In this document: positions 1 through 64,000 of the stretch, piece after piece
Layout of the letters: each line of letters starts with the position of its first letter
How positions within the stretch are numbered: the first letter of the stretch is position 1
DNA from: a virus
Strand: one strand, 5' to 3'
Length of the DNA: 64,000 nucleotides
Virus record (IMG/VR): IMGVR_UViG_3300025151_000031
Span: 1 to 64,000 of that record
Made by a program: the position numbers and the translations under genes
Notes under the pieces: model-generated
The model's database searches: none
What the model was told of the DNA's origin: nothing
The model's input: only the letters and a program-made list of their open reading frames with translations

Positions 1-1
1 T

Positions 2-3000
2 GCTAGAAAAATAAAAGGTACTGCTAAAGCTGTTGGGTTTGGAAATAGAGCATGGCAAGGAGCTAGAATAGGAAGACAGATTATTACAGGTGCTGGTTAT
101 GAAGCTGGAGTTGAAGCTAGACATCATTATAATCATTTAAAAGAAGAAATAATAAATGCTTGGACTAGAGAAAGAGGAAGAAAATTAACAGATGAAGAGT
201 TAGCGGAAATAGAAGAAATAGCTACTGCTTCTTCTAATGCTGTTTTTGCAACAAATTTAGCACTAGTAGGAGCTAGTAATATGTTAATGCTAGGAAAGTT
301 ATATGGTCCAGGCTATGCATTACAAAAAACAGCTACAGGTGCAGGTAAAGTTGCATTTACTACAGCTAAAACGGGTGAAAAAACTGCTAGGGCTGCGTAT
401 AGAAGTACAAGTAAATTTAGACAAACTTTAAAACAAGGAATAAGTAGAACAAAAAATGTATTAGGAGTTCCATTATATGAAGGGTTTGTAGAAGAAGGTG
501 GACAAAATGTAATTACTACTGCGCTCCATGATTATAATTTTCATAAATATGGAGATAGTAAAAAAAGAACAAAAAGTATGCTTGAAGCTGCTGTAGGAGG
601 CTTCAATGAAACATATGGAGAAGATGATGGTATGACAGAGGTGATGATGGGATTTATATTGGGTGCAATTGGATTACCAGGACAAGGAGGAAATATTATA
701 GCTACTCAAGAAAGACTTAAAGAGGTTCGTAAAAAAGAGCAGATGTCAGATTTTATGGCTGACTATTATAATAAGAATAAAGATTTAATGGCTGCAATAA
801 AAGCTAATGCAGATTTCATGACAGAAACGCAAGAACTAACTGCTTTAATGGATAAGGCTATGGCAGATGGTAATATAGCTGCTTTTAAAGATTTAGAAAA
901 CGATCAAATATTTTCTTATGTTAAGTCAAAATTAATGACAGGCCAATTTTCTGATATAAAAAGTGATGCTGAAGCTATTAGAGAAATGTCAGATCAAGAA
1001 TTTATGACGCAATTTGGTTACGATCAAAGTAATTTTTCAGATCCTTCAGAAATATCTATTAGAAAAAATCAAGCTGCAGACTCTATTATAGAAAGAGCTA
1101 GAAAAATACAAGAGGCTTATAAAGTAGTAGATCAGATATGGGATCCAGGAAATGCATGGACAAAAGATGAAAGAAATGAAATTAGAGATAGAATGGCGCA
1201 CGATCTTTCTGTTCTAGATAATGTAGATGAAAGAATGCATACTCTTGAAAATAGATTAGCAAAATTAACAGGAGGAGTTATTCAAGAAACTGAAGAAACA
1301 AAAGAAGCAGGAGCGACTAGAACAATTAGTTATAAGTATAGAAATAAAGAAGGGCAAGAACAAACTCGTACATTTACTATAGGAGACTTTTCAAACGGCT
1401 CTTTATTGTATCAATACCAACAACTTTCTGAAAAATTAAAAGGTGATATAACGCCTATAGAAGGCTTAACAGAAGAGCAAACTAAAGAAGTAATAGAAGC
1501 TCAATTAGAACAGCTTAGAGAGGCTATAAATGGTCGTACAGGAAGTCCTGAAATAGATTTAGCTAACCTATCTCCTGAAGAGATAAATCTTTTGTCTGCA
1601 TTTAGCGATCAATTAGACAATTGGATTAAACAAGATGACGCAGGAGGTGTTAAAAATCTTAAAGAGGTTATGCAAATCCTTAAAGATTTAAGACATTTAA
1701 GAGGAAGAAAGCAAGAGTTTATACAAAGATTTAATGAAATTGCATACGGTAAAAAAGCAAAACGTCAGTATATACAAAGAGTAGAAAGATATGTAGAAGA
1801 TATAGGTAAGGAAACAGCTATGGAGGGTATAAATCATCCTAGAGCTAGACAATTATTTAATAAATATGGTACAAGTGCTAAATTTAAAGTTGGAGATAAA
1901 TATTATAGATTTACTGAAGATGGAAACTTAATAGAAGAAGGAGATGACACTGCTACTCCTGTAGATTCTAGTATATTAAAAGATATTTCTCAGCAAGATA
2001 TTATTACAGATTCTCAAGAAAGAGCAAAGAAATTTATCGAGGCTTTAGATGCTATTAAAAAAGATAAAGGGGAGAAAGTAAAAAAGGTTATTAGACAAAT
2101 AGATGAAACTGAAAAAGAAGTAGAAGCTTTAATAGATAAAATTGTAGATCAGGGACTAGAAGATCAAGTAAAAACAGGAAGAAGTAAAGGAAAATTTATT
2201 AAACGTAAAGAGGTTAAGAAGACATTAGATAGTCTTAATGAACAAATAGATACAGGATTTAAACTTTTAGAAGAATTAGAACAAACTAAAAGAGACTTAC
2301 AAGCTCAAATAGAATACATAGAAAATCTTGTAAACACACATTACGATCCTCAATCACAAACTTTTGTTACAGATCCTATACAATTATATGAGACTGGGCA
2401 AGAAATGATTGTTGAATCTGCTAGTCAGCTTGGAGTCCTTGCAGATATACTTAGTCCTCAAGATATGACTATAGATCCTGGGGTAGCTGAACAAGTAGCT
2501 AACGAAATAATTGATTCTATAAATGAGTTTTCTAAGCAAAATGAAGAAGTATCACAAACTTTATCTGAAAAATTACAGCAATTAAGAGAATATAGAGATG
2601 TATTAGAAAAAAGTTTAATATCTAGGTTAAATGAAATGCCTGGATTAAGAGCTAGTGCTTATCCTCAATCTGAAAATATGAATGAATTGTATTTGGATAC
2701 AATTAATGATTTAGAGGTTAAGATATCAGAAATATTGCAGCAAGAAGAGGATATGAAAATACCCCCTGAAGATAGGATAGGTGCTACATTAAAGTTCCAA
2801 TTTGATATTCTTACAGGAAATATAGAATACCAAAAACATAAAGGCTTCCCTACTTATGAAGATTATAAAAGATTTATTAGTAAAAACCCTAGTGTATTTA
2901 GAGATCTAGATGCTTTAGGATTATCCGTGCTAAGAGAAACTGAAATAGCATTTGGAGAAGCTAGATTTTTAAGAAGAGAATTAGAAGCAACTGATCAAGA

Positions 3001-6000
3001 AATAGAAGAGTATAAACAAATACTAAAACAAATAGAAGCTTCTAAAGATCCTACTGTAGATAATCAATTGCATGCGGCAACTATGTTACAATCTGCATCT
3101 AAATATACTCAGGTTATTGAAGAAATGTTACAAAAAATGTTTGAACTTCAAACAAAAGTAATAGAGCCTAAAGCAGAAGAAAGCAAAGATAATTCTAGAG
3201 AGAAACCTTCTACAAAAGAAAAGAATTTAAAAAATCCTATTAGTAGAAATATTGATGAAAAAGATATTAGAGAAAAGGGAACAAAATTTAAAAATGTAGG
3301 AGGTAAAATATATTATAGACCTGATATTTCAAATACAGGATTTTCAAAAACTGCAGGAAATCATTATCAAGCCTTAATAGATTATGAAGATTTATCTACA
3401 ACTGATAAAGAAGGAAATTTGATACCAAAAGAAGGTCTAAGTGAGCAGGATATAGCAAAAAGAAATAATGCTGAAGCTCAATTAGTATTCTATAAAACTA
3501 CAGAACAATTTTTAGAATTAAGAAAAGACAGTAAATCAAAGGTAGGATTAATGCCTGTAGTATCTTCTAATATACCTAATAATTTAAAAGAAGAATTAGG
3601 ATCCCCTATAGATCAGGGTTCAACACCAACTGTAAAAGTAACCTCAGAGTCTGAAAGAATAAAAGCATTAGATAAAACATTAAATAAAGAAGATAGAGGC
3701 TTTGTAGATTTAATGCGAAAAAGAAAAGGAAGAAGTCAAGAAATAATTAACCAAACAATAAAGCAAAAAGCTGGTAATACTGCAGCAGGTAATCAATTAT
3801 TAGAAAGGTATAAAGCTGAAGACACATTATCAAATCCAGAAGGAAAAAGAGAAGCCCAATTAATTTCTGCATTTAGTTTATTATATACAAATAAGTTTCA
3901 ACCAGTAAGCGCAATTGAACCTGTTTTAGATGGTGAATCTGGACGTGCAAGTAAAGTTGACCAAACTATTAGAGAATATGAAGCTTGGAAAACAAGTGGA
4001 ACTGGTGGTAAAAATGCATGGTATAATACAACTACTAAATTATTTGATAATACAGGAGATATGAGTAGTTCAGAAACTGCTGATATAAAGCTTGTTTTAG
4101 TTTATACTAGTGGTAATAGAAAAGGTACTCCTGTTAGAGTAAATAACTCAGGAAAAATATCTAAAGATGGTAAAGGTCGTATTGTATATACATCTATGAT
4201 GGACTCTGATTTTTATTTAAAAGATGAAAATGGAGATTATCTTGTAGATAAAAAAGGAAATAAATTACCACGGTTTACTAATAATAATAATTTAACTCAA
4301 ACTGTAATAGATGCTAAAATACAAGAGCATAAGGATCTTAGAGAAAGTCTTATAGAAGAAGCTGAAGAAGGTAAGAAAACAAATAGAATTTTTACTATAA
4401 CTAGCTATAACCCAGGAATGCCTAATGTAATGAGTAAAGATGGAGCTCCTCTTTTATTTCCTGTAAGAGGTAGAGCAGTAGGTAAAAAGAAATCTTTAAA
4501 AGATGTTGATATTAAGATTGCAAATATTGTTAATAATGATGGCACATCTAATATTACTGTTGGTGGTGTAATATATGATATACCTAAACCTGGTATGGTA
4601 TATACTGTTATAAATGGTAATTTAGCACCTTTAAAAGTTAGAAATTTAAATGATTCTGAAGTTGACAGCATAGTTAATATGCTTAGGTTATTTGAAAAGA
4701 ATATGGAGTTGTTACAAGCTCAAGGGATAACAGGTGAAGAACTTATATCTCGTGCAGCTGTTATAGAAGGAGCTGATGATGCTCTTCCTATATTTGAATA
4801 TTTACGTCATATAATATATTATGGTCCTAATACTAACTTAGAAGGATTTGATAAACGTTTTAGACTTTCCTTTAATAAAAATCGTAAAGGGTATGTATAT
4901 GGAGAAAATGGATTTATAAGTCAGGCACAATTAAAAGCAAATGATCCTGCAGCTATTGCAGATTTTAAAAACTTTTTACGTACTAAAACACATCAAATAT
5001 CTAAATTTGCTGTAGATAAATCGGTAACTAAGGCTAAAGGAAAAGAAACTGTTTATACACCTTTTGTAGAAGTTTCTCTTAATGACGATCTTACTATAAA
5101 AGAAAAGAAAGTTTGGGCTAATTATAAAGAATATCTTTTACAAGAAAGAGAGGATACTGATTTTGCCCCTCCTCTTCAAACTAGTATGAATGAAGCTGAC
5201 GGGGACTTTACTGCACCACAAACTAAGTATAGATATTTAAGATATACTGCTGGTAAAAAGCAACGTAGTACTTTACAATCTAATAATCCTATTCCTTCAG
5301 TAGAAGCTCCTGTAGGTAAATATGAATACGGAGAAGTTCAATCTGCATCTTTAGCAGAAGAAAAAAGAACTATTGCAGCATTAAAAAATAAACAAAAAGT
5401 AACTATTGAAAATAAAGATCTTGGAATTCCACAAATTGTAGATCCTACTAAAAAGGGGGCTGTTAAATCTCTTAATTCTGTATATGGATTATTTGATAGT
5501 TCAGCACCAGAATTAGAAGATATGACTATATCTAAGTATGTTTCTTTATTAGAAAAAGATCTTGATGAATATGAAAATGAATTCTATTCAGTTCCTTTTT
5601 CAGACTTTACATTTGTTAAAAGAAGACCAGATGCAGAACAGGCGTTAGAAAAAATTAAAATGAATACATCTAAGTCTAATTCTAAAGCTGCAGATCAAAT
5701 GAAAAAGAATCAAGAATTTGATGAAAGAACTGGTAGTGATAGAGATTTCTTAGATTTATTTAAAGATGCACAAAAAACAATATCTGAAGGAGTAGATGAA
5801 TATACTTCTAAAGATTTAAAAGATGAAGATTTTGATGATGATAATTTTGATGACGATTCAGTAGACGTTGCTAATTTAGATGTAAGAGGTATAGAAGGAG
5901 GAACAACTAGATTACAAGTAGAGTCTTCTGAAAGAAGTGTGGAAGAGGTAATGAAAGAGATTAAAAAAGCTAAGGAAATGATTCCTTGGGCTGATATTGA

Positions 6001-9000
6001 ATTAGTTACAGGCTTTATAAAAGGAAATACTCCTTTTGTAGTAGGCCAGTCTAGAGGTTGGGGTAGAATTCTTGTAAGTAATTTAGGTCCTTCAGGCGTA
6101 GTTTATCACGAAGCATATCACCAAGTATGGAGAAATGCTATTCCAGTAAAATTAAGAAAGGCTGCAACAAGATATGTTAATAATTTAGATGGTATAGGTC
6201 GTACTTTTCAAGGAAAGAAAAAAGACTTTTCAAAATTTAACTCTCTTGAAGTAGAAGAATATTTAGCAGAAGAATTTAGAAAGTGGATTATAACAGGAGG
6301 TAAATATAAAAGTGAAATATATTCTGCCAAAAAGAAAGGTATTATAGCAAATATTTTTGATCGTTTAAAAAGACTATTAAGAAATCTTTTAGGATTAGAT
6401 AGTAATCTTAGACCTTCAGATGATATGTTAGAAGTAGCTGAATTATTTCAAGGTATAGCTGCAGGTGACTATAGTCGTTTAACTGAAATGGATACTATAG
6501 CTATTAAAGATGCTGATCAAGATTTAAATGAAGTTAAATTATCATCGAGAGAAATTTTTGATAATGATAAAATAGCTAATATGGCACTACTTCCAGATAA
6601 TAGAAATGGAAGAAAAACTAGCGCAAGGTTTTCTATGGATGTATTAAGTACTCTTACTAGACATTTTGGAGAATCATTATTTGAAAATGAAATACCTTTA
6701 AAAAATATTACTACTAGAGATCTAGATAAATTTACAACTCCTGAGAAAAAAGCAGAATTTAATACTAAAATAGAAAATGCTTATATCGCTGCCATAAGAA
6801 ATATGGTAAAAGAGTTAGGAACACTGGGTAAATTAAAAAGAGAAGCATGGATTAAAACAGGAGAAAAGAATACTCAATTAGAAGAAGATTTAAAGCGTAT
6901 TATATATCTTCGTAATTACTTAAAGTCAAACTATAGAAACGTTATAGAAGGTCATAGATCGTATTTAAATACCTTAGGATTAGATATCTCTCAAACTTAT
7001 GATAGTTTGACAGATACTATGGATATTACAGAACTAGATCGTACAAAAGATGTATTTGGAATAATGGAATCTTTTGAGTTTTCTAGTATTGCTACAACTC
7101 ATCCTATGATGAAGTTAATGATCGGTACTCTTCCAGGTTCATTTAATACTACTCAAACAAAAGGAGTAGTAGATTTTAATGAGGCTATGAATTTCTTATT
7201 TGAAAAGTTACAAGGTACTACAGATCTTAAAAGTCAATTACTTATATTAGAATCTTTAAAAGATACAAAACCTTGGATACAATCTTTATTAAATAGACTT
7301 AATCCAGATCTTTCTGGAACTTCTAATTTTACTTATAGTGAATTAAAAATACATAACTTATTTAATCAGACATTTTCTAAAACAAAAAATGAGTTTTTAA
7401 CTCAGCTTATAGATGAAGACGGTAATATTTATAGTGTAGATGCTAATCAAACAACTGTTGCAAATTTAAAAGGTGGGCAGTGGCTTGCTAATCTTATGGG
7501 GAAATTGAATGAAAAGGGATTAGTGAAATTGGATAAAAAAGGAGAAGTAAAAATTGATTTGACTCATAAAATTAAATTTGAAAGTTTAAATCAAAAAATA
7601 TCTATACTTGATTTTAGATCTAATCCTAAATTAAAAAATTATTTTTCAGGTGCTGCAGGTATAGAGTTTTTACAAGCATTTGGTATAGAGTTTACTAATC
7701 CTGAAGCTATGCTAGCCTCAACAGAAGAAATAGACGGTAAAGCTATTCCAGATATAATAAATGAAGCAGCTCTATGGATTATTAATCAAATTAGTTTGGA
7801 CAGAAATGCTGCAAATATTTATGATCAGAATTCTTTAGATATAAAAACTAGACTAGGTAAATTAATAAAAGCAGAAATGCTTTTTAGTGATGATGTGATA
7901 GAACACAGACATTTTAATCCTGAAGGAAAACCTATATATGGTATTACTTTAAATACCTATATGAGTAAAATAGCTAATCAAATAACAAATGGTATTTTAC
8001 CTAAACATTTAGATCCTAATTTTAATCCTTATACAACTAACTCTATTGTAGTAAGACAATTACCTAAAGGAGGAATTGTTAAAATGCAAGTTATAGAAGG
8101 TTTAAGAATAAATAAAATGGGTGATCAAGGAACCCTATCTAAAAATTTAACTCCTGCAGATAGAATAGCTTCTAATTTAAATTCTGTATTAAAGAATGGT
8201 GTATTTCCTATACTTAGAACAGGTGATTTAGGGACAGAATTTGGAGTAAAACTTCCATTTAATACATTTAGAAATATTGATAGTGCTAAAAAAGAAATAT
8301 TAGGTTATATTTTAGATGAAATTTTAGTGTCTCAAAAATTAAATACAGAGGGATTAGGAAGCGATATAAATAAATTTAGAGAGGACGCTAAAGATTTAAG
8401 AGTGTTTAAAGACATTCTTGCTTTATCTGATAATGATCTATTTAAAAATAATTTAAAACGAGTTTTACAAGGAGAACAAGATGTTTCTGAATTTATGACT
8501 ACGCACGGTGATCATATGTTTGAAATGGTTAAATTCTATTTAGAAGATCAAGCATCTGAAACCATAAAAATTTGGACAGAAAATAGAATAGTAGATAGTA
8601 TTGATCGTGGTTATTTTGATAATAATGCAATAGATAATTCTATTATTCAAAATATTGTAGGAGATATTAAAAACAAACGTAAGCTTACTGATGCCCAGTT
8701 AATAAAAGTAGCAGAAGCATTTGTTATAAATGATTTTATTGCAAATACAGAACAATTGAAGATATTTTTTGGTGATCCTGCTCATTATAAAGCTTTTTAT
8801 AAAAGAACAAAGGGTGCTGCGGGTACAAAGAAATTTGCTAGATCAGATGTATTTATAGATGAATGGTTAAACAAAGAAGAAAATAAAAGAAGAGACAATA
8901 AAGTTGCAGACGGAACTGCTGAGGTAGTTGTTATGGAAGATCCAATGTCTGAAAGTGTATGGAGCACTGAATATGAAAGATACTTAGGAGATCCAGGAAG

Positions 9001-12000
9001 ATTATACAGAACAAATCCTGAAGCAGATGCAAATGCTTGGGCTAATATGCACTTTTATAGAGAACTTATGATTAGAGTTGGTGATTGGACAGATCAACAA
9101 GAAGATTTATATAAAAAGATGTTTGATCCTAATCAAGAAGACTTAACTATAGAAGAATTAACTGCGTTCCCTCCATTAAAACCACAGTATTTTGGACCTC
9201 AAGTAACAGGAGAGGCATTTAGTCCTATGTATATGATGAAGTTATCTTTAACTCCATTATTTCCACAAATGACTGTTATGAATGGGCAAAGAACGCAATT
9301 AGCGGATCTTATGGATGATATGAGTGATAAGCAAATTGATATTGTTTTACATCCATCAGGAGTTAAAGTTGGGCACAAGGTAACAGAAGAAGGTATAACC
9401 CCTCCTTTTTATAACGAACAAGGAGTTATTAATAAAATAGATCCTGACAGTGCCAGCACAATAGATTTATCTTACTTTGGGGTACAGTTAGATATTTCTC
9501 CAAAACCAAAATCTTTTTCTACTATAGGAACACAAGCACGTACACACATACTTGGTAATTTATATCACAATGGTGTTCCTAAAGATTATCCTGTAAATGC
9601 AGCTATTAGCTGGGATAATTTAAATGAAATTGAAAAAATAGCTGCAAGTCCTGTTCATGCTAAGGCAGTTAGATATACTCAATTAGTTAATGGATTTTCA
9701 GTCCAAGCCAGACAAAAAGTATTAGATAAATTTAATCTAATACAAGAAAATGGGAAATATAAACTTAAAGATGGAGACATGTCTAAGTTTATAGACTTTA
9801 TTCAAGCTGAAATAGCAAAAAGAAAATGGCCTGAAAATATAGCTGAAGGAGTTAATTGGTTATTATCTAGAAATGAGAACGAAAGAGTATTTGATATCTT
9901 AGTTAATAAAGGTATGATTGAAACTCTTTTATTTTCAACCATAGGTAAGTCTGCTATTGCCCAAAAGTTTAAAGGGGATTTAAAAGTTCAAGTATCATCT
10001 ACTGGATTTGAAGTAACAGCAAGGGCTGTTAAACAAAAAGATTTAAAAGGCAACTTTGGACTTGGAACAGGTACTTTAGAGTTTTATCATAAAGAAGATA
10101 CTAATGATCGTAACTCTAAAACTCTTGGAATGGAGGTATATATGCCGCATTATTTTAAAGAGTATTTTGGACAAGACATGGAGATTAGACCTGACGGCAT
10201 TTATAGTGCAGAAGGTGTAAAAGTTGGGGACAATTCTTTACTTGAAATAATAGGATTCCGTATTCCTACTGATGGATTGCATTCAATAGAATTTATAAAA
10301 GTAAAAGGGTTTTTACCAGAAGCTGCTGGACCTATGATTGTAGTCCCTTCTGAAATTACTGTAAAAGCAGGATCTGACTTTGATATTGATAAACTTACTT
10401 TATATTTCCCATCTTATAAAAGATTATTTGATGGTACAATTGTTAAAAGAAGATATATTGATGGAGACACTAACAATGATGAAGTATTAGAACAACTTTA
10501 TAATCAAGTATATGGCCCTACTATTAATTATGCTAAAGAGTTAGATAGAAGCTTAGCAGAAGCAGATAGAAATAAAGAAGGAGATGAGGTATATGACTCA
10601 TCTATAGAGGATTTAATGAAGGCTATGTTTGGTGAAGAAGCATTCCAAGATGCTACAGAATATACAGAAGCAGAGTTAGATGTATTATTAAAGCAATTTA
10701 AAGCAAATGAAAACTTAGATCCTAAAACAAGAGAAGATTTTGTTATAGATCAATATAAAAAATTAAAAGACAGATTAAAGTATATTCCATCAGTACAAGA
10801 ATATATTAAAGAAAATAAAGGAAAACCAGCAGCAGAATTAAATCATCCAGGAGCTGTCCAAAATGAAATAATGGACATAATGAAAGATGTATTATCTGAT
10901 CCTGATTCGTATGAACAATTATTGCATCCTATTGGAATTAAAAGATTAGGAGATGTAGCTGATGTTGTTAGAGCGGCTACAAATCAACCTATAAGATCTG
11001 AAAAAGATAATTTAGGATACGCAGAACTTATATCTTTTCCTAATAGACATAAAGTAAATACAGAACTTATGGTTGGTAAAAGAGGCTTAGGTATTGCTGC
11101 AGTAAATGCAACACACCAAGTAAAGAGCCAACTAGCTAATTTACATGTTCCACACAATAAAATAATAAACCATTTTGGAAATGAATTTAAAATAGGATTA
11201 CATTTTGAGGGATTTGAGTCTTCTAGTCAAGGTGGAGTAATTGATTTAGGGAGGATATATGATTCACAAGGAGAGAATATTAGCGAGGTTTTATCTGAAC
11301 TTGTAAATGCTTTTGCAGATGTATCAGAAGATCCTATAATATTAGATTTGAACTTAGTACAAGAAACAGCTTCTGCTGCATACTTTTTAATAAGAGCTGG
11401 CGTTCCAGTAGAAACTGTAGTTTTATTTTTAAATCAGCCTATTATAAAAGAATACATTCAAAGAAGAAATATAAATAATAGTAAATTTTTAAATGCAAGA
11501 GGTAAAGATGTACCTGTTCATGATTTAGTAGACTCTTTATTAAATAAATATGAAGCAGAAGGTATAGCTAAATTATCTAAAACTCCTACTATCTTTTCTC
11601 AAGATAGATTACAGTTAATGATGGGAAAAACTTTTGTGGAAATGAAAGCTAGTCAAGAAAATGCACAAGAAAAATATTTAGATGATCAGCTTCAAATTTT
11701 TAATCATTTTAGAATGTATGATGCTATAGGAACTAAGTTAACTCAATTAACTATAGGAACTTCTCATGATACTAAAGCAGCTAAAAATAGAAATCATGCT
11801 AAATTATTATTAGATAGAAGCGATGAAATTATTAGCTCAGAATATTTTGTAAATAGTAAAAAATTATTAGATAATACCCACTTAGGAGAATTCAGAAATA
11901 CAGTGGATACATCAAGCAAAATGTTTAATAATTTCTTTATTAGTGAATTAGCAGGAGTAAGGCATGTAGCACAATTAGATAAAATATTTGAAGTTTTTTC

Positions 12001-13834
12001 TGATCCTGAAATTAGATGGGCAGATAATAAACGACTAGCAGCATTAAATGAAGCAGAAAACGACTTTATGGTAGCTGTAATGTCTTATGCATTAAAATCT
12101 GAAGGTGATGTAAGGTTATATGATAGAATAGAATCTTTATTCCAGGGACCAAATAGCCTTCCTATACAAGTTAAAAAACTTCAACAATTAGGTAAGTATC
12201 AAGCTAATCCTTTTGTAGCAGGATTATTACCTATTATTGATGAAACTAGAGGGGATTTAAAGAAAACAGATAATATAAAATATTATCATAGAATTTTAAA
12301 TACATATGAAAAGAATTTACTTAGAGATGCATTCTTAGAGTTACCTGAAAATTTCCAAAACGCATTAATAGACTTTGGAATACTACAATCTGGTTTGTCT
12401 TCTACTAATGTATCCTTTTTAAATCTAGTTCCTAATGAAAAATATGCATCTAGAGCAGTAAATATTATTCCTCAAATGAGAAATTTAAAAATTGATGCTA
12501 CTAATGAAGGGCTATCTAATTTTTATAATAACTTCTTTAAAAATAATGCAGAGAATTCTAATGTAGTTCCAAGGGTACCATATAGTAAAAGAGCAAAAGA
12601 TAAATTAGGCAATACTTTAGATAGACCTAAAATTGTAGAAAGCGATTCTTTGGGAAGGTTCCCGTATTTAGCTGTAACTGTTCAGTCAGTTGATGCTAAA
12701 ACTGCAAAGTTAATGAGAGACAGAGGAGAAAAAGTACCTACAAAGGTAAAACTTTTTAAAAACACGTATAGATTAGGCCCACCTTTTACTCTTCCAAATG
12801 GAGATCAAATAAGATTTTGGCAATATATGGAAGTAGATAAATTAGGTAATGGTAAATTCTTAAAAGAATATCCTCCTAATAATCAAACTTCTGTTATACC
12901 AGGTAATCTTTCTTCAAATAGAAGCGTAGAAATTATAAGCAAACTAGTACATAAACCGTATCCACTTAAAATGGATCCTTGGCAAATATCTTCTATAAGT
13001 AATGGACAAACAACATCTTTAGCAAATCCTGTTAAAAAATTAACTTCAGGTACATATGTATTACCTAATGCTAGTATAATAGAAATTGCATTAGAAGGAA
13101 GCGTTACTGTTAAAGACTTAAGAAGTTTATCTGAAAAAAGTGTATTTGCCAATAGATTAGGATATAGAAATTGGGATACTTTAGTAAGATCTATTAATAG
13201 TGGAAAAAATACAATACCTAAAAAATGGTTAAAAAATGAAACTGCAATAGATGTACATAGAATTGAACATAGAATAGTTCCTCCTAACCCTGAAAATAAA
13301 ATACAATCTGACTTATCAGTTAGATTTACTCCTAAAGAAGTAGAAGAGTTAGATGGTTGGGGAGCAGGGCCTGCAGGAGGACCAATGGTAAAGGCTGTTA
13401 AAGAAAAATTAGAACAAGAAATTGAAAAGCAAATAGATGAAGGTAAATCTACATTTATTGTAGATCTAAGCCCTGGAATGGGATTAATGGCCGCAGATGT
13501 TCTTATTAGAAAACAAAGAGAATTAGCTCGTATTAACCAAAATATAAGTATAGTTGGAGTACGACCTTTTAGATCTCAACCAAACAAATGGCCTAAAGGC
13601 TGGCAAGAAGAATATAAATTAATTGTAAGATTATTAGAAAAAAATCCTAACTTTGTAAAAACTTTATATAAAGATCCTAAAACTAAACAAGAAGCAGGAG
13701 AACTTTATTCTAAAGGATCTTCATGGATTGTATCTAAAGCAAAAACTGAAATAGATATTAATTTAAATGAAATCAAAGAACTATTAGAACTGGAAGCTAA
13801 TGACAGACTAGATAGTCAAGAATGTAATCCTTAA
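2..13834 (+). CDS. Giant virion RNA polymerase polyprotein (5' end outside window)
   Basis: The frame is open from the first complete codon at position 2, so the Met at 281 is internal and at least 4610 residues are visible. In order: helical, coiled-coil-rich region (to about nt 3200); beta-rich and mixed region; an acidic Asp-rich linker near nt 5830; a zincin-like metallopeptidase with HEAYH at 6107-6121 and an EVEEYLAEEF segment near 6250 that can supply the third ligand; the RNA polymerase core with GSDFDID (aspartates at 10376-10390), preceded by a GFRIPTDGLHS block that parallels the conserved RPPTLH/NADFDGD region of cellular RNAPs; and a C-terminal SLOG-like domain (about 13315-13830). 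Known: crAss-like phages carry such a single-chain RNAP in the virion and inject it to transcribe early genes. Inference: the zincin may process the chain. It ends 3 nt before the next giant gene. Length far exceeds the roughly 2200-residue phi14:2 enzyme, so this is a fused form. Confidence 0.9.
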   Translation, partial: ARKIKGTAKAVGFGNRAWQGARIGRQIITGAGYEAGVEARHHYNHLKEEIINAWTRERGRKLTDEELAEIEEIATASSNAVFATNLALVGASNMLMLGKLYGPGYALQKTATGAGKVAFTTAKTGEKTARAAYRSTSKFRQTLKQGISRTKNVLGVPLYEGFVEEGGQNVITTALHDYNFHKYGDSKKRTKSMLEAAVGGFNETYGEDDGMTEVMMGFILGAIGLPGQGGNIIATQERLKEVRKKEQMSDFMADYYNKNKDLMAAIKANADFMTETQELTALMDKAMADGNIAAFKDLENDQIFSYVKSKLMTGQFSDIKSDAEAIREMSDQEFMTQFGYDQSNFSDPSEISIRKNQAADSIIERARKIQEAYKVVDQIWDPGNAWTKDERNEIRDRMAHDLSVLDNVDERMHTLENRLAKLTGGVIQETEETKEAGATRTISYKYRNKEGQEQTRTFTIGDFSNGSLLYQYQQLSEKLKGDITPIEGLTEEQTKEVIEAQLEQLREAINGRTGSPEIDLANLSPEEINLLSAFSDQLDNWIKQDDAGGVKNLKEVMQILKDLRHLRGRKQEFIQRFNEIAYGKKAKRQYIQRVERYVEDIGKETAMEGINHPRARQLFNKYGTSAKFKVGDKYYRFTEDGNLIEEGDDTATPVDSSILKDISQQDIITDSQERAKKFIEALDAIKKDKGEKVKKVIRQIDETEKEVEALIDKIVDQGLEDQVKTGRSKGKFIKRKEVKKTLDSLNEQIDTGFKLLEELEQTKRDLQAQIEYIENLVNTHYDPQSQTFVTDPIQLYETGQEMIVESASQLGVLADILSPQDMTIDPGVAEQVANEIIDSINEFSKQNEEVSQTLSEKLQQLREYRDVLEKSLISRLNEMPGLRASAYPQSENMNELYLDTINDLEVKISEILQQEEDMKIPPEDRIGATLKFQFDILTGNIEYQKHKGFPTYEDYKRFISKNPSVFRDLDALGLSVLRETEIAFGEARFLRRELEATDQEIEEYKQILKQIEASKDPTVDNQLHAATMLQSASKYTQVIEEMLQKMFELQTKVIEPKAEESKDNSREKPSTKEKNLKNPISRNIDEKDIREKGTKFKNVGGKIYYRPDISNTGFSKTAGNHYQALIDYEDLSTTDKEGNLIPKEGLSEQDIAKRNNAEAQLVFYKTTEQFLELRKDSKSKVGLMPVVSSNIPNNLKEELGSPIDQGSTPTVKVTSESERIKALDKTLNKEDRGFVDLMRKRKGRSQEIINQTIKQKAGNTAAGNQLLERYKAEDTLSNPEGKREAQLISAFSLLYTNKFQPVSAIEPVLDGESGRASKVDQTIREYEAWKTSGTGGKNAWYNTTTKLFDNTGDMSSSETADIKLVLVYTSGNRKGTPVRVNNSGKISKDGKGRIVYTSMMDSDFYLKDENGDYLVDKKGNKLPRFTNNNNLTQTVIDAKIQEHKDLRESLIEEAEEGKKTNRIFTITSYNPGMPNVMSKDGAPLLFPVRGRAVGKKKSLKDVDIKIANIVNNDGTSNITVGGVIYDIPKPGMVYTVINGNLAPLKVRNLNDSEVDSIVNMLRLFEKNMELLQAQGITGEELISRAAVIEGADDALPIFEYLRHIIYYGPNTNLEGFDKRFRLSFNKNRKGYVYGENGFISQAQLKANDPAAIADFKNFLRTKTHQISKFAVDKSVTKAKGKETVYTPFVEVSLNDDLTIKEKKVWANYKEYLLQEREDTDFAPPLQTSMNEADGDFTAPQTKYRYLRYTAGKKQRSTLQSNNPIPSVEAPVGKYEYGEVQSASLAEEKRTIAALKNKQKVTIENKDLGIPQIVDPTKKGAVKSLNSVYGLFDSSAPELEDMTISKYVSLLEKDLDEYENEFYSVPFSDFTFVKRRPDAEQALEKIKMNTSKSNSKAADQMKKNQEFDERTGSDRDFLDLFKDAQKTISEGVDEYTSKDLKDEDFDDDNFDDDSVDVANLDVRGIEGGTTRLQVESSERSVEEVMKEIKKAKEMIPWADIELVTGFIKGNTPFVVGQSRGWGRILVSNLGPSGVVYHEAYHQVWRNAIPVKLRKAATRYVNNLDGIGRTFQGKKKDFSKFNSLEVEEYLAEEFRKWIITGGKYKSEIYSAKKKGIIANIFDRLKRLLRNLLGLDSNLRPSDDMLEVAELFQGIAAGDYSRLTEMDTIAIKDADQDLNEVKLSSREIFDNDKIANMALLPDNRNGRKTSARFSMDVLSTLTRHFGESLFENEIPLKNITTRDLDKFTTPEKKAEFNTKIENAYIAAIRNMVKELGTLGKLKREAWIKTGEKNTQLEEDLKRIIYLRNYLKSNYRNVIEGHRSYLNTLGLDISQTYDSLTDTMDITELDRTKDVFGIMESFEFSSIATTHPMMKLMIGTLPGSFNTTQTKGVVDFNEAMNFLFEKLQGTTDLKSQLLILESLKDTKPWIQSLLNRLNPDLSGTSNFTYSELKIHNLFNQTFSKTKNEFLTQLIDEDGNIYSVDANQTTVANLKGGQWLANLMGKLNEKGLVKLDKKGEVKIDLTHKIKFESLNQKISILDFRSNPKLKNYFSGAAGIEFLQAFGIEFTNPEAMLASTEEIDGKAIPDIINEAALWIINQISLDRNAANIYDQNSLDIKTRLGKLIKAEMLFSDDVIEHRHFNPEGKPIYGITLNTYMSKIANQITNGILPKHLDPNFNPYTTNSIVVRQLPKGGIVKMQVIEGLRINKMGDQGTLSKNLTPADRIASNLNSVLKNGVFPILRTGDLGTEFGVKLPFNTFRNIDSAKKEILGYILDEILVSQKLNTEGLGSDINKFREDAKDLRVFKDILALSDNDLFKNNLKRVLQGEQDVSEFMTTHGDHMFEMVKFYLEDQASETIKIWTENRIVDSIDRGYFDNNAIDNSIIQNIVGDIKNKRKLTDAQLIKVAEAFVINDFIANTEQLKIFFGDPAHYKAFYKRTKGAAGTKKFARSDVFIDEWLNKEENKRRDNKVADGTAEVVVMEDPMSESVWSTEYERYLGDPGRLYRTNPEADANAWANMHFYRELMIRVGDWTDQQEDLYKKMFDPNQEDLTIEELTAFPPLKPQYFGPQVTGEAFSPMYMMKLSLTPLFPQMTVMNGQRTQLADLMDDMSDKQIDIVLHPSGVKVGHKVTEEGITPPFYNEQGVINKIDPDSASTIDLSYFGVQLDISPKPKSFSTIGTQARTHILGNLYHNGVPKDYPVNAAISWDNLNEIEKIAASPVHAKAVRYTQLVNGFSVQARQKVLDKFNLIQENGKYKLKDGDMSKFIDFIQAEIAKRKWPENIAEGVNWLLSRNENERVFDILVNKGMIETLLFSTIGKSAIAQKFKGDLKVQVSSTGFEVTARAVKQKDLKGNFGLGTGTLEFYHKEDTNDRNSKTLGMEVYMPHYFKEYFGQDMEIRPDGIYSAEGVKVGDNSLLEIIGFRIPTDGLHSIEFIKVKGFLPEAAGPMIVVPSEITVKAGSDFDIDKLTLYFPSYKRLFDGTIVKRRYIDGDTNNDEVLEQLYNQVYGPTINYAKELDRSLAEADRNKEGDEVYDSSIEDLMKAMFGEEAFQDATEYTEAELDVLLKQFKANENLDPKTREDFVIDQYKKLKDRLKYIPSVQEYIKENKGKPAAELNHPGAVQNEIMDIMKDVLSDPDSYEQLLHPIGIKRLGDVADVVRAATNQPIRSEKDNLGYAELISFPNRHKVNTELMVGKRGLGIAAVNATHQVKSQLANLHVPHNKIINHFGNEFKIGLHFEGFESSSQGGVIDLGRIYDSQGENISEVLSELVNAFADVSEDPIILDLNLVQETASAAYFLIRAGVPVETVVLFLNQPIIKEYIQRRNINNSKFLNARGKDVPVHDLVDSLLNKYEAEGIAKLSKTPTIFSQDRLQLMMGKTFVEMKASQENAQEKYLDDQLQIFNHFRMYDAIGTKLTQLTIGTSHDTKAAKNRNHAKLLLDRSDEIISSEYFVNSKKLLDNTHLGEFRNTVDTSSKMFNNFFISELAGVRHVAQLDKIFEVFSDPEIRWADNKRLAALNEAENDFMVAVMSYALKSEGDVRLYDRIESLFQGPNSLPIQVKKLQQLGKYQANPFVAGLLPIIDETRGDLKKTDNIKYYHRILNTYEKNLLRDAFLELPENFQNALIDFGILQSGLSSTNVSFLNLVPNEKYASRAVNIIPQMRNLKIDATNEGLSNFYNNFFKNNAENSNVVPRVPYSKRAKDKLGNTLDRPKIVESDSLGRFPYLAVTVQSVDAKTAKLMRDRGEKVPTKVKLFKNTYRLGPPFTLPNGDQIRFWQYMEVDKLGNGKFLKEYPPNNQTSVIPGNLSSNRSVEIISKLVHKPYPLKMDPWQISSISNGQTTSLANPVKKLTSGTYVLPNASIIEIALEGSVTVKDLRSLSEKSVFANRLGYRNWDTLVRSINSGKNTIPKKWLKNETAIDVHRIEHRIVPPNPENKIQSDLSVRFTPKEVEELDGWGAGPAGGPMVKAVKEKLEQEIEKQIDEGKSTFIVDLSPGMGLMAADVLIRKQRELARINQNISIVGVRPFRSQPNKWPKGWQEEYKLIVRLLEKNPNFVKTLYKDPKTKQEAGELYSKGSSWIVSKAKTEIDINLNEIKELLELEANDRLDSQECNP

Positions 13835-13837
13835 ATT

Positions 13838-16800
13838 ATGGCATGTAGAGTAATAAGAGATAGCGCAGATAATGTAGTAGAAGTTTTTGCTCAAAACGGG
13901 CAACCTTCTTTACTTTTTCAAAGTTTAAAAGGCATTTTAGACAATAATGCTAATGATGCATATAAAGCATATTTAAAAACTAGAACCTCTAGTTTTAGAT
14001 CTAAATTTGCAGACTTTAATAATTTTGACGAAAATGGTGAATTTGCATTTGAAGCTAATCAACTACAAAGAGTCGTAGATGATTTAGGAAAAATTAAAAA
14101 GAAAGATATAAAATCTGAAACAGAACAAGCTATACAAAGCTATGATCTTATAGATGAAAACGGAAATCCTAGAGTTTTTAATAATCCACAAGTAGCTGCA
14201 GATATAGAGCAAAGAATTAAACAAGACTATCCTAATTTACAATTAAAATCTACTACAGTTGATAATAAAACTATACTTAAAGTAGGAGAAAATAGTCAAT
14301 TTGATGCTAATAATATTTTTTATCAACTTGAAAACGATGACTTAAGAGCTGCAAAAGACACGTTAGATTCTAAAATGAAATCTTTTCTATCTCATATAGG
14401 GGTAGATATTAAACTTGTAGACAGTTTAACAGATAGAAATGGTGAAGTGCTATCTGGAATAGCTAAAGCAGACATGTTAAGCAAAGTAATACAAGTCGTA
14501 GAAAACAAAGCTGATGTATCTACTCTCCCTGAAGAAGCAGCCCACTTTTTTGTAGAGATATTAAAATCTACAAACAATCCTTTATATAATTCAATGAATA
14601 ATCTAGTTGAAGGGTATGAACTTTTTGACAAAGTTGTAAGTGAGTATGGAAGTAATCCTATGTATCAAAATGAAGACGGGACTCCAAACATGGAAAAAAT
14701 AAGAGACGAGGCTATTGGTAAATTAATAGCAAGAGAAATAGTTGACCAACACAATAAAGATGAGGACATAGAGAAATTAGGAAGATTTAAAAGATGGTTT
14801 GCTAAGGTAATGAATGCTATTAAAAAGATGTTTGGGGGAGTATTTAAAAATCCATATCAAAGAGCAGCCTATCAAATGTTAAATACTTCTATTAAAGAGT
14901 ATAAAGATATTTCTAGGTCTATACAATCTACAGATCAATACTTACAACAAGAAAATCCTTCTACAGAAGTAGTTAAACCAGTAGGGCATAGTCAACAAGA
15001 TATTGTAGACTCTATTTTAAGAGATCATAACAATATAAAAATGAGAGCTATAGATAAAACAGATCTAAAGCTTAGTAAAGTGATTACAGAACAAGATGAC
15101 GACCTTACTATGAACATGTATGAGTATACTGATCCTGAAACGGGACAGACACATACAATATCTAAAAGGGTTAGTTTTAGAAATGCTGCAAACTTTGCAA
15201 GAAAGTTTAGATATGACATGGCTAAAATAAAAGAAATAAATGGCTCTGTACGATCTATTCATGCAAGAAATAATGGTACACACTTACACGGCGTTTCTCA
15301 AATGCTAGCAGAGTATTATGGTAGTAGATCTAATGCAAAATTTGTAGAAGTTATTGATACAAATGGCGAAGGAATAAAAAGTATTGGGGACATAAAAACA
15401 TTTGCAAATACTCAAATAAAAATAGGGGAAACTCCATTTAATAATTTAAAAAAGGGAGTTAGTAAGGTAATACAACAAATAAATAAAGAACAAGAAAGAA
15501 TAGATCCTAAAGGAAAAGCTAAAATATTAACAGAAGCTGTAGTATATGATAGATTAAACGATGAAGCGGGTACTATAGATTTACTAGTAGTATTTTCAGA
15601 TGGTTCTACAGGTATATTTGATTGGAAATTTATAGTTAATCCTGCTCCTAGATACAACGTACCAAAAAGATACGGGGATAAAACAAAGCTAGCAGATAAA
15701 GCTATATTTGAATCTAAAATGGATGGGTGGAATACTCAAATATCAGCATATAAACAAATGCTAAGTAAAATACATGGATCTAAAAAAGTTAGATTTACAC
15801 GTATAATACCTGCGCATGCACAATTTGCAGTAAAAAACTATATGAAAAAGGATTTTACTCCAATAAATAAGGTGGAAGCTATTATGATGGGAAGGGACCA
15901 AAATGAAATACTGGACCAGATCTCAGTAGCATTAGAGCAAACTGATTATAAAGGAATAAATAAATTACTTGAAAAATTTTACGATAAAAGAAGAAACCTT
16001 AAGATACAACTAAGAAATGTAAAAGGTAAAAAGAAAGTAAAGTTTGAAAAGCTTAGATCTGAAGCAGCTAAAGTTGAGCAGACTATACAAGCTTTAACTG
16101 TACAAAGAAATGTAATGGATGTAATTTTAAATGCGGGTAGAAGAATAGCATTAATTGGAGATAAAGTTGGAATTAGTGATCCTACTCATCCAGATTATTT
16201 AGAATTAGATGATTTAGTTGACGCATTAGAAGATTTGGCTACTTTTGAAGAGTTAGCTGCTAACACTGCAATCTATTTAAAAGATTTAAGATCTAGTAAA
16301 GATGCAGAAATAAGAAAATCTGCTGCTGCCATACAAAAAGCCGTAGACAGAGCTACTGGTATTATAGAACGTAACGTTGAAGTTATAAAACAAGGAATGT
16401 TTGACAGGCTAACTACGAAAGCTGATAAAATGGATGGAGAAGATCTTACAGAATCCCCAAAAGAATTAGGGTTTTTTGATCGTAATGGTAGACAAATGAG
16501 TCAAATGCCTCATCCTATATTTAGAGTAGGTTATAATCGTATATTAAAATCTTTTAATAAAATTAAAGGAGCTACAGAAGGGTTGAAAGGAGAAGAAGAT
16601 GAACCTGGAACTATAATGCATGAACTAAAACTTTTAAAAAATTGGAGCAAATCTAAATACGGTAAAGAAAGTTTACAAAAAGCTTATCGTATGATGATTA
16701 AAGATAATATTGTAAAAGATGAAAAAGGAAAAGAAACTATATTATCTAGAACATTAGCTGCTAAATTTGGTTCTGATTTTTATCAATCAGTAAGACAAAA

Positions 16801-19228
16801 AATTGCTGATAGAGATGCCAAGTGGATGAGAGAAAATTTCAAAATTAAAAAAGATGCTAATGAAATATATAAGAGGCAATTGGAGTTGAAAAGAGCATTT
16901 GAAGAAATCCATAATGCAGATGTTTTTGAAATTGACGACGAGACGGGAAAGAAAAAGAAAGTGAAGGACAATGCAAATTTAAGAAAAGAAAATATAAAAA
17001 GATGGGAATTAAATAACAATATATTTTTACCTTCAGACGAAGCTTGGTTAAAATCTAGTTGGTGGTTTTATTTAGAACCAAAAAATCCAGAAGAAAATTA
17101 TTCAAAAGAATTTAAAGAATTAAATAAGCCAGGAAATGAAGGAGCGCTTAGATTCTATAATTTTTATAAAGAAAATATACAAAAATTAGCAGATGTTGCT
17201 GGAATACACCTTGATCATAACTTTATACCAAATGTAAAAGATGGTTTAGTTGATAGTATTATTAATAATCCATTTAATATGTCAGAGTTTTTTGATTCTA
17301 TATCAAGAGCAATGGTAGTCCATGAAGAGCAGGAAGATATGGGTATATATAACGATGGAAAATTAGTAAGCCAAATACCTTTATTGTATACAGCAGATAT
17401 GAGAAATAGTAAAGGAGAATTAGATGCCAGTTTAAAATCTATAGATCTGGCTAGTAGTTTATTTGCTATGTCTAAATCAGTATACACTTTTAAGTATATG
17501 AATGAGATAGAAGCAGAGCTTCTTGCATTGAAAACTTATTTAGCAAACGTAGGTGAAACTCAAACTAATTTAAGAGGTAAGATAGTATTAAAAGAAGATG
17601 GATCAATAAAAATTGCAGACACTAGTTCTAAAACAATTGATACTTACGAAAAATTTGTTAAATTTTATTTGTATGGACAGAAAATACAAAGTAAAGATCA
17701 TGTAGCTAAAGTATTTGGTAGAAGTATAAGTCTTAATAAGACTGTACAAGCTGCTATGTCGTATTATTCTGCAAGAACATTAGGACTATCTTTAACTCCC
17801 GCATTTGCTGCTAGAATAATTGGAGGAATAAATATGTGGGTAGATTCTGTAGATGGAATGCATTATAATAGAAAACAATTAAGAAAAGCACATAGATTAT
17901 GGATGACCCAAGGTAAGATGGTTAGATCAGCAGCAGTTATGTTCGATCCTTTTCAACAGGGTATGCAATGGAGACATTTGAAAGACTTATCTATGAAAAA
18001 GATATCAAAATATATTGATGCTAATTATTTATATACGTTTTTAAGGGGGGCAGATGAAAATATGGATAGTTTAGTAGCTATATCTATGATGCAAAATTAT
18101 ACGATAGATACTACAGGTAGCGCAAATGAAAAGGCAGATGATTATAATCCAGATTATGGACAAATAAAAAGAATGGAGGATATGCCTGAAGGGGCTGTAT
18201 CTTTATTAGATCAATTTGAAGAGTCTTATAAAAAAGGCAGTATAATGATCAAAGGCTTAACGGACGAGAATTTTATGCATTTTAGAGAAATGATTAAAGA
18301 GGTGGCTGGTAAGCAAAAGGGTCATATGAGTAATGAAAATGTAATAGCGGGAGATCTTACTTTAATAGGGCATGTAATGATGCATTTTAAAGGGTTCTTT
18401 CCTAAAATGTTTGAAACTAGATTAGGACCTACAAGATTTAATAGAGTATTGAAAGAATTTGAAGAAGGAAGATATTGGGGATTTTTAAAAGGAAGTACGT
18501 ATGGAGATACTTTTAGCGATGCTGATGCTATAAAAAGTGAAATAGTATTTGGAGATATTATAAAGGGGGCTGCTCGAAGAGGCGCAGAAGCTTTTATGCA
18601 TTTTACTATGCTAAAAAAGTTTATTACTAATCCTATAGAAAGGCAAAGATTAATAGATAAAGGAAAGTGGACAGATAAAATGCAAGCGAGTTATGAAAAG
18701 AAACAAGCTGCTATTGAAAAAGAATTTAGACATCTGCAAGAAAATAGTACAGATCCTAGAATTAAAAGTATGGGTATAAAAGAGTTTATGAAAATGAGGC
18801 AAAAATCTGTTAATCGTACATTTTCTGAACTTAGATGGTTATTTGGATTTTATTTAGTATCAATGGGATTAGGAATGGGAGTAGGTCCAGATGACGAACC
18901 AATAGGTAAGAGTACTTGGGCAGGAAGAAAACTATATTTGCTTCTTTCTAGATCTCAAAATGAATTAGCATTTTTAATGAATCCAAATGAGTTTGTTAAT
19001 ATGGTTAAGAGTCCATTCCCAATACTACAATTATTTAAAGATATTACAAATTTAGTAGAGAATACGCAACAAGAAACTTTAGAGTTATTAGGATTAATAC
19101 CTGATAATCCAAGAGATAAAACACCTATGTTCTATCGTACATTGCATTTTGTTCCAGGCTTTAGCCATGCAAACTATTTATTTGAATTCTATTCTACGGG
19201 TAAGAATAACCCATATACAGGAAGATAG
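13838..19228 (+). CDS. Giant virion protein with PD-(D/E)XK nuclease domain (1796 aa)
   Basis: Second giant virion protein, starting 3 nt after the RNAP polyprotein stop. Around residue 232 is LPEEAAHFF followed by a helical stretch and DEAIGKLIAREI, the layout of a zincin with the first His of HExxH replaced by Glu. Residues about 480-640 carry a RecB/Cas4-type PD-(D/E)XK nuclease: a His-containing GTHLHG segment, D581 in GTIDLL, D595-W-K597, and the QxxxY motif Q634-Y638. The second half is long, helical and lysine-rich, with one possible membrane segment near residues 1665-1685 (WLFGFYLVSMGLGMG). The nuclease assignment rests on the complete motif set; virion location is inferred from size and its place next to the virion RNAP. 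Possible roles are host DNA degradation or genome processing after injection. The end abuts the convergent gene with no gap. Confidence 0.8.
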   Translation: MACRVIRDSADNVVEVFAQNGQPSLLFQSLKGILDNNANDAYKAYLKTRTSSFRSKFADFNNFDENGEFAFEANQLQRVVDDLGKIKKKDIKSETEQAIQSYDLIDENGNPRVFNNPQVAADIEQRIKQDYPNLQLKSTTVDNKTILKVGENSQFDANNIFYQLENDDLRAAKDTLDSKMKSFLSHIGVDIKLVDSLTDRNGEVLSGIAKADMLSKVIQVVENKADVSTLPEEAAHFFVEILKSTNNPLYNSMNNLVEGYELFDKVVSEYGSNPMYQNEDGTPNMEKIRDEAIGKLIAREIVDQHNKDEDIEKLGRFKRWFAKVMNAIKKMFGGVFKNPYQRAAYQMLNTSIKEYKDISRSIQSTDQYLQQENPSTEVVKPVGHSQQDIVDSILRDHNNIKMRAIDKTDLKLSKVITEQDDDLTMNMYEYTDPETGQTHTISKRVSFRNAANFARKFRYDMAKIKEINGSVRSIHARNNGTHLHGVSQMLAEYYGSRSNAKFVEVIDTNGEGIKSIGDIKTFANTQIKIGETPFNNLKKGVSKVIQQINKEQERIDPKGKAKILTEAVVYDRLNDEAGTIDLLVVFSDGSTGIFDWKFIVNPAPRYNVPKRYGDKTKLADKAIFESKMDGWNTQISAYKQMLSKIHGSKKVRFTRIIPAHAQFAVKNYMKKDFTPINKVEAIMMGRDQNEILDQISVALEQTDYKGINKLLEKFYDKRRNLKIQLRNVKGKKKVKFEKLRSEAAKVEQTIQALTVQRNVMDVILNAGRRIALIGDKVGISDPTHPDYLELDDLVDALEDLATFEELAANTAIYLKDLRSSKDAEIRKSAAAIQKAVDRATGIIERNVEVIKQGMFDRLTTKADKMDGEDLTESPKELGFFDRNGRQMSQMPHPIFRVGYNRILKSFNKIKGATEGLKGEEDEPGTIMHELKLLKNWSKSKYGKESLQKAYRMMIKDNIVKDEKGKETILSRTLAAKFGSDFYQSVRQKIADRDAKWMRENFKIKKDANEIYKRQLELKRAFEEIHNADVFEIDDETGKKKKVKDNANLRKENIKRWELNNNIFLPSDEAWLKSSWWFYLEPKNPEENYSKEFKELNKPGNEGALRFYNFYKENIQKLADVAGIHLDHNFIPNVKDGLVDSIINNPFNMSEFFDSISRAMVVHEEQEDMGIYNDGKLVSQIPLLYTADMRNSKGELDASLKSIDLASSLFAMSKSVYTFKYMNEIEAELLALKTYLANVGETQTNLRGKIVLKEDGSIKIADTSSKTIDTYEKFVKFYLYGQKIQSKDHVAKVFGRSISLNKTVQAAMSYYSARTLGLSLTPAFAARIIGGINMWVDSVDGMHYNRKQLRKAHRLWMTQGKMVRSAAVMFDPFQQGMQWRHLKDLSMKKISKYIDANYLYTFLRGADENMDSLVAISMMQNYTIDTTGSANEKADDYNPDYGQIKRMEDMPEGAVSLLDQFEESYKKGSIMIKGLTDENFMHFREMIKEVAGKQKGHMSNENVIAGDLTLIGHVMMHFKGFFPKMFETRLGPTRFNRVLKEFEEGRYWGFLKGSTYGDTFSDADAIKSEIVFGDIIKGAARRGAEAFMHFTMLKKFITNPIERQRLIDKGKWTDKMQASYEKKQAAIEKEFRHLQENSTDPRIKSMGIKEFMKMRQKSVNRTFSELRWLFGFYLVSMGLGMGVGPDDEPIGKSTWAGRKLYLLLSRSQNELAFLMNPNEFVNMVKSPFPILQLFKDITNLVENTQQETLELLGLIPDNPRDKTPMFYRTLHFVPGFSHANYLFEFYSTGKNNPYTGR

Positions 19229-19492
19229 TTATTTATTTTCTTTTATAGCTATAAGTAACAGTACCAAGTATCCCATTAAATCATGTACTGTATCTTCAGT
19301 TGCATCATAAATACCCTTATTTTTTATGCGCATTAATTTATCATCAATGCGAGCACAAAGTGAGTCTATAGCACTCTGTTTGCTGAAAATATTAGCGGGC
19401 TTCAAGGCACTGTTACCATAAGCTTTGTTTTTATGTTTTAATAGTTGTGATATGTCTTTAAGTATTGTGTCTACTTCTTTATTAAATGTCAT
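19229..19492 (-). CDS. MazG-like / DUF1599-type nucleotide pyrophosphohydrolase-like protein (87 aa)
   Basis: Small all-helical protein. KNKAYGNSALKP, then SLCARIDDKLMRIKN and EDTVHDLMGYLVLL follow the pattern of DUF1599, a MazG-like all-alpha NTP-pyrophosphatase relative (K..YG, then D..aRi.dKl.Ri, then eDt..DL..Y). The acidic residues in the last two blocks would bind metal. A nucleotide-pool or modified-nucleotide role is inferred from the family. Its stop codon begins at the base immediately after the convergent giant gene's stop. It overlaps the upstream gene by 4 bp and is the last gene of the minus-strand block. Confidence 0.6.
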   Translation of the reverse strand: MTFNKEVDTILKDISQLLKHKNKAYGNSALKPANIFSKQSAIDSLCARIDDKLMRIKNKGIYDATEDTVHDLMGYLVLLLIAIKENK

Positions 19493-20232
19493 ATATAATA
19501 GTTTTTGTCAAAAATTTCATCTTTTTTATTCATAATACTGTATAGTTCAGCATCATCATCTAAGATTACTCCTAAATTATTTTCTAGTCTTTGTTTTCTT
19601 TTCTTGTTTTTATATAATATTTGTGCAATTTGACTGTTTATTTCTAATCCGTGAAATTTAAGTATTTGTTCTTTATAAGAACCGTCTAGTTCTGAGTATT
19701 TTCCATTTAAAAATAAATTGTAATTATCTACATGCTTAGTTGGTACATCAAAAAGAAACATTACAAACGTTTCTGAAACATCATAACGATCTATATAATT
19801 ACGAAATTGTTTTACTGCATTTTCAAATTTAAGAAACAAAGGATCTCCACTCCATCTGTAAAGCAATGCTATGCATCCTTCATGATCTGAAGTTCCTATA
19901 AAACAATTTATTAATAAATTATCATAAAAATATAATTTTCTTTCACCGCCCAACATAGGCATTACAAATAAGCTAGACTTGGTTTGAGAAGCTACAAATA
20001 ACTCATAAAATAAAATATTTCCTACAGTTCTTTTTTTGATTATATTTATTTTATAGGGACGATTTTTAATCTGTATCGTTTCCCCTAAAGATATAATCCG
20101 ACCTGTAGGAAATTCTAAAGAAATAATATTTCCTTTTACTTTATGAGTTTTAATAGCTTTTGTACCACCAGTAATCTTAATAGTTCTAGCATTTACTGGA
20201 TTTAAAATAGCCTTTTCACATTTAACTGGCAT
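19489..20232 (-). CDS. Conserved-type hypothetical protein (247 aa)
   Basis: I do not recognise a family. The N-terminal 80 residues are rich in short beta-strand segments (KVKGNIISLEFPTGRIISLGETIQI), resembling a small barrel. The middle part has GTSDHEGCIALLYRW and is followed by helices ending in a lysine-rich, then acidic tail. It overlaps the exonuclease gene upstream by 11 bp and the MazG-like gene downstream by 4 bp, so it is cotranscribed with nucleic-acid enzymes. A role in DNA or nucleotide metabolism is only suggested by this position. Confidence 0.6.
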   Translation of the reverse strand: MPVKCEKAILNPVNARTIKITGGTKAIKTHKVKGNIISLEFPTGRIISLGETIQIKNRPYKINIIKKRTVGNILFYELFVASQTKSSLFVMPMLGGERKLYFYDNLLINCFIGTSDHEGCIALLYRWSGDPLFLKFENAVKQFRNYIDRYDVSETFVMFLFDVPTKHVDNYNLFLNGKYSELDGSYKEQILKFHGLEINSQIAQILYKNKKRKQRLENNLGVILDDDAELYSIMNKKDEIFDKNYYI

Positions 20233-20998
20233 AAGATACTTTTAATTGTTTAACATCACTTACTACTAGCGATCCTGATAGATTAACCCCTATAGCGTCA
20301 AAAACTTGATCATATGTTTTTAAGATATGTACAAGTTTAAATGTCTCAGCAAATTTACAAACACCTTCGTAATATCCAAATTTTTCTACATATTTTTCTA
20401 TTACAATTTTCTCAAAGCCTATTTTTACTTTATTCAATAATTTATCCGCTGTTTTAGGTCCCACCTTTGGAATTCCTCCTATACCATCTGTTGGATCTCC
20501 CATTAAGGTTTGTTTCCATAAAAATCTATTAGCTTCTAATTTTGAAGTTTTTACAAACTCTGCAGTTCTAAAATTAAAATGAGTTCCTGCTACTTGATAT
20601 AATACATCTTTATCAGGGCTACAAATAATTGTACCGCTAGGTTTTGCATGCACAGCTACAAGGTCGTCTGCTTCTAACCCTGGAACATGATCGAACATCC
20701 ATTCCTGTTGAATATATTCTCTTAAAGCGTAGAATATAGGGGGTTTAGATCCTCCTTTTCTATTGTGTTTATAAGATTTAGTTTGTGCAACTTTATATCT
20801 AAAACACTTAGAAAGAGTAAGGAATCCTGCAAACCTGCTTGTTCCGCACATGGCTAACATGTGAAACAATCTATCATTTAAACCTTGAATAGCCTCTTCT
20901 AATGTTGGCTTACCCATTTCGTAATATAATAAACTATCTCCATCTATTAATGCAATTGGTCCCTTATCAGGTAATTGCAATACATCTAGTTCTTCCAT
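20222..20998 (-). CDS. 5'-3' exonuclease, FEN/PIN-domain type (258 aa)
   Basis: Phage flap/5'-3' exonuclease. Metal-binding acidic residues are visible in order: D19 and D21 (ALIDGDSL), E109-A-D-D112 (GLEADDLVA), D129 and D131 (SPDKD), and D168/D171 (GDPTDGIGG). The last runs into the helix-3-turn-helix DNA-binding motif GGIPKVGPKTADKLL. Length matches stand-alone phage enzymes of the T7 gp6/T5 FEN type. Expected roles are RNA primer removal and recombination-linked resection at the fork. It sits downstream of the structured element at 21019-21099. Confidence 0.88.
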   Translation of the reverse strand: MEELDVLQLPDKGPIALIDGDSLLYYEMGKPTLEEAIQGLNDRLFHMLAMCGTSRFAGFLTLSKCFRYKVAQTKSYKHNRKGGSKPPIFYALREYIQQEWMFDHVPGLEADDLVAVHAKPSGTIICSPDKDVLYQVAGTHFNFRTAEFVKTSKLEANRFLWKQTLMGDPTDGIGGIPKVGPKTADKLLNKVKIGFEKIVIEKYVEKFGYYEGVCKFAETFKLVHILKTYDQVFDAIGVNLSGSLVVSDVKQLKVSYAS

Positions 20999-21018
20999 AT
21001 TTTTAAATTTAAAGAATA

Positions 21019-21099
21019 AGGGGACATACGGGGTTCAAACCCGTATCCATAGCATCAGTGCACGTGTTGACACAGAACCGTTCCAAGAGGTAATCCCCT
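21019..21099 (-). ncRNA. tRNA-like structured RNA candidate between the rIIB-like and exonuclease genes
   Basis: On the minus strand an outer stem AAGAATA-GGGGA pairs with TCCCC-T-TATTCTT (one bulged T, arms extending slightly beyond the given ends), enclosing a perfect 7-bp hairpin ATACGGG-TTTGAAC-CCCGTAT that looks like a T-arm placed just before the 3' acceptor strand. An ACC/GGT mini-stem with a TTGG-containing loop sits at the D-arm position. It departs from a tRNA: loop position 56 is T rather than C, the T-like stem is 7 bp, and no clean 5-bp anticodon stem with a 7-nt loop is visible. Candidates are a degenerate tRNA, a tRNA-like element or an mRNA-processing structure. Folding was done by eye. 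Confidence 0.4.
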
Positions 21100-21113
21100 A
21101 TTCTTAATTAATA

Positions 21114-22292
21114 TTAAAGCTGAGTTAATTCAGTAAGAGTCTTACTGTCTTCTTTAGCTAAAGAGTCATACTCTTCAACTATCTTTTTACGCATCTCAGC
21201 CCATTCTTCATCAGTTTTAGCTGCATAAGTAGAACTATGATATATAGATCCATTTACACCTGCTAGCGAAGAGTGTACAAAATATTGAAGACATCTAGCT
21301 GCACCTGTTTCATCATCAGGCACCGCACCAATATGCATTGGGTCTACAAAAATGTTATGTATCTCACCACTTATACAGTTAATGTACTCTAAACCACCAA
21401 AATGAAGACCTTTAACACATGACATACGATCATTAGTGTTAACATAGCTCCAATCAGGTAATCTATGAGTACAACCAACTTTTATAAAATGATTTGGTTT
21501 ATCATAACCATTGTTGCCTTCGCAAAAGAAAGAATCACCGCCTCTACCCATAATAGCAGGCTGAAACAATCTTTCTTCTACATACTTTGGTAGTCCTTCT
21601 GACTCTATTTCACCAGTGTCAACGTTAAATGTTCTTTTGTACCGTGGTACTTCTTGACATTCACCGTTTTCGTCTGCTTCAAATTTAGTCAAAACTTCTT
21701 CAGATACTTTGTAACCATTTAGTAAACCTTCTTTGGTTATTTTCATTTGATACATAGTAGCTCTTCTTTCTGCAACTTCTTCGCTTAAACCATGTTCTTC
21801 CATCAGCTCTTTCTTTAATTGTGGATGAACATACTTAAGATTAATATAACTAAAGAATCTTTCACAAAATTCTTTACCCCATCCTTTCTTCATTTTAGTA
21901 CGAAGAACAGGGTTTCTTAACCATCTAGTCCACATTTTAACTAATGGCATAAAATCTAATCCTTTGTCCATAGACTCATAGATTCTTTCTACCAATGCTT
22001 CTGGCATCGGGATAGATGATACTATACCATTGTATTGTAAGAAAAACTCACCTGTAGCTTTGTTTACATGAATGTGTTCACACTTATCTTGAATAGTTTT
22101 AGTATAATCTACTATGGTAAGAGCTTCAAAAGCGCCTAAAGCAACTCTGTAGTCTTCCATGTTTTCTGCATTATTAGCTGTTTCAGCTATATCCTGCATT
22201 TTTGCATAGACTTCTTTATTGAAGTCTATACAAAACGGGGTATCCCCATAAGATCCTGAGATCTTATCATCGATAACGTTTATTGATATCAT
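21114..22292 (-). CDS. rIIB-like protein (392 aa)
   Basis: Partner of the rIIA-like gene immediately upstream (2-nt gap). Recognisable features of phage rIIB-like proteins are the N-terminal block with FEALTIVDYTK and the C-terminal segment DRMSCVKGLHFGGLEYINCISGEIHNIFVDP, which parallels the GLHVGSLEYA...V.VNP pattern of the family. The middle region IKMW..WLRNP and the AERRATMYQMKITKEG helix are lineage specific. In T4, rIIA and rIIB are membrane-associated and affect lysis inhibition and exclusion by lambda Rex; the biochemical role of the family is unresolved, and the same role here is not shown. Confidence 0.75.
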   Translation of the reverse strand: MISINVIDDKISGSYGDTPFCIDFNKEVYAKMQDIAETANNAENMEDYRVALGAFEALTIVDYTKTIQDKCEHIHVNKATGEFFLQYNGIVSSIPMPEALVERIYESMDKGLDFMPLVKMWTRWLRNPVLRTKMKKGWGKEFCERFFSYINLKYVHPQLKKELMEEHGLSEEVAERRATMYQMKITKEGLLNGYKVSEEVLTKFEADENGECQEVPRYKRTFNVDTGEIESEGLPKYVEERLFQPAIMGRGGDSFFCEGNNGYDKPNHFIKVGCTHRLPDWSYVNTNDRMSCVKGLHFGGLEYINCISGEIHNIFVDPMHIGAVPDDETGAARCLQYFVHSSLAGVNGSIYHSSTYAAKTDEEWAEMRKKIVEEYDSLAKEDSKTLTELTQL

Positions 22293-22294
22293 AA

Positions 22295-25093
22295 TTAATT
22301 ATTTTTATTTAAAGTTAATAAATTGATAGGTGGTTTCCAACCTAATCGTTGTTTAAATCCTAAGTAAGCATTGAGTTCTTTTTCAAAACCTTCCTTAGCA
22401 CAAGATAATTTAATATCCTCTATTTGATCTAGAAATAAAGCTATTGGCTCTAAGTATAATAACAAATCTTCATAAGCTATAATCATATCTTTGTCTATAA
22501 CATTATTACATGTTACATCTGTAAATACAAATAGTTCTTTAGATTTAGCTTTAATAGCATCTGGATCATCCTGATTAAGAGTGTCAAGAAATGAATTAAA
22601 ATCTATCATTTTCTTAAACATCTTCATCTGAGGTTCTTTTAGAAAGTTTCGCATACTATGAAATCCTGTTGTAGATGCAATATACTCTTGAATTTCTTCA
22701 TAGTTTTCATACATCTCTTTATTAACAAGTTTCATTTTATGCATAAACTTAGAATTTTCAAGTCTCATTGTATAACCAGTATACCATCTTACAATAGAAT
22801 GATCTACACTAAAATGATTATTATCAGTAGCTGTATAAAAGAATTCACTAATATGTTTACAGTAAGGATTAGATGTCATATGTTTGGCTACCTTATCATT
22901 TACTCTAAGCAATTGTGGTCTTTTCCAATTTAATTTGTTATCCTTTAAATATCCTTCAGAAGGCTCATCGCCATAATAAGCTCTAACAGGAGGATATTCC
23001 CAAAAGTAAACAGGCTCTTGATTTTGATCATCATAAGCATTAGGTCTATTAGGCCATACTTGATCATGAGTAGGATTCTGTTTTTCTAGAATCTTAGCAG
23101 CTAATATCAAATCTTCTTCATCCTGTTTATTACCATAATATGTAACAGTTTCAGTATTCATAAGATCTTGAGTACAAGGCTCAACTTTGTCCCAGATAAA
23201 ACCAGATTCACTTCTAGAATATTCAGATCTAGTATCCACTCTTAATGTAAAAGCAACTACCCTCTTTTGAATTTCTCTTCTAGCTTCAGGAGTTAGGTTA
23301 CTTAAAGCAGCTACTTCTTCTCTTTGTTTAGCTACTTTCTTAAATTCAGTTAACCATTCTTCATCCACCTCTATGTCATCATAATGAGAAATGTTCTCAG
23401 AAGACTTAAGAGCTTTAAAAACATTTTGAATTCTAGTTTTTTCTTTTTGATAGAAATTCATTTGTCTTGCTCTCTCCTTGTCATCAGAAATACTACCTAT
23501 AGTAGCAACACGTGCAGTATCAGTACCATCATGTTCAGATATTACATATATAGTCTCACCATCTTGAAGTTGTCTGATAGCATAAGCATCTTTCTTCCAA
23601 GAAAATTGAGTTTCTAGATCTTTAATATATATATTATGTTGTTCTTTACCAAAACCGTCCCAGTTCTCAAGTTTATCTCTTGTAACTGTTTCTTTCTTAG
23701 TACCCCAATCTTTATGTATATATATCTTTTTAATATCTGTGTTTTTACCAAATATAGTAGAAACATTACCAAATTTAATAGAAGTATCACCTGGAAACTT
23801 AGGGTTTAACTGATCTTTGTCAATTATATTAGATAATTTACTAAGAACAGAGTTACCTCTTGAGTCTCTAAGTATAGTACGACAATTAGCAATCCAAGTT
23901 ACAAAATCTGTATCTTCTAACTCTTTTTGAGCTATTTCTGTAGCCTCTGCTGCAGCACGATTAATTAGTTCTTGAACATAAGACTTAGTAGCCTCATTCC
24001 AAATAACTTTTTCACGTGATGGAGTAACGTCTACACCTTCTTGAAGAACAATTTCTTTACCTGTATCAGGATCTCTCATTACTTGTCTCATAGGACATTT
24101 AAAAGCAATAGCGCCCCACATGGTTTCCATTTCTAACTCTTTAAAGTTAATATGGCCATAGTTAATACCTGTAGTGGCATTCTCATCTTTTACTATAACA
24201 ATATGAGGCCTACTAAATACATAACTATCAGAAATAATAAGATTCTTAGAATTATGTAATACATCAGCATGAAAATTCATTTCTTGTTCAGCACCATTTT
24301 CATCTATAACAGTAAATTCAACATTATCAATATATAATAATTGTTCTTCTACTGCATCTATGAAACGACTTCTATTGTGTCTTTTTACACCAAAACTTAT
24401 CTCAGTATAATTAAGAGCGTATGTTTCTTCATAATAAACTTTAGTCCCATCTGAAAATGTTATAAAAGGATTTTCTTTACCTGTTTCTAAGTTAAACCTA
24501 GGTATAATAAAATCTGTTTTATAATTATAACAATTACATTTGAACTTTTTACCGTTGTGTACAGTTTCTATAGTATAGAAATCAACGCCTGTTGAGAGTG
24601 CGACTTTTGCACCCAAACCAAATGCGCCAAAATTCTCGCTAGTATTTCTTTTCGTAGAATAACCTAGCTCTAGAATTCCTTCTAATCTTCTATTACCAAT
24701 ACCTACACCACGATCTAGTACAGTAAATTTATCACAAAATCCAGTACCCTCATTCTGTTTATATGTAAGATGTACTTTATGCTCGTCAAGATTTAAATGT
24801 TCTCTATTATAATAAGAAGCATCATAATTACTATCTGTATATGCTTCTCCTTCTCGCTGAATATAGTAATCTTCTGGTTTCTTTTTACCCTCAATAATTT
24901 CTAATGCCATTTCCTTTTCACGTTGAGAGTCACATGCATTTGTAGTTAACTCTCTAACTGTTGATGGAATTGGCTGAGAATACTGAGAGGCTTGAAGAAT
25001 ATCAAAGACTAGCTTTTCAGCACCTTTGTTGATTTTCTTCTTGACACCCTCTTGTCCGCTTTGGATGTCACGATCAATTGTTTTAATACTCAT
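22295..25093 (-). CDS. rIIA-like GHKL-ATPase protein (932 aa)
   Basis: N-terminal Bergerat-fold (GHKL) ATPase: N-box E48..N52..D55 in VRELTTNACD, G1 box D127-RGVGIG, and a G2-type box FGAFGLGAK at 155-163. The C-terminal roughly 500 residues are unique and helical with many charged residues. This layout, with an rIIB-like gene directly downstream, matches phage rIIA proteins. Histidine kinases, Hsp90 and MutL share the ATPase fold but not this context or the C-terminal part. The start overlaps the upstream gene by 11 bp, indicating operon translation. Confidence 0.8.
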   Translation of the reverse strand: MSIKTIDRDIQSGQEGVKKKINKGAEKLVFDILQASQYSQPIPSTVRELTTNACDSQREKEMALEIIEGKKKPEDYYIQREGEAYTDSNYDASYYNREHLNLDEHKVHLTYKQNEGTGFCDKFTVLDRGVGIGNRRLEGILELGYSTKRNTSENFGAFGLGAKVALSTGVDFYTIETVHNGKKFKCNCYNYKTDFIIPRFNLETGKENPFITFSDGTKVYYEETYALNYTEISFGVKRHNRSRFIDAVEEQLLYIDNVEFTVIDENGAEQEMNFHADVLHNSKNLIISDSYVFSRPHIVIVKDENATTGINYGHINFKELEMETMWGAIAFKCPMRQVMRDPDTGKEIVLQEGVDVTPSREKVIWNEATKSYVQELINRAAAEATEIAQKELEDTDFVTWIANCRTILRDSRGNSVLSKLSNIIDKDQLNPKFPGDTSIKFGNVSTIFGKNTDIKKIYIHKDWGTKKETVTRDKLENWDGFGKEQHNIYIKDLETQFSWKKDAYAIRQLQDGETIYVISEHDGTDTARVATIGSISDDKERARQMNFYQKEKTRIQNVFKALKSSENISHYDDIEVDEEWLTEFKKVAKQREEVAALSNLTPEARREIQKRVVAFTLRVDTRSEYSRSESGFIWDKVEPCTQDLMNTETVTYYGNKQDEEDLILAAKILEKQNPTHDQVWPNRPNAYDDQNQEPVYFWEYPPVRAYYGDEPSEGYLKDNKLNWKRPQLLRVNDKVAKHMTSNPYCKHISEFFYTATDNNHFSVDHSIVRWYTGYTMRLENSKFMHKMKLVNKEMYENYEEIQEYIASTTGFHSMRNFLKEPQMKMFKKMIDFNSFLDTLNQDDPDAIKAKSKELFVFTDVTCNNVIDKDMIIAYEDLLLYLEPIALFLDQIEDIKLSCAKEGFEKELNAYLGFKQRLGWKPPINLLTLNKNN

Positions 25094-25448
25094 AACCTAA
25101 TTTTTGTTTTAATTTATTATAATACTTTTTTTGTTTATTAGTTAGCATCCAGCTTTGTGCTGGAAATACTCTTTGTTTGACACTACCTCCCGTAATATAT
25201 GATTGAGAAGGAATGCCATCTTTTAATCTCTCGTAATACCATTTGTGATTTGATTCTAGTGCCCCAGGTATATCATGATAACGTAATAAGCCATCTGAAT
25301 ATGCCCCACTAGCAGTTTTATATTTACCTTTAGTGTGTGAAAATGCACCAAAATACCTATAATTACCATTGTAAGTAATTGTTAGTAAATCACCTGGTTT
25401 GAGAGATTCATACCACTCATCAAGTGGCGTAATCTCTATTTTATCCAT
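25083..25448 (-). CDS. Hypothetical protein (121 aa)
   Basis: No family recognised. The sequence opens with an acidic segment, then ESLKPGDLLTITYNGNYRYFGAF, a strand-rich stretch that suggests a small beta domain (the PGDLLTI wording is common in barrel-like folds). It is aromatic-rich (many Tyr) with a basic C-terminus. It lies between the nuclease (1-nt gap) and the rIIA-like gene (11-bp overlap), so it is part of the same transcription unit. Confidence 0.6.
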   Translation of the reverse strand: MDKIEITPLDEWYESLKPGDLLTITYNGNYRYFGAFSHTKGKYKTASGAYSDGLLRYHDIPGALESNHKWYYERLKDGIPSQSYITGGSVKQRVFPAQSWMLTNKQKKYYNKLKQKLGYEY

Positions 25449-25449
25449 T

Positions 25450-25890
25450 TTATAAATTTTTAATAATCTCTATTGTTTCTCGTACCTGTTTTTGATTCTT
25501 AGGTACAAATAGTTTACATGATTTGTTGTTGTCTAATAAATGCTTTTTAAACATTTTCCATTTAATAGGAAAACGATCATTAGCAAAACCTTTACACTCT
25601 ATAATCCACGTACGATCTGGACACAAGAAGTCTGGCAAATATGTTACTGCTCTAACTTTTGTATCTGATTTATCCCTATAACCTTTTGTTGATTGTTCAT
25701 AGGTAGTTTCGTCATAATTATATGAATCTAGGAGAGTAAATTTCTCACTTTCGTATTCAAGAGGAATATTATTTTCTTTAAGTGTTTTATATGTAAAAGC
25801 TTCTAATTTTGATCTGAATTTTATTCCGTCTACTGTTGTTGATTTTGAATGTATTTTACCTTTACGTTTTCGTCTATATTTTTTAGCCAT
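25450..25890 (-). CDS. PD-(D/E)XK endonuclease, DUF1064/Holliday-junction type (146 aa)
   Basis: Small phage nuclease. Motifs: E31 in FRSKLEAFTY, D87 in YLPDFLCP, and E98-C-K100 in WIIECKG, the canonical PD...(D/E)xK core. The basic N-terminus (MAKKYRRKRKGK) is typical of DUF1064-like phage nucleases that act on branched DNA. Expected role: resolving replication or recombination intermediates before packaging. Its start lies 61 nt inside the 3' end of the primase gene, a long but credible overlap because the N-terminal TTVDGIKFRSKLEA pattern is family-like. Confidence 0.8.
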   Translation of the reverse strand: MAKKYRRKRKGKIHSKSTTVDGIKFRSKLEAFTYKTLKENNIPLEYESEKFTLLDSYNYDETTYEQSTKGYRDKSDTKVRAVTYLPDFLCPDRTWIIECKGFANDRFPIKWKMFKKHLLDNNKSCKLFVPKNQKQVRETIEIIKNL

Positions 25891-26852
25891 AATTTAGTTT
25901 TATTTAAACCATGAACAACAATGGCATCAGAAATATCTTTGCAATTCCAATCATGAGGTATACAAATATTTGTTAATTCAAATTTATCTGCAATTTTCTT
26001 AGCCATTGTTTGTCCAGGATTATCTAGTGATTCAAAATCATTATCATAAAATACAATTATTCTTTTGAATCTTGTTTGCAACATGCAGATTTGGGATCTA
26101 CTTGGCATTTGCATTTCACTTTGAAAAGCAATTGCTGGAAATCCCATAGCATTAAGGCACATAACATCCTTAAGGGAAGAAGTAATATAAATGTCATCAC
26201 CCTCTTCAGGTAATTGTTTAAGGCCTTGAATATCTTTTTTGCTAGTGTTGCTAAACCACTTAGTTTCTTTTTCATATGGAGCGTAAATTTTATATTTATT
26301 GTTAAACCTAAAAGCATAAGTAGGAGTTTTAACTTTGAATCTATTCTCATTAATCCAGTAATATGTAATAGGCTTAACTGCAAAGATACGCAAAATTTTC
26401 TTACTTATACCATATGGTTTCCAAAATTTCGCATCATCTAAATTCCAATTTCTACTCTTTATTTTAATAATAGTGACTTTCTTGTCAACATCTTGTTTAC
26501 CATAAAGTGTAGGAATCTTGGACCGCATTATTCCATTTGAACTTGCTAACTTTAAATTAAAATCACTGCTAATTTGAATTAAAGCTCCAGTAAATGTAAG
26601 ACCATATTTAAATTGAACATATCCAAAACAATTAAATGTGTGTTCAGGATGTCCAAAATCTTTGTATAATAAATTGCCATTATAATTAACTATAGAGGCT
26701 GAGGGTCTTCTATCTTCTCTCAGCTCACTACAAAATTTTTTATTAAGCTCTTTAAATACAGAACAATAATATTTAAATATGTCAAACTCTGTGATCTTTT
26801 CTAAAATTACTTCCGTGTGTAATATATCGTTACTTGGTCTTGATTTTATCAT
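25830..26852 (-). CDS. DNA primase with Toprim domain (340 aa)
   Basis: DnaG-type small phage primase. The Toprim-like core is clear: DIYITSSLKDVMCLNAMG, then FQSEMQMPSRSQ and IIVFYDNDFESLDNPGQTMAKKIADKF (acidic DND metal site). The N-terminal half has a CHC2-like region without obvious zinc cysteines (SASIVNYNGNLLYKDFGHPEHTFNCFGYVQFKYG). The open frame extends to 26900, but the extra 16 codons lie inside the perfect inverted repeat at 26871-26946, so I start at the Met giving MIKSRPSND. It would prime lagging-strand synthesis with the DnaB-like helicase encoded in the same block. Confidence 0.82.
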   Translation of the reverse strand: MIKSRPSNDILHTEVILEKITEFDIFKYYCSVFKELNKKFCSELREDRRPSASIVNYNGNLLYKDFGHPEHTFNCFGYVQFKYGLTFTGALIQISSDFNLKLASSNGIMRSKIPTLYGKQDVDKKVTIIKIKSRNWNLDDAKFWKPYGISKKILRIFAVKPITYYWINENRFKVKTPTYAFRFNNKYKIYAPYEKETKWFSNTSKKDIQGLKQLPEEGDDIYITSSLKDVMCLNAMGFPAIAFQSEMQMPSRSQICMLQTRFKRIIVFYDNDFESLDNPGQTMAKKIADKFELTNICIPHDWNCKDISDAIVVHGLNKTKLWLKNIDENVKVKYIQNQQQ

Positions 26853-26870
26853 AATAAGTGTGTTAAAAAT

Positions 26871-26946
26871 ATATGGGCAGAGAATTGTAATCAGTTTCAC
26901 AAAGTATAACAGGACGTTAATATTTAATTACTAACTCTGCCCATAT
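26871..26946 (-). ncRNA. Stem-closed structured leader upstream of primase
   Basis: ATATGGGCAGAG (26871-26882) and CTCTGCCCATAT (26935-26946) are perfect 12-nt inverted repeats enclosing 52 nt; a second inner pairing GTAAT/ATTAC extends the stem. On the minus strand it ends about 18 nt before the primase start codon. It could be an mRNA leader structure, a processing site or a hairpin promoter. No T-tract follows, so an intrinsic terminator is unlikely. Confidence 0.55.
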
Positions 26947-26955
26947 AGTATAAAA

Positions 26956-27062
26956 AGAGGAGCTCTCACATGCTTAACTGTCTGTTTCCCTATAGTAACA
27001 ACAAAACAAGTTTACATGTACGACTGAGAATAGCTTAATCTACTTACGCCGAGCACTCCTCT
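26956..27062 (-). ncRNA. Stem-closed structured element downstream of the SSB-like gene
   Basis: On the minus strand AGAGGAG-TG-CTC pairs with GAG-AG-CTCCTCT across about 85 nt (7 bp, a T.G and a G.A, then 3 bp). The 3' arm is followed by TTTTTATA, so the element could also act as a long terminator. It lies 10 nt from the element at 26871-26946, giving a tandem pair in a 217-nt intergenic region. It contains GCGTAAGTA (minus strand), also present at 37526-37534. Confidence 0.5.
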
Positions 27063-27069
27063 AAATCAA

Positions 27070-27825
27070 TTAAACCCAATCTTTGTTTTCATCATCTGCA
27101 GAAAACGGATCTTCTTCATCAGGAGTTACAACAGCCAACTCAGGCTTAAACTCTCCCCAATTAAGATCAGTAGCAAACTCTGCATTAAACGAACCATATT
27201 CATCGTTTAATGATTTAACAAATAGATCGTCTCTTTGCGGCTTAATTCTACCAAATACCTTAGTATATACTTGTTGATATTTACCATCCTTAACACCTAT
27301 TAATAGACGAACTTGATTTCCTTTAAGAGCAGTAACTAATTGTTTTAACTCAGCTATATCTCCAGTTACAATCTTTTCTATTGAATCAAAATAAACATTG
27401 TCACCAGGAGCAACATTAGCCCAAGCCTTAACGAAATTAATTAACGTCTCTTCACCAACAAACGCTTTTCTAGATGTTTCAGGATTTTGCCACCAATCAT
27501 AGCTAGGAGTTTCTTCACTCCATGTTCCTTGACCTGTAGCATTTAACCATTGAAACTTACCAGTTTTACTAGTTCGTTGTTTATTTTGCATTAAGATTTC
27601 TAATCTAGTAGTAAGATCTTCATTCTTAACCCAAAAAGATACTTTAAAATAATCCTCACCATTTAATTCTAAGAAATAATTTGGTTCTTGTTTTACTTTA
27701 ATATCCATAGCGTGTAGCTCTTCCATTGTTGGATTTATTGCTAACACATTAAAATTTGAGATTCCAGAATAACTTTTTATACTATTCATAACCTCTTGTT
27801 GCGAATCATTACTTGTAATTGCCAT
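27070..27825 (-). CDS. Probable single-stranded DNA-binding protein (251 aa)
   Basis: Beta-rich core (YFKVSFWVKNEDLTTRLEIL, QVRLLIGVKDGKYQQVYTKVF) followed by a flexible acidic tail ending PDEEDPFSADDENKDWV, the architecture of phage SSBs, whose acidic C-termini recruit replication partners. TGQGTWSEETPSYDWW and RKAFVGEETLINFVKAW are internal conserved-looking blocks. The position ahead of Sak4-like, helicase and primase genes fits. The OB fold is inferred, not seen directly; a gp32/gp2.5-like role is the best guess. Confidence 0.6.
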   Translation of the reverse strand: MAITSNDSQQEVMNSIKSYSGISNFNVLAINPTMEELHAMDIKVKQEPNYFLELNGEDYFKVSFWVKNEDLTTRLEILMQNKQRTSKTGKFQWLNATGQGTWSEETPSYDWWQNPETSRKAFVGEETLINFVKAWANVAPGDNVYFDSIEKIVTGDIAELKQLVTALKGNQVRLLIGVKDGKYQQVYTKVFGRIKPQRDDLFVKSLNDEYGSFNAEFATDLNWGEFKPELAVVTPDEEDPFSADDENKDWV

Positions 27826-27845
27826 ATTTAAATTTGTTTTTAATA

Positions 27846-28307
27846 TTAATAATTATTTGACCAATCATCTGCTTTAGATTCCATGTAATCCATGTCCTCT
27901 GTAGAATCATACAATTCAGGCTTACTTGGTACTTTACTTTCATCTATACCTAACTCTTCAGCTGCATCAGCAATGTCTTCTATTTTTTGAAGCGCGTCAT
28001 CAGCCTCTTGAGATTCCTCTCTAATTTGATCTTCAAGATCTAATTGATTAGGATCAGAAGATTCCATTGTCATATCATCAACAAAATTAAAAGATAATTT
28101 TTTAACTTTTTTAGCTTTTTTACCTTTTAGTGTTGGATGATCAAACATTTGTTTTACTTCCCATGTTTCTAAATTGTATTTAGTTTTAATACCTGTTCTG
28201 TCTATACCGTTTTCTAGATCTTCTAAGATCATTGAAGTTGTTATAGTTTCAGGAGTTGTATTATTATTCTCCTGCATTTGATTGTTGTTTTCTCTAATTT
28301 CAACCAT
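27846..28307 (-). CDS. Hypothetical acidic protein with HTH-like segment (153 aa)
   Basis: ILEDLENGIDRTGIKTKYNLETWEVKQMFDHPTLKG (residues about 27-62) looks like a small helix-turn-helix or SANT-like module; KKAKKVKKLSF is basic, and the C-terminal half is strongly acidic (DLEDQIREESQEADDALQ...). No enzyme motif is present. It lies between the SSB-like and Sak4-like genes, so an accessory or adaptor role in replication or recombination is plausible but unproven. Confidence 0.6.
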   Translation of the reverse strand: MVEIRENNNQMQENNNTTPETITTSMILEDLENGIDRTGIKTKYNLETWEVKQMFDHPTLKGKKAKKVKKLSFNFVDDMTMESSDPNQLDLEDQIREESQEADDALQKIEDIADAAEELGIDESKVPSKPELYDSTEDMDYMESKADDWSNNY

Positions 28308-28324
28308 TTTTGTGTGTTTTAAAA

Positions 28325-29023
28325 TTAATCAATAAATATTTTAGTCCAATCAAGTTCCATATCTTGGCCCTTGAGATGATCACATCGCGATCCTGCAGTT
28401 ATATCATTTTGCGAGTTAAATGATATCATAGTTTTATCATTTTCTCTATATATATAACCAATAGCATCAGCGTTAGCGCATGTTATTTGTTTAATCTTAC
28501 CCGTTAAGTCAAGATCTTTAGAAGAGACTTCTTTCCCTTTCTTATCAAGCATCTTATCTTTGAGATGACCAACTAATATCACGTGATCTGCTAATTTGTT
28601 CAATCTATCTATCCATCTTTTGAATGCAATTCTAAGATATAAATAGCCTGCACCATTAGGAAGAGATAAAACAGAAACGCCTTTTTGATCTTTATCAAAA
28701 TTTTTACCCATAGGAGTATTTTGATAAATCTTTTTGCCTTCTATTTCACACCATTCCTCAAGCTTAGTAACTGTATCTATAGCTACATACTTATATGGTT
28801 TTTTATTTAACATTATTTGTTTACCAATTTCTGCAAGATGACTTAAACTAGTTGCTTTTAATTTTAAAGCTTCTACCATATCTGAGCCTTCTTCTAAATC
28901 TATAATCAAACAATCATCCAACTGACTTAATGCAGTTGTTTTGCCTATTTTAGGCGGGCCATAAATGACCATGTTTTTAGGAGACTTACGCACTGCTCCA
29001 ACTTTACTTTTTGGTAATTCCAT
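28325..29023 (-). CDS. Sak4-like RecA-fold ATPase (232 aa)
   Basis: P-loop ATPase of the phage AAA_24/Sak4 group: Walker A GPPKIGKTT, LIIDLEEGSD after it, Walker B-type YVAIDTVTKLEEW, and a HVILVGHLKDK strand. Length matches Sak4 proteins, which are short RecA/Rad51-core proteins implicated in single-strand annealing with an SSB partner. The open frame runs to 29068, but the first 15 residues are lysine-rich and overlap the helicase gene, so I start at MELPKSKVGA. The nearby SSB-like gene supports a recombination role. Confidence 0.75.
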   Translation of the reverse strand: MELPKSKVGAVRKSPKNMVIYGPPKIGKTTALSQLDDCLIIDLEEGSDMVEALKLKATSLSHLAEIGKQIMLNKKPYKYVAIDTVTKLEEWCEIEGKKIYQNTPMGKNFDKDQKGVSVLSLPNGAGYLYLRIAFKRWIDRLNKLADHVILVGHLKDKMLDKKGKEVSSKDLDLTGKIKQITCANADAIGYIYRENDKTMISFNSQNDITAGSRCDHLKGQDMELDWTKIFID

Positions 29024-29966
29024 CTTTTTTTCTTTCTTTAATTGTAAATGTTGACATTTCCGCTTCATAAGGTATCATTCCTAATAACCCATCACGGTTT
29101 TTTTCTACATGGCATGCTAATAATCCTAATGGATCTTCATTACAATATGTTTTAGTTATACCATATATATCATAAGGTCTATTTAATATCATTACTACAT
29201 GAGCATCTTGACCAATGCTGTCACCACCAAATAGATCTGTCAAGAGTGGCTGATATTGATTTTTAGCTCTATGCTCTTGTTCTATGTTTCTATTTAATTG
29301 TGATAGTAATATATTAACTACACCCATTTTAGATTGCATCCACATGCAACCTTTAGAAATTTCATTTAATTTCTGTAATTCAGTATGTTCTTGCGGTCCT
29401 TTTATCAGTCTAGAGTGATCAAATATATTAATAACTCTAGCAGTGGGTTGACTCATAAATATCTGTTCATTTGTTGCCTTAATAAATTCCATAGTTCTTG
29501 GAATATTATTAAAGTAAACAGGATATTTATTAAAACGTTGCACATTGCTGGCATAGTTTTTGAAGTCATCATCCTTAAGCCTTGCTTCTACAGATAATAA
29601 ATCCCCCAACTGTTTATTAACCTGCTTAGACGCACTACGCATAATTTGCTGATATCCTGGCATTTCAAAACTCCAATATAAAACAATTACATCTTTATTT
29701 TGATTTACATCTAATACATCAAATACCATTTGATTACTAAATGCTGATTTACCCACGCCAGGTCGTCCCGCAATTACATACATTTTACCACCTTGTAAAC
29801 CACCTAATAAATTCTTATTAAGTCTTGGCCACTTAGTGGGATAAACATCGCGTTTACCATTCATAGCATCTTTTACAATTGCTATAGATTGATTTACTGC
29901 TTTGTCTATTTTTTGAAAACCTCTACCTTGAAATAAGTTAGAGTTGTCTTGTGATTCTTCTGTCAT
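29004..29966 (-). CDS. DnaB-like replicative helicase, RecA domain only (320 aa)
   Basis: Walker A GRPGVGKS (67-74), LYWSFEMP after it, Walker B-type VINIFDHSRLI, sensor-like LLSQLNRNIE, DLFGGDSIGQDAHVVMIL and HVEKNRDG are the series of the DnaB C-terminal domain. The N-terminal primase-interaction domain of cellular DnaB is absent (only about 60 residues before the ATPase core), as in several phage helicases. It would act as the hexameric fork helicase with the primase encoded downstream in the same block. Confidence 0.87.
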   Translation of the reverse strand: MTEESQDNSNLFQGRGFQKIDKAVNQSIAIVKDAMNGKRDVYPTKWPRLNKNLLGGLQGGKMYVIAGRPGVGKSAFSNQMVFDVLDVNQNKDVIVLYWSFEMPGYQQIMRSASKQVNKQLGDLLSVEARLKDDDFKNYASNVQRFNKYPVYFNNIPRTMEFIKATNEQIFMSQPTARVINIFDHSRLIKGPQEHTELQKLNEISKGCMWMQSKMGVVNILLSQLNRNIEQEHRAKNQYQPLLTDLFGGDSIGQDAHVVMILNRPYDIYGITKTYCNEDPLGLLACHVEKNRDGLLGMIPYEAEMSTFTIKERKKDGITKK

Positions 29967-30489
29967 CTTTAATGTCGTTAATGTTCATATCTTCATACTT
30001 TTCCCAAGTATGATTATTTATCCAAGTTTCAAGATTCTGAAGATAACCTAAGTTATCTTTTTCATGCTCTAATTGTAATTGTAAGCATTTCATTATATAC
30101 CTGTGATGATGAGGTCTATTAGCAAGAACTTTTTTATATTTATTTCTTGCTTTTTTATTGCTTGCAGCTTTAGGATCCTTTGCATGCAAAACTCTTACAC
30201 CTCGTGTAGGAGATTCCACTTTGAAAGGATAAGCTTCACATAATTCTGCAAACATATCATCACCATCACCGATAAATAAATCTCTGAATTTTTGTGTAAC
30301 AATATATTCAGTTGGTTCTGCTCGATCTCCTACTACAATCCATCCATCTTTTTCTAATCCAGGACTTACATTTAAATTTACTTTTTCTAAATAACCATAT
30401 GCTCTTTTATGAAAAATATATAAATATATAAAATCATCTGGAGTTAAAGTAGTTTCTTCTAATAAAGAAAGATCTAATTCTATTTTCAT
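29938..30489 (-). CDS. Hypothetical replication-block protein (183 aa)
   Basis: No recognised family. The N-terminal part LTPDDFIYLYIFHKRAYGYLEKVNL...YIVTQKFRDLF looks like a winged-helix module. The C-terminal half is basic and helical (KKARNKYKKVLANRPHHHRYIMKCLQLQLEHEKD) and ends acidic. It overlaps both helicase genes (29 nt with DnaB-like, 4 nt with SF2), which suggests tight coupling. A helicase loader or accessory DNA-binding role is possible but only by position. Confidence 0.6.
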   Translation of the reverse strand: MKIELDLSLLEETTLTPDDFIYLYIFHKRAYGYLEKVNLNVSPGLEKDGWIVVGDRAEPTEYIVTQKFRDLFIGDGDDMFAELCEAYPFKVESPTRGVRVLHAKDPKAASNKKARNKYKKVLANRPHHHRYIMKCLQLQLEHEKDNLGYLQNLETWINNHTWEKYEDMNINDIKDDRRITRQL

Positions 30490-31688
30490 AATTTTATTTG
30501 AGTTAATTTGTCAATCCAATTGACATTAGTTAAACCTTTTACTGCTGATTTTAACCATTTTTCCTCTTGAGTTTCTTTTACATATAAAATTATTATTTTT
30601 CCAACTTTATTTTCTTGAAATCTTAATAATCTACCAACTCTTTGAATCATAGTTAAAGATTTACTAGTTAACCCACATATAATACCTATATCTGCATCTG
30701 GAACATCAAAGCCTTGATTTAAAGCTTTTGTTGAACACAGTACATTAATATCACCATTTCTAAATGATTGTAATGCTTGTTCTTTTTGTTTTTTAGTTTT
30801 GCCTGAATGATAAGAATCTGAAAACTCGCCTAAAGATAGATTTATTTCTTCTGTAAATGCGTTTGCACCTGCAAATGTTAAAATCTTCTTTTTGCTACCT
30901 AATACTTTTACTAGTATTTGTTTTATAGCAGTGATTTTATTTAAAGCAAAATCAACTTGTAGTTTTCTTTCTCTAATAGCTTTATAAAATAATACAGCCC
31001 ATTGTTTTTCATGTCCAGGCGCATTACTACTAGCTATAATTCTTTTAGCTTCATTAAAAGCATCAAATTGTCCTAATTTATATTTATAGTGAACAAACAT
31101 GTTATTTGCTTTTTTATATTTTGCTAATTCTTCTTCTCTAAATTCTATTGGCATGCAGTATATTTCATATGGAGATACTAGTCCTAATTTAACGCACTGA
31201 TCTAGTTTTAATTCATATACAGTTGGAAACCAATCATTAAGTATAGCTTTATACTCAAGATCTTCAGGCTGTGTTGCAGTCATACATAATATACGATCAT
31301 AAGTATTATTTTTAAAGAACTTAATATGTTCTTTACTTAAACCTAAATGTACTTCGTCTGCTACAACAACAGTATAATTCTGATCTTGTAGTTTATATGC
31401 AGATTGATAACAAACAAAATCTATTCTGTCAACGATATCAGAATAATCCCATTTGTGAAATTCACTTTCAAATTGGTCTTGTAATTGTATGGTAGGAACC
31501 AAAACTATTGCATTAGCATCAGGATTTCTTCTTAAAGTTTCACCTGCTGCTAATACTCCTACACGAGTCTTACCAAATCCAGTACCTGCAATTACAGATC
31601 CTTTAAATCCAGCTTTAGCCCATGCATTTAGTGCTTTTCTTTGTTCTTCGTCTTTTATTTTTATACAGTTACTCATAGTTTTTATCAT
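30486..31688 (-). CDS. Superfamily 2 DNA/RNA helicase (400 aa)
   Basis: Motif I GTGFGKT (35-41), motif II DEVH (111-114), motif III TAT (137-139), then a C-terminal RecA domain with VLCSTKALNQGFDVPDADI and the motif VI-like MIQRVGRLLRFQ. This is a compact DEAD/DEAH-type helicase comparable to phage UvsW-like enzymes that remodel branched DNA or replication origins. Met1 or Met5 could be the start; a 4-bp overlap with the upstream gene favours Met1. Confidence 0.85.
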   Translation of the reverse strand: MIKTMSNCIKIKDEEQRKALNAWAKAGFKGSVIAGTGFGKTRVGVLAAGETLRRNPDANAIVLVPTIQLQDQFESEFHKWDYSDIVDRIDFVCYQSAYKLQDQNYTVVVADEVHLGLSKEHIKFFKNNTYDRILCMTATQPEDLEYKAILNDWFPTVYELKLDQCVKLGLVSPYEIYCMPIEFREEELAKYKKANNMFVHYKYKLGQFDAFNEAKRIIASSNAPGHEKQWAVLFYKAIRERKLQVDFALNKITAIKQILVKVLGSKKKILTFAGANAFTEEINLSLGEFSDSYHSGKTKKQKEQALQSFRNGDINVLCSTKALNQGFDVPDADIGIICGLTSKSLTMIQRVGRLLRFQENKVGKIIILYVKETQEEKWLKSAVKGLTNVNWIDKLTQIKL

Positions 31689-32098
31689 AATATTTGATTT
31701 AATTTTAATAGTTTTTCTACTTCGTTTAGTCTAATAGTTAAGTTGTCTATAATTTCATACATATCAGTTTCAACATAAGGATTATTCTTTAGTCTACCTG
31801 TTACTCTTTCATACATAATTCTATAATCAGCATACATTCTAAGTAAATCTTCATGTTGATTATAATTATGCATAACAGAAGCGTGATCTCTATCAAAATG
31901 AGATCCTATTTCACCTAATGTCATTTTTAATTCATCTTTTAATAAAACATAACAAATTCTTCTAGCATCTACCAAATTTCTAACTCTAGATTTACTTGTA
32001 AGTAATTGTACACTTGTACCAGTAGCTTTAGCTACTATAAATATAATATGTTTGGCCTCTTTATTTTTAGGGCTACCAAGATCTAATTTATATTTCAT
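31685..32098 (-). CDS. Stand-alone DnaA domain IV-like DNA-binding protein (137 aa)
   Basis: Residues about 20-80 match the DnaA C-terminal DNA-binding domain: VAKATGTSVQLLTSKSRVRNLVDARRICYVLL, then KMTLGEIGSHFDRDHASVMHNY. The DRDHASV segment is the signature helix (cellular form GRDHSTV) that reads DnaA boxes. The AAA+ ATPase domain is absent, and the C-terminus is helical. In the family, this domain binds double-stranded origin boxes; here it could mark the phage origin or recruit helicase, supported by flanking polymerase and helicase genes. Confidence 0.82.
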   Translation of the reverse strand: MKYKLDLGSPKNKEAKHIIFIVAKATGTSVQLLTSKSRVRNLVDARRICYVLLKDELKMTLGEIGSHFDRDHASVMHNYNQHEDLLRMYADYRIMYERVTGRLKNNPYVETDMYEIIDNLTIRLNEVEKLLKLNQIL

Positions 32099-32103
32099 AA
32101 TAA

Positions 32104-34005
32104 TTATTTTTGCCAGGTTTCAGATATATGTGTATCTGCTTTTAATAAACCATTAGTTACTATTACTTGAGCTGCTTCTTCCATTAGCTCAGTCATTTTA
32201 ATTTTCCATTCATCTGCATAATCTGCTTTACAAATAGTATCAATTTGATCATGTACAGTCATTACTAGTTTAACAGGTATTTCATTGTCTCTAATATAAT
32301 CATGCATTAATACTAAAGCACACTTAGTCATATCTGCACTTGCGCCTTGAATAGGAGTATTCTTAGACGCACGTTCAATACTACCAAGTTCCATACTTGC
32401 TGATCTATGATTCCATATTTTGTCATACCATTTATCAAACCATCTTTTTCTATTATAAGGTGGAAACGTTTTAATATATCCAAATCGTTTTCCAAATCCT
32501 CCTAATTTAGTTAAGAACCCACCTATGGCTGGGAAAGCTGCAAAGTATTTACTAATTAAATCTTTTGCATCTTGCATTGATATATTCAATGTGTCGGCCA
32601 ATTTGTGTGGCCCCATACCATAGGCTAAGCCAAAGTTTATAGCTTTGACATTGGTTCTTAATTTAGAGTGCTTAGGACAATTGCATTTAGATTTGTTGAC
32701 AATATAAGAACAACCATCTTCAGCACTCTTTGACCATTTATCACCATATACAAGTTCAGCACATACACTATGTAAGTCTTGTCCTTGTTCTAACGCTTCT
32801 ATCCATACAGGATCTTTAGAACCAAATGCAATAACATTTAATTCTTGGCTAGAATAATCAGAGCTTACAAATACCCAACCTTCTGGTGCTACAAAACAAT
32901 TTCTAAATGTATTATTAGCAGGAATTTGTTGCATATTAGGATCACTAGAACTAATACGACCAGTATCTAATATTTGATGAAAGTTAGTGTGAATTTTATT
33001 ATCACTTTTAAAGTATTTAAAGAATGGTTTACCATATGAAGTACATAACTTCATATATTCTTTATATTTAATATACTTCTTAACTAACCCATAAGAAGCA
33101 TATTTATATAATTCTTTACCATTCACATTTTCAAGATTTGGAATAATAACTTTAAATACAGCTAATACTTGTTTAGGTGAATCCCAATTCACACCAACTT
33201 TTCTCAATTCTTTTTGATTAGTAAATAAGTCTCCTTGTATCCATTTTAATACAAAGTCTTGTAATCTAGGATCATTAAGTATTATATTATCTAATTCAAC
33301 ATAATAATCTTTTGATTTATCTTCATTCAATTTACTTATTTCTAACCATTTTTCTCTATCTAGATCTAATCCATTATATTCTATTTCAGCTAATGCTAAT
33401 ACTGCTTTATTTTCTAAATCTACTACATTAGTTAATAGTTCTTGTTTTATCTGTTTTAATTGTTTTTTTCTTATTTTACATAAATATTCTACATCTTTGG
33501 CACCATAATTTATTTGTGTATAAGTATATGGTTTACCTTCTAATTTAATAAATTGATTTCTTACGCTTTTATCCAATGTTGCATCACAATATTTCTCTAC
33601 TAATGCATCCAATGCATATCTTTTACCTTTTCTTCCGCAATTTAATATTCTTTCTACTAAATATGTATCATAAACATTAGCTAGAGATATATCTGTCCAT
33701 TGCTTAATAAATTTATAATCAAATTTAGCATTTTGTAGTATTTTTATAGTGGTTTCATTTTGTAGTATGTCTTTAAGAGGTTCAATTGATATAACTCTTG
33801 TATCAATAACCCATTGATGATCTTCATCTCCTATTTGAAACATTATCATTTTCTTACAAGTAAAGTCCATTCCTTCTGTTTCAGTATCAACAGCTATTAC
33901 AGTACGCTGTGATAAATATTCTACAGCTTTATCTATATTAGCCCAATCATCTTTAATCCCTTCAAATTTTAAATCTTTATGTCCTATAAAATGTACATGT
34001 TTCAT
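32104..34005 (-). CDS. polA: DNA polymerase, family A with 3'-5' exonuclease (633 aa)
   Basis: Proofreading domain: Exo I D40-T-E42, Exo II N92/D96 (NAKFD), Exo III Y167-D171. Polymerase domain: DTGRISSSDPNMQQIP, motif A D383 (SSDYSSQEL), motif B R450..K454...Y462 (RTNVKAINFGLAYG), motif C H585-D586-Q587 where most family A enzymes have H-D-E. Between motifs A and B is an insert with C432, C441, C443 and H446 that could bind zinc. No 5'-nuclease domain is present; that activity is the separate gene at 20222-20998. It is the replicative polymerase of the phage. Confidence 0.93.
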   Translation of the reverse strand: MKHVHFIGHKDLKFEGIKDDWANIDKAVEYLSQRTVIAVDTETEGMDFTCKKMIMFQIGDEDHQWVIDTRVISIEPLKDILQNETTIKILQNAKFDYKFIKQWTDISLANVYDTYLVERILNCGRKGKRYALDALVEKYCDATLDKSVRNQFIKLEGKPYTYTQINYGAKDVEYLCKIRKKQLKQIKQELLTNVVDLENKAVLALAEIEYNGLDLDREKWLEISKLNEDKSKDYYVELDNIILNDPRLQDFVLKWIQGDLFTNQKELRKVGVNWDSPKQVLAVFKVIIPNLENVNGKELYKYASYGLVKKYIKYKEYMKLCTSYGKPFFKYFKSDNKIHTNFHQILDTGRISSSDPNMQQIPANNTFRNCFVAPEGWVFVSSDYSSQELNVIAFGSKDPVWIEALEQGQDLHSVCAELVYGDKWSKSAEDGCSYIVNKSKCNCPKHSKLRTNVKAINFGLAYGMGPHKLADTLNISMQDAKDLISKYFAAFPAIGGFLTKLGGFGKRFGYIKTFPPYNRKRWFDKWYDKIWNHRSASMELGSIERASKNTPIQGASADMTKCALVLMHDYIRDNEIPVKLVMTVHDQIDTICKADYADEWKIKMTELMEEAAQVIVTNGLLKADTHISETWQK

Positions 34006-34235
34006 TACTCAAATTTTTTAAATGCATTTATATTATCTGCTTTTCTAAAGTCTTTTACTAATTCTATTACTGTGTCTGCATAATCAACTGTATAGCTTTC
34101 ACCTTGCCACCAAAATGATGTTTTATTATCAGCTAAAGCTTGTTCATATGTAGGCACAAAATCATTGTCAAATGTTCCGTCTTGAATCATTTGACTAATC
34201 CATTTCATATGTCCCATTACATTAAATTTAATCAT
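34005..34235 (-). CDS. Hypothetical small protein (76 aa)
   Basis: No family recognised. Mixed alpha/beta with WISQMIQDGTFDNDF and SFWWQGESYTVDYADTVIELVKDF. Its stop shares one base with the polymerase start, so the two are translationally coupled. The start codon lies at the end of the T-tract of the hairpin at 34243-34273, so either transcription reads through that hairpin or a later Met (residue 7 or 10) is used. Confidence 0.55.
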   Translation of the reverse strand: MIKFNVMGHMKWISQMIQDGTFDNDFVPTYEQALADNKTSFWWQGESYTVDYADTVIELVKDFRKADNINAFKKFE

Positions 34236-34236
34236 T

Positions 34237-34273
34237 AGAAAAAATAAGGGAGAACTATTAATTCTCCCTTATT
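34237..34273 (-). terminator. Intrinsic terminator-like hairpin before the polymerase operon
   Basis: Perfect 12-bp stem AATAAGGGAGAA (34243-34254) / TTCTCCCTTATT (34262-34273) with a 7-nt loop; on the minus strand it runs into TTTTTTC. It would end transcripts from genes at 34417 and above, or from the promoter at 34357-34364. The next start codon is immediately beyond it. Confidence 0.8.
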
Positions 34274-34356
34274 ACACACACTTTTACTTGGTTTTTATTA
34301 GATTACGGAAATGTTATTCAATTATTAATCAATAATATAATAATCTCTTAACCAAG
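34274..34356 (-). ncRNA. Small RNA or attenuator leader upstream of the polymerase operon
   Basis: Downstream of a TATATTTG box, the minus strand folds with CTTGGTT (34350-34356) pairing AACCAAG (34287-34293) and an inner TAATCT/AGATTA-type pairing (34341-34346 with 34300-34305), then reaches the terminator at 34237-34273. Promoter, structured body and terminator together define a transcript of roughly 115 nt with no ORF. It may be an independent sRNA or an attenuator controlling the DNA polymerase genes. Confidence 0.5.
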
Positions 34357-34364
34357 CAAATATA
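34357..34364 (-). promoter_or_regulatory. Bacteroidota-type -7 promoter box
   Basis: Minus strand TATATTTG matches the Bacteroidota consensus TAnnTTTG. It lies directly before the structured transcript at 34274-34356. The upstream DNA (34365-34416) is almost pure A/T with no clear TTTG -33 element. Confidence 0.45.
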
Positions 34365-34416
34365 ATAAATTTTATTATAATAAACTAATACTATAATAAA
34401 ATATTTTATATTATTT

Positions 34417-35010
34417 TTACATCTCTAACTCATCTTCCAGAACTCCCTGATTTACAGGCACTTCCACTCGTTGAGTATCAGATTCTAATATAGTGTGTTG
34501 AATGATTTGTCCTTTTCTTAATAAAACTACTTGAGTTCTAGAGAAAATATAATCACCATCATGTAAAATGTAATCGCCATCTTTACCTGCTCTTTTAGCA
34601 GCTCTTTCAATGTTAGCGCTTTCCCATTCATTGGCTTCAGTTGATTCTACAATCTGAATTCTAAATGAATGATCAGGCATACTTAATGGCTTTGGATTTA
34701 ATATATTAAGATCCATCATTTCACCTCTTTCAGTTTCATACCATTTACCTGCATCACTAAAATCAATACCAAATTGTTTAGACGCATCTGAAGGTTCAGC
34801 AGTTGTCCATGATCTTCTAGCACCAGTACTAAATCTTGAATCACTAGCATTTAATAATGCTAATGCATTCATAGGACGATCTTTTAATTGGATCTTTTCT
34901 GCAAATTCTAATTGTACTTTATTACCACCAGCTACTTTTCTTGCTGATACTAATAAACATTGACCTGGTTGTAGGGTAGCTATTGTACCACTATTAAGAG
35001 TATTTTTCAT
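34417..35010 (-). CDS. Hypothetical protein (197 aa)
   Basis: No family recognised. The N-terminal part TIATLQPGQCLLVSARKVAGGNKVQLEFAEKI suggests beta strands; the middle RRSWTTAEPSDASKQFGIDF and the segment KDGDYILHDGDYIFSRTQVVLLRKGQII are strand-rich, and the end (VLEDELEM) is acidic. The acidic tail and early-block position would be compatible with a second single-strand-binding or structural DNA protein, but there is no direct motif. Confidence 0.6.
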   Translation of the reverse strand: MKNTLNSGTIATLQPGQCLLVSARKVAGGNKVQLEFAEKIQLKDRPMNALALLNASDSRFSTGARRSWTTAEPSDASKQFGIDFSDAGKWYETERGEMMDLNILNPKPLSMPDHSFRIQIVESTEANEWESANIERAAKRAGKDGDYILHDGDYIFSRTQVVLLRKGQIIQHTILESDTQRVEVPVNQGVLEDELEM

Positions 35011-35028
35011 AATATTCTTTTTTTAATG

Positions 35029-35325
35029 TTATTTAATTAATTTTTTGAAATCCTTTCCATTTAATACTAAATGTATGTTTGCTATTTCCTTTTGTATACT
35101 GCTAAATGGCATTGCTATTGGCCTATTTTGTGCAAATATAACTTTGTTATTAGCTATCCAAGGGCAAATTTCACCTTCCCTTGTTATTGGAGATGTACAC
35201 TCCTGTATAAATATTAGTGCTTTTAATTGATCACTAAATATCATGGTTTGTACATCACATAATTCTATTTCTTGTGCTGTGTGGTTTCCCAACAAATCAC
35301 ATTCATATTTTACTTTGTACATCAT
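35029..35325 (-). CDS. Hypothetical protein (98 aa)
   Basis: No recognised family or motif. Strand-rich N-terminus (MMYKVKYECDLLGNHTAQEIELCDV) with three Cys, then PITREGEICPWIANNKVIFAQ and a basic C-terminus. It is 18 nt upstream of the 197-aa gene on the minus strand, so probably cotranscribed. Confidence 0.5.
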   Translation of the reverse strand: MMYKVKYECDLLGNHTAQEIELCDVQTMIFSDQLKALIFIQECTSPITREGEICPWIANNKVIFAQNRPIAMPFSSIQKEIANIHLVLNGKDFKKLIK

Positions 35326-35343
35326 TTTGTGGTTTTAAAGTTT

Positions 35344-35520
35344 TTATTTATCTTTCCATAATTTTTCTGTCAATTTATATAAATCAAATAGTTCTTTATA
35401 TAATCCTTGACTTATTTCTACTTGTTTTTCTAATTCCTTTATAATTACTCTTTGTCTGTAAATTATTAAAGCTGACATTATAAGTACAAGTATTGTTAAT
35501 ATTGTAATTAATTGTTCCAT
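35344..35520 (-). CDS. Small single-pass membrane protein with coiled coil (58 aa)
   Basis: Frame MEQLITILTILVLIMSALII... encodes one hydrophobic segment (residues 4-20), then YRQRV and a charged amphipathic helix ending KLWKDK. The N-terminal anchor plus helical tail resembles small phage membrane proteins, including inner-membrane spanin-like forms, but no lysis gene neighbours it. The start overlaps the end of the 52-aa gene by 13 nt. Confidence 0.5.
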   Translation of the reverse strand: MEQLITILTILVLIMSALIIYRQRVIIKELEKQVEISQGLYKELFDLYKLTEKLWKDK

Positions 35521-35666
35521 GGTTCCATTATTTTATTGTGCCAATACCACCATTTATTCTCATTTTTATTCTTCATTGATTGTATTTGCATTTCTATTGC
35601 ATAACTAGTTGCTGCTTTCTTCCCTTTCAACAACTTTATTATTTTATAAATTAATTTATCTCTCAT
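35508..35666 (-). CDS. Small basic protein (52 aa)
   Basis: Frame MRDKLIYKIIKLLKGKKAATS... ending NKIMEPWNN. The N-terminal 20 residues are strongly basic and amphipathic; the tail is Trp-rich (NKWWYWHNK). No family recognised. It fills the gap between the 103-aa and 58-aa genes and overlaps the latter by 13 nt, which supports a real gene. Confidence 0.45.
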   Translation of the reverse strand: MRDKLIYKIIKLLKGKKAATSYAIEMQIQSMKNKNENKWWYWHNKIMEPWNN

Positions 35667-35675
35667 AATCTAACA

Positions 35676-35987
35676 TTATAATATTCCTCCATTTTGATGA
35701 TAATAATAGTCAAATGATTCATCATGCTCATCATATTCTTCCATCTTACTCTCAATCCATTCATATAAATGTGATGTTATAGGACATACTTTATATTGTT
35801 TATGTAATAGTATTAATTCTAACTGCTCTAAATTCTTTTCACGATCACTATATATTGCTAATAACCTATTTTTCTTTCTTATCATTTTTAATATATTTAT
35901 CAAATGATTATCATCTAGATCTTTGATAAGTATATTTTTATTGTCTTTTGTTTTCCAATATACTGGAAATTCTATATTTTGTTGCAT
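35676..35987 (-). CDS. Hypothetical protein (103 aa)
   Basis: No family recognised. Helical middle with basic RKKNRLLAIYSDREKNLEQLELILLHKQYKV, and an acidic, Tyr-rich end (KMEEYDEHDESFDYYYHQNGG). Gene spacing on both sides is under 10 nt, so it belongs to the run of small early genes. Confidence 0.5.
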   Translation of the reverse strand: MQQNIEFPVYWKTKDNKNILIKDLDDNHLINILKMIRKKNRLLAIYSDREKNLEQLELILLHKQYKVCPITSHLYEWIESKMEEYDEHDESFDYYYHQNGGIL

Positions 35988-35993
35988 AACTAT

Positions 35994-36107
35994 TTATTTT
36001 ATTCGTTTATTAATCCATTCTTCTATTTGTGTAACAACGTACATTCCTGCTACAAATGCAGCTATTAATGCAAGGGCTATTGCAAACCCATATAATATTA
36101 AATCCAT
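35994..36107 (-). CDS. Tiny single-pass membrane protein (37 aa)
   Basis: Frame MDLILYGFAIALALIAAFVA..., a single strongly hydrophobic helix (residues 3-25) followed by a basic amphipathic tail (TQIEEWINKRIK). A size and topology like this is common among phage early membrane proteins (host takeover or exclusion). Function unknown. It is 6 nt upstream of the 103-aa gene. Confidence 0.45.
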   Translation of the reverse strand: MDLILYGFAIALALIAAFVAGMYVVTQIEEWINKRIK

Positions 36108-36136
36108 ATTTTATTTGTTTTAAAAGTTTAATAATT

Positions 36137-36266
36137 AATAGTAGTGCCAAGCTTGTTTGTCGGTTATTTTATTTGGCTTTTATTAGGTTCCGCGAGTTTA
36201 CCAGGCCTATTGTCCATCTGTTATCTCACCCTAATGTCAAAGTGTTGTGCACACACATCTACTATT
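36137..36266 (-). ncRNA. Stem-closed structured RNA candidate, 130 nt
   Basis: AATAGTAG (36137-36144) pairs with CTACTATT (36259-36266). Inside, on the minus strand, ATTAGG pairs CCTAAT and the adjacent GTGAG pairs CTCGC, and GCCAA pairs TTGGC near the 3' end. Multiple nested helices in a 160-nt region without a convincing ORF suggest a folded RNA. No T-tract, no tRNA arms. Confidence 0.5.
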
Positions 36267-36268
36267 GA

Positions 36269-36613
36269 TTAAAATTCTTGTTTAAGATTAGTATTTCTAA
36301 GATTTCTAACACTATTATAATACGAAGTATTTGGCTTTGCTTTCCATCTAACATGAGGTACATCATTAACAAAAATCGTAGGTAATATAGAATAACCTCT
36401 TAAAAATGCTGAATTTCCATCATCTTTTACATTATGTTTTTTAAGATAATAGTCTATTTGACTAATAATAGTTTTCTTAGTTACACTACCATCATTATAA
36501 TTTCTTTCAGTATAATCATTATAAATAGGATATGATACTGTATTATATATCTTATTATTTACTTTCTTTACATTCTTTAAATGTATTATTAAGTTTCCAA
36601 TTTCTTGTTTCAT
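36269..36613 (-). CDS. Hypothetical protein (114 aa)
   Basis: No family recognised. Basic, Asn/Tyr-rich: an N-terminal helix (IGNLIIHLKNVKKVNNKIYN), middle YTERNYNDGSVTKKTIISQIDYYLKKHNV, and ILPTIFVNDVPHVRWKAKP. Flanked by structured non-coding elements on both sides (36137-36266 and 36645-36676), so it may be a separately controlled early gene. Confidence 0.5.
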   Translation of the reverse strand: MKQEIGNLIIHLKNVKKVNNKIYNTVSYPIYNDYTERNYNDGSVTKKTIISQIDYYLKKHNVKDDGNSAFLRGYSILPTIFVNDVPHVRWKAKPNTSYYNSVRNLRNTNLKQEF

Positions 36614-36644
36614 CTTTATTTTATTTATTTAATTATTAAATTGA

Positions 36645-36676
36645 ATTAGGGTAAGAACTTTATAACTTACCCTAAT
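36645..36676 (-). other. Perfect 11-bp hairpin between early genes
   Basis: ATTAGGGTAAG (36645-36655) and CTTACCCTAAT (36666-36676) with a 10-nt loop. On the minus strand it is followed by TCAATTTAAT rather than a T-run, so terminator function is doubtful. It lies in the leader of the 114-aa gene, 32 nt before its start codon. Confidence 0.55.
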
Positions 36677-36697
36677 CCCTGTGTCATCTATTGCATT

Positions 36698-36910
36698 TTA
36701 TAGTTTATCTAAGTGTTTTGCAATGTAATTACTTATGTATCCACCTAAATAGATACATATTAATGAAGCAATGCATATTAACACATCTAAACTAACATAT
36801 TTGAGGAATAGATAACAACCACCACAAAATAAAGCGATGATTAGTGACATCATACTTATCACTAATAATATTCTAATGGCCATGATCATATAGTTTTTAA
36901 TTGTTTTCAT
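36698..36910 (-). CDS. Two-helix membrane protein (70 aa)
   Basis: Two hydrophobic segments: about residues 8-37 (MIMAIRILLVISMMSLIIAL and following) and about residues 42-60 (VLICIASLICIYLGGYI), with a basic end. It could be a holin-like or host-membrane-modifying protein, but nothing in the context (no endolysin, no spanin) supports lysis. Bracketed by hairpin elements at 36645-36676 and 36934-37001. Confidence 0.5.
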   Translation of the reverse strand: MKTIKNYMIMAIRILLVISMMSLIIALFCGGCYLFLKYVSLDVLICIASLICIYLGGYISNYIAKHLDKL

Positions 36911-36933
36911 TTGTTATTGATTTTATGGTTAGT

Positions 36934-37001
36934 ACTCCTGAAAGACTGTCAATCTTTATACCCCATTTTGATTTAGAATTGCGACTTATTGCTACAGGAG
37001 T
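36934..37001 (-). other. Stem-closed structured element
   Basis: ACTCCTG (36934-36940) and CAGGAGT (36995-37001) enclose 54 nt. On the minus strand the 3' part contains an AAAGA/TCTTT hairpin. It is the leader of the 70-aa membrane protein gene and adjacent to a second such element at 37013-37064. Confidence 0.45.
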
Positions 37002-37012
37002 TAGGTGTGAAG

Positions 37013-37064
37013 GAGAGTAAGGTTGATCCACATGTTATTTAATGCTTCATTTTCACTTACTCTC
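37013..37064 (-). other. Stem-closed structured element (9-bp closing arms)
   Basis: GAGAGTAAG (37013-37021) and CTTACTCTC (37056-37064) are perfect inverted repeats around 34 nt. It sits directly after the stop of the 132-aa gene on the minus strand. No T-tract follows, so it is not a canonical terminator. Confidence 0.5.
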
Positions 37065-37079
37065 GTTCATTATAAATAT

Positions 37080-37478
37080 TTATTCTTCCTTTCCAAACAT
37101 CTTTTTCTCATGTTCATCCATCTCTGGTTCTTGGAAACCTTCTTCATCAATATCATGATCCATTCCCTTAATGTGATCTGCTATAGCAGCATCTTTTGCA
37201 GCTTTCACATTTTTATCCCAATCTTCTAGATATTTTGTATCATCAAAGCCTTTAATCTCATCCCATTTTAATTCTGGAACAATACCAAGCTCTTCTAATT
37301 TATCTAGACATCTCTCTAATCCATTCTTTAATCTTTTAATTGCATCTCGATCATAATCATTTATAGTAATGCTATGTTTCATTACATCTAATAGATCTTT
37401 TTGTAATCTAGATTCAGAATATTTCTTATTCTCATCTTTCATTATTTGAATTACTGTATTAACTGTGTTTTTACTCAT
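37080..37478 (-). CDS. Hypothetical acidic helical protein (132 aa)
   Basis: No family recognised. Entirely helical pattern with DRDAIKRLKNGLERCLDKLEELGIV and a highly charged C-terminus (KGMDHDIDEEGFQEPEMDEHEKKMFGKEE). First of the minus-strand genes after the busy control region 37479-37726. The size and charge resemble early phage regulators, but there is no specific evidence. Confidence 0.55.
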   Translation of the reverse strand: MSKNTVNTVIQIMKDENKKYSESRLQKDLLDVMKHSITINDYDRDAIKRLKNGLERCLDKLEELGIVPELKWDEIKGFDDTKYLEDWDKNVKAAKDAAIADHIKGMDHDIDEEGFQEPEMDEHEKKMFGKEE

Positions 37479-37600
37479 GGTTTTAAATATTAAATTGTTT
37501 TAATTTGTATGTATTTTGCGTTACATACTTACGCTAAGTGTTATATTATACTATTGATTAAATATATGTACAGTACAATATGTGGCAAAATGTATAGTAT
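37479..37600. promoter_or_regulatory. Control region with several short motifs
   Basis: Upstream of the 132-aa gene. Contains TACTTACGC (37526-37534, also at 27041-27049), AAGTGTTATAT (37536-37546, also upstream of the portal and scaffold genes), and a TGTAC-A-GTACA palindrome (37567-37577) that could be an operator. GTATG...CATAC repeats bracket 37509-37527. No coding frame. Confidence 0.4.
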
Positions 37601-37673
37601 GATGGCTAGTCAGCGTTATCGCAAGCGTAATAATAATTACTGCTTTGTTGTTGCCTTTGCTGACTAGACCATC
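37601..37673. ncRNA. Long-stem hairpin element (14 bp closing stem)
   Basis: GATGG-CTAGTCAGC (37601-37614) pairs with GCTGACTAG-A-CCATC (37659-37673), 14 bp with one bulged A. Inside is a second hairpin, AAGC-GTAAT/ATTAC-T-GCTT with an AATA loop (about 37622-37644). One of the strongest folds in the window. Strand unknown; minus is likely from the neighbouring genes. Confidence 0.55.
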
Positions 37674-37690
37674 AATATATATGTCCAAAT

Positions 37691-37717
37691 AAAAAAAGAG
37701 GTGTGTGAACACCTCTT
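37691..37717 (-). terminator. Rho-independent terminator of the 97-aa gene
   Basis: Minus strand AAGAGGTGT-TCAC-ACACCTCTT, a perfect 9-bp stem with 4-nt loop, followed by TTTTT. It begins 10 nt after the stop codon of the gene at 37727-38020. Confidence 0.88.
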
Positions 37718-37726
37718 CTAAGGCCG

Positions 37727-38020
37727 TTAGGCTGGAACAATGTCGTGCAGGATCTCTGATCCTTCCACGGCTTTGCCAAATTTAATACCTTGACACGGAG
37801 TGCCAAGTTTAAATGCTTCTTTGATGGCATCGAAGATGTCTTCATTGAAGTCCACTAACTTGAACCAACCCATTTTGGTTGGTGATTGACCATTTGAAGT
37901 TGTGGCTTTGAAGCCATTTACTTCAAATTCTTTGGACGTTAAAGGAACATCGGCAACGACGATTGTGCCTTTGGTCCAATTTATTTTGGTTACGTAAAGT
38001 TTTTTCTGTGTTCTTGACAT
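37727..38020 (-). CDS. Hypothetical protein, own transcription unit (97 aa)
   Basis: No family recognised. Beta-rich: LYVTKINWTKGTIVVADVPLTSKEFEVNGFKATT, then GWFKLVDFNEDIFDAIKEAF and GIKFGKAVEGSEIL. Base composition is visibly richer in G and C than the surrounding early genes, and it has its own strong terminator (37691-37717), both typical of a highly expressed gene. It is the first gene reading leftward from the divergent region. Confidence 0.6.
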   Translation of the reverse strand: MSRTQKKLYVTKINWTKGTIVVADVPLTSKEFEVNGFKATTSNGQSPTKMGWFKLVDFNEDIFDAIKEAFKLGTPCQGIKFGKAVEGSEILHDIVPA

Positions 38021-38296
38021 AGTAAAAAGTTTTTTGATTAATTAATTGATACCTCGGGGTACCTTGAATAACAATTATCGGTAGGGGTGATTCTCTAAAT
38101 ACCCTCACACGCTCAAAGATTCTCCACAAAAAAAAATTTTTTTCCCCAAAATTTTTTTAACAATTTATTAACATTGTTTTAATATTAATGTAATATTAGT
38201 TTTTTATATTTGAATATGAGAATAGATGTAACTCCTTATTTATACATTTTAATACTTTTATTTGTTTATATACTAGGAATTGTTTAATATTGCATA
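38021..38296. promoter_or_regulatory. Divergent intergenic control region
   Basis: Separates leftward early genes from rightward genes. Holds a TACC-TCGG-GGTA mini-hairpin near 38050, A9/T7 and T7 tracts at 38129-38159, and a plus-strand TATATTTG box at 38205-38212 that fits a promoter for the 44-aa gene. The long A/T tracts flanked by CCCC could be an easily melted or bent site, even an origin, but there are no iterated boxes to support that. Confidence 0.45.
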
Positions 38297-38431
38297 ATGG
38301 CAAAATTAAATTCATTTAAATTTTTAGGAAGTAGCAGTAAAAAAAGACCTGGTATTCACGCCAAGTCCAAAACCTCTAAATTAACATCTTCAAAAAATTA
38401 TTTTAAAAAATATAGAGGCCAAGGCAGATAA
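38297..38431 (+). CDS. Small basic conserved-type phage peptide (44 aa)
   Basis: Frame MAKLNSFKFLGSSSKKRPG..., ending NYFKKYRGQGR. The RPGIHAKSKTSKLTSSKNY...YRGQGR layout recurs, from memory, as a very short Lys/Ser-rich protein in Bacteroidota and marine phages; function is unknown. About a third of residues are Lys or Arg, so nucleic-acid binding or packaging with DNA is plausible. It is the first rightward gene. Confidence 0.65.
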   Translation: MAKLNSFKFLGSSSKKRPGIHAKSKTSKLTSSKNYFKKYRGQGR

Positions 38432-38446
38432 TTTAAATTATTTTAT

Positions 38447-38454
38447 TATATTTG
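38447..38454 (+). promoter_or_regulatory. Bacteroidota-type -7 box before the large ncRNA candidate
   Basis: TATATTTG matches TAnnTTTG and is followed by CTGCGGAGTC, the start of the structured region. The same eight bases sit on the minus strand at 34357-34364. No clear -33 element. Confidence 0.45.
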
Positions 38455-38690
38455 CTGCGGAGTCTTAGATCACCCCAGAGGGCGAAAGTAGTTATGGGGT
38501 CAGAAGTTGGGTTTACGAACTAATCTAATTAGTCACGGTTGTCCCCAATAACTCCACAAATTGCTTTGATATAAAACTTAGGTGGGAATCATACTATAGG
38601 CTGACAGAAACGTACCCACGAAGGCTAAAAACGGTAAGTAGAAATTCAAAGTTAAACTATTCCACTAGGGGAGAGGTATATCCAAAAATT
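38455..38690 (+). ncRNA. Large structured RNA candidate, about 230 nt
   Basis: No ORF, and richer in G and C than its flanks. Paired segments visible: AGTTAT-GGGG (38490-38499) with CCCC-A-ATAACT (38543-38553); hairpin ACTAAT-CTA-ATTAGT (38519-38533); GTGGG (38582-38586) with CCCAC (38615-38619); GGAGT (38459-38463) with ACTCC (38551-38555), which competes with the first helix. Rich in unpaired purine stretches (GGCGAAAGTAG, GACAGAAAC). It does not match what I know of tmRNA, RNase P, SRP, 6S, group I introns or common riboswitches. Confidence 0.6.
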
Positions 38691-38708
38691 AAAAAACTTT
38701 ATTTTTTA

Positions 38709-38741
38709 TTTGTTTTTATAAAATTTTTTTTTATAAATTTG
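38709..38741 (+). promoter_or_regulatory. Probable promoter for the GroES-like gene
   Basis: TTTG (38709-38712), 21-nt spacer, TAAATTTG (38734-38741), matching the Bacteroidota TTTG / TAnnTTTG arrangement. Start codon 20 nt beyond. The surrounding tract is nearly all A/T. Confidence 0.5.
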
Positions 38742-38761
38742 TATAAACTAATTTATACATT

Positions 38762-39037
38762 ATGGCAAAGAAAATAAATTTTAAACCTTATGGAGCATGG
38801 ATGTTGCTCCCAAATCCCGCAAAAAGAAAAACAGATTCTGGTATTATTTTAGATGAAAAGACAGCAGGAGCTATAACTACGAACATTTTAGAAGTTTTAG
38901 CTATGGGACCTGATTGTACTTTCTGTAAAATTGGTGATACTGTAATGGTAGATCCCACAATAGAAGCAAGAGTATTACATTTAGATGAGGGAGAATTTAT
39001 ACTAGTAGCAGAATATCAGATATTAGGTAAATTTTAA
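38762..39037 (+). CDS. GroES-like co-chaperonin (91 aa)
   Basis: Length and pattern fit the Cpn10 family: N-terminal INFKPYGAWMLLPNP (cellular: ..PL.DRVLV), mobile-loop region KRKTDSGIILDE, then NILEVLAMGPDC..CKIGDTVMVDP and ending EFILVAEYQILGKF. Phage co-chaperonins such as T4 gp31 replace GroES to let GroEL fold the capsid protein. The first rightward gene after the ncRNA fits a role in virion protein folding. The mobile-loop length looks standard. Confidence 0.8.
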   Translation: MAKKINFKPYGAWMLLPNPAKRKTDSGIILDEKTAGAITTNILEVLAMGPDCTFCKIGDTVMVDPTIEARVLHLDEGEFILVAEYQILGKF

Positions 39038-39040
39038 ATT

Positions 39041-39223
39041 ATGGAAGAGTTATATAAAATTTTAGATATGGTTGATTGGAAGCAAGATTTTTTTAGAGAT
39101 ATGTATGGAGATAATATATATGGTATTACAAAAGATGGTACTATTGTATACTCTGACAATAAAAAAATATCTGATCGTGTATATTATACATATTTAACAA
39201 AAGAAGAGCCTGTTAAGGAATGA
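39041..39223 (+). CDS. Hypothetical protein (60 aa)
   Basis: No family recognised. Acidic, Tyr-rich (MVDWKQDFFRDMYGDNIYGITKDG). Start 3 nt after the co-chaperonin stop, and a 4-nt ATGA overlap with the next gene, so it is translated as part of this operon. Confidence 0.5.
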   Translation: MEELYKILDMVDWKQDFFRDMYGDNIYGITKDGTIVYSDNKKISDRVYYTYLTKEEPVKE

Positions 39224-39468
39224 AAGGTACAGTTACCATAAGTCTAGAAGATTTTGAAAAGTTAAAAGATTCCAATACTCAATCTGAAGAGTATAAATCT
39301 AGAACACTTTATGCAATGAAAGAGATACAAGTATTTCTTTCTTTCTTATGTACAAGGTCTAATATAGAAACACACGTCGAGGAATTTAATAGACAATCAA
39401 AATCTTCTAGAATTAAACTAAAAAATGGAAAAGCAATAATAGAAAGGATAGATGAGAACAAAGTATGA
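39220..39468 (+). CDS. Hypothetical protein (82 aa)
   Basis: No family recognised. It opens with MKGTVTISLEDFEKLKDS, a pattern common in small phage proteins with a short strand followed by an amphipathic helix, then a helical central region and a basic end. Overlaps neighbours by 4 and 17 nt. Confidence 0.5.
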   Translation: MKGTVTISLEDFEKLKDSNTQSEEYKSRTLYAMKEIQVFLSFLCTRSNIETHVEEFNRQSKSSRIKLKNGKAIIERIDENKV

Positions 39469-39643
39469 AACTAATGATTTTGGAGAATTTATGTATACAT
39501 TAAATGATTTTGAAATAAGTGCTACTTTGTGGAAAGCTGAACATGCATCTTGTACGTGGGATATGAAAGTAGAAATAGGTAAAAACAAATATATAATACA
39601 TTTAAATATAGATGAAGGTAAAAGTAAACGTAAAGGCAAATAG
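39452..39643 (+). CDS. Hypothetical protein (63 aa)
   Basis: No family recognised. Mostly strand-like (FMYTLNDFEISATLWKAE, WDMKVEIGKNKYIIHLNI) with a Lys-rich end. It overlaps the upstream gene by 17 nt and the downstream gene by 32 nt. Confidence 0.45.
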   Translation: MRTKYETNDFGEFMYTLNDFEISATLWKAEHASCTWDMKVEIGKNKYIIHLNIDEGKSKRKGK

Positions 39644-39935
39644 TATTTATAAAAGACTGCAAGTATGGAACGGTATATTTGATTTAACAAATAAAGAATT
39701 AGAAGTATTAGCAGTTTTTATAAAAGTAAATAGTAAAAATAAAAGAAAAAATATGTGCAGTAAAGGTAATAAAGATGAAACTGCAAAAATATTAGAATTT
39801 GATGATCCTAATACTTTAAATAATTATATAAAAAGATTAAAAGATAAAGGAGCATTTATTTTTAATAAAGGAAATTATGATGTTAATAAACTACTTAATC
39901 CTAAAATAACTAAAATTGAGATCAATATTATATAA
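39612..39935 (+). CDS. Putative winged-helix DNA-binding protein (107 aa)
   Basis: The helical segment DLTNKELEVLAVFIKVN followed by KILEFDDPNTLNNYIKRLKDKGAFIFNKGNYDVN has the helix-turn-helix plus wing layout of a winged helix, with NNYIKRLKDKG as the likely recognition helix. It has a basic N-terminus. A transcription or packaging-regulator role is inferred only from the fold-like pattern and position upstream of the terminase. Confidence 0.55.
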   Translation: MKVKVNVKANSIYKRLQVWNGIFDLTNKELEVLAVFIKVNSKNKRKNMCSKGNKDETAKILEFDDPNTLNNYIKRLKDKGAFIFNKGNYDVNKLLNPKITKIEINII

Positions 39936-39957
39936 AAATTATGTAGTTTCAGAATAC

Positions 39958-40041
39958 ATGAAATATCCATTCCATATAGTAGTAATACAGGATAAAAAAG
40001 GTAAACTTATAAATATAGAAGTTAGTGAGTATGACGAATAA
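39958..40041 (+). CDS. Possible tiny ORF (27 aa)
   Basis: Frame beginning MKYPFHIVVIQDKKGK fills the gap between the winged-helix gene and the zinc-ribbon gene and overlaps the latter by 11 nt. Strand-like N-terminus, acidic end. It may be translated, but size gives little support. Confidence 0.3.
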   Translation: MKYPFHIVVIQDKKGKLINIEVSEYDE

Positions 40042-40495
40042 AAAGAAAATGCCAAGTATATTTACTATGGCTAAAAATTTTGCAAAAGATTTAGGAAAGT
40101 ATATAAAAGAAGGTGCACCAAATGTAAGCGCTAAACAATATACAGAAAGATTAGAGGCTTGTAATACATGTCCAAATCTAAATAAAAAACATATGAGATG
40201 TGTTTTATGTGGATGTTTAGTAGAGCATAAAGCAAAATGGAAAACAACAACTTGTCCAGATAAGCCTTCACGATGGAAACATTTATATGTAGATATAGCT
40301 AAATTAAAAAGATCTAATGCGCAAAAAGCTGTAGAAATAAATAAGGAATTACATGAGGCTGCAAAAAAAGGTGAATGGGATCCGCAAGATCCAGATAGTA
40401 TAGCAGAAATGGCTAAAAAAATGGGATTAAAAGTGCAAACTGATAGTAAATGTAAAGATTGTGATAAAGAAGGAGAGAAAAAATCTAAGGAATAA
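40031..40495 (+). CDS. Zinc-ribbon-like phage protein (154 aa)
   Basis: Residues about 40-75 hold C..C (ACNTCPNL), then RCVLCGCLV and TTTCP, enough cysteines for one zinc site; a second pair, CKDCDKE, is near the C-terminus. The start could be GTG at 40025 (two extra residues), but ATG at 40031 is preferred. Proteins with this C4 layout occur near terminase genes in phages; the function is not known to me. Confidence 0.6.
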   Translation: MTNKKKMPSIFTMAKNFAKDLGKYIKEGAPNVSAKQYTERLEACNTCPNLNKKHMRCVLCGCLVEHKAKWKTTTCPDKPSRWKHLYVDIAKLKRSNAQKAVEINKELHEAAKKGEWDPQDPDSIAEMAKKMGLKVQTDSKCKDCDKEGEKKSKE

Positions 40496-40898
40496 AAAAT
40501 ATAAATATCCTAGTATTCTTAAAATGACTCTTAAAGATTTAAAGAGTTTTATTTTAAATTATATGCCGCATGCATTTGATGAAAGAAATATAAAGCAAAT
40601 AGTTTCTTCAGAAACTTATAATAAATATAAAGATTGTACATTTAAATACGATCATGAGAAATTTGGATATATAACATTAATAGAAGATTTAGAAGGTAAA
40701 AAAAGAATCAATCATAATTATATGTTAAGTATATTTTTAATATTAAATTATGATGAAAAAAAGAAAGTAAATATAAAAGATTTGGGACCAGGAAATTATA
40801 AAGGAGGAGAGTCCTATAAAAGATATGCGATGAATAAATCAATAAAACAACATAATGAAAGAAGACAAAAAAATAATAATACAAAAGTTAGCAACTAA
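40461..40898 (+). CDS. Hypothetical protein (145 aa)
   Basis: No family recognised. The conserved-looking core begins at MTLKDLKSFILNYMPHAF (Met at 40524, which would remove the overlap with the previous gene). It has a central YGHEKFGY-like aromatic region (KYDHEKFGYITLIEDLEG) and a Lys/Asn-rich tail. It overlaps the IHF-like gene by 44 nt. Confidence 0.5.
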   Translation: MIKKERKNLRNKKYKYPSILKMTLKDLKSFILNYMPHAFDERNIKQIVSSETYNKYKDCTFKYDHEKFGYITLIEDLEGKKRINHNYMLSIFLILNYDEKKKVNIKDLGPGNYKGGESYKRYAMNKSIKQHNERRQKNNNTKVSN

Positions 40899-41079
40899 AT
40901 ATAATCTTCCTCTTCAAGTAATTGAAAATATAATATCGCATCAATTTAAATTTGTTTCTAAAGTTATGTCTAAAGGAAAGTTTGAATCCATTAGATTACC
41001 ATATTTTGGAAAGTTTAGTGTTAATGAAAATAGATTAAAACATATAAAAGAAAAAAGTGGAACTACTAACAATAAGTGA
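40855..41079 (+). CDS. IHF/HU-like DNA-binding protein (74 aa)
   Basis: The helical N-terminus LATKYNLPLQVIENIISHQFKFVSKVM then FESIRLPYFGKFSVNENRLKHI match the HU/IHF family (two helices, then the F..IRLPyfGkF strand turn). Crassvirales members encode IHF-like subunits near the structural module. It lacks a long beta-arm with the usual Pro, so it may be a shortened variant. It could help condense or bend DNA for packaging. Confidence 0.65.
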   Translation: MKEDKKIIIQKLATKYNLPLQVIENIISHQFKFVSKVMSKGKFESIRLPYFGKFSVNENRLKHIKEKSGTTNNK

Positions 41080-41569
41080 TAATAAAGTAATACCTTCTGC
41101 GTATACATTAACTATACCAGAATTTAAAGATTTAAAAATAGAAGAATTAGCTTATATATTTTATATGGTTGATCATAGATCTCCATTTTCTGTTTATGAT
41201 GAAGAAAGAAGAAAAGAAGAAGTTGTAAAAAGTGTTTTTAAAAATACAAATACAAAAAAACTTAAGTGGAGCAAAATTAATGCAGGATGTGATAGATATA
41301 AAGAATTAACAGAGACTTCAGCTGTTAAATTATTAAAATCAGCTAGAGCTTCTGTAACTAAGTTAGAAAAATATTTTAGAGATATAGATCTAGCATTAGT
41401 AGATGATAATGGAAAACCAATATATTCTGCTAAAGACCTAGTAGCAAACTTGTCAAAAATGGGTGATGTAATAGCTGGATTATCTAAATTAGAAGATCTA
41501 GTTAGAAAAGAGGAGCAAGTAAATAATGCTAATAGAGGAGGGGTAATAACAAATAAATATAGTCAATAA
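41057..41569 (+). CDS. Conserved-type structural-module protein (170 aa)
   Basis: No named family. Segments LTIPEFKDLKIEELAYIFYMVDHRSPFSVYDEERRKEEVVKSVF and a long helix (AVKLLKSARASVTKLEKYFRDIDLAL, DLVANLSKMGDVIAGLSKLEDLV) suggest a helical protein. Its place just upstream of SNase and TerL is where crAss-like phages keep conserved proteins of unknown role, possibly a packaging accessory. Confidence 0.55.
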   Translation: MELLTISDNKVIPSAYTLTIPEFKDLKIEELAYIFYMVDHRSPFSVYDEERRKEEVVKSVFKNTNTKKLKWSKINAGCDRYKELTETSAVKLLKSARASVTKLEKYFRDIDLALVDDNGKPIYSAKDLVANLSKMGDVIAGLSKLEDLVRKEEQVNNANRGGVITNKYSQ

Positions 41570-41579
41570 ATAAAAAATT

Positions 41580-41750
41580 ATGAAAATAGATTGGATAAAT
41601 TCTTGGAAAAGTGGTAGAAAAAGTAATATCTTTGAAGTTACTTTAAGGTTAGGACAACTAACTATACTTGAAATTTACATTAATCCTGATGTAAAAGAAA
41701 GCAGGTTTATGATATTAAATTTTGGGTTTGAACTTTGGAAAGATAAATAA
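41580..41750 (+). CDS. Small protein (56 aa)
   Basis: Frame MKIDWINSWKSGRKSNIFEV... ending LNFGFELWKDK. Strand-rich (NIFEVTLRLGQLTILEIYI). It ends 1 nt before the SNase start codon. No family recognised; close packing supports a real gene. Confidence 0.45.
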   Translation: MKIDWINSWKSGRKSNIFEVTLRLGQLTILEIYINPDVKESRFMILNFGFELWKDK

Positions 41751-41751
41751 C

Positions 41752-42123
41752 ATGTATACGTATAACGCAAAATGTACAAGAGTAGTAGACGGAGATACTA
41801 TTGATGCTGAAATAGATCTAGGTTTTGATGTTAAAATTAAAAAAAGAATTAGATTAGCTGGTATAAATGCTCCTGAATCTCGAACTAGAAATAAAGTTGA
41901 AAAGAAACTTGGATTAGCAGCAAAAGAAAAATTAACAGAAATGTTAGATGGTGCAGCTAATTGTTTTGAACTAGAATCGCAAGAGTTAGGTAAATATGGT
42001 AGAGTTCTTGGAAAATTACATATAGATAAAATCTCAGGAAAAGATGTAATAACCAAAGTTTGTGTAAATGACGAATTAGTAAAACAAGGTTATGCAACAG
42101 AATATGATGGGGGAAAACGATGA
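41752..42123 (+). CDS. Staphylococcal nuclease-like (SNase) endonuclease (123 aa)
   Basis: SNase fold signature: CTRVVDGDTIDAEIDLGF (D13, D15 metal site), then IRLAGINAPE with R34 and E42, and the second arginine R84 in KYGRVLGKL, the R-E-R catalytic set. Length is that of a single SNase domain without a signal peptide, so it is intracellular. The frame extends ten codons upstream to 41722, but the family starts at MYTYNAK. Possible roles are host DNA breakdown or head-packaging cleanup. Confidence 0.85.
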   Translation: MYTYNAKCTRVVDGDTIDAEIDLGFDVKIKKRIRLAGINAPESRTRNKVEKKLGLAAKEKLTEMLDGAANCFELESQELGKYGRVLGKLHIDKISGKDVITKVCVNDELVKQGYATEYDGGKR

Positions 42124-42400
42124 TATGGAATTTTTGAAAGATATAGAAATGTATAATGAATCCATGGACAATGCTTATCTTATAATCACAAAAGAAAAAA
42201 CTTTTGATGATCTTTATTATGAGATGGAGGCAGGAATTCATGAAGCATTTTACTTACCTTTTGATCCTATAGCTCAGGATGGTCGAGATAATGGTACAAT
42301 AGATCTTCTAATAGAACACTTTGAAGGAAGAGAAGATTATGAAAAATGTGCTAAATTAATTAAGATCAAACAGCTATGTTCAGAGACACAAACAGATTAA
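42092..42400 (+). CDS. Hypothetical protein upstream of TerL (up to 102 aa)
   Basis: Acidic helical protein (ITKEKTFDDLYYEMEAGIHEAFYLPFDP, DLLIEHFEGREDYEKCAKLIKIKQL). Several Mets near the start (42092, 42104, 42107, 42125); the one at 42125 removes the overlap with the SNase gene. The helical, acidic nature and place just before TerL are compatible with a small packaging partner, but no terminase small-subunit motif is visible. Confidence 0.5.
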   Translation: MQQNMMGENDDMEFLKDIEMYNESMDNAYLIITKEKTFDDLYYEMEAGIHEAFYLPFDPIAQDGRDNGTIDLLIEHFEGREDYEKCAKLIKIKQLCSETQTD

Positions 42401-44340
42401 GACCTGCAGCTTTAAACTATATGAAGCACGGACATTATACGTCTGCTCTTCCTGGTACAAAAGATTACTATGAATACTGGGATGAAGAGAAAAAAAGATG
42501 TTTGTATGGATTTAGTACAGGAGACATTGAAATTACAGGTAATCACTATTTTTATTTAAACTATTGTCCCATTGACAGATCTGTTGATGAGGAACTTCCA
42601 GATGGTACAATTATAGCTAGACGTGAAAGAACATTTCCAGCATTTTATGACGGAGATCATAAATATTTTACAGCAGTAGATACAGCCAGAAGAACAGATA
42701 AACATTTAGTAGTATTAAAAGCAAGACGTAAGGGATATTCTTATAAAGCTGCTGCTATGCTTGCACGTAATTATTTTTTAATTCGTAATAGTAAGAATTT
42801 TGTATTTGCTGGACAAAAAGAATATTTAATTGGGGATGGTCTTCTATCTAAAGCTTGGGAAATACTTTCTTTTGTAGATGATAATACGGCTTGGACTCAA
42901 CCGCGGTTAAGAGATAGAGAGATGATTAAAATGTCTGGATACAAGAAAAATGTTAATGGAGCAGATGTAGAATTAGGAATGAAATCTCAAATAATGGGAG
43001 TATCATTGAAAGATGCCCCAGATAAAGTAAGGGGTAAAGCTGGGGAGTTAATATTTTTTGAGGAAGCGGGTGCTTTTCCAGGATTATTAAAAGCTTGGGA
43101 GGTAACAATGCCTGTGATGCGTCAAGGTGCTAAAACTCTTGGAACCATGGTTGCATTTGGTACAGGTGGTACAGAAGGAGCAGATTTTGAAGGTATGGAA
43201 GAGTTATTTTACAATCCAGATTCTTATGATTGTTTAGCATTTGAAAATGAATGGGATGAAGGTGGTAGAGGAACTTATTGTGGATATTTTGTACCTATCC
43301 AAGAAAACTTAGAAGGGTTTATAGATGATGATGGTAATTCAGACAGAGAAAAAGCTATCGAATTTGAAGAAGATAATAGAAATAAAAAGAAAGGGACAAA
43401 TGATCCAAAAGCTTATGATCAATATATAGCAGAACATCCAAAAAATCCTAGAGAAGCAACCTTACAAGTATCATCTAATTTATTTGATATAGCATCTTTA
43501 CAAGAACAATATAATAATGTTAGGGTAAATAAATTACAAGCTATAGGTACAAATGGAAAATTATATTATGATCATACTGGTAAAATACAATTTAAAGTAG
43601 ATGGGGATTTAAAACCTATATCTAGATTTCCACATAGAAAAGAAGATAATTTACAAGGGGCTATTGTTATATATGAATCTCCATATAAAACGCAAGAACA
43701 ACAAGTACCTATGAATATGTATTTAGTTTGTCATGACCCCTATGCACAATCTCAATCTGCAGATTCTTCATCTTTAGGATCAGCATATGTTATAAAAAGA
43801 GTTAATAATATATCTCAACCAGATGATTTAATAGTTGCAAGTTATGTAGCACGTCCTCATTCTCAAGATGAATTTAATAAAAATCTTTTTATGTTAGCAG
43901 ATTATTATAATGCTAAAATAGGATTTGAGAATGATCGAGGAGAAGTAATTGCGTATGCGAGAAGGCATAGAAAATTACATAGATTACAGGAAGAATTTGA
44001 AATGTTAGATAAAAAAGATCTTAGATCTAGAACAGTTAAGCGTCAATATGGTATGCATATGACAGAACAAAGAAAAAGACAGGGGGAAATATATATACGA
44101 GATTGGTTAAATACTGTAAGATCTACAGATGAAAATGGAAACAAGTTATTAAACATGCATAAAATATATGACTTGGGATTATTACAAGAATTAATTAAAT
44201 TTAATCATGATGGTAACTTTGACCGTGTAATGGCATTAATGGTTGGTATGTATCATACTAGAGAAATGTATAATGCTGAAGTTAAAGAAACATTAAGTGA
44301 TAGAGCTGCAGACAAATGGTTTGCAGATAATTATGGATAG
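42376..44340 (+). CDS. terL: Terminase large subunit (654 aa)
   Basis: ATPase: Walker A-like KARRKGYS (115-122), Walker B ELIFFEEAG (224-232). RNase H-like nuclease: D454 (CHDPY), E518 (GFENDRGE) and D616 (NFDRV) supply the metal site. The N-terminal GFSTGDIEITGNHYFYLNYCPI block is typical of large phage terminases of this lineage. It powers DNA translocation into the procapsid and cuts the concatemer. Its stop codon's last base is also the first base of the tRNA-like gene. Confidence 0.93.
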   Translation: MFRDTNRLRPAALNYMKHGHYTSALPGTKDYYEYWDEEKKRCLYGFSTGDIEITGNHYFYLNYCPIDRSVDEELPDGTIIARRERTFPAFYDGDHKYFTAVDTARRTDKHLVVLKARRKGYSYKAAAMLARNYFLIRNSKNFVFAGQKEYLIGDGLLSKAWEILSFVDDNTAWTQPRLRDREMIKMSGYKKNVNGADVELGMKSQIMGVSLKDAPDKVRGKAGELIFFEEAGAFPGLLKAWEVTMPVMRQGAKTLGTMVAFGTGGTEGADFEGMEELFYNPDSYDCLAFENEWDEGGRGTYCGYFVPIQENLEGFIDDDGNSDREKAIEFEEDNRNKKKGTNDPKAYDQYIAEHPKNPREATLQVSSNLFDIASLQEQYNNVRVNKLQAIGTNGKLYYDHTGKIQFKVDGDLKPISRFPHRKEDNLQGAIVIYESPYKTQEQQVPMNMYLVCHDPYAQSQSADSSSLGSAYVIKRVNNISQPDDLIVASYVARPHSQDEFNKNLFMLADYYNAKIGFENDRGEVIAYARRHRKLHRLQEEFEMLDKKDLRSRTVKRQYGMHMTEQRKRQGEIYIRDWLNTVRSTDENGNKLLNMHKIYDLGLLQELIKFNHDGNFDRVMALMVGMYHTREMYNAEVKETLSDRAADKWFADNYG

Positions 44341-44413
44341 GGGGTGACAGGTTTGCCACTTGCTAGGTGATGTACCCAGCTTTGGAACGTGAGTTCGAGT
44401 CTCACCACCTCCA
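44340..44413 (+). tRNA. tRNA gene with atypical body, possibly tRNA-Ser(GCT)
   Basis: Acceptor GGGGGTG (44340-44346) pairs with CACCTCC (44406-44412), 7 bp with one G.T; T-arm GTGAG-TTCGAGT-CTCAC is perfect with a canonical loop; discriminator A, no encoded CCA (usual for Bacteroidota). Fold A: anticodon loop TTGCTAG (44360-44366, anticodon GCT, U33 and A37 present) with a long 17-nt variable arm as in tRNA-Ser, but only 8 nt where a D-arm should be. Fold B: D-stem CAGG/CTTG with anticodon stem CTAGG/CCCAG, but position 33 is G. tRNA origin is likely; identity uncertain. Confidence 0.7.
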
Positions 44414-44414
44414 C

Positions 44415-44512
44415 AAGTGTTATATAAATAATATAACAGATAAAATTTAAAAATAAACTTTAATTTATAAAAATAATCTTATTTTTGTACATAATAGGTT
44501 AATAAGATATAT
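44415..44512 (+). promoter_or_regulatory. Late promoter region before portal
   Basis: Contains AAGTGTTATATA (44415-44426), a TGTTATAT/ATATAACA hairpin (44418-44438), AACTTTAAT (44456-44464) and TATTTTTG-TA (44480-44487, fits TAnnTTTG). The same three blocks occur in the scaffold leader (48055-48127). Predicted start near 44494, 19 nt before the portal ATG. Confidence 0.5.
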
Positions 44513-46897
44513 ATGTATTTAGGATCAAACAAAATACCTCAACAACGAATTCCATTAAGTAAAAAAACTAAAAATTGGAGAAAAGAATGCGTAGAAGCAT
44601 ATATAGATATCTCTAATTCTGGAGTTAGTGAAAGAAGAGATTGGCTAAAAAGCCTATATGACTATTATAACGGTGTAATCGATGAAGCAGATTATAGATA
44701 CGTACTTAAGCCTTACGGTAAAACAAGGCAAAACTTCCCCTCTAAAATGCGTAACTATCCTATTATCAAACCTATTATAGATTTGCTTCTCGGAGAAAAA
44801 GCCAAGAGGCCTATCAATTACACCGTTACCGTACAAAATGCTGATGCTCATACTATAAAAGAGCAAGCAAAAATGGATCTTTTAATGAAAAATTTCCAAC
44901 AGCAATTTATAAATGGGTTAAATGCGCAGGGAGTGGATACAGGTAGTCCAACCCAAGAAGTGGATATGCCTGCGCATGTTGCCCAAATGTTTGAAAATAC
45001 CTATATAGATCAAAGAGCAATATTTGGACAACAGTCTATAAATTATATAATGCAACATCAGGAAATCTATGATAAATTACAAAAAGCATGGTTTCATTTT
45101 TTAGTTGCAGGAGAAGTTTATACTTATAGAGGTGTTCGTGATTTTGATCCTTATTATGAAATATTAAATCCTTTAGATGTAGATTATGATAAAGATCCAG
45201 ATGTTGAATTTGTAGAAGATGGGGATTGGGCATTAGTTAGAAAATATGTTCATGCATCTACAATTATTGATCATTATAGAGAATATTTAACAGACGAAGA
45301 AATATTACAATTAGAAGAACCTGAAAATGCAAGTTTAGATTCTTATTTAACAATGTCTAGTAGAGTAGATGATAGAGATATATTTAGAGATAGATTAATT
45401 GAAGTAATTAATGTATTTTGGAAAAGTAGAAAAAGAATAGGATTTTTAACTTATATTGATGAAGAGACTGGACAGATGGAAGAAATAGATGTAGATGAAA
45501 GTTTTAGAATGCCTGCGGAAATGAAAGAAATGGGAGCTAAAGTAGAATGGGAATGGGTTAATGAAATTTGGGAAGGAACAAGAATAGATGGAAAAACGTA
45601 TGTAAAAATACAACCATACATAAATCAAAGAGCTTCTTTAGAAAACCCATCTAAATGTAAACTTCCAATTAATGGAAGAAAATACTCTGATCTCAATTCC
45701 AAAAACATTTCTCTAGTATCCCTAGGAATACCTTATCAATTAAATTACAATATCTATAAATATAGATTAGAATTAGCTATTGCTAAAAGTAAAGATATAA
45801 TTGCACAATTTGATATTAATATGATCCCAAAGAAATGGGATTTAGATAAATTTATGTACTATGTAGAAGGTACAGGTATTGCGTGGGTAGATTATAATAA
45901 AGAAGGAATTCAATTATCTCCACAACATCAAGGAGTATTAGATTTATCAATAAAAACAATTGAGCAATATATAGTTCTTTTAGATTCTATTATGCAAGAA
46001 TGGGAAAAAGTATCTGGAGTAAATAGACAAAGACAAGGACAGGTTGGAAGTTATGAAGGTAAGGCTACATCTCAACAAGCTATTGTACAATCTTCTCATA
46101 TTACAGAAGATGTATTTAGAAAGTTTTCAAGATTAGAACAAAGAGATTTACAAGCATTATTAGACTATTCCAAAGAAGCTTGGTTAACAGGAAAGAAGGG
46201 AATGTATGTTATGCCAGATGGAGCTAAAGAAATGTTTGCTTTAGATTCAGAAATGCATTTAGAAGCAGATTATGGAATATTTGTATCAGACTCAGGTAAA
46301 GATATTGAAAAATTAGATATCTTAAAACAACTTGCTCAGTCAATGGTACAAAATGGTCTTCCTGCTTCTACAGTTGCTGAAATGGTTGATGCAGATAACT
46401 TTACTCAAATTAAAGATAAGATCAAAAAAGCTGAAAAATCTCAACAAGAATTAGCTCAAGCACAACAACAAGCAGAAGCACAACAGCAAGAAGCTCAAAG
46501 AGAATTAGAAAGGGAAAAGGTTGAAAATGATAATATGAATCAAGAAAAAGATAGACAAGTTAAAATTAGAGTTGCAGAAATTGCTGCTGAGGCTAAATTG
46601 ATGGACAACCAATTTAATCTTGAAAAATCAATGAGAGATGCAAATTTAAAAGATAGAGAAGCAGATTTAAAATCTAATGATCATTTAGAAAAAGTAAGAT
46701 CTAATCAAGCAAAAGAACAATTAATAAGAAGTGATCAAGATATAAGAGCTAAAAAAGATAAAGCAGATAGATCTCAAAAAAGAAAAGAAAAAGCAGATGA
46801 TAGAAAAGATAAAAGTGAAGAAAGAAAACTTAAAAAAGAAGATTTAAGATTAAAAGAAAAAAACATAGATAAACCAAAACCAAATGCCTCTAAGTAA
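44513..46897 (+). CDS. Portal protein (794 aa)
   Basis: crAss-type portal: N-terminal KKTKNWRKECVEAYIDIS...RDWLKSLYDYYNG, the VLKPYG....FPSKMRNYPIIKPIIDLLLGEKAKRP block, wing/stem region with DPDVEFVEDGDWALV, and the C-terminal SGVNRQRQGQVGSYEGKATSQQAI segment. The last 180 residues form a highly charged coiled coil (EKSQQELAQAQQQAEAQQQ... then KKDKADRSQKRKEKADDRKDK). It makes the dodecameric DNA channel at one capsid vertex and binds TerL. The end overlaps the next gene by 14 nt. Confidence 0.9.
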   Translation: MYLGSNKIPQQRIPLSKKTKNWRKECVEAYIDISNSGVSERRDWLKSLYDYYNGVIDEADYRYVLKPYGKTRQNFPSKMRNYPIIKPIIDLLLGEKAKRPINYTVTVQNADAHTIKEQAKMDLLMKNFQQQFINGLNAQGVDTGSPTQEVDMPAHVAQMFENTYIDQRAIFGQQSINYIMQHQEIYDKLQKAWFHFLVAGEVYTYRGVRDFDPYYEILNPLDVDYDKDPDVEFVEDGDWALVRKYVHASTIIDHYREYLTDEEILQLEEPENASLDSYLTMSSRVDDRDIFRDRLIEVINVFWKSRKRIGFLTYIDEETGQMEEIDVDESFRMPAEMKEMGAKVEWEWVNEIWEGTRIDGKTYVKIQPYINQRASLENPSKCKLPINGRKYSDLNSKNISLVSLGIPYQLNYNIYKYRLELAIAKSKDIIAQFDINMIPKKWDLDKFMYYVEGTGIAWVDYNKEGIQLSPQHQGVLDLSIKTIEQYIVLLDSIMQEWEKVSGVNRQRQGQVGSYEGKATSQQAIVQSSHITEDVFRKFSRLEQRDLQALLDYSKEAWLTGKKGMYVMPDGAKEMFALDSEMHLEADYGIFVSDSGKDIEKLDILKQLAQSMVQNGLPASTVAEMVDADNFTQIKDKIKKAEKSQQELAQAQQQAEAQQQEAQRELEREKVENDNMNQEKDRQVKIRVAEIAAEAKLMDNQFNLEKSMRDANLKDREADLKSNDHLEKVRSNQAKEQLIRSDQDIRAKKDKADRSQKRKEKADDRKDKSEERKLKKEDLRLKEKNIDKPKPNASK

Positions 46898-48044
46898 CGA
46901 AGAACAAATGGAGATAATAAAGCAAGCTACTATGGAAGGATATCAAGGTAGTTTTACAGATCTCTTTAATCAAGCAGATCCAGAATTTAATATGCAAATA
47001 CCAGAAGGTCCTTCTATAGATCAAAGTCCTGTACAACATCAAGGAATGTCTCCAGGTGCTCCTCAACCTATATTAGAATCTCAGGTACCTACTTCTCAAT
47101 CCTTAGTTCAAAGCTATGAATCTGCACCTCCTGGTGAATCTCCATTAGGAGAATCAGTTTCTAGTGTAGTACATGAGCCTAGTGAATATAAAAGAGGAGG
47201 ATATAAAGTATCAACTATGTTAGGAATAGAAGATAAAACCCCAGATCCAAATTCTTATATAAATAGTTATACAGATAATTATATAGATGTACAAACAGGA
47301 GCTATTAAAAGATATAGAACTGGGGGTGTTTTAGATGAAATAGGAAGAAGAGATATAGAAGAAGAAATAATATCAGGAAAACACAGAGGTAAAAGTAGAA
47401 CAAATAAAGATCCTTTAGAATTTTTACAAAAATATCATACATCAGAAAGACATGCAAATATGATGAAAGACTCTGGATATAGACCTTATCAAATTCAAAA
47501 TAGAACAAGATATATAGATTATAAAGGAGGACCAGAAATTAATTATATTGAAGGAAGTAAAACTAGTCATGCTAAACCTTATAAAAATATAATTAATATA
47601 AATCCTTCAGCAGATAAAAAAATATTTGGTTCAGCTATTTACAATCCAAAAGAAGTAGAAGCACATGAAATTAGTCATTTATCTTTAAGAGAAAATTTAA
47701 ATGATAATGATAAACAAGAAATTTTAGAACGTAATTATAAAGTTAAAGAAAAAGGACAATTAGCATTTAAAGACATGACGTTAGCAGCTCAAGAAGTTAA
47801 AGCAGATTTAGATGGTCTAAGATATTTATTATATACAGAAGGAATACATGATGCTTCAAAAGAAGAATTTTCAAAAGCAGATTTAGAAAAAGCTAAAAGA
47901 AAATTATGGAATAAAAGTATAACTCTAAGAAGATTGTTACATCAATATTCAGATGAGGATTTAGAATGGTTATTAAATAATATAGCTATGGATTCTCCAG
48001 ATCCTGATAGTGAAGAAGAAGAAACAAGGGATGCTAGAGTATAA
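46884..48044 (+). CDS. HEISH zinc metallopeptidase-like virion protein (386 aa)
   Basis: The N-terminal 120 residues are Pro/Gln-rich and probably disordered, then KRGGYKVSTMLGIEDKTPDPNSY, then a C-terminal zincin domain with H261-E-I-S-H265 (EVEAHEISHLSL) and E304 in AAQEVKADLDGLRYLL as a likely third ligand. Placed between portal and scaffold, where other phages have prohead proteases, it is a candidate for scaffold or capsid maturation. That role is inference; it could also be an ejected protein. Confidence 0.7.
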   Translation: MPLSNEEQMEIIKQATMEGYQGSFTDLFNQADPEFNMQIPEGPSIDQSPVQHQGMSPGAPQPILESQVPTSQSLVQSYESAPPGESPLGESVSSVVHEPSEYKRGGYKVSTMLGIEDKTPDPNSYINSYTDNYIDVQTGAIKRYRTGGVLDEIGRRDIEEEIISGKHRGKSRTNKDPLEFLQKYHTSERHANMMKDSGYRPYQIQNRTRYIDYKGGPEINYIEGSKTSHAKPYKNIININPSADKKIFGSAIYNPKEVEAHEISHLSLRENLNDNDKQEILERNYKVKEKGQLAFKDMTLAAQEVKADLDGLRYLLYTEGIHDASKEEFSKADLEKAKRKLWNKSITLRRLLHQYSDEDLEWLLNNIAMDSPDPDSEEEETRDARV

Positions 48045-48134
48045 ATAAAAAAATAAGTGTTATATATTAAAGTGACACTCTAAAATAACTTTAATGATAA
48101 AAAACTAATTAATATTAATTAAATTTGTAAACCA
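48045..48134 (+). promoter_or_regulatory. Late promoter region before scaffold
   Basis: AAGTGTTATATA (48055-48066), an AGTGT/ACACT pairing, AACTTTAAT (48087-48095) and TAAATTTG-TA (48120-48127). These repeat the blocks before the portal gene. The box lies only 7 nt from ATG 48135, so a leaderless or very short leader mRNA would result if it is used. Confidence 0.45.
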
Positions 48135-49274
48135 ATGAGTACAGACGATAAAAAAATAAATATAGACGACATTACCTTTGACGATGTTATAGGTGATGGA
48201 ATTGAGGAAGCTGTAGCAGTAGCTGAAGAACCTCAAGCTAAAGAACCAGAAAATGTTGAACAAACTACGACTGAAACTACAGAGACTTCTCTTGATGATG
48301 ATGCTAAAATTAAGCAGCAGGAAAATCAGAACGAAGGACAGGTTCTTGCGGAGACAACAATTGAAACTCCTCAAGAAACAAAAGTCGTTGAAGATGTTAT
48401 TGAACCTAAGGAAGAAACATCTGAGGAAGATACAGTAGTTGGTCAAGTATTATCAACTTTAGGATATGAAACTAAAGATGCTTATGATGATACTCCAGAT
48501 GGTTTAGTAGAAATGACAAAGGATATTGGGGCTCAAATTGCAGAAGAGCAATTAGAAGCTTTATTTAAAAAACATCCTTTAGTACAACAACATTTACAAT
48601 ATGTAATGAGTGGGGGTCAAAGTCAAGATTTTATGGCTTTAAATGATCCCAGATCAGATTTTTCTAAAATAAATATAAAAGAAGATGATGTTCAATCTCA
48701 AAAATATGTTATTGGGGAATATTTTAAAATGAAAGGTCATGATGATGCTTTTATTAAAGAAATATTAGAGGATTATGAAGACAGTGGAAAATTAAAAGAC
48801 AAGTCTAAAGCTGCACATGAAGCTATAACAAAAGCCCAACAACAACATAAGCAACAAGTGTTACAACAACAAAAGTTGTATCAACAGAGAACTATTAAAG
48901 AAGAAAGAGATTTTTGGAATGGTGTTTTTGATACTATAGATAAATCCAAAGATTTCAAAGGTATAACAGTTCCTGAAAGAGAGAAGAGGAAATTTTTTGA
49001 TTACCTCTCAAAACCTGTAACCAAGGAAGGTTACACACAAAGAGAATTAGATCATAACAAATCTGATATGGATGTGAAACTGGCGATAGATTATTTGATG
49101 TTTAAAGGTTTTAACTTAGATAAGTTAATCAGTAAAAAAGCTAAAACTAAGAGTGTTAAATCTCTTAAGGATAGAATAAAAAGACATCAACAAACTATCA
49201 AAAGCGCTAGGAAGACTCAAAGAACTCCTAGTAAATCCGTAGATATAGAAGACTTAGATCTAAATATCTTTTAA
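48135..49274 (+). CDS. Head scaffolding-type protein (379 aa)
   Basis: Immediately upstream of the major capsid gene. N-terminal 110 residues are very acidic and low complexity; the centre is helical with a Gln-rich coiled coil (KAQQQHKQQVLQQQKLYQQR); the C-terminus is basic (KKAKTKSVKSLKDRIKRHQQ...) which in scaffolds binds the capsid shell. This charge layout and position define the call. No protease motif is present. Confidence 0.75.
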   Translation: MSTDDKKINIDDITFDDVIGDGIEEAVAVAEEPQAKEPENVEQTTTETTETSLDDDAKIKQQENQNEGQVLAETTIETPQETKVVEDVIEPKEETSEEDTVVGQVLSTLGYETKDAYDDTPDGLVEMTKDIGAQIAEEQLEALFKKHPLVQQHLQYVMSGGQSQDFMALNDPRSDFSKINIKEDDVQSQKYVIGEYFKMKGHDDAFIKEILEDYEDSGKLKDKSKAAHEAITKAQQQHKQQVLQQQKLYQQRTIKEERDFWNGVFDTIDKSKDFKGITVPEREKRKFFDYLSKPVTKEGYTQRELDHNKSDMDVKLAIDYLMFKGFNLDKLISKKAKTKSVKSLKDRIKRHQQTIKSARKTQRTPSKSVDIEDLDLNIF

Positions 49275-49300
49275 CCTATTAACTTTTAAATTAGATAAAA

Positions 49301-50755
49301 ATGGCATTACAACAAACAGGTAAGAACATTAGCGTCCATAAGACGTTTTATAATGATCAACAAATGACAGACATGAATAGTCTGGCAAACGCCTTGATGT
49401 CTAAGCCTACTGAATTATCTCCAATTATCACACACTTGGCTGGTAAAGACGACAAAAGATTTCCTCTATCATTCTTGACGGAAGGGGTTGGAAACGTTAA
49501 GTCAATGGATAGATTGGAATATGAATATCGTGTTAAAACTCATCGTAGAAAAACACGACCAGTACAGGTGGCATTAAGCGGATCGAATGTAGGGCTAGGA
49601 GGCTCCGCATTTGAATTAATCTTTCCAGATAAATGGTTTGTGTTCCCATACGTACTTGTAAACTCAAAAGGTGAACTTGCACGTATAATGAAGGAACCTA
49701 CTCCAGTATCGGATCAAGGTTACAAATATACGTTACAATTAGTTAACCCATCTCCTACAGCTACTCTAACAGGTGGTTATGAAGTAGGTGATCTTTGGGC
49801 GCAATTGTACGCTCCAGTAGGAGTTGATTTCTCTAGAGGAAACGCTTCAAACTGGGAATCTCCAGGAATGGTACGAAACAAAATTGGTACTGTAAGAAAA
49901 TCTTATCACATGTCTGGTCACGCGCGAGATTATGTTGCTGAGTTTAACTTACCTACTAAAGGAGGAAAGACTACCAAACTTTGGATGGATTATGAAGAAT
50001 ATCAACACATGCTTGATTTTAAAGAAGAATGTGAAATGTTCTACTGGTACGGTCAAAAAACTTATAACAATGCAGGTAACACTGCAATGAAAGATGAGAA
50101 TGGTCAGCCAGTTATCGTTGGTCCTGGGCTCTTAGAGCAAATAGTAAATAAGGAAACTTATTCTTCTATGACAGAAACAAAGATCAAAAATATTATTGGA
50201 GATCTTTTCTACGGGATGACCGATTCTCAAAACAAACAAGTTACGCTTTACACAGGAACAGGTGGTATGCGTGAATTTGATGAAGCTTTAAAAGGACACT
50301 TTCAGAATACTACTACTAACGGGTGGAAAACTGGAGGAGAAAATAGATTCATCACAGGTTCAGGCAGAAACTTGGGAATGACAGGGTACTTTACTTCTTA
50401 TGAGCACATTGATGGACATGTAGTAAATGTAGTTAAACTACCTTTATTTGATCATGGTCCTGTTGCTCAGGCAAGAGATAAGCACCCTACTACTGGATTC
50501 TCACTTGAATCATACAGAATGGTATTTGTTGATCAGTCTAACTATGACGGTCAAGCAAACCTTCAAATGCTTTCTAAAAAAGGAAGAGAAATGATGAGAT
50601 GGTGTGTAGCTGGTAGTGTGGTACCTAGAGGATTTGATGCAGGATCTGCAAGAGCTTCTGATGTTGACGGTGCGTCCGTTCACATGTTAAAAACAGGAGG
50701 TATTGTATTGAAGAGATTTGACACTTCTCTAGATATCGAATGTGTAGCGTCATAG
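49301..50755 (+). CDS. Major capsid protein (484 aa)
   Basis: crAss-type HK97-fold capsid protein: MALQQTGKNISVHKTFYNDQQMTDM, PTELSPIITHLAGKDDKRFPLSFLTEG, RRKTRPVQVA, and the C-terminal VDQSNYDGQANLQMLSKKGREMMRWCVAGSVVPRGF. Codon use is visibly richer in G and C than in neighbouring genes, as expected for the most expressed virion gene. Followed by a 162-nt region with three hairpins. N-terminal processing is not obvious. Confidence 0.92.
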   Translation: MALQQTGKNISVHKTFYNDQQMTDMNSLANALMSKPTELSPIITHLAGKDDKRFPLSFLTEGVGNVKSMDRLEYEYRVKTHRRKTRPVQVALSGSNVGLGGSAFELIFPDKWFVFPYVLVNSKGELARIMKEPTPVSDQGYKYTLQLVNPSPTATLTGGYEVGDLWAQLYAPVGVDFSRGNASNWESPGMVRNKIGTVRKSYHMSGHARDYVAEFNLPTKGGKTTKLWMDYEEYQHMLDFKEECEMFYWYGQKTYNNAGNTAMKDENGQPVIVGPGLLEQIVNKETYSSMTETKIKNIIGDLFYGMTDSQNKQVTLYTGTGGMREFDEALKGHFQNTTTNGWKTGGENRFITGSGRNLGMTGYFTSYEHIDGHVVNVVKLPLFDHGPVAQARDKHPTTGFSLESYRMVFVDQSNYDGQANLQMLSKKGREMMRWCVAGSVVPRGFDAGSARASDVDGASVHMLKTGGIVLKRFDTSLDIECVAS

Positions 50756-50917
50756 TATAGCATAAGGATACTTATGTTATTTCACGTTGCATCGTGAGTC
50801 TATATAAATTGGTTTTTAGTTAGGTTGTGGGGAAGCAATTCCCCCTTCCGCTAAAAACTTTTAAAATAGGAGAGTTATTCTTTCCAACCTATTAATAATC
50901 TAAAAAGAACTGAAATT
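50756..50917 (+). terminator. Structured 3' region of the capsid gene with terminator-like hairpin
   Basis: Three hairpins: CATAAG-GATA-CTTATG (50761-50776), TCACG-TTGCAT-CGTGA (50782-50797), and GGGGAA-GCAA-TTCCCC (50829-50844) enclosed by TTTTTAG/CTAAAAA (50813-50819 with 50851-50857), followed by CTTTTAAAA. Likely a partial terminator or mRNA-stabilising structure separating the capsid gene from downstream virion genes. The next gene's leader contains AACCTATTAA, shared with the capsid gene leader at about 49275. Confidence 0.55.
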
Positions 50918-51730
50918 ATGGCAAGTAAAAAAGTCTATTTAAGACGGAAGGCAATTGATAATTATCTTCCAGAAGAAGTCCGCGCTGAGTCGGTTATGAA
51001 ACTCAGTAGTGTTTTTGTTAACAGACAACCTTTAAAAGGGTTTGACCCTGAAGACGAAAAAAAATATCTAAATGGAATTTTAGATGTTGATCCAACTAAT
51101 CATGATTGGCCAAAACATGCAAAAAGATTTTGGGCAGAATTAAGCATCAAAGTTGGATTTGAAGGAGTTGAAATGGAAATTGGAAAAGACGACAATGGAA
51201 ATCCTTTGCAAATTATGGATTGGATAAATTATAATTTTGCATTAAGACATCCACATGTTTCTTTGACAGAAGAAGAAATGAACGCTAGTTTTACTAAACG
51301 TTTTTATATTCAAGATCTTTCAAGAGATGAAGCTAAGAAGAATTTAAGTATTCAAGGCAAAAAAGATGCAGATAAAGAGTTTATCAAAATCTCTTCTGAT
51401 AAGAAAAAGATGGCATGGGTATTAAGATTAATGTCTAGTACAAATCCAGATATTATGAGTAGAGAGCAAATAGAAAATGCTTTATATGATCTAAAAGAAA
51501 AAGATCACAAAAGATTTTTCAAAATTGCAACTGATAAACACCTTAGTATGAAAGCAGAAATTGAGGAAATGGTTTCAGCTGGAGTTCTAAGAAAAATTGG
51601 AAATCAAGTTATCTTTATTGATGAAGTATTGGGTGATACAATGGATGACACAATAATTCATTTAAAAGATAAAAAGAATTCTGGTAAATTAACAATATTA
51701 AGAGCAAAACTTAAAGAGTTGACAGTATAG
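50918..51730 (+). CDS. Head-associated structural protein (270 aa)
   Basis: No named family. It follows the capsid gene and precedes connector-type genes, a slot that in crAss-like phages holds a conserved virion protein. N-terminal YLRRKAIDNYLPEEVRAESVMKLSSVFVNRQPL, middle GKDDNGNPLQIMDWINYNFALRHPHVSL, and a helix-rich C-terminus with DKKKMAWVLRLMSSTNPDIM. A head-completion role is inferred. It shares its last base with the next gene's GTG start. Confidence 0.6.
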   Translation: MASKKVYLRRKAIDNYLPEEVRAESVMKLSSVFVNRQPLKGFDPEDEKKYLNGILDVDPTNHDWPKHAKRFWAELSIKVGFEGVEMEIGKDDNGNPLQIMDWINYNFALRHPHVSLTEEEMNASFTKRFYIQDLSRDEAKKNLSIQGKKDADKEFIKISSDKKKMAWVLRLMSSTNPDIMSREQIENALYDLKEKDHKRFFKIATDKHLSMKAEIEEMVSAGVLRKIGNQVIFIDEVLGDTMDDTIIHLKDKKNSGKLTILRAKLKELTV

Positions 51731-53043
51731 TGGATATATTTGAAATGCATAGAGCAGTAACACAGGGCGTTGATAAAATTAACGCCCAGGTTGCTGACAC
51801 ACTACTAACGGGTGAAATAGATAGAGAGCTTAATAAAGCAATACAAAGATTTATTACAACTAGATTTCAACAAGGTAATAGATATGGTAAAGGCTTTGAA
51901 GAGTCTCAAAAAAGAAGAGACGATCTAAGAACGTTAGTTAAAGATGTAGAAACTAATACTGATTTTAAAGAACAACTTAGAAATAGTACTCATCCAGATG
52001 GGGCTTTATATATAGATTCTTGGAAGTTACCGTATGATTATATGTATATGATTAATGCAGTAACAATAATAGCTAGAAAGCCAGATTGCTCAAAAATATC
52101 CTATCAAATGAAAGATCAAGATGATATGTATTCTTTCATAATGGATTTTAAAGAGTTTATAGGAAATGGTGGAACGACATATATTGATGAAATATATTTA
52201 ATTAATAATATTGATAATGCTTTTAATGCAGCTGAATGGGGCGCAGAAGGAGCGATGTCTACATTAATTTGGCAAAATACAGATTTTGAAGATGTAGCAC
52301 ATCCAGAAAACCAAATGGAAGTGGTTGAGAATATTATTACTGGTGGTACTGAAACACTTTTAAGTAATGAAATGTGGTTTCCTATTTTTTGGGAAAGTTG
52401 GGATAATAGTAATTCTGTAGAAACAGAATATCAATATGCACAAGAAAGTTTAATAGGAAATATTGGATCATATAATTATCCAAATTCTTTAATTCTTGTA
52501 GGACTTGAAGAGATGATAGCTCCTTTAGTAGGTGCAGGACAACAAGAAGATGGAAGTATAATTCCTCTTACAGATGATCCTTCTTTAGAAGCATTAGGTG
52601 CGGTTCGTCCTCATTTAATAGGAAGATATCAAAATAATACAGTAGTTAGTACTCCTGTAGTTTTTAATCAAGATCTTTCTTTAAAAAGAGTACCAAGTAC
52701 AAAAAATTTTATAAGAGAAGCTTATAAATGTAAAATGGTTCAACATGATGATATTTTTGCTATGATTAGTGACCCATTTAATAAAACAAAATACAGTAGT
52801 CCTCTGACTGTAATGAGAGGAGATAAAATAGATGTTTTTACTGACGATCTGTTTATAGCAGATAAAATCAGATTAACATACATAAGAAAACCTGCTATGG
52901 TTAGTTTAGGTCAATTTGTAAACTGTGATCTGCCAGATCATACACACGAAGAGATTGTAATGTTAGCAGTTGGTAGTATTTTGGAAGCTATTTCCGATCC
53001 AAGATATCAGACTCATTCAGTTGAGAAAAGCCAAATGGAATAA
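51730..53043 (+). CDS. Head-tail connector or ring-type protein (437 aa)
   Basis: Starts at GTG 51730 (MDIFEMHRAVTQGVDKINAQVADTLLTGEIDRELNKAIQRFI); this opening (hydrophobic, then paired helices with ...EIDxxLNKA...RFI) looks family-like, so GTG is preferred over ATG 51745. Central acidic DMYSFIMDFKEF and a long beta-rich second half with RKPAMVSLGQFVNCDLPDHTHEEIVMLA, where PDHTHEEI is typical of connector proteins. Inferred to sit at the portal-tail interface. Confidence 0.6.
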   Translation: MDIFEMHRAVTQGVDKINAQVADTLLTGEIDRELNKAIQRFITTRFQQGNRYGKGFEESQKRRDDLRTLVKDVETNTDFKEQLRNSTHPDGALYIDSWKLPYDYMYMINAVTIIARKPDCSKISYQMKDQDDMYSFIMDFKEFIGNGGTTYIDEIYLINNIDNAFNAAEWGAEGAMSTLIWQNTDFEDVAHPENQMEVVENIITGGTETLLSNEMWFPIFWESWDNSNSVETEYQYAQESLIGNIGSYNYPNSLILVGLEEMIAPLVGAGQQEDGSIIPLTDDPSLEALGAVRPHLIGRYQNNTVVSTPVVFNQDLSLKRVPSTKNFIREAYKCKMVQHDDIFAMISDPFNKTKYSSPLTVMRGDKIDVFTDDLFIADKIRLTYIRKPAMVSLGQFVNCDLPDHTHEEIVMLAVGSILEAISDPRYQTHSVEKSQME

Positions 53044-53078
53044 TGTAAATTAGAATATTAATTTTAAAATAATTTAAA

Positions 53079-54059
53079 ATGGCAAGACAATTTTTAATAG
53101 GAGAATTAGGATCAACATCTTATTCTTCTGGTAAACTAGCTGATACAGGACTAGATATTCAAGTTCTTGATGTTAGTAATGATGAGGGTCCAGTTAGTTA
53201 TGACCCAGAATCTACTCCAAATCCAGATATGTTTAGAATAGTTCAAGGTACTACTTCAGGACCAAATGTTTATTCAAACTGGATGAATCCAAGAAATGTA
53301 ATAGTTTTTGATGGTAGTTCATATGAATCTGCAACGGCTTCTACTGCAACATTAACAATAGCAGGTGATTCTGTTACAACTAGTGGGCAAGATGGTTTAC
53401 TTCATATAAAACTAGCTTACCTTAATGGTGATGTTGAGGAATTTTATAACTTTACGGCAGATTTTAATGCTGGTGGAGGCGGTGTAACTACAGCAGATAC
53501 AGCTGCAGATGTTCTTATTGGTAATGCATGGGATGCAATTCCTGATGGTAATAAACCAGATTGGGTTCATGCAGATGTAAATGTTTCAGCAGGTACAACA
53601 GTAGTATGGTCAGGGGTTAAACCTGGTGATACAACTAACTCTGGTGGTACTTGGGATAAAGATGCTTCTAACATACAAGTTTCTATTTCAAGTAGATCTG
53701 ATATTGCAACTGCAGTATATACTACAGCTAAAACAGCAGGTGATAATGGAGTAGGTACTTATTATAGTGTAAAAAAGTTTGAAGATAAAATGAAAGGTAT
53801 TATGTATGGTTACTACAACAGACGTGATCTTCCTAACACTCCAGACAATGGAGCTGTAGTTGGAAGCACGTATGATATGATAACTATCGTAGCTACTAAA
53901 GATGGAAGCGCAATGAGCGGACAAATTCATGGAGTAGATAACTTAGATGAAGTATTTATTGCAGGTAAAGTTGACATTGCAACTATTTCTGGAAACAATG
54001 AAGATTCATTTGTTAGTAAGTTGAACGAACTTATTCCTTTAAATAACATAGGAGTATAA
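53079..54059 (+). CDS. Virion protein, beta-rich (326 aa)
   Basis: No named family. Gly/Ser/Thr/Asp-rich with repeated strand motifs (STATLTIAGDSVTTSGQDGLLHIKLAYLNGDVEEFYNF), then DKMKGIMYGYYNRRDLPNTPDNGAVVGSTYDMITIVA. Such composition fits capsid auxiliary or tail proteins. Followed 25 nt later by another short virion protein of similar composition. Confidence 0.55.
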   Translation: MARQFLIGELGSTSYSSGKLADTGLDIQVLDVSNDEGPVSYDPESTPNPDMFRIVQGTTSGPNVYSNWMNPRNVIVFDGSSYESATASTATLTIAGDSVTTSGQDGLLHIKLAYLNGDVEEFYNFTADFNAGGGGVTTADTAADVLIGNAWDAIPDGNKPDWVHADVNVSAGTTVVWSGVKPGDTTNSGGTWDKDASNIQVSISSRSDIATAVYTTAKTAGDNGVGTYYSVKKFEDKMKGIMYGYYNRRDLPNTPDNGAVVGSTYDMITIVATKDGSAMSGQIHGVDNLDEVFIAGKVDIATISGNNEDSFVSKLNELIPLNNIGV

Positions 54060-54084
54060 TATTAATTTTTAAAAATATAAAAAC

Positions 54085-54663
54085 ATGGCAAATACAGCAA
54101 GAACAACTTTCGATAAAGATCTTAACTTTAAAAGATGGTTGACAGGTAATACAAAAGGTATGGCTACTGGAGTAACACCAAACAATGCAGCAGTAGTTGC
54201 TGCACAGGGTGGAACCCAATCTCAAAAACATGCAGCAACATTAATTGCAAATAAATATAATAGTACTGATTCTACAGGATCTGCAGCATCTGCAGCATAT
54301 TTACCTCCTGCAGTAGCGGGAACACTAGTGGTACTTGAATGGACAGGTGATGTTGATGATTCTACGGGAGCATGGAAAATCTATGCAAACGGTGGATTTG
54401 CAGCAGCATCTGGAGGATCAGCTTATTCAGGTAATGTATTCGCAACTCAAGTTGTAACAATTGGCGGTACTACAGGTAAAAAATCTGCAGCAAGCGATGC
54501 TTCAGATACATTGGTTTGGACTCCTGCAGCAACTGCAAATAATGCAATGGGTGATGCGGGATCACAATGGTGGTTTTACTGCATGCATGACGGTGAGTGG
54601 ATGGTTAAAGCTAGAGCAGTCCCTTCTGGAACAGGAGAAGACGGTGCTTTAACTTGGGAATAA
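54085..54663 (+). CDS. Virion protein, Ala/Gly/Thr-rich (192 aa)
   Basis: No named family. Ala-, Gly- and Thr-rich with strands such as GTLVVLEWTGDVDDSTGAWKIYANGGF and WWFYCMHDGEWMVKARAVPSG; a probable decoration or head-fibre type protein. Composition differs from the lysine/asparagine-rich neighbours. Followed by a strong hairpin at 54685-54706. Confidence 0.5.
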   Translation: MANTARTTFDKDLNFKRWLTGNTKGMATGVTPNNAAVVAAQGGTQSQKHAATLIANKYNSTDSTGSAASAAYLPPAVAGTLVVLEWTGDVDDSTGAWKIYANGGFAAASGGSAYSGNVFATQVVTIGGTTGKKSAASDASDTLVWTPAATANNAMGDAGSQWWFYCMHDGEWMVKARAVPSGTGEDGALTWE

Positions 54664-54684
54664 GCATATTTTAATAATATAGAT

Positions 54685-54706
54685 TGGGGGATTTACAGAT
54701 CCCCCA
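54685..54706 (+). terminator. Probable terminator hairpin
   Basis: TGGGGGAT (54685-54692) and ATCCCCCA (54699-54706), 8 bp, 6-nt loop; T-rich DNA (TATCTATTTAATCTTTTTT) follows after a short gap. The T-run is displaced by about 12 nt, so efficiency is uncertain. Confidence 0.6.
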
Positions 54707-54729
54707 TATCTATTTAATCTTTTTTATTT

Positions 54730-55296
54730 ATGGCAAGTATAAACTTATCATTAACTTCAGATTGTAGATTATTAACTTATAAGATTACTTCACCAATACC
54801 AACAGTAGAAGGAGCAGAGTCTCAGGATCAACTAGAAAATACTGAAAATGTAGTCGCAATTGAAATTTACAATAATGGAGTTTTAGTCTCTAATACAGAT
54901 ACAGCAATACTTAATTATGCTAATGGAGACATATTTACTAATACAACAACTATATCTGTTCCAGAAGTTATAGGATCAGATGCTGGTATAGTTACAGTTT
55001 TAATGAGAAATGCTGAAGGAGAAACTACAAGTTCTGCTATTCTATGTTCTTGTGAACTGGATTGTTGTTTAGCACAAAAAGTTTTAGATCTAACAAATTG
55101 CACAGATTGTGATTCAAAGTGTAGTGATCAATTAGTTATAAGTCAAAAGATATTTTTATACATGGAGTCTATAAGGACTCTTTTAGGTAATTTAGGAGGA
55201 GACATAACAATTAATCAAGGAATCATATCTCAGGCACTAGATACGTATAATGCTGCTAAAGCATTATGTTCTGGTAGCTGTGGTTGCAACTGTTAA
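54730..55296 (+). CDS. Cysteine-rich virion protein (188 aa)
   Basis: N-terminal half strand-rich (MASINLSLTSDCRLLTYKITSPIP, ATVPEVIG-type strands), C-terminal half with many cysteines (CSCELDCCLAQKVLDLTNCTDCDSKC and CSGSCGCNC at the end). Such Cys pairs could form disulphides or bind metal in an extracellular virion part. It precedes a Cys-rich giant appendage protein, suggesting a shared assembly. Confidence 0.55.
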   Translation: MASINLSLTSDCRLLTYKITSPIPTVEGAESQDQLENTENVVAIEIYNNGVLVSNTDTAILNYANGDIFTNTTTISVPEVIGSDAGIVTVLMRNAEGETTSSAILCSCELDCCLAQKVLDLTNCTDCDSKCSDQLVISQKIFLYMESIRTLLGNLGGDITINQGIISQALDTYNAAKALCSGSCGCNC

Positions 55297-55298
55297 TC

Positions 55299-58200
55299 AT
55301 GACAATAAACTTTAAAGGAAAAACAAATAACTTATCAACTAGTAAGTCTAAATTAGATCCTAGGTGGGATAAATATTCTAGTGCAGCTACTATAGCTACA
55401 TCAGGATCATTTTCATCTAATATGCCTAAATTGGCTCAAGGGGTAGTCTATCTTCAAAAAAATAATAGACTAACTATAGATATTAGATATAAAGACGATA
55501 AAGAGTATGATAGAATTGTTAATGTTATAGATAAATCAAAATCTAAAAAATTAACAACAGAGTTTGGAAATGAAGGTAATGTTACGTTAACTTATAAAAA
55601 TTGGAATAAAAAACTTTCCTCTACAAAAGAATTAATTTTAGTATTTGCATCAGGTTTTAGAAAAACTATAAGATTAAAAGTACCAGGTACAAATTCTAAA
55701 TTAGAAGGTTCTGTAGATAGTGTAACCTCTATATTATCTTCTTCACCTTATGAAAATTTATTATCTGTAGATGTATCCAACGCATCTTCAGCAGTCAATG
55801 ATATATTAGTTGGAATATACCCTAAAGCAGATCCTTACGATGTGTTTAATTGTTCAGGAGTATTTTCTTATAGACTTCCTTTTGCATATTATATAAATTC
55901 AGATTCAATTAATGAAGTATTAGTTAAAAAAGGAATAACTTCTTCAAATAAAAATGTAGACAAAGGAATGTCTACAAGAGGTGTAGGTCATTTATATCCT
56001 GCATCAAAAGCTCAAGAAATACATTTTTTAAATGTACATATTTCTGGAGAAACTACAATAAGAAATAATTCTGAATTAATGTCTAGAGCAAATTCTAGCT
56101 CTTTTACATATGGATTTATATACGGTGAAAACTTATATGACATTCCAGATGATGCTCCAGAATTTTATGTATGTATGGATGAAGGAGACTCTTCATATTA
56201 TAGAACAACTAGTAGAGATTGTGATGGTACTTCAATAGACTCTAAATATATAGATGGAAGTAGTCCTGCTAGATTTTTAGATGGTCAATGTTGTACACAT
56301 AGTTGTTCTGGATTTTCTGTTAAATTAATAAATACTACTGGAGCTAATGCAGATTGGACAAGCTCTGAAGGAAAAATAAAAGCTGTAGTTACAGGAGGTC
56401 AAGGAGATTGGATTTATAAAGTAGAAAATAGTACAACTGGATTAAGTACAACAGTTACTTCAGCAGAATCAGAATATGAATTTACAGGATTAGCTTTTGC
56501 AACTTCAGATGAAACTCCATACAAAGTAACAGTAACAGATGCTAATGCTTGTAATGTAATAGCTTATATACATTTAAATAAAAATGTAAGTATAGAGCAA
56601 GGACTAATGCAAGGATGTACAGACAGTGGTGGAATAAATTATGATTCTGATGCAGATGTAAACACAGGATGTTTGTACTGTATGAGATTTGGATCTAATG
56701 GTCGTGGTTATTATGGTTTAAGTTTTGGAAGAAGCTCTGGAGCAAGTAAAGAAATAGGAGTACAACTTATTACAAATGAAACTAGTAAAGTTACACATGC
56801 AACTTCAAGTGGATCTAGTAGTGGAAAAATATATTTTAAAGGATCTATATTTCCTGCTGCATTACCTATAATTAATACAGATACAGATGAGGCATTTCAA
56901 TTTAAATTATATACTTTAAGTTCAAATAATTTAAATAAAGATGAGATAATAGCTATAAGTCCAACAACAACAGTAGCTAGTGTTCCAGATTTAGAGCACG
57001 AATTTGATGGTTTAGCTCCAGGATGGTATGCTATAGGTATAGAGGTTTCAAATCTTAGTACTTTAGCACATTGTATTAGTATTCATAGATTTGAAGTTAA
57101 GTATGGAGGATGTATGGATAAGCTAGCTAGTAATTATGATAAAGATGCTACTTATGATAACGGGGGATGTACTTATACGTGTAATGAAAAAGTAGTTGGT
57201 ATTATTGTAGAATCGCTTGATAATAAATGCTTAAAAACTGTTAGAGTAAGTAGAAAGAAAAAATACGAAAATATAACTTGGAAAATAGGAACAGAATCAA
57301 AAACAGGACCTGGACCACATTTAGCAAAACCAGAAGATTATGTACAAGTATGGATAGAAAATACAAAAACAAAATGTGTTGATTCTGCAGAGCTTTTTAT
57401 AAAAGAAGAGAATTGTACTAAATCAATGATCTTACAAGCGTACTCAAACAGTATATTAAATTCTGGAGGATGTACAGATACAACAGCTTTTAATTATAAT
57501 TGTGACGCTATATTTGATGATGGAACATGTATTCCTGTTGTACAAGGATGTATGGATATGGAATCCCCAAGTTATAATCCAAGTGCAAATGTAGATGACG
57601 GATCGTGTATAGAATTTATACAAGGATGTCTTAATCCACAAGCTTTAAATTATAATCCATTAGTTACTCTGCATGTTGAAGTATTATGTATGTATAGTAA
57701 TTTAGAATTGCAAAATGTTAAGTCTGGTTTACAATGTCCAAGTACTCCTCTTACCGAAGTTCCTATTTATAGTACAAATCCTAATATAACAAATCTTAAT
57801 TTTGATATAGTTTCAGGAGCAACAATAGGAACAGGTTCTACTCTCAAAGCATATAAACTTCCACATAATAATCTTTTAGAACAAGGATTTTCTATTAATA
57901 CGTTAACATTTCCTTTAGAAGATAGTGGAATGAAACCTGATGCTACATGGAATTTAACAGGAAATGATTCTCCTTTTTATAATAATTTTGGTACAGGTCC
58001 AGATCTTCTTCTTTGGCAAGGTAGTGAACCTTATGAGCCTTACTTATTAGATATAGGTGGCAATTATATAGCTTCAATTAATTTAGATGGTACATTTGCT
58101 GCAAATAGCGGAACTTTAGGATATGGTGCTTATATATTTGAATTAAAAATAATAAGAAACGGAAAACCTTTTTATTCTAGAGAATGGTTTACCATACCAA

Positions 58201-59216
58201 ACAGTGGTGATAGTTTTCTTTGTGACATGATTCTAACTGGACCAGGAGCAGATCCAGCAATAACTAAAGATGGTTCAGGTTCTAAAGCAAAAGGGTGTAC
58301 AGATCCTAATGCTTCTAATTATTTAGGCCAAAATTCTTTTACTCCTAATATGTTTCCTGTTTTAAGTTATCCAGCAAACAATACATTTTATTCTCCACAG
58401 GGATTAGAAACTTTTAATACAGGAAATCCTCAAGGAGCAGGTGCAGAATTATGTAAATATCAATTAGATAAAATCTGTTTACCCCCAAGAATAGATTCTC
58501 AAATTGAGTATTTAGAAAAATGTATAATGAATTCATCTGTAAATTGGTATAATAAAAATATAACAGGAGGAGAAAAATCTTGTGATGATATGGCTTTATG
58601 GACAATGATATTTATAAAATATCTTGTATCTAGAAAAGGCTTAGATTGTATATTTAATTGTGCAGACTCTGGAACTCCAAATTATCAACCTCAAACATGT
58701 GAAGAAAAATGGGTAGCAGGAGGAAGTAAAGTATGGGCATATTCGCCTGATACTTATACGGGAACTAATTATTATGGAGGAGAGATAATTAAATATGATA
58801 CAGTATTTCCTTGGATGGGAGATGAAATACCAGGAGGTTCTACTATTTGGACTATAAAAGGGGCTGGCTGTGGGCCTTGTGGAAATCCTTATGGTAATGG
58901 ATCTGAAAACTTTATACTATGTAAAGACGACAAAGTTTTTAGTGATAATACGAATTATTTAGATAAATTTTTTAAATTTGCAACTAAGTATTGTAAATCA
59001 TGTCAGCCATGTTCTTTCTTACCAGGGAATAAGCCGACTATTTTATATAATAGTGATTCGTTTACATATAGTACTGAAACAGATGGCACATTAACAATAG
59101 GAGGCATAAGTCTAGAAATGAATGGGGAAGAATATGGAGTGGATGATCCTAATTTGGGTCCTTATAATCCATATGGATTAGACGAAGATGCTAATTATCC
59201 TAGTGAAGAATATTAA
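55299..59216 (+). CDS. Large Cys-rich appendage/tail fibre protein with GCxD repeats (1305 aa)
   Basis: The start is placed at ATG 55299, after the previous stop, although the frame opens at 55284. Residues about 440-1010 carry copies of the motif GC(T/M)D..A.NY...A..DDG.C (nt 56613, 57108, 57468, 57546, 57624, 58293). This motif is common in secreted Bacteroidota proteins and in marine phage fibres and is thought to be a small Cys-stabilised, possibly calcium-binding unit. C-terminal region is Cys-rich again (ATKYCKSCQPCSF). Likely a host-recognition appendage. Confidence 0.65.
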   Translation: MTINFKGKTNNLSTSKSKLDPRWDKYSSAATIATSGSFSSNMPKLAQGVVYLQKNNRLTIDIRYKDDKEYDRIVNVIDKSKSKKLTTEFGNEGNVTLTYKNWNKKLSSTKELILVFASGFRKTIRLKVPGTNSKLEGSVDSVTSILSSSPYENLLSVDVSNASSAVNDILVGIYPKADPYDVFNCSGVFSYRLPFAYYINSDSINEVLVKKGITSSNKNVDKGMSTRGVGHLYPASKAQEIHFLNVHISGETTIRNNSELMSRANSSSFTYGFIYGENLYDIPDDAPEFYVCMDEGDSSYYRTTSRDCDGTSIDSKYIDGSSPARFLDGQCCTHSCSGFSVKLINTTGANADWTSSEGKIKAVVTGGQGDWIYKVENSTTGLSTTVTSAESEYEFTGLAFATSDETPYKVTVTDANACNVIAYIHLNKNVSIEQGLMQGCTDSGGINYDSDADVNTGCLYCMRFGSNGRGYYGLSFGRSSGASKEIGVQLITNETSKVTHATSSGSSSGKIYFKGSIFPAALPIINTDTDEAFQFKLYTLSSNNLNKDEIIAISPTTTVASVPDLEHEFDGLAPGWYAIGIEVSNLSTLAHCISIHRFEVKYGGCMDKLASNYDKDATYDNGGCTYTCNEKVVGIIVESLDNKCLKTVRVSRKKKYENITWKIGTESKTGPGPHLAKPEDYVQVWIENTKTKCVDSAELFIKEENCTKSMILQAYSNSILNSGGCTDTTAFNYNCDAIFDDGTCIPVVQGCMDMESPSYNPSANVDDGSCIEFIQGCLNPQALNYNPLVTLHVEVLCMYSNLELQNVKSGLQCPSTPLTEVPIYSTNPNITNLNFDIVSGATIGTGSTLKAYKLPHNNLLEQGFSINTLTFPLEDSGMKPDATWNLTGNDSPFYNNFGTGPDLLLWQGSEPYEPYLLDIGGNYIASINLDGTFAANSGTLGYGAYIFELKIIRNGKPFYSREWFTIPNSGDSFLCDMILTGPGADPAITKDGSGSKAKGCTDPNASNYLGQNSFTPNMFPVLSYPANNTFYSPQGLETFNTGNPQGAGAELCKYQLDKICLPPRIDSQIEYLEKCIMNSSVNWYNKNITGGEKSCDDMALWTMIFIKYLVSRKGLDCIFNCADSGTPNYQPQTCEEKWVAGGSKVWAYSPDTYTGTNYYGGEIIKYDTVFPWMGDEIPGGSTIWTIKGAGCGPCGNPYGNGSENFILCKDDKVFSDNTNYLDKFFKFATKYCKSCQPCSFLPGNKPTILYNSDSFTYSTETDGTLTIGGISLEMNGEEYGVDDPNLGPYNPYGLDEDANYPSEEY
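57108..57690 (+). repeat. GCxD...DDGxC protein repeat cluster
   Basis: Four copies at 57108, 57468, 57546 and 57624 (others at 56613 and 58293) with the pattern Gly-Cys-x-Asp, then Asn/Ser-Tyr, then Asp-Asp/Asn-Gly-x-Cys. Copies 57468, 57546 and 57624 are consecutive at 78-nt spacing. The 57624 copy has lost its DDGSC end (reads LVTLHVEVLCM), consistent with small indels changing the frame. Confidence 0.7.
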
Positions 59217-59242
59217 TTAACAATACTTAAAAATAAAATATA

Positions 59243-60904
59243 ATGGCAGAAATAACTTCATTAACTTCGATTTTAAAATCCAATATAGGGTTAAATGATT
59301 ATTTTGTAGTGGCCAATTCATCTACAAAAAAAGCTAGAAAAATACAGGTTCAATCTATGTTTGCTTCAGTAATAACTAAAGGAATAGGTGGAGAATCTTT
59401 ATGGTCTAGTGTAACAAATAGTAATCAGATAAATTTAAAAGGATTAACATCAGCGGATAGCAAAATTACAGTTACAACTAGTAGCGATAATTTAGTACTA
59501 ACTTTAGTAGAAAGCGCTATAGATTTAAGTAAATGCGATAATACAACTTCTGCGTTTATAAAATCTATAAATTTAAGTGGAGCTATTTCTGGGGTATTAC
59601 CAGTTGGATATGGTGGTACAGGACTTTCTACAATTAGTAAAGGATCTGTTTTATATGCTAGTGCTGCAGGTACTATATCAACAACAACTTTAGCATCAGA
59701 CGGGCAAATATTAGTAGGTAATGGTACAACAGGATATCCTCAAGCAGCAACAATAGCTAGTTCAGATTCTTCAGTAACAGTTACAAATGGAGCTGGAACT
59801 ATTGATCTAAAGGTAGCAGCTAGTAGTGCATTAGCAAGTCATTTAGATACTCAAACATATAATATTAATTTAAATTCTGTAGCAGGAACTAGTTTTATAA
59901 GTGGGGATGCTACAAATGAAGGTATTACAGTAGATGCAACAGGATATGTTGCAATTGGAGATTCAACTCCAACAGTGCCTACTTTAGATTCTCAATTAAC
60001 ATTAATTGGGAATGCTGATAAAGCAATAACAATTGGAAATGTTAATAGCTATGCAGATAGAACAATACAGTTTAAAGATGCAGCAGCAAGTGTAGCAGGG
60101 ATTAATGGTACAATAAAAGGAGCAAGTGCTACTCACGGTAATTTTGCTGGAGGTAGTATAACTATAGAAGCTGGTAAAGCAACAGGTAGTGGTGCAGCAG
60201 GAGGATTAGTATTAAGTGGGGGAGATGTTACTTCAGGAGCACAAGGATCTGTATATATAAAAGGATATATATCAACTGGAGCTCAAAGAACAGCTTTAAC
60301 ATTTACTCCTACAGCAACTGAAGTACCAGCAAATTTTGCATATGGAGTTGAAATTCAAGCTCCTGCAAGTGGTATATCTTTAGTATCTAAAAGTGCAGTT
60401 GATGCCGCTACAGGTATGTCAAATAAAACTGGAGTTGTAGCACCAACTATAACTGCTAAAACTCAAATAGCAAACGGCTATTCAGGAGCTTTAACTGCAA
60501 ATACACATTATTTAGCACCAGCAGATGGTAATAATGCAACTATGACATTACCTGCGCAAGCAAGTTCTGTTAAAGGAGATACTATTATTGTAGAATATCA
60601 TAATGATATGAGTAACGGGCAAACACATAAATACGGAACATCAACAGAAATGTTTATGGCAGGATCTGCTTGCTATAGAATGAATGGAGCAACAGGATCG
60701 GCTGTAGGTTTAATACAAACAGTAGATGTTGCAGATGGTACAGGAGATGATTTCTTAAACTTAATAGGACTGACCAATGCAGGCCCAGGTATTGGAACGT
60801 TCGTAATATTTACATTTAATGGGGCAACATGGAGAGCAGAAGCAAAATGTACATCATCAGGAACTGGTGCTGCTACTAACGCTTCAGTATTTGCTACTTC
60901 ATAA
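59243..60904 (+). CDS. Tail or head fibre protein (553 aa)
   Basis: Contains PVGYGGTGLSTISKGSVLYAS followed by TLASDGQILVGNGTTGYPQAATI, the GGTG-type repeats typical of phage fibre proteins, and a long Ala/Gly/Thr-rich beta-helical region. The C-terminal 150 residues (YLAPADGNNATMTLPAQAS...GATWRAEAKC) form a distinct jelly-roll-like domain. The N-terminus (MAEITSLTSILKSNIGLNDYFVVANSSTKKARKI) likely anchors it to the virion. Confidence 0.72.
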   Translation: MAEITSLTSILKSNIGLNDYFVVANSSTKKARKIQVQSMFASVITKGIGGESLWSSVTNSNQINLKGLTSADSKITVTTSSDNLVLTLVESAIDLSKCDNTTSAFIKSINLSGAISGVLPVGYGGTGLSTISKGSVLYASAAGTISTTTLASDGQILVGNGTTGYPQAATIASSDSSVTVTNGAGTIDLKVAASSALASHLDTQTYNINLNSVAGTSFISGDATNEGITVDATGYVAIGDSTPTVPTLDSQLTLIGNADKAITIGNVNSYADRTIQFKDAAASVAGINGTIKGASATHGNFAGGSITIEAGKATGSGAAGGLVLSGGDVTSGAQGSVYIKGYISTGAQRTALTFTPTATEVPANFAYGVEIQAPASGISLVSKSAVDAATGMSNKTGVVAPTITAKTQIANGYSGALTANTHYLAPADGNNATMTLPAQASSVKGDTIIVEYHNDMSNGQTHKYGTSTEMFMAGSACYRMNGATGSAVGLIQTVDVADGTGDDFLNLIGLTNAGPGIGTFVIFTFNGATWRAEAKCTSSGTGAATNASVFATS

Positions 60905-60936
60905 TAATTATTAACTAAAAATAAAATCAATTTAAA

Positions 60937-61347
60937 ATGGCAAAAACAAAATTAAAAACCACATGCGGAGAATTAGTAGATCTAATGAACGGACTTTTTT
61001 CAGTTCAAGATGTACCAGGAAAAGACTTTGCTTTAATAGTTTCTAGTAATATGACTAATCTTCAAAAAGTTTTAAAACATCTTGAGGAGGCTGGAAGACC
61101 TTCAGAGGAGTTTATAAAATTTGCTGCAGAAATGCAAAGATTACAACAAACTAATAGTGACGATGCGTTAAAAGAATTAGAAAAAGCTAACTCAGAATTA
61201 ATAGCGGAAAGAAAACTTCAAATGGAAAAAGTGCAAGAATTATTAAAAGAAAGCGCTGAAGCAGAATTAGAAGTTTTACCTAAAGATATGCTTCCTAATA
61301 ATTTAACGGCAAAACAAATTAATAACTTAGAAAAAATAATAGTATAA
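60937..61347 (+). CDS. Helical virion-module protein (136 aa)
   Basis: Helical throughout: CGELVDLMNGLFSVQDVPGKDFALIVSSNMTNLQKVLKHLEEA, then a Glu/Lys-rich coiled coil. The first part resembles small helical siphophage proteins of the DUF1617 type, but that is tentative. Function unknown, possibly an assembly chaperone. First gene of a TAATG-coupled cassette. Confidence 0.5.
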   Translation: MAKTKLKTTCGELVDLMNGLFSVQDVPGKDFALIVSSNMTNLQKVLKHLEEAGRPSEEFIKFAAEMQRLQQTNSDDALKELEKANSELIAERKLQMEKVQELLKESAEAELEVLPKDMLPNNLTAKQINNLEKIIV

Positions 61348-61661
61348 TGGCAATTAGAAATGATTCTGATAAATTTTTACAGGGTATAAAAAATCTTGGT
61401 GAAAAAGGTAATGGCTCTCATGGAGCATTTTTTATAAATGATACAGATTCACATACTGCAGCAGGCGGATGGAATGCAATTACATTTACAGAAAATACAG
61501 TATTTACTACATTAACTGCAAGCAATTGGAGTGGTGATACCTTTACTACTCCAGAGGTCTTTCCTGAAGGATTAACTATATATGGTAATTTTACAGTGAT
61601 AGCTCTTGAAAGTGGAGCGTGTATAGCATATTTTGCAACTAGTAATACTACTGTAACATAA
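61347..61661 (+). CDS. Small virion protein (104 aa)
   Basis: Beta-rich: GSHGAFFINDTDSHTAAGGWNAITFTENTVFTTLTASNWSG and PEGLTIYGNFTVIALESGACIAYF. This wording is typical of short phage surface or fibre-associated proteins. Start and preceding stop share a base (TAATG), and so do its stop and the next start. Confidence 0.5.
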   Translation: MAIRNDSDKFLQGIKNLGEKGNGSHGAFFINDTDSHTAAGGWNAITFTENTVFTTLTASNWSGDTFTTPEVFPEGLTIYGNFTVIALESGACIAYFATSNTTVT

Positions 61662-62524
61662 TGTTAAGTTTAAGATCATCAAATACTAGTAGTTCTACTA
61701 AATTTAGAAAGAAGAAATTTAGTTCTGTAAAGTCTGGTCCTGTAGTATGGATAGACTTTACAGATCGTAGAACTGTATATAGTGATGATTCTGGAACATT
61801 AGCAAATACTGGTGATACAATACAATTTGTTGATAATAAAGCTTTTGATAAAAGATTTGGTAGATCTTCTACTGTATGTATAGGATCAGGTTTAAAACAA
61901 CAAACTTCATCAAGGAGACCTGCTTTTGTAACAGGAGTTTACGGTTTAACTGCCGCTAGATTTGATGGTGCTAATGATCAACTTTTAGGAGATAAAGCTG
62001 TGGCAGCTGTAGCAACAAATCGATTGTCGACTTCACGTTTAGATGGGCAGGACATAACTGTGTTTTGGGTAGCAAAAAATGATAGTACTACTCCAGGACA
62101 AGAAAATGTTTTAGTCTTTGGTTCTCATGATGTAACTGATGGATCAAGTGATCCAATACAGATTGGTGTTCAGAATAATGATTATCGAATATTTATGGGA
62201 GATGCAAGTGATAAAAGTGGAGATGTTAATATGAATACTAATAGACAGGCAACAACAAATGTTGAACTTTGGACAGTTAAATTTGCTGGAAGTTCAAATG
62301 CTTACATGTATGCAAATGGTGATACTAGTGACGGTATAACCAATGGAACAACTAAAGATCATGGGTATCCGTTAGATGTTAATAATCTTGATTGTTCAAT
62401 AAATATAGGAGCTGGGACTTGGGACGGTGATATTTATGAGTTATTAGTATATAATACAGCTTTACCTGACAAAGAAATAAAAGAGATAGAGCGAAAATTA
62501 AAACAAAAATATAAAATAACATAA
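61661..62524 (+). CDS. Concanavalin/LamG-like domain protein (287 aa)
   Basis: The segment VVWIDFTDRRTVYSDDSGTL, then VTGVYGLTAARFDGANDQLL, QDITVFWVAKND, and near the end WDGDIYELLVYNTALPDKEIKEIERKL follow the ConA-like lectin (LamG) pattern. Such domains in phages usually bind surface glycans. No signal peptide. Coupled by TAATG to the gene on each side. Confidence 0.7.
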   Translation: MLSLRSSNTSSSTKFRKKKFSSVKSGPVVWIDFTDRRTVYSDDSGTLANTGDTIQFVDNKAFDKRFGRSSTVCIGSGLKQQTSSRRPAFVTGVYGLTAARFDGANDQLLGDKAVAAVATNRLSTSRLDGQDITVFWVAKNDSTTPGQENVLVFGSHDVTDGSSDPIQIGVQNNDYRIFMGDASDKSGDVNMNTNRQATTNVELWTVKFAGSSNAYMYANGDTSDGITNGTTKDHGYPLDVNNLDCSINIGAGTWDGDIYELLVYNTALPDKEIKEIERKLKQKYKIT

Positions 62525-63597
62525 TGAAAAATATAATAATTTTACTTATATTAATTTGTAGCGTAGGAAACGCACAAGAGTTAAAAAACTTTTTTAAATA
62601 CTCTACGTTTTATACGTCACTAAGTATGAATACTAGTTATATAGAAGATCAAGACTATATAGCTATAGATAAGGGTTACGTAGATGTAACTGAAATTAAT
62701 AAATTTGATTACAATTTAACAATTGGAATCCGAAAAATAGCAAGATTTGATTATGAATACAAAGTTAAAACGTGGTATTATGGTACTGAAAGAGCTGTTG
62801 CAGATAACGTTACTATTGGTAATGCTAACGGTTGGGAGTATCTTTTTAATTATTCTTTTATACGTAATCGTGGTGAAACATTTACTGATCAGAATTACTG
62901 GATTAGATACTTGGGAGATAAATGTGTCACAAAAGTACAGTACAAAGACAATCAAAGAGTAGATCTACAATTTACATCTTTTGATACAAGATATAGAATA
63001 AACTCAGGAAACTGGGACTTTACAGCAGGCGTGGTGATTAGAACTCATCCTGCTTATGGCTTTGTACCAATCAGGGATTTTTGGGTACCAGGCGAATCTA
63101 CCTTTCAACAATTAGCGGAAGACTTTGGCTATGCACCTGAACAATGGGTTCAAGGTTTCTATGTTAATAATAACTGGTATGATGTATCAGGAGGTGATTC
63201 TGTTCTTGTAGCAACTAGTAACGATGAGTTCTTTAACCACTATTTTGGAGATGCAGTTGCATCTTTTAATCAAAGAGAGTTAGAGAAATTAGGAAATCAA
63301 AAGGAAATAAGTACAGTATTTGGATTAGCTTATTATAAGTATACTCCAAAGTTTTGGTTACATGCATGGGTTAATTGTATGCCTTATCATGTAGGATTAG
63401 ATGATTATTCTTTTGATTATTTCCAACCAGAATATAATAATGAAACAATACCTGCATGGGTTGAATGGGATGCTGGTATGGTATTAGGAACTAGGGTAAC
63501 AAAAAATCTTGGTTTATTTATAGAGGGTACTCATATGAGATACTGGATGAAACCAGTATATGAGGTTAAATTTGGGTTTAACTATTTAATATTTTAA
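62524..63597 (+). CDS. Secreted protein, outer-membrane beta-barrel candidate (357 aa)
   Basis: N-terminal signal peptide MKNIIILLILICSVGNAQ with a likely cut between A and Q, as in Bacteroidota. The rest alternates strands with many Tyr/Trp/Phe (KFDYNLTIGIRKIARFDYEYKVKTWYYG, YEVKFGFNYLIF), and the last residue is Phe, the usual C-terminal signature of outer-membrane barrels. No catalytic motif. A phage protein sent to the host envelope could block superinfection, alter receptors or aid release. Being a fibre component is less likely with a cleavable signal. Confidence 0.7.
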   Translation: MKNIIILLILICSVGNAQELKNFFKYSTFYTSLSMNTSYIEDQDYIAIDKGYVDVTEINKFDYNLTIGIRKIARFDYEYKVKTWYYGTERAVADNVTIGNANGWEYLFNYSFIRNRGETFTDQNYWIRYLGDKCVTKVQYKDNQRVDLQFTSFDTRYRINSGNWDFTAGVVIRTHPAYGFVPIRDFWVPGESTFQQLAEDFGYAPEQWVQGFYVNNNWYDVSGGDSVLVATSNDEFFNHYFGDAVASFNQRELEKLGNQKEISTVFGLAYYKYTPKFWLHAWVNCMPYHVGLDDYSFDYFQPEYNNETIPAWVEWDAGMVLGTRVTKNLGLFIEGTHMRYWMKPVYEVKFGFNYLIF

Positions 63598-63600
63598 GAT

Positions 63601-64000
63601 ATGAAAAGAATTATATATATACTAGTATTGTTTATAGGCTCGTTTGCTTATGGACAATTTGATTTTCAACAATTATGTTTAGATTGTGCTGAACAAGAAG
63701 GTTATTATTGTGGAGATGATCCAGAAAACTGGACACAATATGCTCCGCTAGGATGTGTACAAACATCATGGATTAACGATGGATGGGAAGATTGTGTCGA
63801 TGCCAGTGATGAAGGGGCTGATGTAGTACCAACATTACCAATGAATTGTGTACCACCTCCACCAGATTGTGATACAGTATACGTAGATGTAATAGAATAC
63901 ATTTTTGAAACAGATACAGTAGAAGTTGAAGTGCCTTTTTATATTTATGAAACAATTCTTCAAATAGATACAGTATATAATACAGAATATATAACTCAAA
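63601..64000 (+). CDS. Secreted Cys-rich protein with LDL-receptor class A-like motif (3' end outside window)
   Basis: Open to the right edge (133 codons seen). N-terminal signal peptide MKRIIYILVLFIGSFAYGQ. Residues about 50-75 contain GCVQTSWINDGWEDCVDASDE, which matches the calcium-cage end of LDL receptor class A repeats (C...DG..DC.DgSDE). A Pro-rich CVPPPPDC linker follows, then a repetitive acidic/Thr region (DTVYVDVIEYIFETDTVEVEV). Starts 3 nt after the barrel gene's stop. Known LDLa-type motifs occur in marine Bacteroidota secreted proteins, so capture from a host is plausible. Confidence 0.6.
   Translation, partial: MKRIIYILVLFIGSFAYGQFDFQQLCLDCAEQEGYYCGDDPENWTQYAPLGCVQTSWINDGWEDCVDASDEGADVVPTLPMNCVPPPPDCDTVYVDVIEYIFETDTVEVEVPFYIYETILQIDTVYNTEYITQ

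What the first reader, a model, noticed from the sequence alone, without database searches (positions are those of the whole stretch)
2..13834. crAss-like virion RNA polymerase embedded in an over 4600-residue polyprotein
The visible frame has 4610 codons and no start inside the window. The DFDID core (10376-10390) identifies the single-chain virion RNAP, but it sits inside a chain about twice the length of the phi14:2 enzyme and fused to other modules, so it probably needs processing or works as a multi-part injected machine.
Basis: partly seen in the sequence, partly recalled or inferred. Interest (0 to 1): 0.75.

Follow-up and report, generated by a model that had tools for sequence, protein, structure and literature searches.

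The report
Phage polymerase chain with cysteine-tagged ends
[quoted passage not shown] the surprise is that it and the partner protein behind it contain almost no cysteine except one at the two ends that face each other, a pattern seen across the whole virus group that suggests the injected proteins are tied head to tail into one thread.

Summary
Frame 2-13834 is open for 4610 codons and runs off the contig's left end. By alignment with complete relative L018 about 245 residues are missing, so the full protein is about 4,855 aa. DFDID lies at 10376-10390 in a domain matching phi14:2 virion RNAP by sequence (E 2.6e-28) and fold (E 2.4e-33).

The size is ordinary: fused RNAP chains of about 3.8-5.8 kaa are common in Crassvirales, and RNAPs up to ~6000 aa are published. 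Order here: gp47-like module, zincin (HEAYH), RNAP core, YpsA/SLOG tail.

New: P0001 (4610 aa) has one cysteine, third from the C-terminus. The next protein (1796 aa) has one, at position 3. In relatives, 221 of 222 genuine adjacent junctions between consecutive chain proteins carry a cysteine on both facing ends. The last C-terminus never does (0/163). Four fully fused chains (~5.5 kaa) have none. gp47-type proteins encoded on the opposite strand keep theirs. Best reading: cysteine-free injected proteins joined head to tail, probably by disulfides, with gene fusion as the alternative link. The disulfide is inferred. Processing at the zincin seam is undecided. Two lone RNAP genes break the rule.

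The parts
2..13834 (+). P0001, giant chain protein (gp47-like module + zincin + RNAP + SLOG tail), 4610 aa visible, 5' end beyond the contig
   Evidence: open frame; full-length relative L018 4686 aa, residue 2 = L018 residue 247
80..1282 (+). N-terminal module (residues 27-427), shared with crAss001 gp47 and with Leptolyngbya phage Lbo-JY46
   Evidence: tblastn E 4e-11 (Lbo-JY46), 1e-6 (crAss001)
5975..6472 (+). zincin-type metallopeptidase domain (residues 1992-2157) at the seam between the gp47-like and RNAP modules
   Evidence: profile found in 81 sequences; AlphaFold2 topology helix-3 strands-HExxH helix-Glu helix, pLDDT 83.5; no significant Foldseek match
6107..6121 (+). HEAYH motif (residues 2036-2040); always HExxH or HExxE in homologues
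6473..6662 (+). predicted seam (residues ~2158-2220), where the gene is broken in split lineages
   Evidence: inference from L082/L080 alignment and from ends of crAss001 gp47 and Dulem41 protein 1
6887..12595 (+). virion RNAP module (residues ~2296-4198)
   Evidence: phmmer to 6vr4; homologous to separate RNAP proteins such as L025, L034; AF2 model of 2880-3960 matches 6vr4 E 2.4e-33 and QDE-1 E 7.5e-4
10376..10390 (+). DFDID metal-binding catalytic motif
   Evidence: alignment A2, three invariant Asp
13382..13684 (+). YpsA-type SLOG domain (residues 4461-4561), seen only in the window and L018-L020
   Evidence: Pfam PF06908, 30.9 bits against cut-off 27.7; 33.8 bits on the C-terminal piece
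13823..13825 (+). the only cysteine codon (TGT) of P0001, third residue from the C-terminus (...SQECNP)
13838..19228 (+). P0002, next chain member (gp49 / phi14:2 gp65 type), 1796 aa
   Evidence: 26% identical to cr108_1 protein 3 over its length; phmmer 1.2e-62; same position as gp65/gp49
13844..13846 (+). the only cysteine codon (TGT) of P0002, residue 3 (MACRVIRD...)

Best explanation
P0001 is the fused gp47-like/RNAP member of the virion RNAP machinery of a crAss-like phage, and P0002 is the following gp49-type member. SHOWN from sequence: the chain proteins are nearly cysteine-free, and a cysteine sits at each end that faces another chain member, whatever the gene arrangement; the free ends lack it. 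INFERRED: the facing cysteines form a disulfide (here ...SQEC-NP with MA-C-RVIR...), so gp47, gp50 and gp49 modules leave the capsid as one covalent head-to-tail thread. Cysteine is avoided elsewhere so that nothing else cross-links during passage through the tail and envelope. The reducing cytoplasm then frees the subunits and the RNAP refolds and transcribes early genes. Where two modules are fused in one gene, the peptide bond replaces the cysteine pair at that seam. The seam zincin may cut there after delivery (a separate, weaker inference).
For: RNAP identity: 6vr4 by sequence and fold; tblastn to 107 phage records, mostly Crassvirales; crAss-type TerL, portal and MCP in the window. Cysteine rule: set 1, 93 of 97 adjacent junctions have Cys on both facing ends, the other 4 not being junctions; independent set 2, 128 of 129. 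Last C-terminus 0/77 and 0/86; first N-terminus 28 cases, all in RNAP-side ORFs without a long upstream neighbour, 18 of them with a partner-like C-terminal-Cys ORF on the same locus. Opposite-strand gp47 of crAss001, cr106_1, DAC15, cr85_1, cr128_1 and cr116_1: one Cys, 2-4 residues from the C-terminus. Fully fused chains L152, L155, L160, L162 (5472-5639 aa): no Cys. gp47|gp50-gp49 chain L127: Cys only at its one junction. crAss002 fits once its start is corrected to MSC. 51 of 111 complete chains have exactly two Cys per junction. Internal Cys 0.013% in the set 1 IMG/VR proteins against 1.56% in control ORFs. TGT and TGC are both used and gene spacing varies, so selection acts on protein. 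crAss001 virions contain inter-subunit disulfides in the tail (PMC10172136). N4-like vRNAPs lack cysteine, proposed as needed for passage (PMC3715699, PMC2784036).
Against: No disulfide has been observed between these proteins. L119 and L125 are lone RNAP ORFs with 10-14 internal Cys and none at the ends. L214's upstream protein has its Cys 24 residues from the end. Gut lineages carry some internal Cys. Disulfides would have to form after assembly in a reducing cytoplasm. With four terminal Cys per set, mispairing is possible unless packing orders the ends. Some loci in set 1 are near-duplicates.
Confidence: 0.6

Rival explanations
1. Processed polyprotein: the zincin domain at the seam cuts gp47-like from RNAP during assembly or after injection, and the terminal cysteines play another role.
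For: All 78 fused chains with a readable seam keep the domain, against 5 of 13 split ones. In split L082 exactly the zincin-bearing 256 aa of its fused sister L080 are replaced. HE and the third ligand Glu are invariant and position 5 is only H or E. P1 DdrB is cleaved before packaging (PMC5512222).
Against: N4 vRNAP also carries a zincin and is packaged uncut (PMC5512222). crAss001, Dulem41 and others keep the zincin although the genes are already separate. Only 3 (5) independent contrasts on the tree, not significant. It does not explain the cysteines. 43 fused chains have HExxE, whose activity is unknown.
Confidence: 0.3
2. The terminal cysteines bind a metal or cofactor jointly, or anchor the chain to portal or tail proteins, instead of forming direct disulfides between chain members.
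For: Direct S-S bonds were not observed (no call can show them); paired Cys could coordinate a metal.
Against: Anchoring would not predict Cys only on chain-facing ends, none on free ends and none when modules are fused. One Cys per end gives only two ligands per junction and no other conserved residue lies nearby.
Confidence: 0.15
3. The terminal cysteines are a by-product of translation signals at the gene junctions (nucleotide-level constraint).
For: Most junctions are short or overlapping.
Against: gp47-type proteins on the opposite strand, away from the RNAP gene, keep the terminal Cys. Both Cys codons are used; offsets vary from 1-9 and 2-9.
Confidence: 0.03
4. Ordinary giant crAss RNAP gene with nothing further; cysteine depletion only reflects passage through the tail, as proposed for N4.
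For: Giant fused RNAPs are published (PMC10136315, PMC7886860); N4 gp50, T7 gp15 and gp16 lack Cys.
Against: Depletion alone predicts no cysteine at the ends either, yet they are retained in 221 junctions.
Confidence: 0.1

Closest known systems
Virion RNAP gp66 of Cellulophaga phage phi14:2 (PDB 6vr4) with gp67 and gp65
   Same: same RNAP fold and DFDID motif; same order of modules; gp67 ends ...TIC, gp66 starts MAC and ends ECK, gp65 starts MSC
   Different: three separate genes; no zincin found in gp67; no SLOG tail
Giant RNAP proteins of Suoliviridae (delta crAss-like phages, e.g. cr4_1, cr130_1)
   Same: gp47-like module, HEAFH-type zincin and RNAP fused in one chain of 4272-5801 aa, followed by a gp49-type protein
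   Different: more internal cysteines; several use TAG as a sense codon; no match to the window's SLOG segment
gp47, gp50 and gp49 of crAss001, detected by mass spectrometry in virions
   Same: homologous modules; terminal Cys at facing ends
   Different: gp47 encoded on the other strand; proteins separate
N4 virion RNAP (gp50)
   Same: giant injected RNAP with a zincin, no internal cysteine
   Different: T7-type catalytic fold, single chain, no terminal cysteine
Polyvalent proteins (Iyer et al. 2017, PMC5512222)
   Same: zincin-centred multidomain injected proteins
   Different: crAss-like phages not mentioned there; no cysteine-junction rule found in it

Membership tests
crAss-like virion RNAP (phi14:2 gp66 family) | sequence homology to 6vr4 across the catalytic region | tested here: met
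   E 2.6e-28, residues 2848-4195
crAss-like virion RNAP (phi14:2 gp66 family) | DxDxD metal-binding motif | tested here: met
   GSDFDIDK at 3459, Asp invariant in 12 phages
crAss-like virion RNAP (phi14:2 gp66 family) | two double-psi beta-barrels in one chain | tested here: inconclusive
   AF2 model (pLDDT 78.8) matches 6vr4 E 2.4e-33 and QDE-1 E 7.5e-4; barrels not traced individually
crAss-like virion RNAP (phi14:2 gp66 family) | packaged in the virion and active in early transcription | not testable with these tools
   shown for relatives only (PMC10172136, PMC7886860)
Crassvirales | crAss-type TerL, portal, major capsid protein | tested here: met
   phrog_6681 E 8e-137, phrog_6547 E 5e-126, phrog_11589 E 1e-86; best portal tblastn hits are crAss-like phages
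Zincin-like metallopeptidase (polyvalent MPTase) | HExxH helix, downstream ligand Glu, N-helix plus three strands | tested here: met
   HEAYH, invariant E115 of A6, AF2 topology; no significant PDB fold match
Zincin-like metallopeptidase (polyvalent MPTase) | proteolytic activity | not testable with these tools
   none
Self-processing polyprotein | cleavage products | not testable with these tools
   needs virion or infected-cell mass spectrometry
Head-to-tail cysteine-linked chain (proposed) | Cys on both facing ends, none on free ends, none in full fusions | tested here: met
   two lone RNAP genes are exceptions
Head-to-tail cysteine-linked chain (proposed) | disulfide between consecutive proteins | not testable with these tools
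   none
N4-type virion RNAP | T7-like single-subunit RNAP homology | tested here: not met
   the only significant matches are 6vr4 and the two-barrel RNAP QDE-1

The most novel reading that the evidence does not exclude
Crassvirales and at least one cyanophage deliver their giant virion proteins as a single covalent thread made of cysteine-free proteins joined head to tail by one disulfide per junction; the reducing host cytoplasm takes the thread apart. Gene fusion and the terminal cysteine pair are interchangeable links, and the seam zincin and disulfide reduction may be interchangeable release mechanisms.
Probability: 0.55. Interest if true: 0.92.

Novelty: new variant of a known kind. Interest (0 to 1): 0.8.

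Why it matters
How a podovirus pushes several proteins of 150-550 kDa through a channel under 50 angstroms wide, in order and followed by DNA, is open; the crAss001 structure paper (PMC10172136) says the order is likely set by packing and by the proteins' interactions with one another, but not which. A covalent chain would set order and ratio: pulling one end brings the rest. The cysteine rule gives a cheap, decisive test on published phages, a way to correct gene starts (crAss002 gp33), and a signature for finding injected protein chains in other phages. It also changes the question about the giant ORF, from 'how is it cut?' to 'why must it stay joined until delivery?'.

Tried and rejected
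(1) The search for related loci with the whole P0001 found nothing; alignments of the RNAP core worked. (2) My first idea, that HExxH is kept only in fused genes because they must be cut, failed: 43 fused chains have HExxE, crAss001 and Dulem41 keep HExxH though split, and the tree gives too few independent contrasts. (3) 'Degenerate' zincins turned out to be a strict H-or-E alternative, not decay. (4) Nucleotide-level origin of the terminal cysteines rejected by opposite-strand genes and mixed codons. (5) Apparent exceptions to the rule were traced: L055, L038 and L112 frame breaks; L044/L062 next ORF not a chain member; L001, L103, L107, L206 breaks in or beside the DFDID codons (a group I intron identified only in L001); L083 and L032 probably a TAG stop read through by my code; L119 and L125 remain unexplained. 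(6) Foldseek for the zincin gave no significant match. (8) Paper searches found no report of terminal cysteines in crAss-like RNAP proteins; the library lacks most subscription papers, including the phi14:2 RNAP paper, so absence of a report is weak evidence.

Full report
WHAT IS THERE. The frame 2-13834 is open for 4610 codons and the window begins at the first base of a 67,298-base virus record. The nearest complete relative, L018 (54% identical in the core), has a 4686-aa protein, and P0001 residue 2 aligns with its residue 247. About 245 residues are therefore missing and the full chain is near 4,855 aa. Directly behind it, three bases after the stop, starts P0002 (13838-19228, 1796 aa). 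The window also carries crAss-type terminase, portal and capsid genes, so this is a Crassvirales-type phage. Its closest named relative for these two proteins is cr108_1, but identity is only about 23-26%.

ANATOMY OF P0001. Residues 27-427: a module shared with crAss001 gp47 and with a Leptolyngbya phage. Residues 1992-2157: a zincin domain with HEAYH at 2036. Residues ~2296-4198: the RNAP, with DFDID at 3459. Residues 4461-4561: a YpsA/SLOG domain above Pfam's cut-off, seen otherwise only in L018-L020. The RNAP assignment rests on phmmer to 6vr4 (E 2.6e-28), an alignment across 12 phages with invariant catalytic Asp residues, and an AlphaFold2 model of residues 2880-3960 (pLDDT 78.8, pTM 0.80). 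The model's only significant PDB matches are phi14:2 RNAP (E 2.4e-33) and QDE-1 (E 7.5e-4), both two-barrel RNAPs (the barrel count is established knowledge of these families).

IS THE FUSION UNUSUAL? No. Nine Suoliviridae reference genomes encode fused chains of 4272-5801 aa, and most IMG/VR relatives do too. phi14:2, crAss001, cr111_1, DAC15, cr106_1 and Dulem 41 have the same modules as three genes. Four phages fuse all three modules (L152, L155, L160, L162). The review PMC10136315 gives up to ~6000 aa for these RNAPs and PMC7886860 describes large multidomain transcription proteins.

THE SEAM DOMAIN. A profile from the window finds the zincin in 81 sequences. All keep His-Glu, and the fifth position is His or Glu only, with about eight changes between the two on the RNAP tree. 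The downstream ligand Glu is invariant in the 41-row alignment. The predicted topology (helix, three strands, HExxH helix, Glu helix) fits the description of polyvalent-protein metallopeptidases in PMC5512222. Foldseek gave no significant match. All 78 fused chains with a readable seam have the domain and 8 of 13 split ones lack it, but the tree gives only three well-supported independent contrasts. The sharpest case is L082 against fused L080 (about 47% identical throughout): residues 1815-2070 of L080, which hold the zincin, are replaced by 239 unmatched residues, a stop and start, and 61 unmatched residues. So the seam is where nature breaks the chain. Whether the zincin cuts there is not shown. 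By contrast N4 vRNAP, also zincin-bearing, is packaged uncut (PMC5512222).

THE CYSTEINE RULE. P0001 has one cysteine in 4610 residues, third from the end (...SQECNP); P0002 has one in 1796, at position 3 (MAC...). At the 1.27% of other window proteins, 58 and 23 would be expected. The same holds through the group. In the first 98 loci, 93 of 97 adjacent junctions have Cys within 10 residues on both facing ends; the four others are two frame breaks and two places where the next ORF is not a chain member. In a second, separately fetched set (129 distinct chains), 128 of 129. The C-terminus of the last member never has one (0/77, 0/86). The N-terminus of the first has one only in 28 RNAP-side proteins with no long neighbour directly upstream. 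For 18 of these a partner-like ORF with a C-terminal Cys is on the same locus, often on the other strand; for the other 10 none was seen within the stretch held. Control ORFs of the same contigs: 14 of 143 C-termini and 18 of 143 N-termini have Cys within 10 residues, 5 both; overall Cys 1.56% against 0.013% inside the first set's IMG/VR chain proteins and 0.12% in the second set.

TESTS THAT COULD HAVE FAILED. Displaced genes: gp47-type proteins on the opposite strand in crAss001, cr106_1, DAC15, cr85_1, cr128_1 and cr116_1 each have exactly one Cys in the stretch read, 2-4 residues from the C-terminus. Full fusions: L152, L155, L160 and L162 (5472-5639 aa) have no Cys at all. Partial fusion: L127 (gp47 | gp50-gp49) has Cys only at its one junction. 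Another family: crAss002 gp32 has one Cys at -2, and gp33 appeared to fail until an in-frame MSC... start 32 codons downstream was seen. Outside Crassvirales: Leptolyngbya phage Lbo-JY46 has a 1552-aa protein ending in its only Cys followed by a 2748-aa protein whose only Cys is residue 4, with no RNAP match in either. Of 111 complete chains, 51 have exactly two Cys per junction, 299,192 aa in all. Both Cys codons are used. True exceptions: L119 and L125, lone RNAP genes with many internal Cys and none terminal.

HOW IT MOST LIKELY WORKS. Injected proteins of N4 and T7 also avoid cysteine (N4 gp50-gp52, T7 gp15 and gp16), and this was proposed for N4-like vRNAPs as a need of passage through tail and periplasm (PMC3715699, PMC2784036). 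Against that background, a cysteine kept at each facing end, and only there, points to a bond between consecutive proteins. crAss001 virions do contain inter-subunit disulfides in the tail (PMC10172136), and cr108_1, cr111_1 and cr128_1 carry genes annotated as thioredoxin-like. I infer a disulfide-joined thread gp47-gp50-gp49, ejected in order and released by reduction. A fused gene supplies the same link as a peptide bond. The bond, its timing and its reduction are inferred, not shown.

VERDICT. Observation confirmed; the RNAP reading is right; the length is ordinary for the group; processing is open. The terminal-cysteine rule is, as far as the held literature shows, undescribed, strongly supported by sequence, and directly testable on cultured phages.

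Noticed in passing
window 6107-6121 and loci L018-L097: Zincin motif is strictly HExxH or HExxE (81/81) with about eight switches on the RNAP tree; the Glu form is a possible new metal-site variant.
   Followed up: partly
L001:13964-14282: Group I intron (RF00028) sits inside the DxDxD codons of the cr108_1 RNAP gene; the RNAP ORFs of L103, L107 and L206 break at about the same place (no Rfam match there), and cr116_1 (L264) also has a split RNAP gene.
   Followed up: partly
window 13382-13684: YpsA/SLOG domain fused to the RNAP C-terminus, only in this lineage (L018-L020); cr130_1's giant protein is annotated DprA-like, possibly a related domain.
   Followed up: partly
L100:11161-24067: Leptolyngbya phage Lbo-JY46 has a two-protein Cys-tagged chain with gp47-like and gp49-like parts but no detectable RNAP.
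   Followed up: partly
L266:11243-11340: crAss002 gp33 start looks misannotated; the in-frame ATG giving MSCTPSNPK fits the cysteine rule.
   Followed up: yes
L119:5420-13549 and L125:6404-13111: Lone RNAP genes with 10-14 internal cysteines and none terminal: possible lineages without the chain, or non-virion RNAPs.
   Followed up: no
window 13838-19228, P0002 residues ~230-240: Where phi14:2 gp65 and several relatives have a second HExxH, the window has EEAAH: a possibly decayed second zincin.
   Followed up: no
window 54730-59216: Two adjacent late proteins are rich in cysteine (12 in 188 aa, 40 in 1310 aa), opposite to the ejected proteins.
   Followed up: no
window 21114-25093: rIIA/rIIB-like pair on the minus strand.
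   Followed up: no

What the first reader, a model, noticed from the sequence alone, without database searches (positions are those of the whole stretch)
21019..37673. A family of stem-closed elements between early genes: candidate RNA or hairpin-promoter system
At least eight intergenic spots in the minus-strand block carry complementary arms, mostly 7-14 bp, bracketing about 50-130 nt (21019, 26871, 26956, 34287, 36137, 36934, 37013, 37601), with a ninth large fold at 38455 on the plus side. Arm sequences differ, so they are not copies of one repeat; the architecture is what recurs. N4 virion RNAP uses hairpin promoters, which makes hairpin recognition by the crAss-like virion RNAP a testable idea; mRNA processing by host nucleases is the main alternative.
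Basis: inference. Interest (0 to 1): 0.7.

Follow-up and report, generated by a model that had tools for sequence, protein, structure and literature searches.

The report
Swappable structured RNAs between early genes
In a marine crAss-like phage and its relatives, the gaps between early genes hold many different small folded RNAs, each sealed by a long stem and exchanged between related phages, and none matches the public RNA library; this points to an RNA toolkit made early in infection whose function is still unknown.

Summary
All eight paired-arm elements exist; 26870, 37013 and 37601 are individually non-random, 36137 and 36934 weak. Across nine genomes strong stem-closed elements are about 12-fold enriched in early-strand gaps (13 versus 1.1 shuffled) and absent from late-strand gaps (0 versus 0.35).

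They are not N4-type DNA hairpin promoters. They act as RNA on the early strand: wobbles in closing stems are G-U on the sense strand (14 versus 0 A-C in the strongest class), and in two motifs closing stems change by compensation while the insides stay conserved. The 26870 element belongs to one such motif, found once per positive record (12 of 29) but at different gene boundaries. At the rIIB/exo boundary relatives carry different closed elements, plain hairpins or this motif, swapped even between phages about 94% identical. The 38455 fold is a conserved noncoding RNA seen in 93 other loci, with 22 of 32 pairs compensated; Rfam has no match.

Best reading: early transcripts carry exchangeable small-RNA cassettes whose closing helix punctuates or stabilises the message. 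A conserved promoter-like block overlaps 37601, the only place where the hairpin-promoter idea survives. Function is inferred; there are no expression data.

The parts
21012..21105 (-). Stem-closed element between rIIB and exo; closing AAGAATAGGGG/CCCCTTATTCTT; inside has a T-arm-like hairpin (ACGGGTTTGAACCCCGT). Weakly tRNA-like.
   Evidence: Fold z -2.6; the same gap holds different elements or plain hairpins in relatives; ARAGORN calls no tRNA at default, only when relaxed
26870..26947 (-). R1 motif: variable closing stem, internal loop, GUAAU/AUUAC helix, conserved GUUAUACUUUGUG; upstream of primase, followed by a T-run
   Evidence: 0/300 shuffles; covariation; model hit 76.4 bits
26956..27062 (-). 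Stem-closed multi-helix element directly upstream of R1, followed by TTTTT
   Evidence: Fold z -3.1; relatives in L146 and L148, which also carry R1 next to it
34357..34364 (-). Host-type (Bacteroidota) -7 motif TATATTTG at the start of the 34287 element
   Evidence: Sequence; conserved in L004, L006, L008, L009
34283..34360 (-). Stem-closed element, 5' leader or small RNA in front of the DNA polymerase operon
   Evidence: Fold z -3.6; stem kept in L004 and L006, 5' arm not cleanly kept in L008 and L009
34236..34270 (-). Intrinsic-terminator-like hairpin after the 34287 element
   Evidence: AAGGGAGAA...TTCTCCCTTATTTTTT; conserved in L004, L006, L008, L009
36132..36271 (-). Stem-closed element with several inner helices; weak support
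   Evidence: fold z -0.9; stem 9.7% of shuffles; no relative found
36934..37001 (-). Stem-closed element (ACTCCTG/CAGGAGT); weak support
   Evidence: fold z -1.35; no relative found
37013..37064 (-). Stem-closed element (GAGAGTAAG/CTTACTCTC), tandem with the previous one
   Evidence: 0.7% of shuffles; fold z -3.6
37600..37674 (-). Stem-closed element whose 3' arm lies in the promoter-like block PE2
   Evidence: Fold z -6.3; relatives have a short-loop dyad at the same place
37538..37626 (-). PE2: conserved promoter-like block of about 90 bp (dyad, CCACAnnTTG box, ATAATATAACAC)
   Evidence: One per locus in 80 loci; the window itself is a weak member (E 0.12); alignment and dyad test
38041..38165 (-). 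PE1: conserved promoter-like block in the divergent region upstream of the gene 37727-38020
   Evidence: Iterated profile, 95 loci
38447..38454 (+). Host-type -7 motif TATATTTG just upstream of the 38455 RNA
   Evidence: Sequence; late-strand gaps are enriched for TAnnTTTG, 20 versus 4.7 shuffled
38455..38690 (+). Divergent member of a conserved noncoding RNA of about 260 nt on the late strand
   Evidence: 88-90% identity over 300 bp with L004/L005/L006/L007/L020; profile finds 93 other loci; 22 of 32 pairs with two-sided changes

Best explanation
The elements are modules of the early transcripts, not DNA signals. Each has a closing helix and an inside. The closing helix sits at a gene boundary and, I infer, punctuates the message: it terminates or attenuates transcription, or marks and protects an RNA end. 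The inside is an exchangeable cassette, in several cases a conserved structured small RNA. Shown: enrichment on the early strand only; RNA-level selection; conserved insides with covarying closing stems in two motifs; exchange of whole elements at one boundary; the same cassette at different boundaries in different genomes, one copy each. Inferred: that the insides are released or act in trans as early small RNAs, and on what. The separate 38455 RNA reads as a late-strand noncoding RNA gene with a host-type promoter motif.
For: Early-only enrichment 13 versus 1.1, late 0 versus 0.35. Closing-stem wobbles G-U versus A-C 24:4, 15:1, 14:0 with rising stem strength. R1: 85.7% of cells paired, 12 of 22 pairs with two-sided changes, slid controls near 50%. 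The motif after DNA polymerase: 100% paired, 5 pairs with two-sided changes. R1 once in each of 12 of 29 records (one extra marginal window hit, E 0.04), at several different gene boundaries. rIIB/exo gap: different closed elements, R1 or plain hairpins in relatives; L150 and L151, 95% and 93% identical on the two sides, differ there. Tandem arrays of distinct closed elements. A tRNA-Met starts 4 nt after PE2 in L011, showing that a functional small RNA can use that slot.
Against: No expression data. Only R1, the 26956 element, the 34287 element and partly 37601 have relatives with the same inside or site; 21019, 36137, 36934 and 37013 have none. TTTT follows 16 of 54 elements (6% in controls), so intrinsic termination fits only some. 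No target or partner is known. Sequences are related, so covariation counts are inflated.
Confidence: 0.6

Rival explanations
1. Ordinary intrinsic terminators or 3'-end stabilising hairpins with unusually long loops; the insides are mostly neutral filler.
For: Plain GC hairpins occupy the same rIIB/exo gap in L151, L157, L164, L171, L177-L180 and L184; T-runs follow 16 of 54 elements versus 6% in controls; all R1 copies in the seed alignment have nearby T-runs.
Against: Conserved insides with covariation; one R1 copy per genome at varying sites; many closing stems lack a T-run; tandem copies.
Confidence: 0.2
2. Hairpin promoters for the virion RNA polymerase, as in N4.
For: crAss-like virion RNAP transcribes early genes (PMC10136315); the elements are early-strand only; PE2 overlaps 37601 and has a dyad, score 875 versus 808 with sd 20 after partner shuffling.
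Against: No shared bases or motif across elements; loops of 34-114 nt; sense-strand G-U bias; several lie after stop codons and in tandem; the conserved promoter-like sequences are PE1 and PE2, about one each per genome.
Confidence: 0.06
3. Small mobile RNA or DNA cassettes that use hairpin loops as insertion sites and have no benefit to the phage.
For: The same cassette at different sites and different cassettes at one site.
Against: One copy per positive record; closing stems change together with insides (L150 versus L151); no mobility gene or target duplication was seen, though neither was searched for systematically.
Confidence: 0.09
4. Sites for RNase III-type processing of polycistronic early mRNA.
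For: Long helices at gene boundaries; T7 early mRNA is processed in this way (own knowledge).
Against: Many stems are 9-12 bp and the plain hairpins at the same sites only 6-10 bp, short for RNase III; would not by itself explain conserved insides.
Confidence: 0.05

Closest known systems
N4 vRNAP early promoter hairpins (PMC4496689)
   Same: Inverted repeats in the early region of a phage with a virion RNAP
   Different: N4: short template-strand hairpin with required conserved bases. Here: long loops, no common bases, structure selected in the sense RNA
Intrinsic terminators
   Same: GC-rich stem at gene ends, some followed by a T-run; plain hairpins occupy the same site in relatives
   Different: Loops of 25-150 nt with conserved, covarying structure; often no T-run
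Y RNAs bound by TROVE/Ro60
   Same: Ends paired in a closing stem; crAss001 has a TROVE gene beside closed stems
   Different: No TROVE gene in the window's own record or in 25 related records
Phage tRNA genes
   Same: Small structured RNA genes in the early region; L011 has a tRNA-Met right after PE2
   Different: Almost all elements are not tRNAs; 21019 shows only a T-arm-like hairpin
Unassigned phage or metagenome structured RNAs (PMC2864571; ROOL/GOLLD, PMC12286853)
   Same: Conserved structured RNAs of unknown function carried by phages
   Different: No Rfam match in the window or in the relatives scanned at gathering cut-offs; small, numerous and swapped at fixed sites rather than one large family
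Hammerhead ribozymes
   Same: A few relatives (L022, L078, L082) have complete CUGAUGA...GAAA cores among the early RNA units
   Different: Rfam scores are below the gathering cut-off (27 versus 48.5 bits); none found in the window

Membership tests
N4-type hairpin promoter | Short stem with a tiny loop | tested here: not met
   Loops 34-114 nt in the eight elements
N4-type hairpin promoter | Conserved bases shared by all copies | tested here: not met
   No common sequence; enriched 8-mers in early gaps mostly trace to R1, the 34287 site and terminators
N4-type hairpin promoter | Initiation by the virion RNAP at the hairpin | not testable with these tools
   Needs in vitro transcription
Intrinsic terminator | GC-rich stem followed directly by a U-run | tested here: inconclusive
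   16 of 54 elements have TTTT nearby versus 6% in controls
Y RNA | TROVE/Ro60 partner in the same genome | tested here: not met
   records may be incomplete
tRNA (21019 element) | Cloverleaf recognised by ARAGORN and Rfam | tested here: not met
   only a low-scoring call with relaxed settings
Conserved structured RNA (R1, motif after DNA polymerase) | Compensatory changes above shuffled and slid controls | tested here: met
Conserved structured RNA (38455 RNA) | Compensatory changes | tested here: met
   22 of 32 pairs with two-sided changes; no shuffled control was run for this alignment
Any Rfam 15 family | Score at the gathering cut-off | tested here: not met
   Window and relatives. Positive control, tRNA in L011, was found
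Hammerhead ribozyme (relatives only) | Complete core and Rfam gathering score | tested here: inconclusive
   Core complete in 4 distinct sequences, 1 hit in shuffles; Rfam 27 bits, E 0.0013, cut-off 48.5

The most novel reading that the evidence does not exclude
The early region is an RNA arsenal: an array of interchangeable small RNAs, punctuated by closing stems and, in some relatives, hammerhead-like self-cleaving cores, released at the start of infection as trans-acting (perhaps end-joined) RNAs that counter host defences and are exchanged between phages as anti-defence protein genes are.
Probability: 0.15. Interest if true: 0.92.

Novelty: new variant of a known kind. Interest (0 to 1): 0.72.

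Why it matters
If right, a marine crAss-like phage group uses a fast-exchanging set of structured RNAs in its earliest transcripts, the place where phages usually keep takeover and anti-defence genes. It yields several testable RNA families absent from Rfam, a conserved noncoding RNA of about 260 nt, and two candidate early promoter blocks that make the question of how crAss-like virion RNAPs choose start sites directly testable.

Tried and rejected
Y-RNA/TROVE partnership: no TROVE gene in the window's record or in 25 relatives. Shared hairpin-promoter motif in early gaps: none found. True tRNA at 21019: not called at default, weak call only when relaxed. Rfam: no match in the window or relatives at gathering cut-offs, nor in the loose E-value scans except the hammerhead hits in a short stretch of L082. 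Host origin of the 38455 RNA: an exact 26-mer from it is absent from genome contigs; annotated phage records gave no blastn match. phi14:2 and crAss001 regions: a few long-loop stems, not compared with shuffles, so not interpreted. Marginal second R1 hit in the window at 19704 (E 0.04): treated as chance. PE2 as an RNA structure: no consensus fold. Whole-region DNA similarity to annotated phages: none. A first attempt to hand in this report was malformed; nothing was changed in the evidence.

Full report
Setting. The window is most of a 67.3-kb virus record of a crAss-like phage, apparently marine or environmental: RIIA/RIIB, exonuclease, primase, DnaB, helicase and PolA on the minus (early) strand; GroES-like protein, terminase, portal and capsid on the plus strand. 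Eighty relatives were fetched through PolA (64-70% identity, similar gene order), 62 stretches through the 38455 RNA and 46 through the exonuclease.

Observation. All eight elements exist. Three are individually significant by stem and six by fold; 36137 and 36934 are weak. In nine genomes strong closed stems number 13 against 1.1 expected in early-strand gaps and 0 against 0.35 in late-strand gaps. The density is therefore not what AT-rich sequence gives by chance, and it is confined to the early strand.

RNA, not DNA. If a stem works in the sense RNA, G-U pairs are tolerated in the sense strand and A-C are not; for a stem that works as DNA, or in the other strand, that bias should vanish or reverse. 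In de-duplicated elements oriented by the early genes the counts are 24 to 4, 15 to 1 and 14 to 0 as the stem-strength threshold rises. The 26870 element belongs to a motif, R1, with a variable closing stem, a fixed internal loop, a GUAAU/AUUAC helix and GUUAUACUUUGUG. On a sequence-only alignment of 12 loci 85.7% of cells pair, 12 of 22 pairs have two-sided changes, and slid controls drop to about 50%. A covariance model finds it in 12 of 29 records, one strong copy each, after the resolvase, before primase, before exo, or elsewhere. A second motif just after PolA is 100% paired with five two-sided pairs. Other recurrent insides are listed. The 26956 element has two relatives, L146 and L148, again beside R1.

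Exchange. In the rIIB/exo gap the window has a closed element with a T-arm-like hairpin; relatives have several unrelated closed elements, R1, or a plain GC hairpin. L150 and L151 are 95% and 93% identical on the two sides yet differ by closed element versus plain hairpin. L179, L182, L184 and L187 keep similar GGGGGAG stems and the same downstream GATATG with loops from 3 to 54 nt. In that subset the stem is the constant part of the site and the inside is the variable part; between more distant phages the stem changes too.

34287. This element begins at a host-type -7 motif and is followed after a short GTGTGTAA tract by an intrinsic-terminator-like hairpin, directly upstream of the gene 34005-34235 and PolA. 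Promoter motif, tail and terminator are kept in L004, L006, L008 and L009, although the 5' arm is not cleanly kept in L008 and L009. It reads as a small RNA gene or an attenuated leader of the polymerase operon.

38455. The plus-strand fold is a divergent member of an RNA of about 260 nt that a profile finds in 93 other loci, with 22 of 32 predicted pairs showing two-sided changes. It usually lies upstream of the GroES-like gene but in some relatives other genes intervene, so it is probably not a cis element of that gene. It has no Rfam match.

Promoter-like blocks. Looking for what could start early transcription gave PE2 (37538-37626), a ~90-bp block with one hit in each of 80 loci (the window itself is a weak member, E 0.12), and PE1 in the divergent region, found in 95 loci; both carry a TGTGAGYGTGTG-like box in many relatives. 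PE2 has a dyad supported modestly by partner shuffling (875 versus 808, sd 20; relatedness is not controlled). The 37601 stem has its 3' arm in this block, while in relatives the dyad has a short loop. Directly after PE2 a start codon follows in 22 of 49 sequences, a stem-closed element in 9, a tRNA-Met in 1, and 17 are unclassified. In a few relatives hammerhead cores lie among the RNA units: 4 distinct versus 1 hit in shuffled sequence; the best scores Rfam E 0.0013 but is below the gathering cut-off. Late gaps, not early ones, are enriched for host-type TAnnTTTG (20 versus 4.7; early 9 versus 7.35), in line with published virion-RNAP-driven early transcription in crAss-like phages (PMC10136315).

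Mechanism and limits. I commit to the closing helix as punctuation and the exchangeable inside as small-RNA cargo. Shown: distribution, RNA-level selection, conservation of some insides, exchange. Inferred: processing, release, trans action, any anti-defence role, and promoter function of PE1 and PE2. There are no expression data, the genomes are related, gene calls in relatives are mechanical, and four window elements (21019, 36137, 36934, 37013) have no relative with the same inside.

Comparison. As a membership claim 'N4-type hairpin promoter' fails on geometry, shared bases and strand of selection; 'Y RNA' fails for lack of TROVE; 'intrinsic terminator' fits only some elements. The set is best called new families of phage structured RNA with an unusual modular, site-swapping organisation.

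Noticed in passing
window 37538-37626 (-) and 38041-38165 (-): Two conserved promoter-like blocks, PE2 (80 loci) and PE1 (95 loci), on the early strand, sharing a TGTGAGYGTGTG-like box in many relatives; candidate virion-RNAP promoters.
   Followed up: partly
L022:about 1011, L078:about 6635, L082:about 647 and 972, L143 downstream of PE2: Hammerhead-ribozyme-like cores among the early RNA units of a few relatives; Rfam scores below the gathering cut-off.
   Followed up: partly
L079:7714-7780 and about 13 relatives: Highly conserved motif of about 60 nt (CCAACTGA..GCTTTACGCTAAAGGTTGGACGAGAT), possibly pseudoknotted, in the early block.
   Followed up: partly
L196 (crAss001) 43266-44170, next to the TROVE gene gp96: Gap with closed stems and a motif (GTGTATNATAGANTTACTTCAA-like) repeated about five times, two copies inside what look like split tRNA genes.
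   Followed up: partly
window 31685-32098 (-): 137-aa early protein with a DnaA C-terminal DNA-binding domain (Pfam PF08299, E 2.8e-16).
   Followed up: no
window 38299-38433 (+): Unlisted 44-codon open frame for a basic peptide (MAKLNSFKFLG...YRGQGR) between the divergent region and the 38455 RNA; no PHROG match.
   Followed up: partly
window 38762-39037 (+): Phage GroES-like co-chaperonin (PHROG 3188) next to the 38455 RNA.
   Followed up: no
L011:6857-6932: tRNA-Met (CAT) starting 4 nt after the PE2 block.
   Followed up: partly

What the first reader, a model, noticed from the sequence alone, without database searches (positions are those of the whole stretch)
38447..38690. Large, unrecognised structured RNA at the divergent junction
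About 230 nt, richer in G and C than its flanks, preceded by a TATATTTG box, with several helices including two that compete for 38551-38555 (possible switch). I cannot match it to tmRNA, RNase P, 6S, SRP, group I introns or common riboswitches.
Basis: partly seen in the sequence, partly recalled or inferred. Interest (0 to 1): 0.7.

Follow-up and report, generated by a model that had tools for sequence, protein, structure and literature searches.

The report
New structured RNA of crAss-like phages
The sequence encodes a roughly 225-letter RNA, matching no catalogued RNA family, whose folded shape evolution has preserved across many crAss-like phages and on rare mobile DNA elements of Bacteroidota bacteria, so it very probably does a job that nobody has described.

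Summary
Window 38459-38683 (+) encodes a two-domain RNA found as one strong copy in each of 19 large related phage contigs; 22 of 23 RNA-bearing virus records tested carry the crAss capsid gene. No Rfam 15 family matches. Folding energy is unremarkable (z +0.54), but covariation is overwhelming: 96% of cells paired across 32 divergent sequences, 21 of 27 pairs with changes on both sides, against 32-46% paired when partners are slid. G-U cells (61) far outnumber A-C (3), so the + strand is the RNA. A Bacteroidota -7 box lies 4-8 nt before helix P1 in 48 of 53 copies, and the neighbouring GroES-like gene has its own promoter: this looks like a discrete RNA gene. The proposed switch at 38551-38555 is not supported: P1 covaries, its competitor does not. 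Unexpectedly, the same RNA sits in Bacteroidota chromosomes lacking a detectable crAss capsid, twice inside 6-7 kb elements flanked by duplicated tRNA-Met with related integrases. The gut and cultured crAss-like phages tested lack a detectable copy. Function is unknown; a trans-acting RNA binding a host factor is my best, unproven, reading.

The parts
38447..38454 (+). TATATTTG, Bacteroidota primary-sigma -7 box (TAnnTTTG) of the RNA; 4 nt before helix P1
   Evidence: box with at most 1 mismatch 4-8 nt before P1 in 48 of 53 copies; consensus from PMC7366714
38459..38683 (+). the structured RNA (about 225 nt; 3' limit set by the last conserved motif AGGGG..TATATCC, not by a mapped end)
38459..38463 (+). 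P1 5' strand GGAGT, closes the multi-helix junction
   Evidence: pairs with 38551-38555; 5 of 5 pairs in all 53 phage copies, about ten sequence versions
38472..38476 (+). P3 5' strand ACCCC (partner 38496-38500)
   Evidence: C-G/U-A/A-U exchanges at its inner pair
38496..38500 (+). P3 3' strand GGGGT
38506..38511 (+). P4 5' strand GTTGGG (partner 38544-38549); encloses the variable hairpin P4b
38517..38534 (+). P4b hairpin, sequence-variable, strongly covarying in the family
   Evidence: helix 6
38544..38549 (+). P4 3' strand CCCAAT
38551..38555 (+). P1 3' strand ACTCC
38564..38569 (+). P5 5' strand CTTTGA of domain 2 (partner 38646-38651)
   Evidence: covaries CTTTGA/TCAAAG, TTTTGA/TCAAAA, CGTTGG/CCAACG, CCTTAG/CTAAGG
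38576..38580 (+). P6 5' strand ACTTA (partner 38635-38639)
38582..38586 (+). P7 5' strand GTGGG (partner 38615-38619)
   Evidence: covaries GTGGG/CCCAC, GTAGG/CCTAC, TTGGG/CCCAA
38615..38619 (+). P7 3' strand CCCAC
38635..38639 (+). P6 3' strand TAAGT
38646..38651 (+). P5 3' strand TCAAAG
38667..38683 (+). conserved 3' motif (AAGGGG-N-TRTATCC in the family), with a probable small hairpin overlapping its 5' side
   Evidence: hairpin found in 31 of 45 tails by a loose scan, not formally tested
38710..38741 (+). separate promoter of the GroES-like gene: TTG-N21-TAAATTTG
   Evidence: same TTG-N20/21-TAnnTTTG in nearly all relatives without an inserted gene
38762..39037 (+). neighbour, not part of the RNA: GroES-like co-chaperonin gene (91 aa)
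   Evidence: PHROG 3188, E 2.6e-9

Best explanation
The locus is a stand-alone gene for a trans-acting structured RNA of about 225 nt. SHOWN computationally: a + strand RNA fold of two domains (a multi-helix junction P1-P4, four-way where P2 is present, then a stacked P5-P6-P7 domain), one strong copy per phage, a fixed place at the head of the structural-gene block, a promoter box directly before P1, and the same fold on integrative elements of Bacteroidota without a detectable crAss capsid. INFERRED: the host primary polymerase transcribes it as a discrete RNA whose long invariant unpaired stretches (ATCA, AGAGGG, TAGTTA, AGA) bind a protein or RNA. Because phages and capsid-less elements share it, the partner is most likely a host component (transcription, translation or defence machinery) that both kinds of element profit from engaging.
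For: One strong copy in 19 of 19 large phage contigs, crAss capsid gene in 22 of 23 records and co-directional with the RNA where compared. Covariation of domain 1 and domain 2; 61 G-U against 3 A-C cells. -7 box 4-8 nt before P1 in 48 of 53 and a separate GroES promoter. Genes directly 3' of it are unrelated to one another. Bacterial copies on tRNA-integrated elements in genomes without detectable crAss capsid; three of these copies are followed by a hairpin plus U-rich stretch resembling a terminator.
Against: No expression data. No terminator was found 3' of the window copy, and several phages carry an ORF starting 4-50 nt after the RNA, so read-through must occur there. In three phages the RNA directly follows an upstream ORF with no promoter box between (L029, L030, L073). 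The host-partner step rests only on distribution.
Confidence: 0.5

Rival explanations
1. Cis-acting leader: the nascent RNA modifies the RNA polymerase that made it (processive antitermination, as the put RNA of phage HK022 is known to do) or stabilises the long structural-gene mRNA.
For: It is the first thing transcribed at the head of the structural block, right at the promoter, whatever gene follows; no terminator separates it from the operon in the window.
Against: The GroES-like gene just downstream has its own promoter, so operon transcripts need not carry the RNA. Some bacterial copies are followed by a terminator-like hairpin. Far larger than put (background knowledge).
Confidence: 0.22
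2. Signal that a phage satellite shares with its helper: the RNA (or its DNA) is needed for replication, late expression or packaging, and tRNA-integrated elements carry it to exploit crAss-like phages.
For: Same fold in crAss-like phages and in small integrase-plus-tRNA elements whose genomes show no crAss capsid gene; it lies where gene direction and GC skew switch.
Against: No co-residence of helper and element was seen; elements carry no recognised packaging or capsid gene in the scans done; element integrase relatives and element-type RNA were not found in viral contigs.
Confidence: 0.15
3. Riboswitch or thermosensor controlling the GroES-like gene.
For: The gene is next door in most relatives.
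Against: The gene has its own promoter 3' of the RNA; unrelated genes come directly 3' of the RNA in other phages; the competing helix does not covary.
Confidence: 0.04
4. Ribozyme or intron-like mobile RNA (a homing-endonuclease gene lies beside the Polaribacter copy).
For: A homing-endonuclease-like ORF lies 3' of the L116 copy.
Against: No interrupted gene, no Rfam intron or ribozyme match, fixed single position in phages; other copies have no endonuclease beside them.
Confidence: 0.06
5. Chance structure or purely DNA-level conservation.
For: Folding energy equals shuffles.
Against: P1 alone is intact in 53 of 53 copies through about ten sequence versions; slid controls collapse; G-U cells outnumber A-C 61 to 3.
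Confidence: 0.01

Closest known systems
GOLLD and ROOL RNAs (large ornate RNAs of phages and mobile elements)
   Same: Structured, phage-associated RNAs of unknown role (background knowledge; structures in PMC12286853, listed).
   Different: Those are several times larger (background knowledge) and have Rfam models; none matched here.
HK022 put antitermination RNA
   Same: Phage structured leader close to a promoter (background knowledge).
   Different: put is much smaller and acts in cis at early operons; here single copy, two domains, also on bacterial elements, action untested.
phi29 packaging RNA (pRNA)
   Same: Small independent phage RNA gene with a multi-helix junction (background knowledge).
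   Different: Different junction plus a second domain; this phage has an ordinary large terminase (PHROG 6681); no Rfam match.
6S RNA and tmRNA of Bacteroidota
   Same: Discrete structured RNAs of the same phylum (PMC7366714).
   Different: No Rfam match and no ARAGORN tmRNA.

Membership tests
Any Rfam 15 family | Score at or above the family's gathering threshold | tested here: not met
   0 hits in the window and only an unrelated tRNA among 7 divergent relatives; relaxed search gives E 1.6 or worse
tmRNA / tRNA | ARAGORN-recognised tRNA-like fold | tested here: not met
Riboswitch (GroES-like gene) | Constant downstream gene controlled through the same transcript | tested here: not met
   Gene has its own promoter; unrelated genes follow in relatives
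Riboswitch (any) | Two mutually exclusive conserved helices | tested here: not met
   the only proposed competitor, of P1, does not covary
Group I/II intron | Interrupts a gene; catalytic core model match | tested here: not met
   no interrupted gene seen in the loci inspected; no Rfam match
put-type antitermination RNA | Makes the transcribing polymerase read through terminators in cis | not testable with these tools
   needs a reporter assay
Integrative element / phage satellite (for the bacterial carriers) | Integrase plus duplicated attachment site in a tRNA | tested here: met
   L116 tRNA-Met 5218-5291 and 11913-11986; L117 61-bp repeat 8719-8779 and 14858-14918; integrases 42% identical. 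This marks an integrative element, not a satellite in particular
Phage satellite (for the bacterial carriers) | Induction and packaging by a helper phage | not testable with these tools
   needs infection experiments

The most novel reading that the evidence does not exclude
The RNA is the point of contact between crAss-like phages and a family of tRNA-integrated satellites in Flavobacteriaceae: a phage RNA needed for late expression, replication or packaging that the satellites carry in order to be served by the phage.
Probability: 0.15. Interest if true: 0.92.

Novelty: categorically new. Interest (0 to 1): 0.76.

Why it matters
It gives a testable, conserved non-coding gene to a phage group known almost only from proteins, and links those phages with integrative elements of Bacteroidota through a shared RNA rather than a shared protein. 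'Categorically new' refers to the RNA family (no match in Rfam 15, none found in the papers searched); structured phage RNAs of unknown role, as a loose kind, do have precedents.

Tried and rejected
Single-sequence folding (no signal). BLASTN of window, phage-clade-B and element RNA against phage and plasmid records: only chance matches or none. Fifteen named phage genomes, 13 of them classified in Crassvirales (including crAss001, DAC15, phi14:2, ProJPt-Bp1): no convincing hit; phi14:2 gave 14.9 bits, E 0.26, inside its RNA polymerase associated gene, taken as chance. A pairing of GATATA in domain 2 with the 3' TATATC motif was considered; by eye intact and broken cases are mixed, so it is not claimed. 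A resemblance of parts of the 3' motif (GGGGAACCTG) and of GGATCACC to the 16S rRNA 3' end was noticed from memory, but is confined to some clades and was not pursued. Integron cassettes as carriers: considered from the repeated DNA; the repeats inspected were tRNA genes, integrase ends and surface-protein gene starts. Literature searches found no description; the library is open-access only, so an unlisted description remains possible.

Full report
SETTING. The window is part of a 67,298-base IMG/VR virus record. It is crAss-like: major capsid protein PF23898 at 49301-50755, large terminase and portal by PHROG. Gene direction and GC skew switch at about 38 kb. The finding lies at this divergent junction, on the + side, just before a GroES-like gene (38762-39037; PHROG 3188).

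OBSERVATION. The stretch is GC-rich for its place (40% against 24% in the flanks) and non-coding. Folding energy alone gives nothing: z +0.54 for the window, -0.81 for a relative. No Rfam 15 family reaches its threshold, and relaxed matches are chance. On this evidence alone the claim would have been weak.

COMPARATIVE EVIDENCE. Loci found through the GroES-like protein carry the same DNA, 86-92% identical in close relatives and recognisably the same in a second clade. A pattern from the most conserved stretch hit 75 virus contigs; a looser one added two divergent members, L089 and L090, plus two unrelated chance hits. All copies fit one fold: helix P1 closes a junction with hairpins P2 (absent from the window's clade), P3 and P4. 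P1 was found without any alignment or model, by simple complementarity, and is intact in 53 of 53 copies through about ten versions, such as GGAGT/ACTCC, GAAGC/GCTTC, ACTTG/CAAGT, CAATC/GATTG and GTTAC/GTAAC. A covariance model (R1) finds every copy searched. Counted over 45 distinct rows, 98.4% of cells pair, 21 of 27 pairs have changes on both sides, and slid controls give 34-48%; over 32 more divergent rows including bacterial ones, 96.4% pair and the covariation score is 0.673 against at most 0.117 slid. These two alignments were fitted to the model and lean towards it. Domain 2 was counted on plain MAFFT alignments and holds as well: clade A 99.6% paired, 10 of 16 pairs with double changes; clade B 98.0%, 9 of 21. 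The two versions of domain 2 share P5, P6 and P7, but B adds hairpins. G-U cells outnumber A-C cells 61 to 3, so the + strand is the folded strand.

GENE ANATOMY. The Bacteroidota primary sigma factor recognises TAnnTTTG at -7 and TTTG at about -33 (PMC7366714). Such a -7 box (at most one mismatch) lies 4-8 nt before P1 in 48 of 53 phage copies; of the five others, one contig is cut there and three have an ORF running up to P1. The GroES-like gene has its own TTG-N20/21-TAnnTTTG promoter about 25 nt after the RNA in nearly all relatives without an insert. Where an ORF is inserted it starts 4-50 nt after the RNA, and its kind varies: PAS histidine kinase (L033), SET protein (L049), small membrane protein (L010, L017), others. 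In the window itself a 44-aa ORF (38297-38431) sits just before the RNA; an ORF of that length at that place is also seen in L048 and L056 and not in most relatives. So the RNA is a unit independent of its neighbours. No terminator was found on the + strand near the RNA in the window; three bacterial copies have an AACCTCG/CGAGGTT hairpin with a U-rich tail starting about 45 nt after the 3' motif.

THE SWITCH. In the window ACTCC (38551-38555) can pair with GGAGT (P1), or in part with AGTTAT. AGTTAT is almost invariant, while its would-be partner changes together with the other strand of P1; outer pairs of the rival helix fail in many divergent members, whereas P1 holds in all phage rows. The rival helix of some members is likely a by-product of the conserved ATA before P1.

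DISTRIBUTION. Nineteen large phage contigs each have one strong copy. Of 23 RNA-bearing virus records, 22 have the crAss capsid gene, the exception being a 13.5-kb fragment; in those I compared by coordinates the capsid gene lies roughly 10-18 kb downstream in the same direction. Five phages tested with R1 and fifteen with the broader R2 gave no convincing copy: at this sensitivity the RNA belongs to some crAss-like lineages, not to the known gut ones tested.

BACTERIAL COPIES. One scan of bacterial genome contigs gave a Flavobacteriaceae MAG, a Chitinophaga MAG and a 2.3-Mb Polaribacter contig, R1 scores 65-68 bits. Of 397 Flavobacteriaceae genomes 5 have a copy; of 395 in the class 2, and of 395 in the phylum 1, each count including the seed genome. 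None of eight such genomes has a recognisable crAss capsid (no positive control rang within that call, but the same model rang in 22 virus records). In Polaribacter (L116) the RNA lies between two copies of tRNA-Met (5218-5291, 11913-11986) with an integrase at 5344-6387; in L117 between tRNA-Met and a 61-bp repeat of it, with an integrase 42% identical. These are integrative elements of 6-7 kb. L111, L112, L114 and L117 share a tRNA-Met 3' end sequence in the region of the RNA. In L104, L106 and L107 the RNA is followed by two small ORFs, 64 aa and 60-70 aa, the latter helix-turn-helix/excisionase-like, in a conserved unit of about 1.1 kb.

MECHANISM. What is shown is a conserved, independently promoted, + strand RNA fold with a fixed phage location and patchy carriage on elements without the capsid. 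What is inferred is transcription as a discrete RNA and action in trans, most likely on a host factor, because that is what phage and elements have in common. Cis antitermination and a satellite-helper signal remain open. I give the trans reading 0.5.

NOVELTY AND LIMITS. No known family tested fits. Expression, ends and function are untested, the literature library is open access only, and the host of the window's phage is unknown. E-values from R1 and R2 are rough by the tool's own statement, but the scores leave little doubt for the members used here.

Noticed in passing
window 38020-38130 (- strand): The divergent, minus-strand leader may hold a small hairpin (GGTACC-CCGA-GGTATC in the window, TACCC-TAGC-GGGTA in L005); the region is 67-74% alike in relatives. 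Possible second RNA element of the opposite operon.
   Followed up: partly
window 37602-37672: Two arms (ATGGCTAGTCAGC ... GCTGACTAGACCAT) form an inverted repeat, with a terminator-like AGAGGTGT/ACACCTCT hairpin just beyond.
   Followed up: no
window 38297-38431: A 44-aa basic ORF (MAKLNSFKFLGSSSKKRPGIHAKSKTS...) sits just upstream of the RNA; same-length ORF in L048 and L056, not in most relatives, which have a ~24-aa membrane peptide ORF upstream instead.
   Followed up: partly
L033:4427-5656, also same-length ORFs in L050, L058, L082: A PAS-domain histidine kinase gene directly 3' of the RNA in crAss-like phage contigs (Pfam tested for L033 only).
   Followed up: no
L049:945-1298: SET-domain protein gene directly 3' of the RNA in a related phage contig.
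   Followed up: no
L117:10400-12184 and L118:2747-5374: RNA-bearing bacterial elements carry surface proteins with DUF285-type repeats, also found in phage protein families (Pfam tested for L117 only).
   Followed up: partly
L014:3317-3474 (-): Rfam tRNA match spread over 158 bases, not called by ARAGORN: perhaps a tRNA with a large insertion.
   Followed up: no
L111, L112, L113: Genes that begin with the same 40-50 bp stretch (AAGCTTTAAAAACAGTTTTGTACATTGTATTGATAAAT), repeated several times beside the RNA-bearing unit: a possible recombination hotspot.
   Followed up: partly
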